Assembly (NCBI GenBank): GCA_903813345.2
Contig: CAIIXF020000012.1
Location: 2,399,318-2,463,317, forward strand
Reading direction: 5' to 3'
Source of the DNA: Owenia fusiformis
Lineage: Eukaryota; Annelida; Polychaeta; Sabellida; Oweniidae
DNA: 64,000 nt
Below the pieces are notes generated by a model, which was given only the letters and a program-made list of their open reading frames with translations, ran no database searches and had not been told where the DNA came from. Positions 1-64,000 of this stretch are shown one piece after another. The position numbers were made by a program, and so were the translations under genes. The stretch's first letter is position 1. Each line of letters opens with the position of its first letter.

Positions 1-58
1 TTAAACCTAAGACCCGTGTATCCAAAGGCTGATACTCTACCAACTGAGCTATAAAGGC
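1..58 (-). repeat. tRNA-Lys-derived SINE head or tRNA pseudogene (cut by window edge)
   Basis: Read on the minus strand from about 58 downward, this resembles the 5' half of tRNA-Lys: acceptor GCCTTTA, an A-box-like TAGCTCAGTTGGTAGAG, then an anticodon region and the start of a T-arm-like GGTTTAA at the edge. The anticodon stem does not pair, so a SINE head or pseudogene is more likely than a working tRNA. The 3' half is outside the window. Confidence 0.55.
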
Positions 59-64
59 TTTAAA

Positions 65-89
65 GCCACTACAGCTGGGCTGTAGTGGC
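65..89. repeat. Perfect short hairpin
   Basis: An 11-bp perfect stem (GCCACTACAGC with GCTGTAGTGGC) closes a TGG loop, just upstream of the tRNA-like head. Function unknown. Confidence 0.7.
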
Positions 90-1000
90 AACTTGGTATC
101 CAGGGTCGTTACAGAAGTATTAAATACTTTTTCTGACTTTCCATTTCTTGCTGGTGATGTCAGTGAAGATGTTGGTTCCCATCACGAAATAAATGATAGT
201 GCCACGAAATGTAGTTTGTTCATGTATTGGTCAACCAGGTCTGGCAATAAAATGATTAAATATGAACAAATATTTACGCTTGTTTGCGGACAAGTGAATC
301 TAGGAGATGAGGGAAGGAAGAGTTTACCATTACTGTAGTATACAGGAATAAAGATTGGGTAGTAGACAATAAAAAGTCAATTGATGAGGAGGAAGAAGTC
401 CATGTATCTTTAAGAATTAAATATTGAAGTATCACCAAACTACTGGAAATACTTAGTTCTGACACTTAAGGTCTCGGGGTATCAGAAATCTATACCAAAC
501 AGGAAATGAAAAAACATGTGATTTCTGGATTTTTTCAACTAAGATAACGAAGTTCTGTAATATATTAGGCACATTTTCTGAAAAATTCAAAATATTCTAT
601 GCAATGTCTTTTCTTTTTCAAGTATTTTTCAGTCACAATTTAAGAGGGCTGGAAAATCTATTTCATATTGTTCAGGGTCATTCTGACCATGACCATTGTG
701 ATCCTGGTCATGTAAATGACATATGCCTGGGAGTAGTAAAACTGCTTGAAGGTCAATGCAGAACTCTGATATCTCAGTTCAAAAAATTCAGAATTCACAT
801 GTTTTTTTATTCCTGTTTAGTGTAAATTTCTGATTACTACCCCAAGACCTTAATTTTTTTTTTTTTATGGTTGACATAACAAAGCTGACACTGTTAGTGT
901 ATGACAAACATGAATGTAGGGGCGATTTGTTTTTTCTAATGTGCCATAATTTTGGACACTTGACATTATTGACCCCACATTGATGGGGCAAGCTTACTTA
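90..1000. other. No gene seen; probably intron of the TBC1D10-like gene
   Basis: Short open frames lack family resemblance or splice context. Because the minus-strand gene starts at 1976 and has a donor at 1824, this stretch is most simply part of its first intron. Confidence 0.4.
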
Positions 1001-1565
1001 GTTTACACAAAGCTATCTCCTGAGAGATAGCTTTGCAAACCTCGATATTCCCAGCCCATCTTAAAGGTCTTTTTCAGAAATGTTAGAAATCGTGGTAACA
1101 CTTACACTACTTCAATCGATGTATAACATCATAAAGTATCGTTGTTATAATCGTAGAACGCTAACTGGAGTCGGGAGACAGTGTAATTGACGAAAAATAT
1201 ATTTGGAACTTGTTATTTTCCATGTCGTCTGACCAGGAAGTCTTGCCAATGCGCATGCATGTAACCGGAAGCGGAAATCTCATGGCATGGAAGTGCATGC
1301 GCATTATCCAACTTCCTGAGAAGCCATCTTGAAAATTATCATCTCTTCAACATTTTTCAACATTTTTCGTCAATAACACTGTCTTCTGACTCAAGTTAGC
1401 GTTCTACGATTATTACAACGGTATGTTATGATGTTATATAGGGATTGAAGTAGTGTAAGTGTTCCCACGATTTCTAACATTTCTGAAAAAGACCTTTAAC
1501 ATGGGCTGGGAATACCTAGTTTTGCATAGCCATCTATCTAAAGATGGCTATGTGCAAATATAGTA
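1001..1565. mobile_element. Foldback element I with terminal sub-hairpins
   Basis: The left arm (about 1001-1270) is the diverged reverse complement of the right arm (about 1290-1565). The best-preserved block starts at CAGCCCATCTTAAAGG, and its mirror ends at about 1512. Each end also forms its own hairpin (AGCTATCTC..GAGATAGCT on the left, AGCCATCT..AGATGGCT on the right). No coding capacity seen. Non-autonomous inverted-repeat element of unknown superfamily. Confidence 0.75.
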
Positions 1566-1569
1566 AGGG

Positions 1570-1800
1570 CAAGCCTGTAGCCAGGATTTGCCAAGGGGGT
1601 TTCACTTTTGGAATAATTCCAGGGGGGGTTTCACTTCTGACAATTTTGGTCCAAATATGGCCAAAATCACTTAAAAAGTGCTCAGAATGGTGAAAAACGG
1701 CATGATTTTGAAATAATTTTTGCCTGGGGGGGGGGGGATTCTTCAAACCCATCCAACCCCCCTGGTCAAACCCATCAAACCCCCTCTGGCTACGGGCTTG
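1570..1800. mobile_element. Small TIR element with G/C-run interior
   Basis: The ends are inverted copies (CAAGCCTGTAGCCAG at left; CTGGCTACGGGCTTG at right). The interior has a 13-G run and repeated phrases about GGGGGTTTCACTT. Non-coding MITE-like element; target duplication unclear. Confidence 0.55.
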
Positions 1801-1824
1801 TAGGATACATCTATTATAACTTAC

Positions 1825-1976
1825 CCATTAGGATCTGTATACTGGTCACCGCCAACAAAACCATATCGATCAACCTGTGGTACTCCATTTGCAACACCAT
1901 TTGAAGCAGAGCTTGGTCCAGCACTTACACTATCATCATAACCGTTTATATCTCTCTCAGGAGCAGCATTCGCCAT
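1825..1976 (-). CDS. First coding exon of a TBC1D10-like Rab GTPase-activating protein (partial gene)
   Basis: On the minus strand an ATG at 1974-1976 opens 50 codons plus 2 nt, ending at a consensus donor GTAAGT (1824-1819). The peptide starts MANAAPERDINGYDDS, has a low-complexity Ser/Asn/Gly stretch, and ends VDRYGFVGGDQYTDPN. The DRYGFxGG motif just ahead of the TBC domain is typical of TBC1D10 proteins (TBC1D10C has DRYGFIGGS), which act as GAPs for Rab GTPases in membrane traffic. The TBC domain itself must lie in exons left of the window. It is divergently oriented to ataxin-2. The short match limits certainty; the exon is more certain than the family. Confidence 0.6.
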
Positions 1977-2377
1977 AGTGATAGATCTATGCGTAGTCCT
2001 AAATTATTTCACTTCCGTGATCAGTGTTCATTTTTCCTTTTAAATTTACAACATCATATTTGAGTTACAGATACGCTAATTTACATAGAGAATACACTAA
2101 ATGTGAGTCATAATGACCCATGATAACCTTAACTTTGTATATCTTGGCCTGGTATGTTGTTTTATATCCATTTGATCACGAAAAACAGCATCGATTTAGT
2201 AGAAAATTTCAAGATTTGTTTCTTCAGGAAGTCATTTTGACGCATGCGCAATGAATTTAGTGACCTGAAAAGTACCAACTGGATCAAAACGAAATTACAC
2301 ATAAAAATTAAGGAAGCCAGCTGGTCATTAATTAAACCTTGGACTCCATGTCTTAACATTAAAATGGAAACTAATTT

Positions 2378-2415
2378 TTTGTTCCCTCAATACTTTAAAG
2401 TATTGAGGGAACAAA
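2378..2415. repeat. Perfect 38-bp palindrome without spacer
   Basis: Bases 2378-2396 (TTTGTTCCCTCAATACTTT) are followed at once by their exact reverse complement at 2397-2415. It could be a cruciform-prone site, a dimer-binding site or a relic of a tiny inverted repeat. Confidence 0.9.
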
Positions 2416-2564
2416 CGCTAGAATAACAAATTAAAAGTGGCTTGAACTAGCATGCAATCAATTACTCAAATACAACCTCTGATTCGTATTGTATGGTATT
2501 TTGGTTACCGCTATATTTTGGATATCAATACTTCATTTGCATATTTATGTTTTTTATTATGTTA

Positions 2565-2765
2565 CGCTCAAAGGCAGAGCCAAAAAACCCTTCTTGGAGG
2601 AGCCCGGTGTTATTTTTATGTGCAACGATGCACAGAATACAAGACTACAAGTACACTCCAAAGTCTTTTATGACAGTTGTGTACAACTCTGTCAAACACG
2701 CAGAATAAGATAGCACACAATCAAAATCTGTAACGAGAAATGAACCAAGGGCCACTATTATAAAG
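2565..2765 (-). repeat. SINE-like repeat, diverged copy
   Basis: Shares with 30550-30695 the block that reads on the minus strand as GGCTC.TCCAAG.AGGG followed by TTT.TGGCTCT. It also has a degenerate head region near 2740-2760. Read as the tail of a tRNA-derived SINE family. Confidence 0.45.
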
Positions 2766-3451
2766 TTTATTTGCAAACGAACTGTGACATTAAGCATATC
2801 CATAATTCATGACAGGCTTTGACTGTTCCCCATGGGCATTATAATACTACTTGCGTTTGATATGGTAAATGGAGTCATACTGGAACTTGATCAGGACAGA
2901 AATGCCACGTTTTATCATTAATAATAATTCCAGGCCTCAAATATATTTCACATTTACATTTCCACATGCATATCCGTTTTCTCCATAAGTTGAACATTTA
3001 GATAGTGTTGGCGCCTTTTTGCCTCATCACGACTTCAATTAAGAATAAAAATAATCCTCTGACCTAATTAGCATGAGTAGGAAATCAGCCCTTTTTACTA
3101 GAATAGTATTGTACTAGTTCACATAATCATACTAATTTGAAAGCATTAATGGTAATTTATTGATATAAAATGCTTAATTAAAAATATGACATCATTAAAA
3201 TAGTGCCAAAAGCATCCATTAATATTCTTGGGCAAAACCTGGAAAATTTTACAAATTTGGTCAATCGGCCATCAATTTGTTGAATATCTCGATAAGTTGG
3301 CAAAGCCAATTTTAGTGATTTTACAGACAGCACAGAGACAAATCTCTGACTATCCAGACAAGTTTCTGTCCTGAAATGGTGGCTTGATTAGCGGATAAAC
3401 ACGCCACGAATCTGAATTTCACATCGAAAATCGGTCAACAAAAACAAAAAG

Positions 3452-3501
3452 ATGAACACGGGGAATTCTAAACCAAAAAGGAATAATCAAAGGACCACAA
3501 G
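3452..3501 (+). CDS. ATXN2: Ataxin-2 coding exon 1
   Basis: Encodes a basic N-terminus (MNTGNSKPKRNNQRTT) and ends with two bases of an Arg codon before GTAAGA. AAAAAG precedes the ATG, an acceptable animal start context. The phase fits the exon at 11740 exactly, so this start is chosen despite an 8.2-kb intron. Confidence 0.8.
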
Positions 3502-6500
3502 GTAAGAAAATCAATGCTTTAATTGAAATTTTTTCTATTGACTTTTCCAATCATGAGGAAACTATGATGTTTGTAAAATACTGTAGGCTTACATTTGGGT
3601 TACTGTTTATCGCATCCTACGACCCCTTTAGGGCGAAGGGGTGTAATGTCGACGTGTGGGGTAATGTCGACATAATGGACGGGGTAACTTCGACACTTAC
3701 GTATTAGAAGTAGAATTTCCGTTTTCCGCCATGTTTGCTTTCTGGAAAAATTAAAATCTCGGGAGATCTCGATCCATGCGAGAAAAAAAACATGGCTTCC
3801 CCCTAGATCGGAAATTAGAGCAAATAAACAACTAGGTGTCGAAGTTACCCCACATGTCGAAGTTACCCCAAAACGGTGTCGACGTTACACCCCTTCGCCC
3901 TAGATTGTGGTCGTACGCCCGATTCATTGGTAAGCCTGTCTTTCTACAATGTCGGAGAATGAACTACGCATTGCACTATTAAATGACCTACCTCGATACA
4001 TTCTAGAGTATTTTAGAATTCTTTTTATGTTGTTAGATCGCCAATTGTATGGGTTTATCGGCAGAATTCCCCTTCCAACATTTTGAAAATTGCTGACATA
4101 TTTCCGATGTAAAAACTAAAATCTCTTCGTTCTGCTGATAAACCTATACAATTGGCGATCTAACAACATAAAAAGAATTCTAAAATACTCTGGAATGTAT
4201 CGAGGTAGGTCATTTAATAGTGCAATGCGTAGTTCATTCTCTGACATTGTAGACAGGCTTACCAATGAATCGGACGAACGACCACAATCTAAAGTTGTCG
4301 GTAGGATACGATAAGGTTACTGTGACTTGCTCACTTCGAGAGCCATGTTAGATTTTGAAACTTATGGCTCTCGAACGGGGAAATGGACAGCTAAATAATA
4401 GTGACATTTGAAACACTAATTAAGTCGATCAGCGTAGATCAGCGGCTTACTTTTGTTCTCTAACTATGTCATACGTTCAAGTATTGGAGCGCTGAGGAAC
4501 TTCCTTTTCGATCAAGACTTGTAATTGTTAGTCGAGTGAATGTTTTTTTCTGCCAAATTCCAATATGGCGTTTCTGCTCGGACCTTTTCGTAAATCTTCG
4601 GAGGTTGTCCGAACCTAACTCATTCTCAAAATTCATTTCGTTCGTTGCCTATCTCGCTCCTAGCAAACCGCCATATTGGAAATGGGTCGAAAAAACATTC
4701 ACTCGATGAACAATTTACAAGTCTTGATCGAAAAAGAAGTATTTCAGCGCTCCAATACTTGCACGGATTGATGATACTGATGGAAGACACAGTTAGACCA
4801 AAAATAGGCCGCTGATCGACTTAATTCGTGTTTCAAGGGTCACTATTATTCAGCTGCCCAAGTGCGCCGTGGGAAAGCTATTATATCAAAATCCACATAG
4901 CTTTCGCAGGAAGTAAACTGACCACTCGGCGGTAATCCACTCATGTCTCAACCTGTACGGCAAAGGAGTCTAATGTGGACATGTGAGGTAATGATGACAT
5001 GAGAAATAGGGTATCTTTGAGATCTTTATCCATGCGAGAATAAAATGGCTTCCACCTAGATCAGAAAGCAAATGAATGACAAGGTGTCATAGTTATCCTA
5101 TATGTTGAAGTTACTAGGGGTCTAACGGTTTCCTAATTTCTTGGTTCGTTTCACTATTTTTATCTTTCCAGTTTTTATGCGTACCCTTTTCATGTATCAG
5201 AACAACTTTGCACAACCTGCATATTGTCTTTTCCACGATCGGGACAGCATCCATCGTTGGAAAGCCAAATAACCACGAATGAGAAATGTTTTTTGAAACA
5301 TAGTTATGCATTATATCTATCCGAGGATCAGAAACAAGAATTCAAAATTGATGCTAACTTTTTTCCAGATTCTTGCCTCAGAGTACAGGGAGGCATTGTC
5401 GTCCATGTAGCTAATTGTCGGACTTTCAATGCAGGCCTTCCTTTGTTCAACAATGACCTACATGAAGACATTGCCTCCCTGTCCTCTAAGTCAGAGGTTT
5501 GGCAGAATGTCACATGACAAATTCCCTTTTCAAGCGGGAGGTGTAAGGGGAAAGTTTTATAAACAAAGAAAATTTCAACCAATCAATGTCGAGATGTGAT
5601 TCATCACTTGATCTTAGGTCAGATCAACAGGTCTGGTTGTACATACCGACTAAGACCCAAGAACCGTGCAACAACACAGTTTTAGTGCCCTAGAAGTTAT
5701 TTCAGTTATACCCCCTTGCCTTAAGCTTTATATTGCACTGTTTTACAAAAATGATTTCTTTTCATTGTACTACAGTATTTTGTTTTTGTCTAGAAATAAA
5801 AATGATAAAACCCATCCATCCTTTCATTTCTATATTACATCTGTGCTTACCTTCTAACGCCTCTACATATTTAATTATCACAACAAAATAGAAAATGGAT
5901 TCTGACGAAATAGCGAGATGAAGCAAAATGTCAAAATGGTGAGTTGTTTCATCAGATTTCTAAATTTATTGATACAAAATGAATTTTGTAATATGCATAT
6001 AGTGATTCCTTGTATCTTTTGTTGCATCATCTAAAGCTAGATTGACCGTCACCAGTACACTGTTTTTATGTCACTACCAGAAGTGGTGACATATTGTTAA
6101 ATAGCCTCCAACTTTTTGTGTATGGTGTTTGGCAGTTGGTGTTTGGAGGTTGGTTTCATACCAAATTATCCACTTACTTCTTTTTTTAAAGATTCTTCAA
6201 AAATTCTAAGCAGCATTAGTGCTTAATTTAAATTTCATTTTTTACATGATCTATGTTTTCAAAGCTAAAGAAGTTAATTGAAATGATGAATTTAACATGG
6301 AAAGTTGAATTTTTTAAAAACAACAGGCAATTTCGGGAAAACATCCATTTAAAATCACCTGTTGCCTGCTGCTAATGCCTGGATAGTGTTCGATGGTTGG
6401 TGTTTGGTGGTTGGCATCTGTAACATGTTAATGTCTTGTATGCACTATAATTGATAATATTTTTTGAGAAACAAACACCAAGATGAAGTATAATACATTT

Positions 6501-9500
6501 CAGAAATGGCATAGATGATCTATTTCTGTTATTCTATTAGTACAATTGCTACAGCAGTATGATGAGTGCAGTATCACATTTTATAGCTTTGTGTCATTGT
6601 TCATGATTCATTCCGGATCATTTGTTTTTATAATATGCACACCTGTGGCAGCTTCTAACAAAAGTAGACATATTCCTAATAAACCTCTGAAGTACATCAG
6701 TACTAGTACATGTAGAAACTATTTCTGCTCTAAATTCTATATTTTTTAAGGTTGTTTCACATGATGAATATTTTCAGTAAAGGATGGGTATCGATATGGC
6801 GAACTTTTTGAACACACATTTCTCATAAACCAGTCATCAAAAACTTCTGAAATTTTACACATTGTCAATTTAATAGTCATATTTTGAATGGTAACAATAT
6901 AATTTGAAATATAGAAATCTATTATTTTCTCTATATTGTTTTAGAAAACACATCGGGCACTTCTTTTGTTCTTGGTCATATGTTTTGAATGAAATGAAAC
7001 ATCTATCCGAACCTCATTGGAACTAAATGACATAAACACGGTATGACATAAACACACCGTGTTTATGTGTCTCAATATTATATAATTATACAAAAAAAGT
7101 TTGGTTGATTTAAAAAAGGTATCTTGTTAATGAAATTAAAGGGTTATCTTAGTTTTTATCTATTTCAGGGTTTTTGTTTTGATTTTTTGAATACTTTTTT
7201 TGTACAACTATAATATTGGGAAGTCTAAAAAAATGTTGTATATGCTATTTTGTTCGAACAAGCTTCAGAAAGGTATTTTATTTCATTCGCCAAGAAATGG
7301 TAAAAAGGAGCAAAAAACAATTGCACTAAAAAACAAAAAAATGTTAACAAAAACAGTTATATAAAATATGTATAAATTATTTTTGCATTAAATTGTTGTC
7401 AATCAGTCAACATTACATAAAGGACCGAGTTTGTTTACAGAATGTTTTCAATAATTGTTTTAAGAGAAAAACATTGTTGAATTCAGTTCTCCATATCAAT
7501 ACCAATCCTTTTCATGATTATAATTACCAGTATTTATTGAACTTACCCATATAAACACAGTATAGTGATGTACTTCTTTCTCTAAATTGAGACTTGTCTT
7601 TTATTGAATCGGTCTACTGCAAGTTACGCCTGGTTCAGACAATTTTGATCTTTTTGTATCTTGTAGATTTAAATGTCTTTTGACTGTTCTCCAAACCGAA
7701 ACTTGTTTACATAGATATTTTTGTTCACTGTTAAAGAATACTACATTTAAAATCGAAATATTTTGTTCAAATTATGTTGAGATGACAATTCCATAAATCT
7801 TTTTTTTTATTTAATCTGAAAGTGTGGAACTACCTTAATCCTTGCTTTCAGTTCTAATTTGGATTGTTTCATTTTTTGCAAGTATGTCTTCAGTTGTTTG
7901 TATTGATATTTTAGTTTCAACCACCATTCTCAGATGGCACTGTCAGTGTATGCAGTAAATTACCAAACAAACAATTCGTCTGAATTAAACATGTTTGCAA
8001 TTTTGTGTAATGAGAAAATACATGATGAATTGTGAATCCATAAATAAACTGCACATCACTTATCCTTGGAATTAATACAGTCAAACATCTTTTTAAGCAC
8101 TTGTAAAAGGCCTGGGATTTAGAAATCATCTTAATATCATAAAACCCAAATGTTTACAACACCTAAAGACCAGGCACGTGGCAGAATATTTGAAGTGAAA
8201 AAAGTTGCCTTATTGGGTTCTTATTCTCTCGATTATTCTTTCATCATACTCATCAGTTCTTAAGGATTTCCTAAAAACTATTGTACAATAAAACCTTAAA
8301 AGATATGTTCAACTGTGCATGTTTTACTGTATCAGCATCCATCTAGGCCTGGTACTCTAGTTATTTATAGGTTCTCTTTCTGAATTATATTTACATACTC
8401 AAGATTTTCTGTTTATGTATAATTTAGAAATATATGATTGAAAATTATTGTACAATATGATCACATACAGTTATTTTATCATCTTCTATTGTCTGGTTTA
8501 AAAAATTGCAATTGCATATCCAGGCAGTGAAAAATATTGATGAATTCCCACTGGATCTGTAAAAGGGTTGTTACGTTTTACACAAGGCAGAAAATAGGTA
8601 TGTTTTCCTATAGTTTCCTAATAAGACACTGATCCCTTGAATTAGATGCATTTTTGTTAGTGCCTAATCGGAAAAGCTGCTTATGAGAGGTATTGGTAGC
8701 CTGGTGAGGTCAATGCAAGATCATGCAGAAGCCTTATGGTATTTCTGGTGCATCACAATGTAATCATCGAAATTACGCTAAATTATAGAAAGGGAAGAGA
8801 CCTATATAATCCAGAGAGATTTCTACAATCTACAATAGATTTAGATTATCAGTTATTAGGATATATCGAGGATTAAACACTGGAGTTAAACTCACTAAGG
8901 TAATTCAAGAAAGCCTAGTTTGTACTGTAACATTATGTGCAGAATACAGAGTGTTAAATATTTTTGTATGGTATGAAATCTATGGTATTTATTCATCAAG
9001 GAAAGAATATAGTTTTTTATGGTATGGTATATGTGTGCAGAAGGAAAACTGGTGTAAAGTAACGTTGACCATGTCAAAAAAGTTTACATAAAAAATAACA
9101 AGTGTTAGAAAAATATGCTGTTTTGATTGAATTAAATTTTCAGGAATATGAAATAGCACAAAAAATGAGAATGAATCAATTAGTTTTTGCGTATGCTGTA
9201 GGTATATGTTAGTGTGGTCATTTTGATTTGAGGTGCAGTATTGTTCATTATACGCCTTGTTACATCTATCATATAACCCCCCCCCCTCCTAATCAGCACA
9301 TTTGACTTTGGCCACATGTCAAGCTGTTGTTGAGAAATCAACATTCCTTAATAGTTATGGTTTCAGATTCTAAATCGAGAACAATTAAGTAGAATTTCTG
9401 AAAAAACGGATGTGTCACACTCTAAATTGTTTAAAAATGTCAGAAGATCAAGTAGTTATTAGTTAATAGCGAAATAGCAGATAAGAATAGCCGTGATGTC

Positions 9501-12500
9501 AGCTTGACTGAAAATGCAGAATAGCAATTACATACAGAAAACAAAACAAAATGTGGCCTTCATATTTAATATTCTAAATTGTTAAAAATGTTGGAAAACT
9601 GATTGGTTCACTTTGGCAGCGAGATAACAGAGGTAACTAATAATAGGAAAGGATGTCACCTTGACATTCTGTTGCAGCAAAACCTGTCTAGTCCGAATGC
9701 CGATCGTGCCAGAAGTGTTCGGATTAGCAGGTGTTCACATTTCAAGTTTTTCAAATATGTGAGTTAATGGGAGATAACAAATGGACTGAAAAACAGTGTT
9801 CACATTGAGAGGTGTTTGGATTAGAGGTGTTCAGATATACAGGTTTCACTGTATACTGAAAATAAAACACAACAAGTCATTTACACTTTTCTTGATCCCC
9901 GAGTGTTACAGCAACCAATGTTGTTGAAAATTCAAAAATTACATGTTATTCAGTTGAAAATCTATTTATACCCTGCCATAAAAGCATATTTAAAATTGGG
10001 ATTTTGCCACCTATTTAAAAAGAAAACGCTGAGATCACTGTTACTAAAATTGTAATAAACGCAGAAAATGATTAGTACGAGAAGATATAAAAAATGCATA
10101 AATCAAGATAATCGGCATGAGGTTCGAGAACAGAAATGTTACAAGGTCACCTTGACTTTTTACCTAAAGAAAACAAAAAGATAAAGTACCAGGAAGTAGA
10201 ATATGTTTTATCTCAAATAGCATGATATGGTTTAGATGTGCCATCATCCTGTTGTAAGCGTTGTTTTAATACAAAGGGATGATATCTAAATAGTTTTGGA
10301 ATAACGAAGTTAATTTTGGTATGAGGTTTCACTCTTCCGTTCCTCCAACTCTCCTCCCATCTTTAATACAGAATTGCTAAGTTTTAGTTCAATTTTTGGC
10401 TTCTTGTCGAACACTTTGTTTTGTAAATTGAAAACATTTTGTTAAAGTAGTCAAGGAAAGTATTTGTATATGCTAAGCACAGGCAACTGTTACTGCAGCC
10501 AGGAAGTTCTAATATTTTTGTTAACTTTCATATTTATTTATAAATTCAGCCATATATCATAAAGCAATTTTTCATCAAAGCAATTTTTCATCAAACCCCC
10601 CCATCCTCCCTAGCACATGAAATAGCAACACAATGACAATGCTACTCTTTCTATCAAAATTCTTTTTGAAGTCAGGTCCTGACAAAGTGAAGTGTACTTG
10701 ATGTAAATAAACATGGCCTGGAGCCAGTATGCCATAAACCAGGATATAGACTTATGAATCCTGGTAGAGTTAACATCTTTAGTACTTTTACTGAATACTT
10801 AAATTGAGTGCTTTGTTGTATGGTAACATCCTGGGGGTAATATGTACAGTAAAACATGTCAAATCTGAACACCATTGTGCTTAAAGTGTTCAATTCACCG
10901 GTGTTTACATTTCAAGGTTTTTTATTTAACATGGAAGGCTGTGGTAGATTAAAAATACAACCAACAAAAATTGTTCACATTGGGAGATATTCAGATTGTG
11001 GAGGTATTCAAATATATAAAATTTCTACTGTATTTTCTCAGCATTGTATTTTATAATATACAGTACTTCCCTGTCGGAGATTTTGTGTTTCTTATTCATA
11101 TCGAATCATCGATGAAATCATAGATATTGATTTGAAAGTGATATTTGAAATCAAAACTACACAATTACCTCATGCATTTATTTTGAAGACATGATCTGAC
11201 ATTTTTGAGTGTTTTTGTTATTTTCTTAATATACACATATATTGCTTATCTTCACTGAAATCTCAATTAGATAAGGATTCAGACTGCTTTATCATTTCAT
11301 CAAATTCTAGCAGTTAGGTATACAACTTAATCTGTGCTTAGGTTCTTTCATGTAACGCAGCCCCCTAGTTATTCAAAAAAATTGAGTGTTTTTTGTTGTT
11401 CATTATCACTGAAATCTGAGTTAGATAGGTGATCTTTAGTGTAATATTGTATCATCAAATTCTAGCATATCAGTCGACTCTTCCATTTAATCTGAGCTTT
11501 AAAAGGTTGTTTGTCTTGTATCATGTAATCGGCTACCCACGTTACGTAAAATCAGTCTATAAAAAGTGAATAATCTTTCTCTCTTATCATTGAGTAAACA
11601 GAGGACAGGTGAACTGTTTATTATGAGACAGGTTTTGATTTATACATTATACTTTATACTTGACATTGAGTATGAAATATGTGGTAATTTTCTGACTTAT
11701 AGGAAATATGTTGTAATTTTTTCTCGAATGTATTTTCAGAGGTGGCAAGATGAGAGGAAATGTGGATAAAGGAATATTTGTAAGTTAACTTTTTATGATT
11801 ATTGATTTCACATGTTTTATGCTAAATTGTACGAGATGATTACATATATGAGGGTGAATTTATAACTTAAGAAATTAAATATGAGACTTAAATATGAAAA
11901 TCTTAATTAAACTAGATGAATATACATGTATGTGACATCTAATGCATATTACCCCTCTAAAATATATATTTTCCCGGAGATTTAAGATATTTCATATAAC
12001 TTCTTCAGTGAGAGTCACTTTTGGCAAAAAGAAATGATCAAGTATCACTCTTTAAAAGGAAGGCTCAGAGATATTATTACCTGCTGCAAATCATATTTTA
12101 TTCTAGTGTCTAGGTTATATCATCCTATTCTTATTACCCTGTATTTCATGTGTTGCAGACAGAGGGAGTGTATAACAATCCAAGGCTAACACACTCAGCT
12201 AGTGCCCTAATTGTAAGTACAGGAGATTTAAATCTTTTGGGGGGAGGCACCTTACACATAAATCACACATTGTGCAATATGCCTCCCTATCTTAGATGCT
12301 AAATGGTGGCCTTTCTTATGGGTGTTATTTTATGATATTTTTGCTCCATAATTCAAATGTAAAAATGCCAGCCATTTCTTTTCGATGGGATTCGCTACAA
12401 TTTGGCGTTGCCGTTGTTCTGTTTTTTTTGAGGGGGGGGGCACCTTACACATAAATAAATCACACATTGTGCAATATGTCTCCCTATCTTAGATGCTATA

Positions 12501-15500
12501 GTGTTAAGATGAATTTTGAGTCCTATATACTTTTTTATCCCACGATTAATGTGTTATCTGTACAATAACAGCTATTGATATTTCTGATATTATTGAAATC
12601 CGTGTGATATTTTCCAGAAAATCGTTTATCAAACTCATATGCGTGTGATATCGTTTATCTCACGCATATCCGTGTGATATCACATTTGCATTTCGCGCCA
12701 AAATATTGTTGGAAATTAGGTCAGATAATTTATTCTGTTGTTATATTTTATTATATTTTATTATTAAAATGTGATTGTAATCATGGGATAAACCCAATAT
12801 CACACAATTTCTCGTGATATCATTTTATCGCCTCGTAGATATCAAATATCAACACTCATTCGCTTCGCTCACTCGTGTTGATATTTGATATCAACTTGGC
12901 GATAAAAATGATATCACTCAAAATGATGTGATATTCTGTATTTATCACACTTTTCATGAAAATGCTATATTGTCGTGATAGTCCACTTATTTGCATCTGG
13001 ACATCTCCGTAGGCATAAGTTGATATGGATTTAACAAATATTTATGAAACAATAGGCAGTTGCTTAGTGAAAGACAGACATTGATCTATTTATTTTTATG
13101 GATGAATGACATATCAATTTACAATAACTTGTCATAAGAGAAACACTTGATAACAAAAAACAATTAGCTAAAGCAAAAAATATCTGTGTCTAAAAGGTCA
13201 AGAGCCCATTTGTTGAGAACTGTATATCTAATTCTGTATTATAACTGATCAAAAATCATTACGGCTCATGATAGAGTGTCTAAGTTGATAAGAGACTATT
13301 CTCTTGGAGTTCTAGGATGTTCCAAAGTTGTAGGTAATTCCCGCATACAACTCTTTTGAGTTTTTCACCAAATATGCCCTCGACCTTTTCTCAAAATGTC
13401 TATCATAAACTGAATTCCTTTTAAAGAAAAACTTTAAAATGTCGCCAAACACCCATATGATCTACATGTAATTTGATTTTGTTTGGAAGAGGAAGTAAAA
13501 ATTTTAAATTTTCACAAATCGTACAGAATGATGTCAAAATAATGATCTCAATATTTATGAATCTGATATGTACCTACTACAACAATAGCCCAATTAAATA
13601 TACACAAACAGTGAAACTCGTCTTATGGAGCGACTTGCTTGCTATAAGGAACACATCCCTTGATAGAAAAGTCCCATTGACTTACATGTCAATGAATACT
13701 CTCTATAAAGAACAGCATTGTCTAGTTTTAGAAGGTACAATACTGGGCTCTATCTCAGAGTATTTGTTAACTTATTCATTGTAAGTGCCCAAAATACTTC
13801 GAAACATAATTAGCATAGAGAAAGAGATATCAAGCACTGTCTTAAGTAGACAAATTTGTATAGATTGTAATTTACGAATTTGATAAATTTTAAGCATTTG
13901 AACAAAATGGCGAGATGGTATAAAACTCATATAACTCTGGAATTGTTCAAATGATTGTCTCAACATTATAGGAAGAATTTTGTACTTATGAGTACAATGT
14001 AAGTTTCTTAATGAATTCTAAGTAGAGTCCGTTAACGCTAATGCAAACTCATTATTTTGTGAAAAATGGATTATATGATTGATAATGTAAGTAAAGTGAC
14101 AAGAAGATTTGATATCACTGGATTAGAGATAATCAATAATCGGCCATGCATTCAGTTTCATGCTATTCATAGGATGTATTGTATGTTATGCTAAAATTGT
14201 ATCATGATAGGATTAAGAATGGTAAACATTGCAAGGATTTCATTTTCTCAGTCTAGGGCATGGCTATTAGAAAACATACTTAGTAAAACCTGTCTAATCT
14301 GAATACTATTGGGACTGGCATAAAGTGTTCAGATTAGCAGGTGTTCATATTTCAAGGTTTTGTCACCACCAGAAGTGGTGACATATTTTTTGTCCCTGGT
14401 GTTCAGTGTCTGTAACAGCAGCTGGCAGTCAGTCTCTATAACAAATGGCAGGTGGTGACATTTTGCATATTAATGCCTTGTTCAATATTGTTGAATCTTG
14501 CATAACAAGTCTGCCAATGCAAAGCAATACCCCGTGAAAATCTGTACACTAAAAACATTCAGTTGTTTTATCTTACTTATAAACACATGGTTTAGTGATC
14601 TCCCCAGCATTAAAGCAAGTGGGCGCAGCACCCACCTGAGATTTTCAAAACAGCCTTGCACCCACCTGAAAATCCATTTGTACCCACTTTAAAATGAGGA
14701 AAATCATGAAAAATGAGCATATTTGGACCAATTTTTGTCTGAATTGTGAAAATTAGAATTTTGCACCCACTTGAAAAAAATCCTGTGAACTCTATGGTTT
14801 GTTGAATGTTATGCAATTTCGATTTATTTTGTATTTTATGTACAATGTACATGTAATTTAGATTTATTTGAATTTTCTTGTTATTTTCCAGGGATGCAAT
14901 GTCCAAGTACAAGTGAAAAATGGAACAGTTTATGAAGGAATATTCAGAACATTCTCACCAAAGGTATGTTTGTGATACATATTAATAACTATGTCAAGCG
15001 GCATATATGTGACAACAATGGAAAGCTTAAGCCACTCATTTTTAAGAGGAATATAATATGGAGTTTATGCTTGTACATGAAAGTGTTATAACATGATGTA
15101 AAGATGGACCGAAAAGTGTTCACATTGAGGTGGTGAGATTAGAGAGGTGTTCTGATATACAGGTTTTCTGTACTTCTCTGTGTAAAGGCATCTGATGTGA
15201 TGGATATACAACAAACTTGATTTTGGAGTTCGTTAATATGAGCTAACATTGAGTCATTTTTTATTTATGTTAGTCAACACCTGTCTTTATGAAACACCTG
15301 CCATGAAAACACATTTTCACAATTTTTTTCTTAATTTATTTCTTTTGTCTAACAAACCTAGATTTCTGTCATATATCATTCTGCTCTGAAATATTGAGCA
15401 TGTGGTCTTGTTGTAAGTTTTCCTCTTCATACAAGACCATGGGCTTCTACTATGTAAGACCATCGGCAAAGTATTAAATTGCCTTGTATCTTTGTTATAA

Positions 15501-18500
15501 GGAAACAAGTCAAACGTCCTTTATAACATTCGGCAATCAAACTCACTCAGTCTGTAACACCTCCCCCTCCCCCTCTTCCCATTCCCCAAAGCATTACCTT
15601 GAAAACTACACTATTGTACTCTACCCTTTCAGTCTGGACAACCCCATCCCCCTCTATTACCCAAAGCATTTAACTCAAAAATCTAAAAAATGACACTTCT
15701 TTCTTATACTCAATGAGAGATATATCCAGTACAAAGTATGTTTAATCTAAACAAGGAACTTCAAGTGCAGTCACTTATCTGATATTGTTGTTTAAGTTTA
15801 TGACCTACCCTGATAAAGCACAACTAATAGCCCTCCCTTACTTAAAGTTGCATTGATAAATCATAACTAATAGTTTTTTCCCTTGTTTAAAGTTGCAGTG
15901 ATAAATCATAACTAATAGTTTTTTTCCTTTGCTTAAAGTTGCATTGATAAATCATTACTAATAGTTTTTTTCCTTTGCTTAAAGTTACAGTAACTATTAC
16001 TTCAATATTCTCAACTCAGACGTCCACGCAGTAGAACAGCAAGAGGAGATTAAGGGATGTTATTTTGCAAGATACTTATAGGCATTTGGTATTATTTGGA
16101 TTTGAAACAATATGTGTACTGTGTTTCAATGCCAGGTTTATTAACAACAAAAAATTGGAATCATTATTCAATACTCTCACCTTGGATAATTGATATTTAT
16201 AGAAAAAGTAGAAACATTAGTTGCATATATGAAGAGGTTGGAATCTAAAAACCTTTTTGAGGTTGGCCAAATAACGAATTGGATGAACAGCATATCTTTC
16301 CCATTTCAATAAAAAAGTCTTGTTTCTAAAAATGTTCAAAGTAGATTTTATATGCTTCATATATTTTCCAGTGCCACCTGGGAAATAATCCATCTTAGAG
16401 AGAGGTTAAGGTTGTGTCCCCTGGGAAATATAGAAGTTGGATTTTAAGTGACTCCTTTATTTAACAAATCGTAAACTGGAGTCATCTTACCGTGGCACTG
16501 TACTTTTCCTAATTTTCATCCATTAAATTACTAAAATCCTAAAATGTTACTGTGAAAAATCTTTAAAACCTACAATATGCACTAGAAACTTTGAAAATCT
16601 TGAAATATCACGCCAAAAAAAATTCATTTGAAAAACTCCTAGTGTGGGCATTTCTAAGTATATATATTTTCCAGCTGCACTATATAAAACATTGACTTAT
16701 CGTATAAATGCCATGGCCATTCATCAGCTCTGTGATTGTTATCTAGTTTTAGATGCATAAAATTGATATGCCACCGATGTAATAAATGGCAGGTGGTGAC
16801 ATTTTGCATGTTAATGCCTTTTATGATATTTCGTTTTCAGTGATCTCTCTATGATCTCCTCACCATGCTAAATTCAAATTTTCCCTGTTTTGGTCAAAAT
16901 ATCTATTCAATCCCTTTACAAGCAAGAAAAACTAAATAGATTCTTTCAAGCTTGTCACCAAGCTGCCGCCGTATATACAAACACTAATCTGGCTTTGATA
17001 GACAACTGTATTTCACTATTTTGACAGGGTGACAACAGATTTTTTACATGGTATCTTATAATTTTCAACAGAGGGTTGTTCTCAATCATCCTTGGTCCAA
17101 GGGTTTCCACTTTTAGCATAAATGAATAAAGAAGCATACAGAAGGATGTTTCTCAATAGCCTTGATCTATTTTAGCTGGTGCCTCGTCAGATTGTTCAAT
17201 CCCATGTGGCAGGATTTGTTAGGTACCACAAAGCTGCAATGCAGGGATTAAAAAATAATCAATTATAATCAATGGCCTTCAAGTACACTAATAAGGAAAT
17301 CCTCTGAACTATATGTGCTTGTGTTTAAAATACAATTCTGCATTGGAATGTAATGTTACTAAACAGGAAATCGTTAATTAGAACTGTAAGTTTCCGGAGT
17401 TTGGTTACTAGTTACAAAGTCTCATCCTAGATCATGATAAGGCATATTCTGCCTTAACATATTCTGGTATTGACATAACAGCTATCTTTTCTCCTGTTCC
17501 GTTTCCAGTACAGGCTCCTCAAAGGATATTTCATTCTTCAAATATGTTTGTATGTGGTGGTATACCTTTGAGGTCATTTTGGTCTCACCTGAGCATCAGA
17601 TAAGTGTACAATCATTTGTTGTGCTCAGAGTCTAGTTAGTACTGCTATATGAAAGGAACCAGGGTACTTATTTTCAAGAAAAGCTCTTGTGTCATCTTTG
17701 TTATCATTTTTATGTCCCCACCACATAGTGTGGGGCCATATTGTCGGCCTAGGCGCGTCCGTCTGTCTGTCTGTCCGTCTGTCTGTCCGTCTGTCCGTAC
17801 GTCCGGCAGTTTTCTCCAAAACCACTACAGATATCACCTTCAAATTTTCAGGGATAACTTATGAGTGCATACAGATGTGGATGAAAAAAAATTAACTCGA
17901 TACCTACTTCCTGTCTGCCATTTTGAAGTCAAATGCTAAAATCCTTGTCTGCAAACTTTAAGAAAAACGGCTTCACAGTTGCTTTTAAAACTTTAATATC
18001 TTGTTCAGCTCACTTCATTCTAGATCTGATTAGGTTTTGGACCTGTTAGCTCAGTCATGTCAGCCATTTTGAATGTTTTAAGAAAAGTTAGCGCACGATA
18101 ATACTTTGTATCATATTGAATGGTGTTTTTCAGTTTTCATACTTAAACTATTTCTTAGCTTTATAAATAATTTCAGGTGTACTTTGTTGTAAAAGCCTAT
18201 GTTATTGTTAACAGTAGTTATATGTGATAATTTTGTAAAAAGAAATCAGCAAAAACTCATAATCACTTTTTTATTGTCGGCCATTTTGGATTTTTCCGTC
18301 CAAAAATCTTGTCTATAAAGTCTTGTCTACGCGTTTTCATGTCAACCGTTTGGTAGATCAATTTCAAATTTTCAGGGATGATTCTCAGTATGAAAATCTA
18401 GATCTGATTAGTTTTTGGGCATTCTGGATAAATGTCAAGGCAGCCATTTGGGATTTTCCGTCTTAAAATCTTGCCCGTAAAGTCTTGTCTAAGCGGTTTT

Positions 18501-21500
18501 AGGTGAACTGTTTGGTAGATCAATTTCAAATTTTCAGGGATGATTCTTAGTATGGAAATCTAGATCTGATTAGTTTTTGGGCATTCTGGATAAATGTCAA
18601 GGCAGCCATTTTGGATTTTCTGTCCTCAAATCTTGTCTGTAAAGTCTTGTTTACATGTTTTTGGGTTAACTGTGTGACGGATCAATTTCAAATTTTCAGG
18701 GGTGGTTCTTAGTATGAAAATCTAGAACTGACTAATTTTTTGGCATTCTGGGTAAATTTTAAGGCAGCCATTTTGGATTTTCCGTCCTCAAATTGTGTCA
18801 GTAAAGTCTTGTCTACTCATTTTTAGGATAACCATTTGATGGGATCACCAATATGTGGGGACATTTTGTACACATTTGTGTTCTTGTTATCATTTGTTGT
18901 GCTCAGAGTCTAGTTAGTACTGCTATATGAAAGGAACCAGGGTACTTATTTTCAAGAAAAGCACTTGTGTCATCTTTGCTATCATTTTTATATATCATTT
19001 GTTGTGCTCAGAGTCTAGTTAGTACTGCTATATGAAAGGTACTAGGGTACATCTATTCAAGAAAAATGTGGACTTATCAGATCTATTCTTAACATCAAAA
19101 AATTCACATATGGTCAATGTGGTATATTACATTGGGATTGTTCTTTGAATACATGAATGTTTTTTAGAGCTCTTGTATCATCTTTCTTATCATTTTTAAA
19201 ACAGATTTTTCATAAAAAAATTCTCAGTTATTTTATTCATTGCGAACTGTCTAAAAAGAATTAACAATTTTACAGACCTCTGTTGTTAAGAAAGCTTGTT
19301 GTTAGTAATGACATTGTGATTTACTTAAACATAAGCTTTTAATTCCTGGAAATTGACATGTCAGGTTAGGTTGACCTCATCATTCACATATATTGTTATA
19401 TAGGGAGGAGTAGTCTAATGCCTAGTAACAAGAAAACAATTATTGGGCCAGTGGAAATGAATGGAGGGCTCATTTCTAGGGCTTACTATATAAACTGTGT
19501 GGATTTGTGTTTTATTTTGTACCATGGGAAATGGGAATGCATAACACTAGTAATTGAAAATGCAAGCTTTTATTTTTATATTTAATTGACATAACATTGA
19601 CATTGATGATCCAGTTTTACCAACCTGATCCTTCACATCATTGTACATTTTTACATTTGCAGCAATTTAATAATGCAATGAAGTATTATTACTATTTAGA
19701 ACCAGCACATTTAATGTACATTGACTAGTCGGTCCTTCCACCTGACATTAAATCTGTTATTTATTAGCACTGCGGTCTCCTGTTAATTAATAGTGTTTTA
19801 TGACATCCAGTCTATATTACCTGCACAGTTTACATTATCCAGCCCGCTGGCGGCGGATCCAGAAGCTAGCAAGGGGATGGGCCCCACATTTCAAACATAA
19901 AAAAAATTTGCGCTCATGCGCGGAAAAAAATCCAAAACTGAGACCTGCTCCAAAGATCTGTTTAGGTTTATAGGCATGCTGGGTAATTTGTATTTCAAGT
20001 ATGATATTTATCATTGTCACTTGTCACTTCGTCTCGTTCTAATACGGAATTCTCAAGCAGAATACATACTGTATTGCACTTCAAATCATATCTTGTCATA
20101 CATTTCATATTTTGAGTTAGGTCATATCATCAAATTACATCTAAGCAGTTTCTTGTCACAAATGTCTGTATAGATTTGGGTGGAACGATTCCCCATAGCT
20201 TAAAATAATTATCCCATCGAACGAAGTTCGGAGGGATATAGGGAACGCCTCCGTCCGTCCGTACGTACGTACGTACGTACGTACGTCCGTCCGGGCAATA
20301 ACTCAAATACCGTTGGCCCGATTTTGTTCATATTTTGTACACATATACCCTATGGGGGAAGAAGTTCTGCTCGAAAGCTGATTTTCAAAATGGCCGCTCA
20401 TTTCAAAATGGCGGCCATTTTAGTGCCGAATTTACAGTAATTTAGGTGCAATATGTAAAACTGTAATAGCAATATGTTTTAGATGTAAAAAAGATTATAT
20501 AGGACATTAATAAAGCTAGAAATGTAGATATTAAAGAAGCACATGGCAGCCATCTTGAAAAATGGCGGTCTTTACTCGTTATTTTGCGATTTTTGCTTTA
20601 ACTCGAAAAGTAGTGGAGCGATTTTGTTCATATTTGGTATGTGAATACTATAAACATTGCACACTGTCTAAAGACACTTTTAGTAGAAGGCGGCCATTTT
20701 GAAAAATGGCCGCCATTTTAACGTATTTTACTATAACTCGAAAAATAGTGAAGCGATTTTGTTCATATTTGGTATGTGAATACTGTAAGCATGGCACACT
20801 GTCTAATGACACTTTTGGTAGAAGGCGGTCATTTTTCAAAATGGCCACCATTTTAATGTATTTTACTATAGCTCGAAAAGTAGTGGAGCGATTTTGTTAA
20901 TATTTGGTATGTGAATACTATAAGCTTGGAAGACTGTCTAATGGCACTTTTGGTAGAAGGTGGCCATTTTGAAAAATGGCTGCCATTTTAACGTATTTTA
21001 CTATAACTTGAAAAGTAGTGGAGCGATTCTGTTCATATTTGGTATGTGAATACTATAAGGATGGCACATGGTCTAATGACACTTTTGGTAGAAGGCGGCC
21101 ATTTTGAAAAATGGCTGCCATTTTTGCTATATCCTTTGTTTGTAAAAATGCCATCCATGGTTGTTCGATGGGATTCGCTACGCTTTGGCGTTGCCGTTGT
21201 TCTGGTTCAGATTGCAAGTACATATAACTACAATTATCTAACTTTACAAGTTATTCACCATCTACACTATACATATTGACAAATTATATAATTGTGTTTA
21301 ATATCACACTGACTGACACAATGATTGTGTTTTAATGTAATAATTGTTTCATATTAGATCGATAGAGTTCTTTTTGCATGTCATATTAGATGAAAATTCT
21401 TGCATATTGTGTGTGTGATTGATATATAGTCTAAACTGAACCCAACTGGGACCAACCAAAAGTGTCCAGATTAGCCGATGTTCACATTTCTTTAAATATG

Positions 21501-24500
21501 TGAGTCAGTGGGAGTTCAAATTTTGGGACTGAGAAAGTGTTCACATTGAGAATGGTTCGGATTAGAGAGGTGTTCAGATATATAGGCTTCACTATATATT
21601 ATATTTAGAGGTGTTCAGACATACATGTTTCACTATATATTATATTTAGAGGTGTTCGGATTAGAGAGGTGTTCAGATATACAGGCTTCAATTTATTATA
21701 TTTAGAGGTGTTCAGATTAGAGAGGTGTTCAGATATACAGGGTTCACTATATATTATGTTTAGAAGTGTTCAGATTAGAGAGGTGTTCAGATATACAGGT
21801 TTCACTATATATTATATTTAGAGGTGTTCAGATTAGAGAGGTGTTCAGATATATAGGCTTCACTATATATTATATTTAGAGGTGTTCTGATATACAGGTT
21901 TCACTATATATTATATTTAGAGGTGTTCGGATTAGAGAGGTGTTTAGATATACAGGTTTCACTATATATTATATTTAGAGGTGTTCAGATTAGAGAGGTG
22001 TTCAGATATACAGGTTTCACTATATATTATATTTAGAGGTGTTCGGATTAGAGAGGTGTTTAGATATACAGGTTTCACTGGTTATATTTAGAGTTGTTCA
22101 GATTAGAGAGGTGTTCTGATATACAGGTTTCACTAAATATTATATTTAGAGGTGTTCGGATTAGAGAGGTGTTTAGATATACAGGTTTCACTGGTTATAT
22201 TTAGAGTTGTTCAGATTAGAGAGGTGTTCTGATATACAGGTTTCACTATATATTATATTTAGAGGTGTTCGGATTAGAGAGGTGTTTAGATATACAGGTT
22301 TCACTGGTTATATTTAGAGGTGTTCAGATTAGAGAGGTGTTCAGATATACAGGTTTCACTATATATTATATTTAGAGGTGTTCGGATTAGAGAGGTGTTT
22401 AGATATACAGGTTTCACTGGTTATATTTAGAGTTGTTCAGATTAGAGAGGTGTTCTGATATACAGGTTTCACTATATATTATATTTAGAGGTGTTCGGAT
22501 TAGAGAGGTGTTCATATATACAGGTTTCACTATATATTATATTTAGAGTTGTTCAGATTAGAGAGGTGTTCTGATATACAGGTTTCACTATATATTATAT
22601 TTGAGCCTGGCCATAGGAAAACCGGTCTTATCACAAAAAATGAAAATTGTGCTACAGAGCCAAAAATATACCCAAAATTAAGAGGAAAATGTGCTAAATT
22701 CAAATCCGACTTTTTGGTCTATTTATGCAAGGAAAAATTGTTAAGACATAAGACATGGCTCATTTGAAAGGTCTCTTTGTGCTTTCTAAGATAGACAAAA
22801 AATCAGAATATTGAAAAAATCTGTGATAAGACCCCTTTTCCCGTGGCCTGGCTCATTTATAGTTGTTCAGATTAGAGAGATGTTCAGATAAACAGCAGAG
22901 ATCACGATAGTTGAAAAAACTTGTTAGCCATTGTGGCTAAATCTTCCAAAAATTATTTAGCCAACTAAAATATGAATTAGCCATTTTGAAAAACCGTAAA
23001 AAAGGGAATTCGCAATAGAGGTGTCACGGTCTATGAAAATTTCGGTACGGTACGGAACGGTACAAATTGTCTCGACACGTTACTTTCGGGACGGGACGGG
23101 ACAGAACATTAAAAATGATGCAATGTCTGATGATGACAGCTTCACTTTCAGTTTCACTTTTCAAAATCATTTTCAGAAATAAAAAAACGTCAATTGAAAT
23201 TGAATGTAAAGCATCTGCCGCGAATGTGATCGGCATTTCACATAGTCTGCACGGTGTAATTTCACCAACTCGTTTACCTTGTGATATCGGAGTCCCAAAA
23301 TACTTCCAAACTGCCGACTTTTTCGACTTAGATGCCGGCTCGATTTTTCAATTTCTTTCCTACATCCGGCATACTGATAATGCACTCGATTTGCGAACGA
23401 CGATGAAGAAATTTACGAACAAGCATTACCATCTACCTGAAATCGCGGGTCCGTTAATAACACTTTTCAATGCAAAGAAGTGTAATCTAGGTACGAGGTT
23501 AGTGAAAATATTTAATTTTTCAGAACGAAATCGGAGGTGTTCCTCGCTATTTATACACGTTTTTATGCATTTTAGGAAAGGAATCTACGTACCGATATTA
23601 ACCCTTTCTGTCCCATGTCCCGAACCGAAGCATCTGGACCGAAATTCGGTCCAATATCGGGAAACCGTGACACCTCTAATTCGCCATAACTGCGAAATAC
23701 CTTTACATATTTTTCGCCACCTCTTTCGAAAATTCGCAATTGGCGAATGGCGAACGTCTACCGTGATCTCTGTAAACAGGTTTCAATATATATTATATTT
23801 GTATATTTTCCAGATGGAAGTGGTCCTAGAAATGGCACACGTAGTAGAGGCGGGACAAACATTAAATTCTGTACCCCCACAAGAACGCATCGTTGAAAAA
23901 GTGATATTCAATCTTCATGACATCACAATGCTTACTGCCCTGAATGTCGATCTCGATTATGCAATAAAAGGTATGTTTGAATTGAATTGAATAAAAGGTA
24001 TGTTTGAATTGAATTGAATAAAAGGTACGTTTGAATTAAATTGAATAAAATGAGCTACACGCTGCAGAGCTTTTGTTGAAGTATTATCACTTAGTGTTCA
24101 AATTGATTAAACTAACGACATGGAACAAATAACTTCTAATGAAATGTCTTCAAATATGAATGTCTAAATGAAACGATAAAGTAAATGAGGTATTTATGAA
24201 ACTAAACTAAAAATGTTCACAATGCAAGAGTTAATACAGCTAAAGAAAGTGTCGAAACTTCCTGGGTCACCAGGTATAAAAACAGCATTTAGTTTGCTGA
24301 TGTCAACAAGGAGATTTTGAAGAAATGCAACATTCTATTTAATCTAGTGACATATTATTAGTTATCTTGTTTTCTTCATTCCTAGTCTTGCTAAGCCCTT
24401 GTGCCCCCTCCCCTCCAAATGAAACATCCTCCACAAGAGGAGAGAAGTGGATGGGGGGAGGGCACAGTCTTAATGCAGGACTGATTCAAACCATCTGAAA

Positions 24501-27500
24501 GAACATGCACATTTATCTAGTAAGACATTTCAATATATTAAATTATGTTAAGTTTCTCCAAACCTCTCCTAAGCAACAGACAAAAGGATAAAAACTATGA
24601 TAAAATTGTGTATTTATTTATAATTGTAGATACCTTCACAGACACCGCTATATCTGGCAAACATAATCTCAATGGAGAACTAGAGAAGGAGCTGCAGCCA
24701 TGGGAGGCAGATGCAGGTGGCATGGAACTAGATCTAGAAGATGGGAGGTCATCGGGCCAGGTATGTATCAGCTTTTGCTATGCAAGTTATATTATATGAG
24801 GTATATATTTATCAATGATTGTGAAATTTCAACGGATCTGATGTAGATATTTCCTTGATTTTCCCTCCTTGTGATACAATTTCATCTGTATCACCTGCTA
24901 TTAACAGCCACTGTCCCTGAAGGGTGAATGTGAATATTGACTATTTCTTTATCACACACTGGCCCCAACCCACTCTCCCAGTGCTAGACCACAACAGGCC
25001 TTTTGCATTCCTCTCCTATGAATCTCCAAGTGTGATTGGAGATGTACTTGTATATCACTTGCAAAAAAAATAATTTAATAAAATATATTGTGCACAGTAT
25101 TCATTGATAATGTCAAAGAAAAGTGGCTTAATGTGCCAAGTAAGAAGGCAGGCAATAGGACCAAAAACCTGTCTAATCTGAACACAACTGGAGCAAGCCA
25201 AAAGTGTTCAGGTTGGCAAGTGTTCACATTTTGAGACTTTTAAAATAAATTTGGACTGGATATAGTTTTCAAATTTCGAGGTGTTCAGATAACAAGTTTA
25301 CTGTTCATGATGGATTGCTTGAGATTTTGTTGTAGTTCTAGAGAAACAACTTATGGAAATGATTTCTTTTCAGAATGGCTGGGACCCTAATGAAATGTTC
25401 AGAGTAAATAATGAAAAATTTCAAGTGGAATCGTCATATGATTCATCACTAGCGCAATACACGTAAGTTAGAATTCAATTACGCTGGGAGTATTTATATT
25501 CTATGTTTAGCAGTATCTTGTTTTTGCAGTTGGATAGTTCCATATGATTTACCTCAGAATTTGGTTAATTACGTACATCCCAGCCTCACACAAAATCTAC
25601 GCATCAATTGCATTTTTATTTCATCTTCAAAATAGACATACTAAGTGACATCTATAATACGTCCAACATCTTAAAGTTCTAAAAGATCTAACATACTTAT
25701 CACTGTTCATTGGCCAAGAATGCTTCTTAAAAAAATCAGATTTGGTAAGCAAAATTGCTCAAGAATTTAAAACTAGGTTTTAATGATAGTAAATTATTTC
25801 AAAGAGGGAACTTTTTTTATTTTATTTTCCAGTACTCCGCTTGACAGAAAAAATACAGCAGAATACAAAGAAAGAGAGCGGAATGCTGCCAGGCTCGCTG
25901 CTGAAATCGAACGGGATGAATCGTCAAAGCATCGATTAAATTTAGAAAATGGTGACGAAGAAATGTTATATAGTGCTGTCATCCGTGACGGAGAAAATAC
26001 AGAGGGAGGTGCTCCTACAGGGGGCGCTGTTATAGAGGGAAAGTATGTCACTTCAGATTCAGATTCAGATTCATGCTTAAATAATGTTGTCACAAATACT
26101 TGAACAAGTTAATAAAAATTATACAATAAAAAATAAAAATACAGATTAAAATTATATAAGTATGATTCATTATGTAAAAGTAAAATAAAACAAAATTTGG
26201 GAAGAGACCATTTAATGGTGCAATTTTCATTTAATTAATTACTTTTCAAATAAAAAAAATTTCCATGCCAAAGAGTTAAACCAAAACTGTATTATTTAAT
26301 TGTCCTCCATTATTCAATCTTTCAGATACGTACCTCCCCATTTACGAAAATCAGTGGCTCATGGTCGCGCTATTCCACGTGTGCCAGGGTCAGGCTCTAC
26401 CCCGTCCCCACCCCAGGGATCTCCAAATAAACCACTTGTAGATACAAGAAAGCAAATCAATGGAGGAGTTGGTGAGTTTTAAGTTTTTTTATATGAAAGA
26501 CCCCATTATCCACAAATAAACTACATATCTAAACTATAAACACTAACCATTGATCTCCCCAGCATTAAAGCAAGTGGGTGCAGCACCCACCCGAGATTTT
26601 AAAAAAAGGCTTGCAGCCACCTGAAAATCCTTTTGCACCCACTTGAAAATGTTACGAATCATGAAAAACAGGCATTCTGACCAATTTTGGACTGATTTAT
26701 GAAAATGAGAATTTTGCACCCACTTAAGAAAAAAATCTTGTGGAGAACACTGCTAACTTAACCAAAAATACAAATCTGATCTTGTCTTTCTCTTGTGTAG
26801 TTCATATATGTTAATGTCAATACTGCCAAAAGGCAAAGCCACAGAATATGATTAATTAATAAAAAAAAATGTTTGTTTTTTTCATTGTGGCAGAAAATTC
26901 TATTTCTTTCAATTCTTACTAAGGAATATTCAATTTGTTTTTTTCAGATTTCAACAGGAAGCATTCTAAATTGTAAACTTGTTTTTCAGATTCAAATATT
27001 GAAGAAAAACTAGGCAATAGTCCAGAGAAAGTAGCTGCTGCAGCCGCTAACAGTGATTTAAAAAATGAAGATAAAAGACCTAATAATAAAGACACAAGTC
27101 CAGATATAAATAAAAAAGGTATTTATCTCATTAGTCATCAAGTCCCCTCCCACAATAATTGTGCAAACAGAAACTGACTTTGGTCTGAACTAATACTCAT
27201 CCATATTGAAGGGATCCATACTGGTTCATATTTACAATAATTGGTTCATTTAAAGTGTTAGTACTGAATACTCAAGTAATTTTTGTTATATAACATGACC
27301 CATAAAAGAATGATTACACCCCCTGTTATGAAATCTTTGATTCAGAAAAATTGCATTTTGTAATATTTATGATGTCTTCTTAGCCCGAAACCAGCAGATC
27401 CAGGAGTTGAGAAGTTTCCAGGAGACCTTTAAATTATCAGATACAAAATCTGAGAGAGAAAAAAAGGTGAATAGTTTAAATTCCATCAAAAGTAACTTAT

Positions 27501-30500
27501 ACATGTCATACTTTGGTCAGAAGTTTGTAAGAATTTCAATGAATTTGAAACTTTTTTTAATAAATATATTTACACATTGATCAGATATTGGGGAGGTTAA
27601 GCTTGCGATTAAAAATCAAAACGAAAACATTTGACACATCAAGCGTGCACATCACGGTATATAGTTTTTTAGCTTAAATAACTGTTCAGCTTCAGTGTTT
27701 ATGCTAAGAACACTAACACATGAGAATCCCCAATTCAAGAATATGATTGAGGACAGAATAGTATGAGCTAAATACTTTTGAAAAACTTAAATGACCCAAC
27801 TTGTAATTTTCAGACAAAAGAAAAAGAAACTCCTCTAAAAGAAGACCCTCAAATTCAACAGCAACAACAGCAGCAGCAGCAACAATTACAACAAGACCAT
27901 ACAGAACAGCCACAACAAGCACAGCAACAATACATAGAACAGCAACAACAACAGACACAACAGGTATAACATAACTTAGTATTTTATTCATGAAGGATAT
28001 CTTGAATCTCTCCATGTGTAACATGACATATTATTTGTCTTTCACCAAGGGCTTGACACCAGATTAAAATATCTGTATGTTATTTAAACAGCCCTTGCTT
28101 ATAGTTTATGTAATAAATATATCTGGTATATTAACATAAGGTTAAAATAAGGTATGAGATGTAATGTTTGAAGTTTACACATTTGTTTCCAATGTTCTAC
28201 ATAATTAAAGAACTTGCTAGACTTTAAGTAGCTTAAGCCAATATATATTACATTACAGTCTCACACTGGAGAAGAGCTAAGACAAGAAGACACCCAAAGA
28301 CAACAAGATTCAGAAAAGACTGAAGAAGTAGAGTAAGTGTTGTATATAGATATGTGTGATGTCACATTGGGTTACCATAACAACCATGATTTTGTCCAGT
28401 CAAATACTCAATTCATTAATCTCGAGATAGTAGCTCAGAAATGATTAAAGAACATCTAGTACCAAGATCCAAGATGATTGTTTAGTGGTATTGAAGTGTC
28501 TTTGGTGTCTTTGGTCTAACTTCTTGATCACTCTGAATAGTATATACAGACCAACTTGGTTACAAATGATTGCTAACATTTTGCAAATATTGAAAATCTG
28601 TTGAAAAAAATTAACATTGATTCTACAATATGAATTTCTATTAATAAACTAAAACTTTCTAAAAACAGAATTTGAACTATCGATGGCATTCATATAGTTT
28701 TGGTTCAGGTGTATTTCTATATTTCAGGTCTGGAACTACATGTATGTATTGTTATATTTTTCAGGTGTATTTCTATATTTCAGGTCTGAAACTCCATGTA
28801 TTGTTATATTTTTCAGGTCTGTGAAACACTCAACCCTAAATCCAAATGCAAAGGAATTTGTCTTCAACCCCACGGCCAAACCATTCATACCAGTAAGTAC
28901 CTTTTTGTGTTGTTTGATATCCAGAGTTTATGTAACTCCAAATATTGCCATTTACATATGTGTCCATGTAACTCATGTTATGTAGAACTCCAAATATGGC
29001 ATTTTCATAGCCCATTTACATCTATTTCCATGTAACTCATGTAATGTAGAACTCCAAACATGGGATTTTCATAGCCCATTTACATATATATCCATGTACC
29101 TCATGTAATTAAGTCCAGTTTGGTGCAATCCCAACCAAAGGGTGGTTGGGATTTATAGAAAATCATTGAACTCATTTTTGAAGATGCAGTTTTAACCTTT
29201 GATGTGCCTTTCTAAGTGCTTTCTGTAATGTGCTTGTTGGTCTGTCCAGATGCTAATATGACCCATGTTAACATGGAGAAAATGAGGAAAAAGTTACTCA
29301 AAAATTGATAAGTGAATTTGACAGGCACAGTCAATAGTACTCTTACTTATTTTGGAGCTGATGATATCCAGTGTGAATTTGGATAAACCAAAATAAATAA
29401 AAGGAAACAAGGCAATCTATTTTGATGCAATGCATTTAGCATACATGTACAAATGCAAGTCCATGCATGCAGTGAGTTAACGTGAATTAATCTATTTTGT
29501 GTGTTTTTCAGAAACAAGAGTATAATCCTGTTCCCACACCCCCAAGGCCACAGACACAGAGCCCAGTTATACAACCCCAGCCACAGTTCCCTACTATGCC
29601 ATATCAAGTAAGTCTGTAGTACTGTTACACATTATAATACATATATTTGTATTATGAGGTTCAGGATATTGGGATTATCCCGAGGCCAATATAATATATC
29701 TGCCCGAGGGCTGTAGGTCTCGAGGGTGGATATATGTCCAGTTTTCTTGGCCGTAACAGGATTTTCCTGTTCTTTCAGATTATATTCTCGAATCTTTGAT
29801 TGTTAACAGGGATAAGTATGGTCATTCCCTTGTTTTTTGCCATTGCTACTCACAGTAATTATGCAAACGGTACAAAAAAAATGCACCAACATATGAACTG
29901 CGGTCTTAAATATTATATCTGCCGGCTCAGTTTTCGGTCGTAAAACTATATCTGCCCACTGATGAAAATACAGCTATTTACTAATCTGCTTAATGTACCT
30001 GAAACATGTAAAAAGTATGGGATAAAACTTCAATAAATTTTCATTCCTATTTTGCAGCCGATGAACATGAACTACATTATTCAGCCCCAGCAACAGCCTC
30101 AGCAGCAGCGCTTCCCCAGACCTGGAAAAAGTAAGACTCATCCCCTCTTTCACATTAACATAGCACAAAATATACTGAATTACATTATATAATATTCACA
30201 TTTTCAGTTTGACATTTTGATAACATTGACTTATATTTCTCTTGTTTGTAGCTGCTGTGGTTTCAGTGAATCCGACATCCAACTTTAGTCAGAATCCTGC
30301 TAATGTGACGGGGCAACCTATTGTGTTGGGTAACCCTGTACAAGGACAGCCCCAGGGTGTTCCAACAATTCTATATAACATGGTATGTACATGCATACAC
30401 TCCATATTATGAAAAAAGATTATCTTATTTGTTTTTCATGAATTTTTCAATTTCAGTTTCAATAATTATGATCTTTCAATGTATTCAATTTTTTTAAATA

Positions 30501-33500
30501 CTGTATATGCAACAAATACTCATTGGTATGTTCCGTATTTTATGTATTTTACACTTAAAGATAGAGCCAGAAACCCCTCCTTGGAAGAGCCACAACCTGA
30601 ATAATATAATGCACAAACAAATTTTGCTTGAACCGGGAATCAAACCCAGGGCCAAGTGATAGTGCCAATAACCCATTAGCTGGAGGACTAATATGAATCT
30701 CTAACAAAGGAAAATATCTGGCTGGGGATCTGTTTGAAAAAATCCCCATTCCGCACTCTGAAATCATGGTACCGTAGGGTACATTAAGAGTATGGTACCA
30801 TAAAGTACCATTTTAATATGGTGCCATGCCGTGCAGTGTTCACATTACCATATGGTACTGTTTTGGTCTATGGTACCATATTTTACAGTACAATTCAGTA
30901 CCATAGCCAAAATGATACTCCAAAATGTAATTAAAAATTGTGTTTTTTGTACACTTTTAGGGCAGTAACGTGAGGATGCCTCTGGCAGCACAACTCATGC
31001 CTCAGTTTGTCCAACAACAGCAACAGCAGCAACAACAGCAACAGCAGCAGAGTAATGGAGAATCCCAACAAACACAACAGCAGCAACAGCAGTCACAGCA
31101 GCAACAGATACAACAGACACAGCAACAACCTACCCAGTATTACAGTAAGTCCCTCAGTATGTTGGACTGTCACAATTATATCAATTATCACAAGTGATAA
31201 ACATATTGTTATAGTCTCCATCTTTTTTTTTGTGGATTGTGTTTGGTATTTGTGTTTGGTATTCGGCATCTGTAACAAATGGGAGGTTATGAAATTTTAG
31301 ATTGTTCTAGCCACTATTTTCTGTAACAAGCATTTGGCATCAGCATCTGTAACAATTGGTCACACAGCCCCTATGAATGTAAACCCTTTAATTCCACCTT
31401 CTATAGAAATAAAGGATCACATTGCAAATTAAATACACGTATAAAGCACTATAGGCATAAAAGAATGAATTAATGTGATTATACAATGAATATTTTTATA
31501 CAATGAATATTTTTCGAAATGAACCTTTTGTTAATTCAACATCTTATTTTGTGTTTCAGTCCCACAGGGTGGAATACCAACTCACGTGCAGATGCATCCA
31601 CAGCCTTTTATTAACTCAACATGTTGTTGTTTGTGTTTCAGTCCCACAGGGTGGAATACCAACACACGTGCAGATGCACCCACAGCCAGCACACTTGCCT
31701 AACCCCCAGGGGAGCCAACATCAGCAGGGGGCTCAACACATCCCTGGCCAGCCTCCCCACCCCTCCCCCAGCCCTGTACATGTCCAGCCCCAGGGTCCAC
31801 CGCCCCAATCGGGCACTCCCCAGTTGATGTATCAACCCGGCCCACCTCAACAACAGCATATACCCCAACAACACCAACAGCACCCCACTCAACACATCCC
31901 TAACCCTCAGGCTCACCCCCAGGCACCATCATTACAACCCAGCCCCAACACGCCGACGTCACCACACTCAATCCACAACAGCCAGGGTTATAATTTTGCG
32001 ACGTACCAACAACAACCTCCCCAACAACAGATGGCACCACAGATGACAATGGCCCATACGGGGCACACTAATCCCCAGCAGACGTCAACGCCACATGCGC
32101 AAACTCCGCAAATCGTGATGATGCCCCCCACTCCCCAACAATTGCAACAACCGACCCCCCAGCAACATCAACCACCCCCACAACCCGCACATCAGTTTAA
32201 CCCCCAACAGGTCAACATGCAAGGTAACCATATTTTTTTATTTATAAAATCATTTATTCAACATATATAGTATAGACATAATCCAGTGAGGAACGAATTA
32301 CATGCCAACTACCTAAACTCATGAAATGATAGTAGGGACAGATAACTTTGTGACAAGGATTTCATCCATTTTTTCTGGCTGTAAAACGTTTTACACACGT
32401 TTTACACACATTTATAAAATGTTTTTACACACCTAACCTATGAATGATTTATTGTTTGTGTATGTTTATTTGTTTGTGTCTATAGGACATAGTCAAGCAA
32501 CAATGGCCCCACCCACACAGCATACTATGGTTGCCCATCCCCAGGGCATTATGACGTCAACTGCGTCAAATGTTCACCCCCAGATGCATTACTCCATTCA
32601 CCAACAAGGTATGCTTTTGTTTCATTTACATTTTGTTTTATAGAAATTCAGTCTTTTATTATCTTTCGCCCAATTTAGGGTGTTACATATTTTATGAAAT
32701 TTCAACTCAATCAATTTAGTGTGTTACATATTTATAAAAAAAATTCTTTAATTCTTTTTATATCTTTCACCCAATTAAGGGTGTTACATGTTTCATGAAT
32801 TTTTACTGATTATGAATTCCCAATTTAGGGTGTTTCAAATTTAAATTTCAGTTTATATTATAAACTTTCACCCAATTTAGGGTGTTACATATTTAAATTT
32901 CAGTTTATATTATAAACTTTCACCCAATTTAGGGTGTTACATATTTAAATTTCAGTTTATATTATAAACTTTCACCCAATTTAGGGTGTTACATATTTAA
33001 ATTTCAGTTTATATTATAAACTTTCACCCAATTTAGGGTGTTTCATATTTAAATTTCAGTTTATATTATAAACTTTCACCCAATTTAGGGTGTTACATAT
33101 TTAAATTTCAGTTTATATTATAAACTTTCACCCAATTTAGGGTGTTACATATTTAAATTTCAGTTTATATTATAAACTTTCACCCAATTTAGGGTGTTAC
33201 ATATTTAAATTTCAGTTTATATTATAAACTTTCACCCAATTTAGGGTGTTACATATTTAAATTTCAGTTTATATTATAAACTTTCACCCAATTTAGGGTG
33301 TTACATATTTAAATTTCAGTTTATATTATAAACTTTCACCCAATTTAGGGTGTTACATATTTAAATTCCAGTTTATATTATAAACTTTCACCCAATTTAG
33401 GATGTTACAGAGATGAAAAACAAATAATTTCTATCTTGCTTTATTAGGGACAATTGTCAGGGGTAAGGGATCCATTACTTCTCCCATCAGCATATACTAA

Positions 33501-34559
33501 AGAGGAGGGCATATCCCAGAATTCTTAGGTGAAACTAGCCATGAAAAAAGCAACCTCTTTATATGGAGATTGGTTCATCTAAGAATTCTGGGATATTCCC
33601 CTCTCTTAATATACTACTAACTTGACCCAGAATCCCTTTGAAACACTAATGATACAATATTCTTGAAAAGAAATAACCCCTAAAATACATAGAAATTCAG
33701 TAAAATTTGTGATATGTTTATGTGCAAGTGGAGCTATGAATAAAATAGCAATTAAGATCTTCAAAAGAGAGATTTGATTAATGTGGTACTCCATTAAAGA
33801 TTAGAGAATCAATTCAATAACATTTGAAAGTCAAATAGAGAAGCCACAATTCTGTGAGTTCCTTTGTTTTTAATTTACTAATTCTACTAAAATATAGTTA
33901 AGATATAAAGATAACTCAAAATCCGATGTATGTTTTCATTGAGTTTGCATGTTCGTCATGCATCTGAAGAAAACCAGCCATATTTAAATAAAAAACTTTG
34001 AAGATTTGCTTACTTCACTTTGGCAAAATTGTGCCTGGTCATTGCATATTTATTGTATTTTGGGTGTATTGCCCATTGATTGAATTAAAAGAAATTGGGC
34101 AATTTAAAAAACTGGCAGATATGCATGTTAAGAATTCAAGAAATAGACTATTAACATTTTGTTAAACATTCAACCCACTACTGAAACCACTAAATATCTT
34201 CAATAGTATTATCATAATTACTAATTCAAACCATTGTGCACAGGATATGGGATGATTTACCAAGATAAATTATTAGCATGAGCAAATATATGGTATGTTC
34301 ATATTTATGAATCTTGTGTAATTTAATCATAGAAAAGAAAAGTCAAAGAAAATCATCAGGACTGGTTACTTTGTGTAATGTACAGAGTGGGCCAAAAGAT
34401 TTGTGTAATTTCTATGTAAATTTTGTGTTATTTTCACTGTCAGTTTTGTGTAATTTCAGTCAATTTTATATGTTATTTCAGTGTCAATTTTTTATAATTT
34501 TAGTTCACACACAGGCACCTCAACAGATGGCTCCACAGCAGTATCAACACAATCAATGA
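3452..34559 (+). CDS. ATXN2: Ataxin-2 (complete, 21 coding exons, 901 residues)
   Basis: Joined coding exons: 3452-3501, 11740-11779, 12159-12212, 14892-14963, 23814-23970, 24630-24760, 25374-25462, 25833-26042, 26326-26471, 26990-27118, 27384-27466, 27814-27963, 28259-28332, 28817-28892, 29512-29607, 30058-30130, 30252-30382, 30961-31144, 31642-32223, 32486-32608, 34504-34559. All junctions are GT-AG with matching phases; the total is 2706 nt. Domains: LSm fold about residues 31-124; LsmAD about 125-260, including NGWDPNEMF and YDSSLAQY; conserved YVPPHLR at 269; PAM2 core STLNPNAKEF at 467-476; polyQ tracts near 401 and 605; Gln/Pro/His-rich tail. Ataxin-2 is a cytoplasmic RNA-granule protein that binds poly(A)-binding protein through PAM2 and affects mRNA stability and translation. 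It is shorter than vertebrate ATXN2 and lacks an N-terminal polyQ. The start is the only ATG whose exon phase fits exon 2; upstream UTR exons are possible. Confidence 0.95.
3607..4314. mobile_element. Foldback element II, MULE-like, with 9-bp target duplication
   Basis: About 215-bp terminal inverted repeats (left starts TTATCGCATCCTAC, right ends GTAGGATACGATAA) are highly similar and separated by a short loop near 4070-4125. A 9-bp direct repeat GGTTACTGT flanks both sides (3598-3606 and 4315-4323). Long TIRs plus a 9-bp duplication fit Mutator-like elements. No transposase; its left arm is split by the MITE at 3631-3900. Confidence 0.8.
3631..3900. mobile_element. 270-bp MITE nested in foldback II, TA target
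   Basis: Ends are inverted copies (GGGCGAAGGGGTGTAA..GTCGAC), followed by internal GGGGTAA-TTCGACA repeats. TA flanks both ends (3629-3630 and 3901-3902). The opposite arm of the host element preserves the empty site (TTTAGATTGTGG), confirming insertion at TA. Tc1/mariner-type non-autonomous element by duplication type. Confidence 0.85.
4324..4925. mobile_element. Foldback element III with terminal sub-hairpins
   Basis: About 300-bp inverted arms meet in a centre near 4600-4640. Strong blocks are TAATAGTGAC, ATTAAGTCGATCAGCG, AAGTATTGGAGCGCTGA and CGATCAAGACTTGTAA with their mirrors. The left terminus also folds on itself (CGAGAGCCAT..ATGGCTCTCG), as in foldback I. It abuts the target duplication of element II. 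Confidence 0.75.
4950..5110. mobile_element. Old, diverged copy of the 3631-3900 MITE
   Basis: Reads in the same order as the younger copy: AAGGAGTCTAATGTGGACAT, then ATCCATGCGAGAA, ATGGCTTCC.CCTAGATC and GAAGTTAC. It has many substitutions and deletions. Confidence 0.6.
5114..5311 (-). pseudogene. Decayed hAT transposase BED zinc-finger fragment
   Basis: The minus-strand frame includes SHSWLFGFPTMDAVPIVEKT followed by ICRLCKVVL. This is close to the N-terminal BED finger of hAT transposases, where an aromatic-rich W..FGFP is followed by a CxxC pair and then a TSNL..H..H segment. The final His pair is not preserved, so the finger is broken. No other transposase domain is seen nearby. Confidence 0.45.
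5374..5508. repeat. Inverted repeat next to the BED fragment
   Basis: CAGGGAGGCATTGTC..CATGTAG at left is mirrored by CTACATGAAGACATTGCC.CCCTG at right, with CCTCAGAG / CTCAGAGG-like ends; arms are about 45 bp. Open frames across it on both strands are treated as accidental. Confidence 0.5.
5509..6066. other. Ataxin-2 intron 1, no feature seen
   Basis: AT-rich intronic sequence with no recognisable gene or repeat boundary. Confidence 0.4.
6067..6440 (+). mobile_element. HINE-like element, family T, short copy
   Basis: Starts TATGTCACTACCAGAAGTGG with the local hairpin and has GTTTGG/GTTGG short repeats. It ends with CATGTTAATGTCTTG, matching the 3' end of the large copy at 37851-40390. The internal 136-bp tandem units are absent. 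Confidence 0.65.
6441..9670. other. Ataxin-2 intron 1, mostly unannotated
   Basis: AT-rich intron without recognisable genes. A 9-C run lies near 9282. Open frames are short and unsupported. Confidence 0.4.
9675..9851. mobile_element. Pogo-like MITE, copy 1
   Basis: Ends CAGCAAAACCTG and CAGGTTTCACTG are inverted. The interior carries GTGTTCGGATTAG and GTGTTCACATTGAG phrases shared with the copies at 10847, 21428, 25163 and 51542. Length 177 bp; TA at the right, TG at the left. Confidence 0.7.
10847..11030. mobile_element. Pogo-like MITE, 184-bp copy
   Basis: CAGTAAAACATG at left and the mirrored TTTCTACTG at right, with TA at both flanks (10845-10846 and 11031-11032). Exactly the length of the inverted copy at 51542-51725. 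No coding capacity. Confidence 0.75.
11740..11779 (+). CDS. ATXN2: Ataxin-2 coding exon 2
   Basis: A 40-nt exon after TATTTTCAG, before GTAAGT. It completes an Arg codon and encodes GGKMRGNVDKGIF, the linker just ahead of the LSm fold. Confidence 0.85.
12159..12212 (+). CDS. ATXN2: Ataxin-2 coding exon 3 (LSm start)
   Basis: 18 codons in phase 0 encoding TEGVYNNPRLTHSASALI. EGVYNN is a hallmark of ataxin-2 at the beginning of its LSm domain. Acceptor TGTTGCAG, donor GTAAGT. Confidence 0.95.
12236..12510. repeat. ~70-bp direct duplication flanking a HINE-like 3' fragment
   Basis: GGCACCTTACACATAAAT..TCTTAGATGCTA occurs at about 12245-12301 and again at about 12431-12498. Between them (12357-12420) is the 3' end of family A (TTCGATGGGATTCGCTACA..TTGCCGTTGTTCT), as in 20211-21203. 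Confidence 0.65.
12814..12917. repeat. Foldback hairpin with ~42-bp arms
   Basis: An inner perfect 18-bp stem (GATATCAAATATCAACAC with its complement at 12875-12892) encloses TCATTCGCTTCGCTCACTC. Outer arms GTGATATCATTTTATCGCC and GGCGATAAAAATGATATCAC extend it. Further GTGATATC copies at 12640-12690 suggest a larger decayed element from about 12600. Confidence 0.75.
14281..14362. mobile_element. Pogo-like MITE, 5' half
   Basis: AGTAAAACCTGTCTAATCTG through GTGTTCATATTTCAAGG, cut off where a family T element begins. A complementary 3' half lies at 15097-15174, on the other side of exon 4. Confidence 0.65.
14363..14480 (+). mobile_element. HINE-like element, family T, minimal copy
   Basis: GTCACCACcagaaGTGGTGAC hairpin at the 5' side, CTGTAACA phrases, distal GGTGGTGACATTTTG, then the small GCAT..ATGC hairpin and CCTTGTT end. 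About 118 bp, without tandem units; it interrupts a MITE. Confidence 0.7.
14596..14796. repeat. ~200-bp interspersed repeat, copy 1
   Basis: Begins TGATCTCCCCAGCATTAAAG, has repeated GCACCCAC(C/T)TGA phrases and ends near TCCTGTGAAC. Nearly the same element, in the same orientation, is at 26551-26755. Family unknown. Confidence 0.7.
14892..14963 (+). CDS. ATXN2: Ataxin-2 coding exon 4 (LSm core)
   Basis: 24 codons in phase 0 encoding GCNVQVQVKNGTVYEGIF then RTFSPK. VKNGTxYEGIF is the conserved Sm1-like strand pair of ataxin-2. Acceptor TTTTCCAG, donor GTATGT. Confidence 0.97.
15097..15174. mobile_element. Pogo-like MITE, 3' half
   Basis: GTGTTCACATTGAGG, GATTAGAGAGGTGTTC and ATACAGGTTTTCTGTA correspond to the 3' half missing from 14281-14362. 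Confidence 0.6.
15802..15990. repeat. ~46-bp tandem repeat, four copies
   Basis: Unit contains AAAGTTGCATTGATAAATCA and ACTAATAGTTTTTTTCC; starts are spaced 45-46 bp. Intronic and non-coding. Confidence 0.8.
15991..17610. other. Ataxin-2 intron 4, mostly unannotated
   Basis: AT-rich intron. The only recognisable piece is a family T 3' fragment at 16783-16824 (GGTGGTGACATTTTGCATG then TTAATGCC). Confidence 0.5.
17611..19090. repeat. ~100-bp direct repeat, three copies, first interrupted by a HINE-like element
   Basis: ATCATTTGTTGTGCTCAGAG followed by TCTAGTTAGTACTGCTATAT begins near 17611, 18889 and 18992. The family C element (17711-18888) sits at the junction of copies 1 and 2. Confidence 0.75.
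17711..18888 (+). mobile_element. HINE-like element, family C, full copy
   Basis: 5' ATGTCCCCAC is followed by a local partner GTGGGG (17830s excluded; at 17730-17735), then GTCCGTCTGTCT-type short repeats. After these come about four 162-bp units, each with CAGCCATTTTGGATTTTCCG (starts near 18279, 18441, 18603, 18765). The distal partner GTGGGGACAT is at 18855-18864, with a small ACACA/TGTGT hairpin and a TTCTTGTT end. The pieces fit a non-autonomous Helentron (HINE). No protein encoded. Confidence 0.7.
19845..19935. repeat. Partial GGCGGATCC-type repeat
   Basis: CGCTGGCGGCGGATCCAGAA resembles the end of the element at 50975-51185. Only one end is present. Confidence 0.35.
20211..21203 (+). 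mobile_element. HINE-like element, family A, full copy
   Basis: ATCCCATCGAAC (20211-20222) has a local partner (20226-20237) and a perfect distal partner GTTCGATGGGAT (21163-21174). Between them lie CGTCCGTCCGTACGTACG short repeats and 135-bp tandem units (GAAGG starts at 20686, 20821, 20956 and 21091). Each unit contains a hairpin GGCGGCCATTTT / AAAATGGCCGCC. The 3' end has ACGC-TTTG-GCGT and GTTGTTCT. Two 3' fragments are at 12357 and 56114. Confidence 0.7.
21428..22602. repeat. Pogo-like MITE whose 3' end has expanded into a 58-bp tandem array
   Basis: The MITE begins near 21428 (CTAAACTGAACCCAACTGGG). From about 21550 its 3' end plus flank repeats every 58 bp: GTGTTCGGATTAGAGAGGTG, TTCAGATATACAGGTTTCAC, TATATATTATATTTAGAG. 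About 17 units alternate between long and short (CACTGGTTATATTTAG) forms. Remnants continue at 22855-22895 and 23773-23802, so the array once ran up to the exon 5 acceptor. Confidence 0.85.
22603..22854. mobile_element. 252-bp TIR MITE inserted in the 58-bp array
   Basis: GAGCCTGGCCATAGGAAAA at left and its mirror TTTTCCCGTGGCCTGGCTC at right; the similarity extends through GGTCTTATCACA. The flanking ATTT on both sides may be a 4-bp target duplication. Confidence 0.75.
23016..23678 (-). mobile_element. hAT-like element (inner), 663 bp, with 8-bp target duplication
   Basis: TIRs TAGAGGTGTCACGGT and ACCGTGACACCTCTA. Flanks ATTCGCAA (23008-23015) and ATTCGCCA (23679-23686) match at 7 of 8 positions, the hAT duplication length. 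It still carries a transposase BED finger on the minus strand. The catalytic region is missing, so it cannot move by itself. Confidence 0.75.
23024..23340 (-). pseudogene. hAT transposase N-terminal BED zinc-finger fragment
   Basis: The open minus frame reads EPASKSKKSAVWKYFGTP, then ISQGKRVGEITPCRLCEMPI. VWKYFG and the CxxC pair are typical of the BED finger of hAT transposases. After PITFAADALHS the pattern is lost, with no HxxxH and no RNase-H-like core. An upstream start would need a frameshift. The plus-strand open frame 23067-23990 is an accidental antisense reading that runs into ataxin-2 exon 5. Confidence 0.6.
23814..23970 (+). CDS. ATXN2: Ataxin-2 coding exon 5 (LSm end)
   Basis: 52 codons plus 1 nt, from MEVVLEMAHVVEAG to LNVDLDYAIK. 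It matches the ataxin-2 segment that ends the LSm domain (compare FELAVDAVHRK and NVDFNYATKD in vertebrates). The acceptor TATTTTCCAG is only about 35 bp from repeat sequence. Confidence 0.93.
23964..24050 (+). repeat. 27-bp tandem triplication of the exon 5 donor
   Basis: ATAAAAG|GTATGTTTGAATTG occurs three times in a row at 27-bp spacing (third copy GTACGT). Using the second donor would add an in-frame TGA after six full codons, so the first donor is taken as the coding one. Confidence 0.85.
24630..24760 (+). CDS. ATXN2: Ataxin-2 coding exon 6 (LsmAD start)
   Basis: Completes an Asp codon, then TFTDTAISGKHNLNGELEKE, LQPWEADAGG and an acidic stretch ending SSGQ. Conserved FTDxAI and PW motifs. 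Acceptor TTGTAG, donor GTATGT. Confidence 0.95.
25163..25303. mobile_element. Pogo-like MITE, diverged copy
   Basis: AAAACCTGTCTAATCTGAAC through GAGGTGTTCAGATAACAAG and TTTACTG; interior shortened. Confidence 0.65.
25374..25462 (+). CDS. ATXN2: Ataxin-2 coding exon 7 (LsmAD)
   Basis: 29 codons plus 2 nt: NGWDPNEMFRVNNEKFQVE then SSYDSSLAQY. This is the most conserved signature of the family. Acceptor TTTCAG, donor GTAAGT. Confidence 0.98.
25833..26042 (+). CDS. ATXN2: Ataxin-2 coding exon 8
   Basis: Encodes TPLDRKNTAEYKERERNAAR, LAAEIERDESSKHRLNLENG and DEEMLYSAVIRDGENTEGG: the helical end of LsmAD followed by a Gly-rich linker. The donor is GTATGT after GGAAA, so the longer open reading into the intron is not used. 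Confidence 0.95.
26326..26471 (+). CDS. ATXN2: Ataxin-2 coding exon 9
   Basis: Encodes YVPPHLRKSVAHGRAIPRVP and a Ser/Pro-rich linker to NGGV. KY(V/I)PP.. is the conserved post-LsmAD motif. Confidence 0.93.
26551..26755. repeat. ~200-bp interspersed repeat, copy 2
   Basis: TGATCTCCCCAGCATTAAAG start and repeated GCACCCACTTGA phrases, as at 14596-14796; same orientation, clearly diverged. Confidence 0.7.
26990..27118 (+). CDS. ATXN2: Ataxin-2 coding exon 10
   Basis: Completes Asp, then SNIEEKLGNSPEKVAAAAAN, a Lys/Asn/Asp-rich linker, ending DTSPDINKK. A similar upstream acceptor at 26947 would give an early stop and is rejected. Confidence 0.88.
27384..27466 (+). CDS. ATXN2: Ataxin-2 coding exon 11
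   Basis: Encodes ARNQQIQELRSFQETFKLSD then TKSEREKK. It corresponds to the conserved helical segment (RKQIDDLKKFKNDFRLQ in vertebrate ataxin-2). Confidence 0.93.
27814..27963 (+). CDS. ATXN2: Ataxin-2 coding exon 12 (polyQ tract 1)
   Basis: 50 codons: TKEKETPLKEDPQI, a run of ten Gln encoded by mixed CAA/CAG, then Gln-rich sequence. The mixed codons make it less prone to slippage than pure CAG. Acceptor TTTTCAG, donor GTATAA, so the donor is slightly weak. Confidence 0.9.
28259..28332 (+). CDS. ATXN2: Ataxin-2 coding exon 13
   Basis: Acidic, Gln-rich linker SHTGEELRQEDTQRQQDSEK then TEEVE, leading into PAM2. Donor GTAAGT. Confidence 0.88.
28704..28816 (+). repeat. Tandem duplication of the exon 14 acceptor region
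   Basis: TTCAGGTGTATTTCTATATT, then TCAGGTCTG.AACT.CATGTA and ATTGTTATATTTT, repeat with a 56-bp period. They create AG|G acceptors at 28708, 28727, 28764 and 28783 before the coding one at 28816. The site at 28783 is exactly 33 nt upstream and keeps the frame. Confidence 0.85.
28817..28892 (+). CDS. ATXN2: Ataxin-2 coding exon 14 (PAM2 motif)
   Basis: Encodes SVKHSTLNPNAKEFVFNPTA then KPFIP. LNPNAKEF is the canonical PAM2 peptide, which docks on the MLLE domain of poly(A)-binding protein; Leu and Phe are the key contacts in known complexes. Donor GTAAGT. Confidence 0.98.
29127..29153. repeat. 11-bp-stem hairpin
   Basis: AATCCCAACCA and TGGTTGGGATT close a 5-nt loop, in the intron before exon 15. 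Not followed by a T-run; function unknown. Confidence 0.6.
29512..29607 (+). CDS. ATXN2: Ataxin-2 coding exon 15
   Basis: 32 codons in phase 0: KQEYNPVPTPPRPQTQSPV and a Pro/Gln-rich end, like the Pro-rich segment after PAM2 in other ataxin-2 proteins. Confidence 0.9.
29641..29975 (+). mobile_element. Unclassified ~335-bp element, copy 1
   Basis: Starts ATGAGGTTCAGGATATTGGG and ends GGCAGAT-type phrases (ATATCTGCCCACTGATGAAA). An inverted copy is at 49640-50695 and shares both ends. Repeated ATATCTGCC motifs; no coding capacity. Confidence 0.7.
30058..30130 (+). CDS. ATXN2: Ataxin-2 coding exon 16
   Basis: 24 codons plus 1 nt: PMNMNYIIQPQQQPQQQRF then PRPGK. Acceptor TTTTGCAG, donor GTAAGA. 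Confidence 0.88.
30252..30382 (+). CDS. ATXN2: Ataxin-2 coding exon 17
   Basis: Encodes TAVVSVNPTSNFSQNPANVT and a Gly/Gln/Pro stretch to PTILYNM. Acceptor TTTGTAG, donor GTATGT. Confidence 0.88.
30550..30695 (-). repeat. tRNA-derived SINE
   Basis: On the minus strand it has a B-box-like GGTTTGATTCCCGG after a tRNA-like head (TAGTCCTCCAGCTAATGGG). The tail GGCTCTTCCAAGGAGGGG is shared with 2565-2765. Confidence 0.6.
30770..30900. repeat. Cluster of TATGGTACC-type words
   Basis: ATGGTACC or close variants occur repeatedly on both strands within 130 bp just before the exon 18 acceptor. Possibly a decayed foldback element. Confidence 0.5.
30961..31144 (+). CDS. ATXN2: Ataxin-2 coding exon 18 (polyQ tract 2)
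   Basis: 61 codons plus 1 nt: GSNVRMPLAAQLMPQFV, 13 consecutive Gln (mixed CAA/CAG), SNGES, further Gln-rich sequence, PTQYY. Acceptor TTTTAG, donor GTAAGT. Confidence 0.92.
31206..31315 (+). mobile_element. HINE-like element, family T, fragment
   Basis: CATATTGTTATAGTCTCCAT, GTTTGG short repeats, CATCTGTAACAAATGG and a decayed distal motif (AGGTTATGAAATTTT). The 5' hairpin is missing. Confidence 0.55.
31560..31641 (+). repeat. 82-bp tandem duplication across the exon 19 acceptor
   Basis: TTTGTGTTTCAG|TCCCACAG and the first ~40 nt of exon 19 occur twice, 82 bp apart. Using the first acceptor (exon from 31560) shifts the frame and hits a TAA shortly after the second copy. The second (31642) keeps the frame into exon 20. 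Confidence 0.9.
31642..32223 (+). CDS. ATXN2: Ataxin-2 coding exon 19 (large Pro/Gln/His-rich exon)
   Basis: 193 full codons, from IPQGGIPTHVQMHPQPAHLP to PQQVNMQ. It is dominated by Gln, Pro and His, like the disordered C-terminal half of the family (for example APSPVQHHQ in vertebrates; SPSPVHVQP here). Intrinsically disordered and likely to support RNA-granule assembly (inference). Donor GTAACC is weak. Confidence 0.92.
32486..32608 (+). CDS. ATXN2: Ataxin-2 coding exon 20
   Basis: Encodes GHSQATMAPPTQHTMVAHPQ then GIMTSTASNVHPQMHYSIHQ. Resembles the C-terminal HVQAHVQSG..P.HP.. part of ataxin-2. Acceptor TCTATAG, donor GTATGC. Confidence 0.88.
32640..33412 (+). repeat. 52-bp tandem array in ataxin-2 intron 20
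   Basis: Unit TTACATATTTAAATTTCAG, TTTATATTATAAACTTT, CACCCAATTTAGGGTG. From about 32815 the copies are almost identical (about 11); the first ones (32640-32815) are older and uneven. Each unit holds a near-palindrome CACCC..GGGTG. Confidence 0.92.
33500..33608. mobile_element. 109-bp hairpin MITE with 8-bp target duplication
   Basis: AGAGGAGGG..ATATCCCAG and AATTCTTAGGTGAA are mirrored at the right end (CTAAGAATTCTGGGATAT, CCCCTCTCT); arms are about 33 bp. ATATACTA flanks both sides (33492-33499 and 33609-33616), suggesting a hAT-type MITE. Confidence 0.8.
34504..34559 (+). CDS. ATXN2: Ataxin-2 last coding exon (21) and stop
   Basis: Completes Val, then HTQAPQQMAPQQYQHNQ and TGA at 34557-34559. 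Acceptor ATTTTAG. The end of this exon is the first unit of the 50-bp array. Confidence 0.85.
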
Positions 34560-35097
34560 ATCTAGTCTAGTCTAGCTACATATTAGGTAAATATCAACAC
34601 AATCAATGAATCTAGTCTCGTCAAGCTACATATCGGGTAAATATCAACACAATCAACAACAATGAATCTAGTCTAGTCTAGCTACATATTAGGTAAATAT
34701 CAACACAATCAATGAATCTAGTCTAGTCTAGCTACATATTAGGTAAATATCAACACAATCAATGAATCTAGTCTAGTCTAGCTACATATTAGGTAAATAT
34801 CAACACAATCAATGAATCTAGTCTAGTCTAGCTACATATTAGGTAAATATCAACACAATCAATGAATCTAGTCTAGTCTAGCTACATATTAGGTAAATAT
34901 CAACACAATCAATGAATCTAGTCTAGTCTAGCTACATATTAGGTAAATATCAACACAATCAATGAATCTAGTCTCGTCTAGCTACATATTAGGTAAATAT
35001 CAACACAATCAATGAATCTAGTCTCGTCTAGCTACATATTAGGTAAATATCAACACAATCAATGAATTTAATCTAGTCTAGCTACATATTAGGTGAA
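34542..35097 (+). repeat. 50-bp tandem array starting inside the stop exon
   Basis: TATCAACACAATCAATGA, ATCTAGTCTAGTCTAGCTAC, ATATTAGGTAAA repeats 11 times, starting at 34542, 34592, 34642, 34698 and then every 50 bp to 35048. The first unit encodes the last five residues and stop; the rest would be 3' UTR. Confidence 0.92.
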
Positions 35098-35900
35098 TAA
35101 GATGTTTCTAAGTTGATAAACGGTTATTGAGAAACTATTTCAACAAGGCATGTATATCTAAGTTGATATTTCCATTTTAGGAAATAATTTTAATATACCA
35201 TGTTTATACCGTTGGAACGTTGGGTACTAAGAAACTTTTTTAACCAATCAAGTACTTTTAGGTTGATGTTTCCATATAAGGAAACAATTTTAACCAATCA
35301 TGTTCTCATGTAATTGAAATTTGCATATTATGAAATAATTTTAACCAATCATGCTTCTAGGAAGACATTTTGGTATTTAAAAACTATTTCAATCAATCAT
35401 ATTCTTTCAGATATACCTGCACAAGCTGATGATTGGCCACTCCAGTACATTGATATTTGAGGAAACCTAGAAACTGTTAAAAATAAAAGTTGAATTGTTT
35501 TACTGTGAACAGAAACACTATGAATCAAACAAGAGGATTAAGAAACTGTCAAGAGGATCAAGAAACTGTCAAGAGGATTAAGAAACTGAAGAAACTGTCA
35601 AGAGGAAATGAATAGGAATTTTAATTTAAGATATATGATTGTAATCATACGAAGGAATATGGTATTTAAACAAAAGAAATATGAATGATGAAAGAAAATT
35701 ACAAAAATGGACCATAGCGTGAATCGAATGTAAATTGGCTAAACGTGGATATGTATTCTGAAAACTGGTTTTTGTTGGTGATTAATTTATACAATTTTGT
35801 AGTTTTGCTATTTTGTTACAATGGTACAATGTCGTGTGGAATATATGTGATTTTTTAAAATTTGAGTTTATTAATAAAATTTTGTGACCTCTTAGCTGAT
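34560..35900 (+). other. ATXN2: Probable ataxin-2 3' UTR
   Basis: Contains the 50-bp array, then an older ~60-bp degenerate tandem (TTTTAACCAATCATG phrases, 35095-35410). Candidate polyadenylation signals are AATAAA at 35482-35487 and 35873-35878. The true end is unknown without transcripts. Confidence 0.55.
35873..35878 (+). terminator. Candidate polyadenylation signal
   Basis: AATAAA followed by TTTTGTGACCTCTT, a fair downstream GT/T-rich context; the better of the two candidates. Confidence 0.5.
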
Positions 35901-36374
35901 ATGGTATTCTAATTTGAAAGGTGGGTTCTCAATAATTGAAACATAATCTGAAATATCGTGAATAAGAGTAATAATTGAAACATAATCTGAAATATGGAGA
36001 AGAGTAAGGGGTAGTTGAGATAACATTACAACATCGCTATCCCTATTTTGCAAAACAAAGACACAGTTTCTAGAAGTATTATTACAATAAGATATCATTG
36101 GGAATGAAACAGATCATGTACTTGATTGGGCTTTTCAGGCCTGTGTAGCTTAAATTATTTTTGTAAGGCAAGTCTTAGTATTTAGTGTTAGTCTCTTTAC
36201 ATGTTTGTATGTCATATATCTTCCTTCATACCTTCCTTTTGGTGTCAGGATTATGAAAATTAAGCAAGCCACGATAGTTCAAGTTAGAAAATATGGTTTT
36301 GTCCACTGTTCCGATTTTAGAATTTCTAAGTTTTATATGTTCGTCATTATGGCTTCTCTGAGCATGGCATACTG

Positions 36375-36465
36375 TACATTGTACAGGGTGTTACATAAAA
36401 TACTGCACATTGTACAGGGTGTTACATAATATACCATACATTACACAGGGTGTAACATAAAATCT
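36375..36465. repeat. ~36-bp tandem repeat, three copies
   Basis: ACATTGTACAGGGTGTTACA repeats with slight changes (third copy ACATTACACAGGGTGTAACA). Confidence 0.75.
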
Positions 36466-37850
36466 GTTGAGGTATTGGAGATACAAACATGTTCTTAGTT
36501 ATGTAGATAAATTGAATGCAAATGCATTGACCCTTGAGTCCTATTAAACAATGGCCTGTTAAGGCCTTTAACATCACTTGAATCTTCCATACTAAATGTA
36601 ACTCATTTATACTATCAAGACCTCATCATTCTATTAGTTTGCTGGAACTATAATCAGCTCAACGGGAGAGTTACTTTTGAACATGTGTAGAATCTAAGAT
36701 AAGGTACCACATGCAAACTGATGGTGTGTTGGGGTTTTGATCGTATCCATGGTAATGCTAACAGCTCCATGGCAACTCTAAGGACTAGAAAATGTTATTG
36801 TTTTTGATCAGAGATTGGTAAGAAGCCATTGCATTTGCACTTCATTTCATTAGTTCAGAAGAGCTTCCGTTAAATTTTGACCTGAAGGGTTATTTTGACC
36901 TTGAGCTATTTTGTCCATTGGGGTTTTTGACCTTGGATTATTTTTGAATTCTGACAGTTTGCCTTGTTTAGCATGGAAAATTCTAAATTTTTCAAACAAA
37001 TGAGATCATAATCTAAGATGGCCGCTTCTGCTTTGAATATCAATCAAGGTCGAAGTTACCCTTGAGCAAACTAGCCCATGGACGAAATAATCCCATAGGT
37101 CAAAGTTCAACTGAAGACCCTTAACACGCAGGCATCTCTACATGGAGCTAGGGTTCTAGTTGTCTATCTAAGAGAATGAAATTTAACTATAAAAAATTCT
37201 GGAAAAAGCAATATGAGAATATTTCTTTAGAAATTCAAAGTTGGGAGGAAATCATAAAATTGGGATAACATTTCTTGTGGTGACTTCTTATTAATTTAAT
37301 ATTTATTTGCAATGAGTATGTACTAACCCTATTTACATGTAGATATCTTGTAAGTCTAGTGTTATTTATTATATTGTATATTGTTTAATATACCAGGATG
37401 TCTTTGTATAATGGGACAGGATATGACAGTTGTTTTTATGTGAATAAGGTGTGGGGATGTATAACCTATCCTAAATTTATTTCTAAGAAAACCCAACATT
37501 TTCAGTCATCAATACATACAGTGTTGCCATGGAAATAACAATTTCAAAACTGGCATTTTCAAAACTTGGATATCTGTTATGATCAGGAAAAATAGATAGG
37601 ACTAAGTAGTCATGTTCTGGTATACAAAGTCATTCTGGTCAAAGGGTTGGGGTGAAAGAATTTCAAAATGCCATTATTGTGCCGGTAAATACCATACAAT
37701 GCATCTCCGTATAGACTAGTACTGTAATGTAAATGATTAATTGCACATTCATGTGTGACTTGGAAAATTTGCGTTTTCATCAGTTGAAAAGGGAATCGTG
37801 AATTTTTGGCATCACATGTGGGTACAATGATTATCGATGAAAATCATTTT
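36466..37850. other. Intergenic, nothing recognised
   Basis: AT-rich sequence between ataxin-2 and a HINE-like element. No exon with family resemblance was seen. Confidence 0.4.
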
Positions 37851-40390
37851 TATGTCACCACCAAAAGTGGTGACATATTGTTATGGTCTCCGTTTTTTTT
37901 GCGACGGCGGTTGGCGTCCGGCGTCCGGCGGTTGGTGGTTGGCGTCCGGCGGTTGGCGTCTGTAACAATTTCTTACAACTTCCTATAACTTAACAAATAC
38001 TGTTTAGACTGACTTCAATTTTTTTCTAAATTATCTACATGTTCTCAGAAGTTCAAATCTGACTTTAGATTTGACATTTGACCTTCAATGACCTTCTCAA
38101 GGTCAAAAAGGTCTTTTTTCAACTTGCTTCACATTGACTAAATTTTTTTTCAAAATCATCTACATGTTCTCAGAAATTCAAATCTGACTTTAGATTTGAC
38201 ATTTGACCTTCAAATCTGACTTTAGATTTGACATTTGACCTTCAATGACCTTCTCAAGGTCAAAAAAGGTCAAAAAGGTCTGTTTTCAACTTGCTTCAAA
38301 TTGACTAAATTTTTTTTTCAAAATCATCTACGTGTTCTCAGAAATTCAAATCTGACTTTAGATTTGACTTTAGATTTGACATTTGACCTTCAATGACCTT
38401 CTCAAAGTCAAAAAAGGTCAAAAAGGTCTGTTTTCAACTTGCTTCAAATTGACTAAATTTTTTTTTCAAAATCATCTACGTGTTCTCAGAAATTCAAATC
38501 TGACTTTAGATTTGACATTTGACCTTCAATGACCTTCTCAAAGTCAAAAAAGGTCAAAAAGGTCTTTTTTCAACTTGCTTCAAATTGACTAAATTTTTTT
38601 TTCAAAATCTTCTACATGTTCTCAGAAATTCAAATCTGACTTTAGATTTGACATTTGACCTTCAATGACCTTCTCAAGGTCAAAAAAGGTCAAAAAGGTC
38701 TGTTTTCAACTTGCTTCAAATTGACTAAAAAATTTTTTTAAAATCATCTACGTGTTCTCAGAAATTCAAATCTGACTTTAGATTTGACTCAAGATTTGAC
38801 ATTTGACCTTCAATGACCTTCTCAAAGTCAAAAAAGGTCAAAAAGGTCTTTTTTCAACTTGCTTCAAATTGACTAATTTTTTTTTCAAAATCATCTACAT
38901 GTTCTCAGAAATTCAAATCTGACTTAAGATTTGACATTTGACCTTCAATGACCTTCTCAATGTCAAAAAAGGTCAAAAAGGTCTTTTTTCATCTTGCTTC
39001 AAATTAACTAAATTTTTTTTTCAAAATCATCTACATGTTCTCAGAAATTCAAATATGACTTTAGATTTGACATTTGACCTTCAATGACCTTCTCAAGGTC
39101 AAAAAAGGTCAAAAAGGTCTTTTTTCAACTTGCTTCAAATTGACTAATTTTTTTTTCAAAATCATCTACATGTTCTCAGAAATTCAAATCTGACTTAAGA
39201 TTTGACATTTGACCTTTAATGACCTTCTCAAGGTCAAAAAAGGTCAAAAAGGTCTGATTTCAACTTGCTTCAAATTGACTAAAAATTTTTTTTAAAATCA
39301 TCTACGTGTTCTCAGAAATTCAAATCTGACTTTAGATTTGACTCAAGATTTGACATTTGACCTTCAATGACCTTCTCAAAGTCAAAAAAGGTCAAAAAGG
39401 TCTTTTTTCAACTTGCTTCAAATTGACTAATTTTTTTTTCAAAATCATCTACATGTTCTCAGAAATTCAAATCTGACTTAAGATTTGACATTTGACCTTC
39501 AATGACCTTCTCAATGTCAAAAAAGGTCAAAAAGGTCTTTTTTCATCTTGCTTCAAATTAACTAAATTTTTTTTTCAAAATCATCTACATGTTCTCAGAA
39601 ATTCAAATATGACTTTAGATTTGACATTTGACCTTCAATGACCTTCTCAAGGTCAAAAAAGGTCAAAAAGGTCTTTTTTCAACTTGCTTCAAATTGACTA
39701 ATTTTTTTTTCAAAATCATCTACATGTTCTCAGAAATTCAAATCTGACTTAAGATTTGACATTTGACCTTTAATGACCTTCTCAAGGTCAAAAAAGGTCA
39801 AAAAGGTCTGATTTCAACTTGCTTTAAATTGACCAAATTTTTTTTTCAAAATCATCTACATCTTTTCAGAAGTTCAAATTTGACTTTTACAAGTTCTCAG
39901 AAGTTCAAATCTGACTTTAGATTTGACCTTTGACCTTCAATGACCTTCTCAAGGTCAAAAAGGTCTTTTTTGAACTTGCTTCAAATTGACTAATTTTTTT
40001 TTCAAAATCATCTACATGTTCTCAGAAGTTCAAATCTGACTTTAGATTTGACATTTGACCTTCAATGACCTTTTCAAGGTCAAAAAGCTCTTTTTTCAAC
40101 TTGCTTCAAATTTACTTAATTTTTTTTTCAAAATCATCTACATGTTCTCAGAAGTTCAAATCTGACTTTACATTTGACATTTGACCTTCAATGACCTTCT
40201 CAATGTCAAAAAAAGTCAAAGAGGTATTTTTTCAACTTGCTTCAAATTGACGAATTTTTTTTTCAAAATCATCTTCATGTTCTAAGAAGTTCAAATCAAA
40301 CCTTCTTAAGGTCAAAAGGTATTTTCCAACTTGCTTTAAATTGACCAAATTGTTTTAGGTGGTGACATTTTGTCATGTTAATGCCTTGTT
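37851..40390 (+). mobile_element. HINE-like element, family T, full copy with 136-bp array
   Basis: ATGTCACCAC (37852-37861) pairs with the adjacent GTGGTGACAT (37867-37876) or the distal one (40359-40368). Then come GGCGTCCGGCGGTTGG short repeats and, from about 38010 to 40345, some 17 units of about 136 bp. The units contain TTCAACTTGCTTCAAATTGA, AAATCATCTACATGTTCTCA, TTTGACATTTGACCTTCAAT and CTCAAGGTCAAAAAAGGTCA. The 3' end has CATGTTAATGCC and CTTGTT. No protein encoded. Confidence 0.8.
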
Positions 40391-41755
40391 GTAAAATACA
40401 AAAGCATTGAAAATTGAATTTTCATGTTAAATTTTGTGTGACTTGGTGAATGGTGTATCATTGCATAATGCATAGTAATGTATCACATGATTCAATGCAT
40501 CGACATGTTACGAAATGCATTTATATGATAAACAATGCATTTAAATGTTCAACCATGCATTAACGTGTTCAACAATGTTGGATGTTAAAAATGTCTACAG
40601 CCCCTATTATCCATATTGAAGCCATGCAGACTTTTTAAAAAAACGTTTGCTCCTTTATGATAGCATGGACTGTAGTCTGGTATATGGATATAAAACTCCA
40701 AATAGATTCTAAGGAATTTGCTGAAAAGGATTTTAGTACAAAAATTATGTACCCTTTGTAAGGAAGTGACCATAGTTATGGTAGAAAATTGATATGGTTT
40801 TATAAAGTTAAGGCCACAAAATGGAATCTGTTTCACATGACGGTGAAAAAATTAAAAATACTGTGAAACAAATTCAATTTTTGGCCTTACGTTGATACTG
40901 TTGGTTTGTATTGTACATTGAAGAAATTACAACTTTTTAGAGTCAATTTTATGAATTTTTAGAATGGGGGAAATTAATGTTGCTAAGGTTACAAAGCTAC
41001 GTAACCTTGGAAATGAAAACCTTAAGACTTCTCTAATTGGATTACGGTAAACGTGAATATGAAAGAAAATGTTCAGTTATTTATAGTACAAAGTCTTCAT
41101 ATAGTAATGATATAGACCAAAAATATTTTTTCAATTTTATACAAATGGTAAAGATGTGGTTCATGTATTGTGGTATCTTCCTTTAAAATTTCAATATTAT
41201 ACAATATTTCACAAGTCACTTATAACATAACGTAATCAAATTCCTTGCATTTATATACCAACACTGTGCTACAATGACTGAAATAGTGTCATATTTTGTG
41301 ATTTTGAATACAAAAGCTCAGCTACTAAATATAAAAAGGTTCAACAATCATATTTTTAGGGTCAGAATAAATCATTGTTTAGCAAAAATGTTTGATTTTA
41401 TTGTTGAAATATTAGTTCACAACCAACTGAGGTCTTTACAGAATAAAAAATAAGAAAAACCCTACATGATGTTTTGTTCATTTCTTCACACTTTGAATAT
41501 GCTTGTTGCATTGAGATTATTGAGATCATGGTTGTAGCCAGCATGAGGCAGGTGAAGCAACTGCCTCACTAAAATTATTAGTGTAGGCATTTTCTCAATT
41601 GACACCATGAAAAGGAAATCTAATGACAAGATCTTATTGTTTCTGACTGTTTGCCTCACCTATTTAAAGGACCCGTTACAGATTCTATTACCATCTCCCC
41701 TTGGAAAAGAAATTCACCTGAGATTTCAAAATGAATGTACTGGTTTAATGATGAT
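40391..41755. other. Intergenic, nothing recognised
   Basis: AT-rich. A small run of ATGCATT words occurs at 40470-40570. A possible MITE edge (GTAGCCAGCATGAGGCAGG) is near 41535. Confidence 0.4.
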
Positions 41756-41759
41756 GATG

Positions 41760-44700
41760 CTCTACGTGAGATTAAAGTAAAGCCTGGTCTATATGAGATG
41801 AAAACGATGAGTGATCTATGTGAGATGAAAGCGATGAGTGATTTATGTGAGATGAAAGCAGTGAGTGATCTATGTGACATGAAAGCCATGAGTGATCTAT
41901 GTGACATGAAGGTGATGAGTGATCTATGTGAGATTAAAGCGATGAGTGATCTTTGTGAGATGAAAGCAGTGAGTGATCTATGTGAGATGAAAGCGATAAG
42001 TGATCTGTGTGAGATGAAAGCAGTGAGTGATCTATGTGAGGGAAAAGCGATGAGTGATCTATGTGAGGGAAAAGCGATGAGTGATCTATGTGAGATGAAA
42101 GCGATAAGTGATCTGTGTGAGATGAAAGCAGTGAGTGATCTATGTGAGGGAAAAGCGATGAGTGATCTATGTGAGATGAAAGCGATGAGTGATCTATGTG
42201 ACATGTAGGTGATGAGTGATCTATGTGACATGAAAGCCATGAGTGATCTATGTGACATGAAAGCGATAAGTGATCTATGTGAGATGAAAGCGATGAGTGA
42301 TCAATGTGAGATGAAAGCGATGAGTGATCTATGTGAGATGAAAGCTATGAGTGATCTATGTGACATGAAAGCGATGAGTGATCTATGTGACATGGAGGTG
42401 ATGAGTGATCTATGTGAGATTAAAGCGATGAGTGATCTTTGTGAGATGAAAGCAGTGAGTGATCTATGTGAGGGAAAAGCGATAAGTGATCTATGTGAGA
42501 TGAAAGCGATGAGTGATCAATGTGAGATGAAAGCGATGAGTGATCTATGTGGGAGGAAAGCGATGGGTGATCTATGTGAGATAAAAGCGATGGGTGATCT
42601 ATGTGAGATGAAAGCAGTGAGTAATCAATGTGAGATGAAAACAATGAGTGATCTATGTGAGATGAAAGCGATGATTGATCTATGTGAGATGAAAGCCATG
42701 AGTGATCTAAGTGAGATGAAAACAATGAGTGATCTGTGTGAGATGAAAGCGATGAGTGATCTATGTGAGATGAAGTCGATGAGTGATCAGTGTGAGATGA
42801 AAGCGATGAGTGATCTATGTGAGATGAAACCGATTAGTGATCCATGTGAGATGAAAGCGAGGAGTGATCTATGTAAGATTAAAGCCCATGAATGATCTAT
42901 GTGAGATGAAGTCGATGAGTGATCAGTGTGAGATGAAAGCGATGAGTGATCTATGTGAGATGAAAGCGAGGAGTGATCTACCCGTGTGAGATGAAAGCGA
43001 TAAGTAATCTATGTGAGATGAAAGCGAGGAGTGATCTATGAGAGGAAAGCGGTGGGTGATCTATGTGAGATGAAAGCGATGAGTGATCTATGTGAGATGA
43101 AAGCTATGAGTGATCTATGTGAGATGAAAACGATGAGTGATCTATGTGAGATGAAAGCTATGAGTGATCTATGTGAGATCAAAGCTGTGAGTGATCTACC
43201 CGTGTGAGATGAAAGCGATAAGTGATCTATGTGAGATGAAAGCGATGAGTGATCTATGTGAGATGAAAGCGATGAGTGATCTATGTGAGATGAAACCTAT
43301 GAGTGATCTATGTGAGATCAAAGCGGTGAGTGATCTACCCGTGTGAGATGAAAGCGATAAGTAATCTATGTGAGATGAAAGCAAGGAGTGATCTATGAGA
43401 GGAAAGCGGTGGGTGATCTATGTGAGATGAAAGCGATGAGTGATCTGTGTGAGACGAAAGCAGTAAGAGATCAATGTGAGATGAAAGCTAGGAGTGATCT
43501 ATGTGAGATGAAAGCGAGGTGATCTATGTGAGATGAAAGTGATGAGTGATCTATGTGAGATAAAACCGATTAGTGATCTATGTGAGATGAAAGCGAGGAG
43601 TGATCTATGAGAGGAAAGCGGTGGGTGATCTATGTGAGATGAAAGCGATGAGTGATCTACCCGTGTGAGATGAAAGCGATAAGTAATCTATGTGAGATGA
43701 AAGCGAGGAGTGATCTATGAGAGGAAAGCGGTGGGTGATCTATGTGAGATGAAAGCGATGAGTGATCTATGTGAGATGAAAGCTATGAGTGATCTATGTG
43801 AGATGAAAACGATGAGTGATCTATGTGAGATGAAAGCGATGAGTGATCTATGTGAGATGAAAGCGATGAGTGATCTATGTGAGATGAAAGCAATGAGTGA
43901 TCTATGTGAGATGAAAGCGTTGAGTGATCTTTGTGAGATGAAAGCAGTGAGTGATCTTTGTCAGATGAAAGCGATGAGTGATCTATGTGAGATGAAAGCA
44001 GTGAGTGATCTATGTCAGATGAAAGCGATGAGTGATCTATGTGAGATAAAAGCAGTGAGTGATCTATGTCAGATGAAAGCGATGAGTGATCTATGTGAGA
44101 TGGAAGCGATGAGTGAGTGATCTTTGTGAGATGAAAGCAATGAGTAATCTATGTGAGATGAAAGCGATGAGTGATCTATGTGAGATTAAAGCGATGAGTG
44201 ATCTATGTGAGATGAAAGCAATGAGTGATCTATGTGAGATGAAAGCGATGAGTGATCTATGTGAGATGAAAGCAATGAGCGATATATATGAGATGAAAGT
44301 GTTGAGTGATCTTTGTGAGATGAAAGCAATGAGTGATCTATGTCAGACGAAAGCAATGAGTGATCTATGTGAGATGAAAGCAATGAGTATGTATGTCAGA
44401 TGAAAGCGATGAGTGATCTATGTCAGATGAAAGCGATGAGTGATCTATGTGAGATGAAAGTGATGAGTGATCTATGAGATGAAAGCGATGAGTGATCTAT
44501 ATGAGATGAAAGCGATGAGTGATCTATGTGAGGGAAAAGCGATGAGTGATCTATGTGAGATGGAGGCGATTAGTGATCTATATAAGATGAAAGCGATGAG
44601 TGATCTATGTGAGATGAAAGCGATGAGTGATCACTTATTTTATCATATGCACCCAATACGTTCATTTTCAATTTGCCATTGAATCATGTTTCTTCAAGAG

Positions 44701-47700
44701 ATGGCTGCTAGAATTAAACCCTCAGTTTTATTAGCTCTACGGCGACCGTAATTCCCTGAAACGATGAAAGCGATGAGTGATCTATGTGAGATGAAAGCGA
44801 TAAGTGATCTATGTGAGATGAAAGCGATGAGTGATTTATGTGAGATTAAAGCGATGAGTGATCTATGTGAGATGAAAGCCATGAGTGATCTATGTGAGAT
44901 GAAAGCGATGAGTGATCTATGTGAGATGAAAGCGATAAGTGATCTATGTGAGATGAAAGCGATGAGTGATTTATGTGAGATTAAAGCGATGAGTGATCTA
45001 TGTGAGATGAAAGCCATGAGTGATCTATGTGAGATGAAAGCGATGAGTGATCTATGTGAGATGAAAGCGATGAGTGATCTATGTGAGATGAAAGCGATGT
45101 GTGATCTATGTGAGATGAAAGCGATGAGTGATCTATGTGAGATGAAAGCAGTGAGTGATCTTTGTCAGATGAAAGCGATGAGTGATCTATGTGAGATGAA
45201 AGCAGTGAGTGATCTTTGTCAGATGAAAGCGATGAGTGATCTATGTCAGATGAAAGCGATGAGTGATCTATGTGAGATGAAAGCGATGAGTGAGTGATTT
45301 ATGTGAGATGAAAGCGATGTGTGATCTATGTGAGATGAAAGCGATGAGTGATTTATGTTAGATGAAAGCGATGTGTGATCTATGTGAGATGAAAGCGATG
45401 AGGGATCTATGTGAGATGAAAGCAGTGAGTGATCTTTGTCAGATGAAAGCGATGAGTGATCTATGTGAGATGAAAGCAGTGAGTGATCTTTGTCAGATGA
45501 AAGCGATGAGTGATCTATGTGAGATGAAAGCCATGAGTGATCTATGTGAGATGAAAGCGATGAGTGATCTATGTGAGATGAAAGCGATGAGTGATCTATG
45601 TGAGATGAAAGCGATGTGTGATCTATGTGAGATGAAAGCGATGAGTGATCTATGTGAGATGAAAGCAGTGAGTGATCTTTGTCAGATGAAAGCGATGAGT
45701 GATCTATGTGAGATGAAAGCAGTGAGTGATCTTTGTCAGATGAAAGCGATGAGTGATCTATGTCAGATGAAAGCGATGAGTGATCTATGTGAGATGAAAG
45801 CGATGAGTGAGTGATTTATGTGAGATGAAAGCGATGTGTGATCTATGTGAGATGAAAGCGATGAGTGATTTATGTTAGATGAAAGCGATGTGTGATCTAT
45901 GTGAGATGAAAGCGATGAGGGATCTATGTGAGATGAAAGCAGTGAGTGATCTTTGTCAGATGAAAGCGATGAGTGATCTATGTGAGATGAAAGCAGTGAG
46001 TGATCTTTGTCAGATGAAAGCGATGAGTGATCTATGTCAGATGAAAGCGATGAGTGATCTATGTGAGATGGAAGCGATGAGTGAGTGATCTATGTGAGAT
46101 GAAAGCGATGAGTGATCTATGTGAGATTAAAGTGATGAGTGATCTATGTGAGATGAAAGCAATGAGTGATCTATGTGAGATGAAAGCGATGAGTGATCTA
46201 TGTGAGATGAAAGCAATGAGCGATATATGTGAGATGAAAGTGTTGAGTGATCTTTGTGAGATGAAAGCAATGAGTGATCTATGTGAGACGAAAGCAATGA
46301 GTGATCTATGTGAGATGAAAGCTATGAGTGATCCATGTGAGATGAAAGCGATGAGTGATCTATGTGAGATGAAAGCGATGAGTATCTATGTCAGATGAAA
46401 GCGATGAGTGATCTATGTCAGATGAAAGCGATGAGTGATCTATGTGAGATGAGAGTGATGAGTGATCTTTGAGATGAAAGCGATGAGTGATCTATATGAG
46501 ATGAAAGCGATGAGTGATCTATGTGAGGGAAAAGCGATGAGTGATCTATGTGAGATGGAGGCGATTAGTGATCTATATAAGATGAAAGCGATGAGTGATC
46601 TATGTGAGATGAAAGCGATTAGTGATCAATGTGACATGAAAGCGATGAGTGATCTATGTGAGATGAAAGCGATGAGTGATCTATGTGAGATGAAAGCGAT
46701 GAGTGATCTATGTGAGATGAAAGGGATGAGTGATCTATGTGAGATGAAAGCGATGAGTGTTCCATGTAAGATGAAAGCGGTGAGTGATCTATGTGAGATG
46801 AAAGCGATTAGGGATCTATGTGAGATGAAAGCGATGAGTGATCTATGTGAGATGAAAGCGATTAGGGATCTTTCTGAGATGAAAGCAGTAAGTGATCAAT
46901 GTGAGATTAAAGCGATGAGTGTTCCATGTGAGATGAAAGCAGTGAGGGATCTATGTGAGAGGAAAGCGATGAGTGATCTATGTGAGATGAAAGCATTGAG
47001 TGACCTATGTTAGATTTAAGCGATGAGTAATCTATGTATGGTGAAAGCAATGAGTGATCTATGTGAGATGAAAGCTATGAGTGATCTTTGTCAGATGAAA
47101 GCGATGAGTGATCTATATGACATGAAAGCGATGAGTGATCTATGTGAGATGAAAGCGATGAGTGATCTATGTGACATGAAAGCGATGAGTGATCTATGTG
47201 AGATGAAAGCTATGAGTGATCTTTGTCAGATGAAAGCGATGAGTGATCTATATGAGATGAAAGCGATGAGTGATCTATGTGAGATGAAAGCGATGGGTGA
47301 TCTATGTGACATGAAAGCCATGAGTGATCTATATGAGATGAAAGCGATGAGTGATCTTTATGAGATGAAAGCGATGAGTGATCTATATGAGATGAAAGCG
47401 ATGAGTGATCTATGTGAGATGAAAGCGATGAGTGATCTATGCGAGATGAAACCGATGAGTGATCTATGTGAGATGAAAGCCATGAGTGATCTATGTGACA
47501 TGAAAGCGATGAGTGATCTATGTGAGATGAAAGCAGTGAGTGATCTATGTGAGATGAAAGCGAGGAGTGATCTATGTGAGATGAAAGCAGTAAGTGATCT
47601 ATGTGAGATGAAAGCCAGGAGTGATCTATATGAGATGAAAGCGATGAGTGATCTTTGTGAGATGAAAGCGATGAGTGATCTATGTGAGATGAAAGCAGTG

Positions 47701-49023
47701 GGTGATCTATATGAGATGAAAGCGATGAGTGATCTTTGTGAGATGAAAGCGATGAGTGATATATTTGAGATGAAAGCCATGAGCGATCTATGTGAGATGA
47801 AAGTGATGAGTGATCTATGTGAGATGAAAACGATGAGTGATCTGTGTGAGATGAAAGCGATGAGTGATCTATGTGAGATGAAATCGATGAGTGATGTATG
47901 TGAGATGAAAGCCATGAGTGATCTATGTGAGATGAAAGCGATGAGTGATCTATGTGAGATGAAAGCGATGACTGATCAATGTGAGATGAAAGCGGTGAGT
48001 GATCTGTGTGAGATGAAAGCGATGAGTGATCTATGTGAGGTGAAAGCGATGAGTGATCTGTGTGAGATGAAAGCGATGAGTGATCTATGTGAGATGAAAG
48101 CGATGAGTAATCTATGTATGGTGAAAGCTATGAGTGATCTATGTGAGATGAAAGCGATGAGTGATCAATGTGAGATGAAAACGATGAGTGATCTATGTAT
48201 GGTGAAAGCAATGTGTGATCTATGTGAGATGAAAGCGATGAGTGATCAATGTGAGATGAAAACGATGAGTGATCTATGTGAGATGAAAGCCATGAGTGAT
48301 CTATTTGAGATGAAAGTGATGAGTGATCTGTGTGAGATGAAAGCGATGAGTGATCAATGTGAGATGAAAACGATGAGTGATCTATGTATGGTGAAAGCAA
48401 TGAGTGATCTATGTGAGATGAAAGCGATGAGTGATCAATGTGAGATGAAAACGATGAGTGATCTATGTGAGATGAAAGCCATGAGTGATCTATTTGAGAT
48501 GAAAGTGATGAGTGATCTATGTGAGATGAAAGCGATGAGTGATCTATGTGAGATGAAAGCTATTAGTGATCTATGTGAGATGAAAGCGATGAGTGATCTA
48601 TGTGAGATGAAAGTGATGAGTGATCTATGTGAGATGAAAGCAGTGAGTGATCTATGTGAGATGAAAGCGAGGAGTGATCTATGTGAGATGAAAGCAGTAA
48701 GTGATCTATGTGAGATGAAAGCCAGGAGTGATCTATATGAGATGAAAGCGATGAGTGATCTTTGTGAGATGAAAGCGATGAGTGATCTATGTGAGATGAA
48801 AGCAGTGGGTGATCTATATGAGATGAAAGCGATGAGTGATCTTTGTGAGATGAAAGCGATGAGTGATCTATGTGAGATGAAAGCAGTGGGTGATCTATGT
48901 GAGATGAAAGCGATGAGTGATCTATGTGAGATGAAAGCTATGAGTGATCTATTCAAGATGAAAGCGGTGATTGATCTATGTGAGATGAAAGCGATTAGTG
49001 ATTTATGTGAGATGAAAAAATGA
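41760..49023 (+). repeat. 7.3-kb minisatellite of a 27-bp unit (about 260 copies)
   Basis: Unit GATCTATGTGAGATGAAAGC plus GATGAGT. Being a multiple of 3 without stops, it leaves one plus frame (MSDLCEMKA) and two minus frames open, giving open stretches of up to 666 codons (47023-49023). Frame breaks occur at 42206-42208, after 42890, at several CTACCCGTGTGAG units (42976-43680) and at 4-nt GAGT insertions (44110, 45290, 45808, 46080). A non-repeat spacer lies at 44634-44762. Higher-order copies include a 517-bp period near 44781-45814. No splice sites, domain or start context argue for a gene. Confidence 0.95.
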
Positions 49024-49639
49024 GAGATCTGATTGAACTGAAATTGAAGTATATTAATATGAAAGTCTTCGAATTTTGGCCTGAGAAAGCACCAATTAGT
49101 CATTTCATAGAGATCACTCATTGCTTACATCTCACATGGATCATTCATATTTTTTCATTGATCAAATTATAATTTCCCTCCCTTCAAGCAGAGGATTTTT
49201 TAGCCCTGTACTAGGAAGACGAATAGGTCCCCCTACGGTCACCATGCGTCCTCAGTTACAGCCGAACGGCAACCGTAGTTTTTATGTTTCCTCAAAATCG
49301 AAATACGTAATACGGCTGCCGTACCAAATGTGACTGCTAAAGCATCTAAGCGCATTGGAAGCAATGAGTTATCATAAGGTGACCGTAGGAAATGTTCATA
49401 CTCGCTAAACCAGTTTGATTTTCAAACCTCATACCTTGGTCATGAAAGATCTGAAGATGAGTAATGTTACTGGCCGCAAAAACGATGTACGGTCGTCGTA
49501 GCAAATGTGACTGAGGCTTTAAGTTATGAAAACTACTTATATTGATATACTTTGGAGCAATAGAATATATCAATTTATCCCATACTTGGACGTTATATAC
49601 TTGTAGGTACATAAAACAGGTTTGTAAAAATTTACATTT
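49024..49639. other. Flank of the minisatellite
   Basis: Contains an inverted unit remnant at about 49108-49146 (GATCACTCATTGCTTACATC), so the array ends in a small foldback. Otherwise nothing recognised. Confidence 0.5.
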
Positions 49640-50695
49640 TCATCAGCGGGCAGATATAGCTTTACGTACCGCAACAAGCGGGCAGATATAGTATGTCTGC
49701 CCGCTACGTCATAATCGCCATTCGCATATATTGGTTCATTTTGTAACGTTCGCAACTGTAAACGACAATGGAAAAAACGCAGACAATTGGGTGTCTTCCC
49801 ATTTCGCCCCTTCCCACTTTGGCCCTTCCCATTTCGCCCCTCATCTATTCCCATTTGGCCCTTCCCATTTCGCCCCTACCCATTTCGCCCCTTCCCATTT
49901 TGCCCCTTTCCCAAATTGCCCCTTTCCCATTTCGCCCCTCTTCCATTTCGCCCCCGTCTCCCATTTCGCCCCTTCCCAATTGGCCCCTTTCTCATTTCGC
50001 CCCTCATTCATTCCCATTTCGCCCCTGCCCATTTCGCCCCTCATTTATTCCCACTTGGGGCCAATTGGGAAGGGGTAAAATGGGAATAAATGAGGGGCGA
50101 AATGGGAAGGGATCAATTGGGAAGGGGCGAAATGGGAATAAATGAGGGGCGAAATGGGAAGGGGTGAAATGGGAAAGGGGTGAAATGGGAAGGGGCGAAA
50201 TGGAGAAGAAGCGACATGGGAAGGGGCAAAATGGGAAGGGGCGATAAGGGAATGGGGCGATATGGGAAGGGGGCAACACGGGAAAGGGGTGAAATGGCAA
50301 AGGAGCAAAATGGGAAAGGGGCGAAATAGGAAAGGGGCCAATTGGGAAGGAGCGAAATGGGAATTAATGAGGGGCAAAATGGGAATGGGCGAAATGGGAA
50401 GGGGCGAAATGGTAAGGGCCAAATGGGAATAGATGAGAAACAAAACTGGACATGAATATTCTAAAATATTTCCACGGTTTAATGGAAATTTTCTGAGCTG
50501 TGGCCAATTGAACAATGTGAACCAGATGACCAAGATCGGTATGGGATAAACAGATCATCCTATAGTCGGTTCAAGATAGTGGCATCATCCCTTGGCCTAT
50601 ATGATATATCTACCCTCGGGACATACGGCCCTCTGGCAGTTATATTATATTGACCTCGGGATAGTCCCAATATCCTGAACCTCATATAGGATAAT
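49640..50695 (-). mobile_element. Unclassified element, copy 2, expanded by an inverted minisatellite
   Basis: Both ends match the inverse of 29641-29975 (TTTTCATCAGCGGGCAGATA at left; CCCAATATCCTGAACCTCAT at right). The middle is replaced or expanded by 49796-50435. Confidence 0.7.
49796..50435. repeat. Inverted CCCATTTCGCCCCTTCC minisatellite
   Basis: About 15-17-bp units read CCCATTTCGCCCCTTCC from 49796 to about 50060 and as the reverse complement GGAAGGGGCGAAATGGG from about 50065 to 50435. The whole is a long, imperfect palindrome. Pro-rich open frames (HFAPSHFAP) are by-products. Confidence 0.9.
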
Positions 50696-50974
50696 CTCTA
50701 TATATTCAGGCTTAATCTTATGTAAATGGACTTTTATACGGTGGGCCACAATTTTAAAAAATAGTTCCAAACTTTCAAAAAGGGTCCAACATTTTTTGGG
50801 CAAGATACCGACTGAACAGTTGGGCTTCGACAAACGAACCACCGGACTAGGTCCGGGGCACTTGAAATGTGTCAGGGGTCGAAATTAACCCATATTGCCT
50901 TTTAAACACCTGAATATGCAAAGATAAAAAATAATTCGAAAGGGTTCCATTTTGCTGAAATGTAAAAGCAGGGG

Positions 50975-51185
50975 CGGATCTTGGAACCACCAAGGGGAGG
51001 GGGGGGGGCAAATTTCAGGTCAGAGAAAAAAATTTGGGCCCAAATTTTGAAATTTTGAGGCCCAGTTTCTTCAAAATTTGGTCTGAAATTAAAAATAAGG
51101 CCTTAAAAAGCCTTGAGGCCATTTTTTGGGCCCAATTTTTTTCTGCGCCCACCCAGCCCCCCCCCAAAAAAAATCCGCCAGTGAA
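50975..51185. mobile_element. GGCGGAT-ended MITE-like repeat
   Basis: GGGGCGGATCTTGGAACC at left and AATCCGCCAGTG at right, enclosing G-run, C-run and GGGCCCAAATTTTGAAATTT phrases. Non-coding. Confidence 0.5.
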
Positions 51186-51541
51186 AAGGACCTGATTATT
51201 ACACAGAATCATTTGATAAAGTGAACTTTTGGTAACGTAAACTTAACATTTTGACACAAGTTATATGAGACCTAAGACAAACATTTTAGGTATGTTAATC
51301 TCAGATAAGAGAGGACCCCATAAGACACGAGATTCTACCAAGCCTAATTAACGTTTTTATAGATTCGGGTTCTGCACGTATATTTTATGGTTTATAGGGG
51401 TCTGTTCTATAATAACGCCTTATAAGCTCTTACATTACCATGGGGTTTCAAGAGGAGACCTCATTACATTTATTTCTACCATTTGAATGATTTGGTTTCG
51501 CTACTTGTTAAAGGGCTTCTTCTATTGGGTGTCCCAAGATA

Positions 51542-51725
51542 CAGTAAAACCTGTATATCTGAATACTCTAATCTGAACACCTCTTAATATGAACATTGTC
51601 TCTCAGTTCCAATTTTGTTATTTCCCATTGAGTGTCTTGTTAAAGAAAATTTGAAATGTGAACACCTGCTAATACAAACACTTTTGGCTCGTTCCATCTG
51701 TGTTCGGATTAAACAGGTTCCACTG
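51542..51725. mobile_element. Pogo-like MITE, 184-bp copy, inverted
   Basis: CAGTAAAACCTG at left and CAGGTTCCACTG at right with TA on both flanks (51540-51541 and 51726-51727). Same length as 10847-11030 but opposite internal orientation. Confidence 0.8.
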
Positions 51726-51727
51726 TA

Positions 51728-54700
51728 TTATTTCTGAGACAGCAGCGAAATGTTACTATGGATATCGCCATTTATCTTTGTCGAGGTGAACAGAGGGAGG
51801 TGAACAGAGGGATAATCTTTGGATTAACAGATAGTCACATACCATGACATGATAACGCAACATCGTGTAATTGGTTGTAATAGATTTAGTCACGGGATTT
51901 AGTGCCATCACATTCTAATCCATTTTGGCATGAGGGCAATTCATAATTTCCGGTGTCTAAGGACATTTAGTCGCGTGTTTTGGATCTTGATTCACAAGGT
52001 ATCAGTTGCTACAACTTTATAACACCTTTGAAGTCGAAGACGGGACTTTTGAAAAAATTGCATTTTTTAAACAAAAAGTACGAACAGATATATTCTGGGC
52101 ACGTACACGTATAAATGAAGCCCTTCCTTTACATCCGCGGTCCCCCCCCCCCGTTGCAGTGGGACAACATCCCCATGGTCGCATGGTATACTTGATCATC
52201 AAGTATTCACAGAGTAAACAATTATTATTATCACCCTCCAAAACATCAATTTCTCCATCCATCGCACAGCGTTGCTGGTTTGCAGATATACAATCCTATG
52301 CAAGGAGAGAACGGATTATTACCTGACATTAGCCTGTAATAATAACATATTGGTAATCACCTACTCCAGACTAATAGGATCACACCAAATTATGATAGTA
52401 AATTATCAGCTTATGAAAATGATTGGAGTGCCATTCTGTTGTGTTATGAAATATTAATGCTGCTATATTTCCAATCTGATTTTAGTTGATATTTCTTAAA
52501 GTCTGATTCTCACCTCTGTCTGTTTTGTCTTTTGACTTCATTACGTATGTCTGTAACATATGAAAATCGTTCCAACTTAAAATCTATCGCTTTTAATGGG
52601 TTTGGACGAATGATTCTACTTACACGTCGCACGAAACTGGGGACAATTAGAGTAACATTATGGCGTCAAAATACCAAACAATACAATGGGCAGTATAGGG
52701 CGCAATCAGCATTATAACGTCAAAAACGACAAGCGTTACATTTTGTCAATTTTAGTCAACCTAGAAATAAGATGCTTTATTCTTATTCAACCCTGGTAAA
52801 ATTCACAGAGCAACAAGATCTCGAGGACAATATTTCTAAAATGTTTTTGATTTTTGAAAAACGGTCAGGAAATCCACTCGGGGCGTTAGCAAAAATTGAT
52901 ATGTATGGGATTTGTGGTAAAAAATCGATGCGTTACATTTTTTCAAGTCTCTGAAAGCAACTCTTATTTTCTTATTATTTGAAGAATAAAGAAATCGGTT
53001 ATTGTTTTGTAAATTTCGCCATGACAATATTGTGCAGTTAATTTTTTTTTTAAATCAGACCTAAATTAGAAGGTTAAATAAAGGTAAACTTATTGCTTGT
53101 CTCCTTCGCCTTCAAAACCTTACACAATTTTGAAAATTTTAAAAGCGTTCATATAAGACGATTTGAACTGTAGCAGCTAGGCAATTGTGACGTCATAAAA
53201 GCAAATGTTTCAATGAATAAAATGTGAAATTTTAGTAAAATTCTGATCAGTATTTCAAAAGTTATCCCGAATTCAACGAACCGTGTAAGCATGGAATGTT
53301 ACGTCTTACAGCGTATTTGACGATGTCGGAGTACATTTAACTTTAAAAATATGGTAGATCTCATCAAACTTTTCAAGGAAAAATGATTTCAGTGAAATGC
53401 GAATAAAAAATACTTCAAAATGATATATAATGCACATAGTTAGCTTTTTAAATAAGGCAGATATTAACGCTTAAAGCTGAGATTAGCCCGTATTTCCCGA
53501 ATTGTCCCCAGGTCCGTGCACGTCATAACTACCTTAATGTACAGCGTAGAATTTCACAACGAAAATAGCATATTTTCAATATTGCTTATAACTTTTGTCA
53601 ACCCAATATTCCTAAATTTAGATTCAGTTAAAAAAGAACCGACTGGTCTAATTTTTAGGACTTGAGAATTACCAATTAGGAAATTCATATTTTTAAGATA
53701 TCGATAAAAAGTAATGGCCATCAAAGTGCAATCAACACATCTGGTCTTGTTTCTTAAATTGATGTTAATTAATATACATTGACACCTTTCATTATTTTAC
53801 TAGCATAATGCAAAATTTTAATTGAGGTCATTTATTTGGTGTTAAAATATCAAACGATCTAATTCAATGAGAGAACGATCTTACAAATAGACTAAAATTA
53901 ATGTTAAGGTATATTCTAAATGAATGAAATATCCCCCCCCCCCCAAATAAATCAAGAATTGCTAATATTTTAAATCCCAAACTGTATTTATTACCATTGT
54001 ATTTGACATCATAATACGATCGTCCATGCAGAGCAGGGAAAACACATTTTTATGGGTTTAGTTTCTTCATGATTTAAAGATGGCGTTGCTGCTTGAATAT
54101 GCCAGTCGTCAAAACAAGTGATTTAAAAATTAATGATACACCTAATAACCATCAAAAATTCTAAGGATTTGATAGTTTCAGTGTATCGCATATCTCTAAA
54201 TGAATGATTTTCAAAAAATGAAAAGTTTGAATTTGGAAGATAAAAGGAAATTGTTTCACAAGTAAACAGGCAACAAAATGGTGCAATTAAATGAAGTAGA
54301 ATGGATGCAGAGTGCTTGGAAACAATCTTTTCAAGAAACATACCAAAATTCATTAAAATTGGAAAAAAGAAAGTCTTCATTCAAAAATCCAAAGATTATC
54401 TTTAAACATTATTTTGAAAAATAGGCATGACATGTGAGCAAAATCATTGTAAAATTCAGCCAGTTTTTAATATTTTAAGTTTTTTTAATATTTCAAAAAT
54501 GAAAACACCTTCAAAGAACCGATAATACAATTTTCCCGTTTTTTCATTGATATCGTCCTTGAAAAAGACCTGTCTAATATGTAGACCAACCTGTTATCCT
54601 ACAGAGCACTTACTGAGACAATAACTAGCCATTTAACACCTACTAATCAGGTATTATGCTATAATTGTCACATTTATTTAACCTATAGGCAATTTATTAT

Positions 54701-56113
54701 ATAACAATCATAATATACATGTATGATAATTGCACTTTCTCATCTGTTGTTTTTCTGATCCCAGTGCCTCCTGTTGTAAAGATATGTGCATGTCAATAAA
54801 AATTGATTATCAATTTAAATTCCCTCACAAAAAGCTTAACAGAAATATACAAGAATATGAGTCAGTTTATACGAAGAAAAAATAGACAGAGACCTAGATA
54901 CAGATCTCAGAACATAGATCCAGGGGAGAGGGTGTTGGAGATATGTTGGGAGTGAACCATGGGTGGTCGTCGGTGGTGAATTTGCGTGAGGGGGCTGCCA
55001 ACCTGTGGGTAGCTCCCTGAGTTTCTTCACATTTATGCACTGGTGTACCTCACTGTTTCATTTATTTCTTTTTTTCTAAATATTAATATGCCTTTGAAAT
55101 ATAAAGTGTTCAGTTTTTGGACGAAAATTTCCGAATAAATTCACTGGCTTCAATTTCCAGGCTTTCAATCCCTGCAAAATCTGTTGGAGAAAATCCAATT
55201 AAAGAGACTCTATTGAGACTTCTCTGTGGCATTTTTTCTTTATTCCTTTTTGTTTTGAATTTTTAACACCATTACATTAACTAACTACTTAATATGCAAC
55301 TTTTCACCACGTAGAATTTTAAAATATTAAGTTTGAAAATTCCATTTTTATAATGGAGCTCAATGGGAAAAACTACATAATTTGGATTATTTTCAAACGT
55401 AGTGGCGCGATTTTGATAAAATTGACGGACATAATAAATATTGGTAAGACGGAATGTTTGATGAAAAATGAAGAAAATTCACCGTCCTGGTTACGCAAAC
55501 TATAGAAAAATCTGAAATAATCATAAAAACCTGTAAAAATAGATTGAAGGGGGTGATATTCATTTTTAATGTGCCTTTCACTACTACAGGGTAACTATAA
55601 TTTTGGTACTGATTTGATTTTTCAATGAAAATCATTTCTATGTGTATAGTCAGTTTAAATAATACAATTGCTTTATTTCTTTACTGAACAGTGCAATCAT
55701 TTATTTATTTATCAACAGTAATGCAAACTACATATTAAATATTTAAATAATTCTATTAATTAAAGCATTGAGATGATACTTAAATAATCACATATTATAT
55801 TGATAGGCATATTATATTATAGGATTTAAGCCAATGACTCGATCAATGCATTGTAGATGATTAAATTTAACATATGGCCTGATTCTAGACTATGAACGAG
55901 GGTGGTAGTCCGAATTCAAAGCCTAGACTAGAAGACATAAGTGGATTGAAGCATCCACTATTGATTGAATCATGTGCTTTAATTCAATTTCACACATTGC
56001 AAAATATCTTTTACAATTTCACTTAACAGAATCATATTTTTTCAAAGATATGTTGTACTTTTAGAATCATTTGCTTCAAAGAATTGAACTATTTTTCGAT
56101 GGAGATAAAAAAT
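51728..56113. other. Intergenic, nothing recognised
   Basis: No exon with family resemblance on either strand. Contains a 12-C run near 53933-53944. CTGGGGACAATT appears once forward (about 52637) and once inverted (about 53503), possibly a decayed element. Confidence 0.4.
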
Positions 56114-56192
56114 TTTGCTGTATACTTTGTTTGTAAAAATGCCAGCCATGGCTGTTCGATGGGATTTGCTACACTTTGCTATTGCTGTTGTC
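56114..56192 (+). mobile_element. HINE-like element, family A, 3' fragment
   Basis: TACTTTGTTTGTAAAAATGC, TGTTCGATGGGATTTGCTAC and CTGTTGTCT match the 3' end at 21130-21203. Confidence 0.7.
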
Positions 56193-56999
56193 TAGTTGAA
56201 GGATGGATGGACGGACAAATGGAGGGGTCTCTATAGATTATACCCTAATCTTCGTTGGATTGAACAATTGTGAATATGGTTTGTTGGACAAATAAAACTG
56301 ATTGAATAAAAGCAAATAATGAAGTGGTAATTTATTTAAAATCATTAAAATCTCAAACATGCTTGCTTTGGTCTAGTCACTTAATTCCTGAATGTCCCGT
56401 AATTAGTATTACCTTATTAGATGCAGTGAAGGAGTTAAATCATTGGGATATAAATAAATCATGCAAAACATATTTTGTACATATTTCTCATCATTTAGGG
56501 TTACCCAGTAGTTTACAAGCTGACCTTTGCAAAATATATTTCACTTACTATCCTCATTCGCTATCACGCTATCTAGTTTCTTTCCAAATTGGCCTGGATT
56601 GCCTGGTTTATTGGTTTTAGCGAACCGTCCGTTTCGTCGAACCATCATTTTGCTAAGGTTGTTTGTGATGAATATACAATATTCAGTTACATATAACTGT
56701 ACAGCAACTTTATGCAAGGGAAGGTAATTGTGTGAGAGCACATAAAGTACATGAGGTATTGACCCACTTGTCTCAGTGAATCTTATAAACAGTGCATAAA
56801 GTTTTTTCTATGCAATGATTGGCTCACAGTTACTTATAGTGTAAGTTATTTTATTTCTATACAGTGTGGAATAGAGTGTATAAACTTTTACAGTTTCAAG
56901 CAGGTTTTAGTGTTTTCTGACCAATGATATATTCAGACTTATTCATTTCACGATTATGTAATACTGACCTACATATCTGTATAGCATATCTTTAACTCA
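56193..56999. other. Intergenic, nothing recognised
   Basis: Short open frames without family resemblance. Confidence 0.4.
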
Positions 57000-57311
57000 G
57001 TTCCAAAATTTACTATTAGAGGGCGTGTCAATCTACTATCTTCTTATTCATGAAAACTGACAAGCACTCATCAAGGCGGAGCTAGATCAATGACCTTCCT
57101 CAATGACGTCAAGGAAATTGATATTTTGTTGCTAGGTAATCAAAGATTGACCAATCATGGCGCAGAATTGAATGTCAATCAATGATACTTCGCGCCTTAG
57201 TTGAAGCCCACCCAAATCTGTATAGTGTAAGCCAGAGAGCCATTGAAATCACACGTGTATTTAGCTCTCAGAATTAACGTAGTTTTAGTTGGATATAGAG
57301 CAGTATAGAAA
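57000..57311 (+). promoter_or_regulatory. Probable Musashi-like promoter and 5' UTR
   Basis: Contains a full CRE-type TGACGTCA (57104-57111), a CCAAT box (57151-57155) and an E-box CACGTG (57252-57257) ahead of the start codon. No clear TATA box. Functional meaning is inferred from motif identity only. Confidence 0.45.
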
Positions 57312-57379
57312 ATGAAAATGGATGTACAGTCTCAGCAAAACAATTCTGTCAACGGTGTGGATGATCATCAAGACCCAGG
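57312..57379 (+). CDS. msi: Musashi-like exon 1
   Basis: 22 codons plus 2 nt: [20 protein letters not shown] then DP; donor GTAAGT. Confidence 0.85.
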
Positions 57380-60300
57380 GTAAGTACAACTTGCAATAAT
57401 CACTTCGGAATTTCACTGTTATTTTCTAAGTTCAATTGGTTCAAATCCCAGCTTTGTTACAAGATTTTCAGAAGTCGATGTTTTCCCACGTTTGGTTCGA
57501 CACTTTCCAGGTCCGAAATATCGTTCAAATTTACAACGATTTCTCTCTGTTTGTAGGAAAATGTTCGTAGGTGGCCTAAGCTGGCAGACTACCCCAGGTA
57601 TGTTCAGAATCAGTGATTCATTCTTATGTTTACCCTAGATTTTTCCAAGGCTTTGATTGAATTATGTGTTGTCAAATAGGCCAATATGGCTGTTCAAGAT
57701 TTTGCTGTATAATTTTGCAGTATTAGGTATAATGTGAGTTCTCTCTATTTCAGAGGGTTTGAGGGAACACTTCGCTAAGTATGGAGAAATTTCCGAATGT
57801 ATGGTGATGAGGGACCCAATTACAAAGCGATCCAGGTAGGTCGAAATTTTTCCAAAAATCACATCACAAAATCATAAACGAATCTTGTAGGCTAAAAATC
57901 ACAGCTTTTCATTGTCAAATATAGGAAATAGCGCAGATAGATTGAGAATAAAACGTTAGATTGAGTAGAACAGAAGTCTAAAATAATTTGGTAGAACCAA
58001 GTTCCAGATTAGCTGGATTCATGGTTAACATTGGGGGAGCGTTGCATAAATGTTTGTGTGCCTATAGAATTTGTTGGGATTAGTACATTGGCAATGGTCA
58101 ATTTGGGATGTTGATTAGCATATGAAGGCATTTAACACCTAGATTATATTCTAAATTGGGGTATATATAGCTGTCACAGATCAATTCGTGTTGAGACATC
58201 AAAGCTATTTGATTGCATTAAATCTGACGTACTATAGCTTGATTTGTTCTGGGGTAAAGGTTTATACATTTGGAGCCATTAAAATTTGACTTGGTTGAGA
58301 TGTGATTGTTAAATTGAATACATTGCATGTGAAACTAATGTAGAAGTACAGGTTTAGAACATAGTCATGTAGTAAAGCTTGATGTTCAAATGGCACAGTT
58401 TTGGTCACAACAAATAAACGACCTACCCTTAAATGCCAAACCGTTTTACTTTTTCCTATTTCTTAAGTTCGTTTGAAATTTTATCCTTACCCTATTGCGA
58501 TGCCAGGTTTTTAAGTTCAGACAATTTTTTGTGTCACTTTTTCATCGCCCAAAATGTGTTCATACAATCGTCCCCTTTTTGACATTTTAAAGTACTTCAA
58601 GCTAAGTGCTAATAAGCTCAAATTAAGGTTTATAATTGCTTTAACTGAACTGTATATACAATACACAATCATGCAACACAACTTTTGCATGTTATTGAAA
58701 ATATGTCAAAGCATGTCATATCTCAAAATCTCTAATGACATTTACAATTTTGATGCAAAAACCTCAGTATTTTAACATTTACATATTACACCCACACTAG
58801 CTAACCTCAATATACAGGCAATATTTTCATTTATATTTACATATTAATGACTATTAATATTCATTAAAAAGCAGTGTAAAGACATGTAAAATCATATCTG
58901 CTCAATTACACCTAAAGCATTTTTCTTTGCAAATAGAAAATCTTTGCAATTTTGAAAAACTGTTAAAAAAAGAATATTCAATGATACAGTGAAACCAACA
59001 AAATTCAATCACTTTTTGATAGATTCAGAGCAAATATAATGTTTTTTAATGGTCACCTTTCTTTGATATTGATATGAGATTAAAATAAGATTTAAAAGTC
59101 TTCACATCTCAAAGTTTTTCATACTGGTTACTTTATTGATTTGCTATATACTATCTTTCCATCTAGAGATTTTCAATGTGGTTTTATTGAAGAAATAATA
59201 TCTTTTACCTGGTTGCCAATGAATAAAACCTTGAGATATTCTAATGAGTTTTTTCTATATAGGTTTTCTAAAGCGATTCAGATTTATAATTCAGTTCTTT
59301 CATCTGATGTTTGGTACAGTACATGCATAATATTCCTATTTTCAATAAAAAATGGATGATTTGACATTCATATATTATTTCCATTCTGTTTTTATTTTTG
59401 TTTTTAAGTTTTACATTCATTGTTTCTTCAGAAATTTTTTGATTTTAAAATATCATTTTTACAGTTTTGTCTAAAATTTGTCAAAGATAACTCACTTCGC
59501 AATTTAGTATTTTTTTCATTTTAAAGTGGGTGCAGTTCCTGCTTGACAGAATTACTTGAACCTATTACCCCTGGTCCCTTCCTCCCTCCCCTGGTATCTT
59601 CTGTAACTGTCAAACCGTTTGTAGTGGCCAACTGTCAAATATACTGTGTTTTGCAGGGGATTCGGCTTTGTGACCTTCACAGATGTAGACAGTGTAGACA
59701 AGGTCTTAGCTAATGGACCACATGAACTAGATCAAAAAGTGGTTAGTGGACATTTTTTTCATTAGAATTTAGCATCCTTCAAATGCAGGGCTTTTTCGGA
59801 GCTCCTCCACAACTTGCCGTTGGAGGAAGTCTTGGGAGCGCTGCATTTTCTCGGGTTGGACCATCCTTGATAACAGTTTCATATTTGTTTATATTTTATG
59901 AAATGACAAAGGCAGTTGCATCTTAATTTTCTGCCCTATGGTCATATTTTAAACAAAAAGTAATATGAAATTGTTATTGTTTGTGGACCACCCTGTATTT
60001 TTATGATATTCTATAAGGTCTCCAAGATTTATCCTGTGTTAATATATAATACAGGGTGATCTCGAAGATTCTTATTAAGTTAATCTGTAGCAGGTAATTT
60101 TCACTTAGCTAGACTATATTATCATTTGATTCTTTGTGTCGCCCTGTATGGATGGATTAATTGAAATTTTCAAAAGGCGACACAAGAAATCACAAGATTG
60201 TGCATGTAATTTTTCAAAATATTTTCTAATATATTATTATAGTGATATTAAATTATAGTGATATTTATATTCTAGATATTAATGAACTATTTGCTTGTAA

Positions 60301-61490
60301 TGAAACTGCATGTTGAAAAGTATTTCAAAAACTGAATAATTTCAAGGTGATATTGTAATCGATTTTTTTCTATATTGAACCCATCCTTATGAAATCTAAA
60401 ACTTAAACAAAAAATGCTCGAGGAGTAGCGTACTTTGTGGTATATAACATATTGAAAGTCCAAATTATTTCAAAAGTAATTCCGAAAACTTATTGAAAAT
60501 CCAAATTCTTTCAAGAATGATTCCACAAACTTTTTGAAAATCCAAATTATTTCAAAGGTGAATCCATAAACTTATTGAACGAGCCTCAATTTGATATGAA
60601 ACAGTTCTAGTGGTTTATCCTCTTGAATGCCCCTTTGACGATATCATTTTACTGATTTATCGGATTCTATCTATATAGGCCTGCATTTATATGCTCCGTA
60701 ACATTGATTATGTTATATGCATCTCATTTCTTCAAATTGATTGATGCAGTGGAAAAGACTCGTGGTATTGTTCATCTAAGGAAAATGAATCACACAAATT
60801 TTTCTCTCGATAATATCTCGAAAATTGTTGCTTTTTTTCCCTGGAAACTTTTGAGTTTAATTCCGAAGCTTGGTCTTGAGCTTGTATGATTTCATGATTT
60901 TTTGAATGATTTTGAGGATTCCCTGTTGATTCTGTAATTTTAGAAAAAATGCATGAAACCACAAGATTTTGTAGAATTCTGTGGTTTGTATAGTGTAATT
61001 AATTGCCTTGGGTGATCATTGATCTGGTTCTTAAAAAATTCTAGGTTAACACGGTTGCATCATTTTCAAAATACGGAACTACAGCGAAGTTGCACCCTTC
61101 GTAGTTCAAATCCTTGGGAGTCACAATTCTCCTCATTTTAGAATTATGGCAAACATTATATACTCGTAGATGACTTTGGCTTGAGTTCTTATAAAACCAA
61201 CTTTGAAATTAAACATCTATATTTGTTGAACTAAATTAGGTGGCTTAGAAACTTATACAAGGTGTTTCTTTGAACATATACCTTAAACACATATGCCCTC
61301 ATTATTGTCAAAAGAATTTTCTTTTCTAAGCCTTTCACTAAGAAGTCTTACTTTGAAAGGTGCAAAAATAGTCAGAACTTAAGCAAACATGTGAATTTGT
61401 TTGTTTTAACTTTGTTTTTACTTTTACCTTTCATAGGTAGACCCCAAAGTTGCATTTCCAAGACGTCCCAATGCACAGCAAGCGGCAAAG
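57312..61490 (+). CDS. msi: Musashi-family RNA-binding protein, N-terminal part (partial gene)
   Basis: Five coding exons: 57312-57379, 57557-57597, 57754-57835, 59657-59741, 61437-61490, all GT-AG with matching phases, giving 110 residues before the right edge. They hold RRM1: RNP2 KMFVGGL at 24-30, [33 protein letters not shown]1 RGFGFVTF at 64-71, then [10 protein letters not shown]. This is diagnostic of Musashi and its relative Rbp6, which bind UAG-type motifs in mRNA 3' UTRs and control translation. RRM2 is not in the window. DPGK before RNP2 and SVDKVL resemble the Rbp6 branch; Msi and Rbp6 cannot be separated here. The first of two in-frame ATGs (57312, 57318) is chosen; the second is possible. 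Confidence 0.92.
57557..57597 (+). CDS. msi: Musashi-like exon 2 (RNP2)
   Basis: 41-nt exon [14 protein letters not shown]; same small exon size and position as in vertebrate Musashi genes (from memory of the family). Acceptor TTTGTAG, donor GTATGT. Confidence 0.95.
57754..57835 (+). CDS. msi: Musashi-like exon 3
   Basis: [20 protein letters not shown] then DPITKRS; acceptor TATTTCAG, donor GTAGGT. Confidence 0.95.
57840..59656. other. Musashi-like intron 3
   Basis: 1.8-kb AT-rich intron with no recognised repeat or gene. Confidence 0.6.
59657..59741 (+). CDS. msi: Musashi-like exon 4 (RNP1)
   Basis: Completes Arg, then [20 protein letters not shown] and PHELDQKV; acceptor TTTTGCAG, donor GTTAGT. 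Confidence 0.95.
61437..61490 (+). CDS. msi: Musashi-like exon 5
   Basis: 18 codons: [24 protein letters not shown] is the invariant Musashi link between the two RRMs; PNAQQAAK replaces the usual AQPK-like ending. Donor GTAAGT. Confidence 0.92.
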
Positions 61491-61674
61491 GTAAGTAACC
61501 CTTATGCTTTAAAGTTTTTATATTCCAGCGCCATGTCTTGGAGAAGATATTACGAAACTAAAGCCATGTGATATTTTACAAATGTGGGGGGGGAGATGGT
61601 GTTAGGGGGTGGCATTCTAAAGTATTAACATCTTGGAGAAAATATGACAAATATGGAGTTAGATTACAGATGAT

Positions 61675-61695
61675 GGGGAGGGGGGAGGGTGGGGG
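61675..61695 (+). repeat. G-quadruplex motif in Musashi-like intron 5
   Basis: Four G-runs of 4, 6, 3 and 5 separated by single bases (A, A, T), on the transcribed sense strand 185 bp after the exon 5 donor. A weaker G-rich stretch lies at 61585-61612. Confidence 0.7.
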
Positions 61696-61699
61696 TACT

Positions 61700-64000
61700 G
61701 TAAGGAGGATAGCATGTTCAAGTATTAGCCATTGCCCTAAGTAGATCAAATTTGATGTAATCTTTAGTCACCTTGATTTGGAAATATTGATGGTTATAAT
61801 CCCCGGATTACGGATTATCCTCACGGATTAGGAATATATGATAGCTGCGCATATCAAAGATTTGAGCATTCCATATGACATTACAGTTAAGAGTTGACTG
61901 TAAGATATCATTTATTACGAATCCACGTTTCTTTTTTCTCACCTTAGTAATCCTGTATAAGATGAATAAGGCTAATTAATGCATACCTTTGCTAGTTAAT
62001 TAAATAAAAATCATACAATTATTGATTGCTTGTGAAATGACTGTAGTTAAGCCGCTTAACACACATAAGATCCTGGAACTTCAGTAGAACGTATACATTG
62101 TCTTATTTGAAGAAAAGGTTATAATCCATTGTTTTTTAACCCATCAATTTATATTTATTGATCTCAAAAGAATGATTTTTTGAAAGAGAAGTTATGTGAA
62201 GAAATATATGAGGGTTTATTCATAACATTGTGGGTGGTACCTCAGTTAATGACGGGATTAAAACGTAGAGGTTGGAGTGATCTTTTCGAATTCAGAGGTT
62301 CTGATATTGAAATTCCAATTAATGTTTCTACTGAATAGTCCATGAAATAAATAACAGTTCTTGACTTGTAAATGTATCTTAAGAATTTGTGAAGAAAAAC
62401 AGGGACAAAAAGCATTTATTTTTGTCATCAGGGTATGATTTGGAACTCAGGTCAAAATGTGTTCTAAACATACATAACTAAGGCATGAGATTAACTTACG
62501 GCTGTGGTACTGGTAAAAAAAGGTTGAAATCAACATGTACCTCCAATTTCCGTATCTCTGATAATGCAGAAATATTCTTATGTTTCCCTTAACATCACTG
62601 TTAGCTCAACCCTACACTTTTTCGATCTCTATTTGTGACGTCATCTCTAATACATCAAAGAAAAACATGAGTACGATCGTTTCCACATACTTTATACATG
62701 GACTGCCTCTCTGTTTAAAAACTTTGGGAATTATCAAGAATGGGGTAGAATTGTTGAATGGATTAGTAAGGGACACTTTAACCTAAAAATAGTTCCAAAC
62801 GCCATATTCCAAACATCTCCACATGTTGGTTGCTCGGATTACAAGTGATCTGTTCAAGGGTTTTAACCAGTGCTGACTTATCAGAATGTTGTTTTTTGTC
62901 CAAATTGGATCAATGAAAAAGCTATCTTTTTTATCGTTGATTGAAACTTCCTGTGTGATGTTGGATCTGCATAGTCTCAGCAACTTAATTTATATCATTC
63001 TTTGATAATTTTTATGTGATATACTGTTTTGTTTTTAATGGTAATGACAGTCTAATCAAGTTAGCGTTTATTTGACAGTATTTTATCTCTTCCCCAATTT
63101 GCCATCTTGTCTTTGACATATGTTGCAGGTACCTTTGTCTGAGAGTTGTACATTTTGGTAACATGATACCATCTTGTCTGCGGAATGGCATCGTATGGTA
63201 CACAATACACATGTTGTGGTGAAAGTTGAAATCATTTTCAACAATTGCTAATTGGAAAAATACTAATAATGAATTGAATGAATTATGACAAATAACAGCT
63301 TTGGCTTATCAGATTTGATATCAAATTAATAACAAAACTCCCAACCTCAAACTGGATGTATATTGATAAACCGCATTGATTTTATATTAAACTTTACGAT
63401 TTGTTTTAGTTGACTGTGAAAGAGATATACAGTGATTATAAATATAAGTGTGAAACAGGTTACTACGATACTCCATGATATTTGTACAGCCCAGGGTTTA
63501 GCTCAGATATTAGGCGGCATTTTTGATTATGCATACATATTTCAACGCATTTCTCTCAAAAATTTGAATAAACCACCCAGTTTTCTGGCATTTCGTTACA
63601 ATTTAGAGTATAATCTACACGTCTGTTACCTCCGTTCCTTTGAAGTTCTCCTCTTTCGTGGTTAATTCTGCATTTCAAAAAGCCCACTTCTGATATTTTA
63701 TCTATGAGGAGGTAGAACATGTAATTGATGAACATAAGGTAATTAGACCCATCATTAATAAGGATTATGGAGTAAACCCTGATTTTAGACTGGCATGGGG
63801 TGCTATGGTGCAATTACCTTACGGATAATAGACGTTATTCCAAATCTCTCGCATGCCTAGCAATCTGTCTTCTTCAAGGTTTAGATGAACTAAATTACGC
63901 TACGATTCATACATCATGCCAAAGAATCTATGGTTTACATACCATGATATTTAGAATTAGTGAATCGAACTAAAATTTCGTGTTCTTTATTTGATCCAAA
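61700..64000. other. Musashi-like intron 5 (continues past the window)
   Basis: No RRM2-like exon (for example a KIFVGG motif) was found to the end of the window. Short open frames are unsupported. Confidence 0.5.

What the first reader, a model, noticed from the sequence alone, without database searches (positions are those of the whole stretch)
17711..40390. Three sequence-unrelated repeat families share one Helentron/HINE-like blueprint
Seen at 17711-18888 (C), 20211-21203 (A) and 37851-40390 (T). Each has a 10-12-bp 5' motif, an adjacent local complement, a short-period repeat rich in GTCC/GTCT, 135-162-bp tandem units, a distal copy of the complement, a small hairpin (ACACA/TGTGT, ACGC/GCGT, GCAT/ATGC) and a TTGTT-like end. 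There is no evident target duplication. Subterminal inverted repeats, a 3' hairpin and internal tandem units match published descriptions of non-autonomous Helentrons (HINE/DINE-1, pearl). The 5' motif can pair locally or with the far end, which suggests a structural switch (inference).
Basis: partly seen in the sequence, partly recalled or inferred. Interest (0 to 1): 0.75.

Follow-up and report, generated by a model that had tools for sequence, protein, structure and literature searches.

The report
Helentron-derived repeats and their partners
Three mobile-DNA families in this genome share one rolling-circle layout already known from flies and oysters; for two of them an enzyme-coding element with the same ends was found in the same genome.

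Summary
C (17710-18887), A (20209-21207) and T (37850-40389) are high-copy families with sharp ends: 923 C, 1,446 A and 1,306-1,604 T exact end matches in a 498-Mb genome. The 5' motif, its distal complement and the tandem units are real; the local complement is perfect in T, imperfect in C and A. C and T are not fully unrelated: their ends are homologous.

The Helentron reading is confirmed for C and T. Elements of 11.6-12.2 kb carry a Rep-helicase-endonuclease frame between the same 5' and 3' ends: T at three loci (a shared 3.2-kb stretch is 99.2-99.8% identical; one locus read end to end), C at one. The T-partner Rep has the published Helentron signature. Empty sites (one insertion per family) show clean insertion at T-runs; a TT duplication cannot be excluded for A.

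A has the same layout but a Helitron-type CTRR 3' end (21 of 21) and no confirmed partner.

The layout is not new (DINE-1/HINE, Cg_HINE). New here are the partner link, left unresolved in oyster, and tandem-stacked T 5' ends: 164 junctions genome-wide against 0 exact matches to the reciprocal junction that self-insertion predicts.

The parts
17710..18887 (+). family C non-autonomous element (HINE), whole
   Evidence: ends fixed by 21 aligned copies; listed long matches 91-95% identical
17712..17721 (+). C 5' subTIR ATGTCCCCAC
   Evidence: exact in 20 of 21 copies
17730..17739 (+). C local imperfect complement GTGGGGCCAT
17757..17803 (+). C GTCC/GTCT microsatellite
18280..18827 (+). C tandem units, 162 bp x 3.4
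18855..18864 (+). C 3' subTIR GTGGGGACAT
   Evidence: exact in 19 of 21 copies
18870..18887 (+). C 3' hairpin ACAC(ATTT)GTGT and end TCTTGT
   Evidence: hairpin no better than shuffles
20209..21207 (+). family A non-autonomous rolling-circle-like element, whole
   Evidence: 21 aligned copies
20211..20222 (+). A 5' subTIR ATCCCATCGAAC
   Evidence: exact in 18 of 21 copies
20226..20237 (+). A local imperfect complement GTTCGGAGGGAT
20252..20290 (+). A GTCC/CGTA microsatellite
20591..21124 (+). A tandem units, 135 bp x 4.0
21163..21174 (+). A 3' subTIR GTTCGATGGGAT
   Evidence: exact in 17 of 21 copies
21180..21207 (+). A 3' hairpin ACGC(TTTG)GCGT and end TTGTTCTGG|TT (CTRR-type)
37850..40389 (+). 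family T non-autonomous element (HINE), whole
   Evidence: 10 aligned copies
37852..37862 (+). T 5' subTIR ATGTCACCACC
   Evidence: exact in 10 of 10 copies
37867..37876 (+). T local complement GTGGTGACAT
37905..37960 (+). T GGCGTCC-type microsatellite
38365..40297 (+). T tandem units, 136 bp x 14 (271-bp higher-order form)
40358..40368 (+). T 3' subTIR GGTGGTGACAT
   Evidence: exact in 10 of 10 copies
40374..40389 (+). T 3' mini-hairpin CAT(GTTA)ATG and end CCTTGT
   Evidence: hairpin no better than shuffles
14358..14481 (+). array-less 124-bp element with T-type 5' and 3' ends

Best explanation
C and T are HINEs: non-autonomous, rolling-circle Helentron derivatives. They are moved in trans by Rep-helicase-endonuclease proteins encoded by longer Helentrons of the same genome that carry the same 5' end, the same satellite-like array next to it, and the same 3' end. 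Shown: shared ends, coding capacity, clean insertion into T-runs, high copy number. Inferred from the known pathway of Helitrons and Helentrons: nicking at the 5' end (subTIR/hairpin), copying of one strand, stopping at the 3' subTIR/palindrome, and joining into a T-run opened by the endonuclease. A most likely works the same way by its anatomy; its CTRR 3' end and A-before-TT target suggest mixed Helitron/Helentron ends, and its partner is unknown.
For: T: three loci (C10, C6, C11) have the T 5' end, T units next to it, Rep and PIF1 matches in one open frame of 2,424-2,576 aa, and the T 3' end, 11.6-12.1 kb apart. C10 was read end to end; there Pfam gives Rep, PIF1 and a below-cut-off endonuclease match. 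Its Rep motif VEFQNRGSPHIH preceded by FYR fits the published Helentron signature (PMC4067079). A fourth, partial copy at C47 has the T 3' end at the same 4.7-kb spacing from Rep. C: at C1 the C 5' end plus 1,096 bp of C body (91%) precede a 2,053-aa frame with Rep and PIF1 matches; its C-terminal part matches endonuclease, and a C 3' end closes the element. Empty sites: C (three places examined), T (inside A elements), A (one place). Copy counts: reversed-pattern controls 0.
Against: C rests on one coding locus, of which the Rep stretch was located but not read; a 171-aa frame just upstream may be a broken N-terminal part. The inner parts of the C6 and C11 T elements were not all fetched. The 3' palindromes of C and T are no more stable than shuffles. 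No A partner was confirmed: nine further Rep or Rep-fragment loci show no A 3' end in the stretches fetched, though these do not all cover both sides. A ends in CTRR (21 of 21) and has A before TT in 17 of 21, which are Helitron-like features. Identity between window HINEs and the coding copies is about 90% (T, 5' side), 89% (T, 153 bp near the 3' end) and 91% (C), below the >95% and 98% of the published pairs, so these window copies are not recent derivatives of the coding copies found.
Confidence: 0.93

Rival explanations
1. They are MITEs (or foldback-like elements) of a DDE transposase; the 10-12-bp motifs are true TIRs and the TTs are a short duplication.
For: Short inverted repeats at both ends; in A a TT flanks both ends and the empty site has one TT.
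Against: Elements with the T and C ends encode Rep, PIF1 and endonuclease; in C 8 of 21 right flanks and in T 2 of 10 have only one T after the end, so no TT duplication; the two ends are built differently. No search for DDE transposases was made.
Confidence: 0.03
2. A is a canonical Helitron derivative, not a HINE: 3' palindrome about 10 nt before CTRR, insertion next to A before TT.
For: CTGGTT in 19 and CTAGTT in 2 of 21 copies, A before TT in 17 of 21; hairpin ACGC/GCGT 10 nt upstream of CTGG.
Against: No 5' TC end; the 5' subTIR, its local complement, GTCC microsatellite, tandem units and 3' subTIR are the DINE-1/HINE layout (PMC4067079, PMC7492417); both Rep proteins whose motif I read (2 of 58 Rep matches) are of Helentron type.
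Confidence: 0.2
3. The shared layout is convergence: satellite arrays flanked by unrelated short inverted repeats, spread by recombination rather than transposition.
For: Arrays of three different sequences; array length varies between copies.
Against: Sharp ends with different flanks in 52 aligned copies, except that the left flank of L048 is another T end; clean empty sites; one fixed order of parts; coding partners.
Confidence: 0.01

Closest known systems
HINE / DINE-1 and their Helentrons (Thomas, Vadnagara and Pritham 2014, PMC4067079)
   Same: 5' subTIR, IR, microsatellite, central repeats, 3' subTIR and palindrome; TT insertion with a variable number of T; autonomous partner with Rep-helicase-endonuclease and shared ends
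   Different: Here the coding T and C elements themselves carry the long satellite-like array beside the 5' end; A has a CTRR 3' end
Cg_HINE elements of Pacific oyster (Vojvoda Zeljko et al. 2020, PMC7492417)
   Same: Nearly identical blueprint, including GTCY-type microsatellite and mostly 140-180-bp central units; some elements unrelated in sequence but alike in layout
   Different: In oyster no autonomous element could be related to the Cg_HINEs; here two families have one
FoHeli Helitrons with multiple 5' termini (PMC5148889)
   Same: Short 5' terminal pieces stacked before one element with a single 3' end
   Different: There the authors suggest self-insertion; here the reciprocal junction has 0 exact matches against 164 stacks, and this is a Helentron/HINE family
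pearl / CvA elements of bivalves
   Same: Central tandem repeats; pearl is said to have been re-filed as a non-autonomous Helentron (passage in PMC7492417)
   Different: Sequences not compared here

Membership tests
Helentron/HINE | 10-15-bp subTIRs at both ends | tested here: met
   C, A, T: distal complement 10/12/11 bp, at most 1 of 20,000 shuffles; kept across copies
Helentron/HINE | 3' palindrome before the end | tested here: inconclusive
   Present in all three, but folding no better than shuffles for C and T, modest for A
Helentron/HINE (C and T) | Insertion in TT/T-runs without target duplication | tested here: met
   a 1-bp T duplication cannot be excluded
Helentron/HINE (A) | Insertion in TT without target duplication | tested here: inconclusive
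   Target TT; a TT duplication cannot be told from element-owned TT
Helentron/HINE (C and T) | Coding partner with the same ends and Rep-PIF1-endonuclease frame | tested here: met
   T (three loci, one read end to end) and C (one locus):
Helentron/HINE (A) | Coding partner with the same ends | tested here: inconclusive
   None confirmed; an inverted A 5' end lies about 2.5 kb beyond the endonuclease in both group-3 copies fetched, no A 3' end found in the stretches fetched
Helentron/HINE | Rep motif 2 with RGSPH and a preceding F/Y-x-R | tested here: met
   T Helentron FYRVEFQNRGSPHIH; C partner Rep not read
Canonical Helitron | 5' TC, 3' CTRR, insertion between A and T | tested here: not met
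   C and T end CTTG|T; A has CTRR in 21 of 21 but no 5' TC
Helentron/HINE | Transposition by a rolling-circle intermediate | not testable with these tools
   Needs circle/junction PCR or a mobility assay

The most novel reading that the evidence does not exclude
The T 5' end multiplies itself in place: the 45-53-bp module (subTIR, complement, T-run) is re-copied in tandem through its own T-run during Rep-driven copying or one-ended joining, giving elements with 2-4 stacked start sites and one stop site. Stacked starts may be kept because they raise the chance of being nicked. This would be origin amplification in a transposon, not self-insertion.
Probability: 0.25. Interest if true: 0.6.

Novelty: new member of a known kind. 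Interest (0 to 1): 0.42.

Why it matters
The oyster study could not tie array-carrying HINEs to any autonomous Helentron (PMC7492417, passage). Here two array-carrying families are tied to coding elements that carry the array themselves, which suggests that a HINE can inherit its satellite-like array by deletion of the coding part. The T family, with three coding loci 99.2-99.8% identical over a shared 3.2-kb stretch and over 1,300 exact ends, is a good system in which to test how rolling-circle elements spread satellite DNA and how their start sites become duplicated.

Tried and rejected
A partner for A: nine further Rep or Rep-fragment loci were examined by stretches of about 4-5.5 kb on one or both sides: C6:27117644, C2:24601785 and seven. 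None showed an A 3' end; for C2 the 3' stretch ended before the helicase, so its 3' end was not reached. In group 3 (C5:30807401, C4:27748878) an A 5' end lies inverted about 2.5 kb past the endonuclease in both copies. A reversed reading frame is known in D. ananassae (PMC4067079), but 6 kb further upstream of the C5 copy held no A 3' end. I leave it unresolved: an old A insertion or a decayed partner.

Group 1 Rep frames (frames up to 3,377 aa; an OTU match in the one read by Pfam) have none of the three ends in the stretches fetched.

Self-insertion as the source of stacked 5' ends: the reciprocal junction (T 3' end followed by the rest of the outer element) has 0 exact matches genome-wide. 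The pattern would miss variants such as the CTGACGG form of the coding copies. Slippage that needs long host T-runs gets no clear support: 8 of 12 stacked and 5 of 9 unstacked T copies have four or more T before ATGTC. Neither is excluded.

The joined-flank search held 12 of 52 insertions, chosen by eye; only 40 of 3,134 candidates were scored. Two gave full-length empty sites (L018 of C, 39 of the 40 scored places; L030 of A, one place); a third (L014 of C) gave one weak match across the joint (78% over 90 letters), not followed up. The other nine are untested rather than negative.

Organism: not identified; no taxon is claimed. Repbase and supplementary files were not searched. A text search for six end motifs found one paper holding two of them, on influenza assays, and no transposon paper; it cannot see figures or supplements.
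Full report
OBSERVATION. The three elements were read directly. Tandem Repeats Finder gives the 162-, 135- and 136/271-bp arrays and the microsatellites. The genome G000 (498 Mb, window at C12:2399318-2463317) holds many copies: of 2,754 (C), 3,871 (A) and 4,385 (T) first-look candidates 40 were scored per family, the main matches being 88-96% identical. Exact end matches over the whole genome: C 3' end 923, A 3' end 1,446, T 5' end 1,306, T 3' end 1,604; the reversed-pattern control gave 0 each time.

ENDS. I fetched 20 C, 20 A and 10 T copies with flanks. With the window copies, 21 C, 21 A and 10 T could be aligned at both ends; one T copy, L043, gave no 3' end in the stretch fetched. Flanks differ up to TT|ATGTC (C, T) and TT|ATCCC (A) on the left; on the right they diverge after CTTGT (C, T) or CTGGTT/CTAGTT (A). 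The left flank of L048 is itself a T 5' end (see below). The 5' subTIR, local complement and 3' subTIR are all exact in 18 of 21 C, 15 of 21 A and 10 of 10 T. C and T ends are homologous, with one compensated pair change; computed cross-pairing C x T is -10.3 kcal/mol against -13.4 and -14.8 for the matched C and T pairs, and -3.9 to -5.4 for pairs with A.

TARGETS. Empty sites: (a) the C11 coding T copy lies inside an A element, and uninterrupted A copies align across the joint (L034, shown; L036, L037 and L039 at 86-88%); (b) the C copy L018 lies in a repeat whose uninterrupted copies match the joined flanks at 99%; (c) the A copy L030 has an empty paralogue at C13. At the joint of (a) the element adds two T and of (b) three T; no other bases are gained or lost there. 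In (c) one TT is on each side and one in the empty site, so a TT duplication and element-owned TT cannot be told apart.

CODING PARTNERS. A Pfam Rep search gave 58 matches, a PIF1 search 62. Group 2 (C10:10910081-, C6:5179499+, C11:29204960+) has T 3' ends at C10:10905386, C6:5184716, C11:29210188 and T 5' ends at C10:10916996, C6:5172598, C11:29198330, with T units next to the 5' end. C10 was fetched whole; in C6 and C11 inner stretches were not fetched, but Rep and PIF1 match there in one open frame (2,508 and 2,424 aa). Over a shared 3.2-kb 3' stretch, part coding and part not, the three are 99.2-99.8% identical, and their flanks differ. In C10 Pfam finds DUF6570, Rep, PIF1 and a below-cut-off endonuclease match. 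The Rep motif FYRVEFQNRGSPHIH fits the diagnostic residues of Helentrons given in PMC4067079 (first of three parts of the results read). For C, the frame at C1 (Rep at 4667175, PIF1 at 4669140; 2,053 aa without stop) ends in an endonuclease match. It is preceded by a C 5' end and 1,096 bp of C body at 91% from C1:4661043, and followed by a C 3' end at C1:4673247 that is not attached to C units. An independent C HINE upstream would have its own 3' end; none was found in that 7-kb stretch.

FAMILY A. It has every part of the layout but ends CTGG (19) or CTAG (2) before TT, with A before the left TT in 17 of 21. PMC4067079 (passages) gives 5' TC, 3' CTRR, a palindrome about 11 bp before the 3' end and A-T insertion as canonical Helitron features, and describes a Helentron-like protein in an element with Helitron structure in Phytophthora. 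A may be such a mix. This is inference; no partner is known.

STACKED 5' ENDS. One of ten aligned T HINEs (L048) and the C11 Helentron begin with a partial T 5' end (46-49 bp up to its T-run) directly joined to a full one. The pattern GGTCTCCGTTT N0-10 ATGTCACCACCA has 164 matches, against 1,306 exact T 5' ends by another pattern, or roughly one stack per eight ends. In ten fetched stacked loci, nine show 2 to 4 exact units and the tenth (L082) two diverged units; each has a single exact T 3' end in the stretch. After it, nine of ten show nothing of the outer element within the next 400 letters (190 available in L079); the match in L083 belongs to a second T 5' end 0.3 kb on. Of the 49 junctions listed on contigs C1-C3, 41 are pure T-runs of 4-10 T, 22 of them of 7-8 T, the length of the intact internal run (10 of 10 copies); the other eight carry extra letters such as ATT, GTT or GTGATT. 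FoHeli Helitrons show the same pattern, for which the authors suggest self-insertion followed by transposition from the outer 5' to the first 3' end (PMC5148889, passages). That model predicts parent loci with a 3' end followed by the rest of the outer element; the exact pattern has 0 matches. So I prefer duplication within the element, through the T-run, or one-ended joining; which of these, and whether during transposition, is not shown. The C and A samples had no stacks (0 of 21 each).

MECHANISM. Shown: shared ends, coding partner, clean T-run insertion. Inferred from the Helitron/Helentron pathway: Rep nicks at the 5' end, the helicase unwinds, one strand is copied out until the 3' subTIR and palindrome, and the endonuclease opens a T-run for joining. 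The local 5' hairpin and the 5'-3' subTIR duplex exclude each other and the latter is computed stronger in all three, so a switch between a nicking form and an end-joined form is possible, not shown.

KNOWN AND NEW. Layout, TT preference and mostly 140-180-bp arrays are published for oyster Cg_HINEs (PMC7492417, results section read) and, in layout, for DINE-1/HINE (PMC4067079, parts read and passages in 51, 72). The oyster authors could not relate any autonomous Helentron to Cg_HINEs (passage). Paper searches. Verdict: new members of a known kind, with a partner link and an unusual end-stacking.

Noticed in passing
window 6066, 14358-14481, 16793 (T-type ends); 12380, 56154 (A 3' ends): Further T-type and A-type ends on the + strand of the window; 14358-14481 is a complete 124-bp element without an array.
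   Followed up: partly
window 49795-50429: Two 15-bp-period arrays next to each other whose units are reverse complements (CTTCCCATTTCGCCC and AGGGGCGAAATGGGA), a large inverted array.
   Followed up: no
window 41753-49017: A 27-bp satellite of about 268 copies starts 1.4 kb after the T element.
   Followed up: no
G000 contigs C13, C505, C515 and other small contigs: Of 24 Rep-matching open frames of 2,900 aa or more, 18 lie outside the twelve large contigs C1-C12.
   Followed up: no
L056:3539-3654 and L071:3263-3302: An A 5' end in inverted orientation about 2.5 kb beyond the endonuclease of both group-3 Helentron copies; insertion or decayed A partner with a reversed frame.
   Followed up: partly
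window 17613-19030: By eye, the host sequence around the C element is itself a repeated unit of roughly 100 bp (CATTTGTTGTGCTCAGAGTCTAG...), so C sits inside a short tandem repeat.
   Followed up: no
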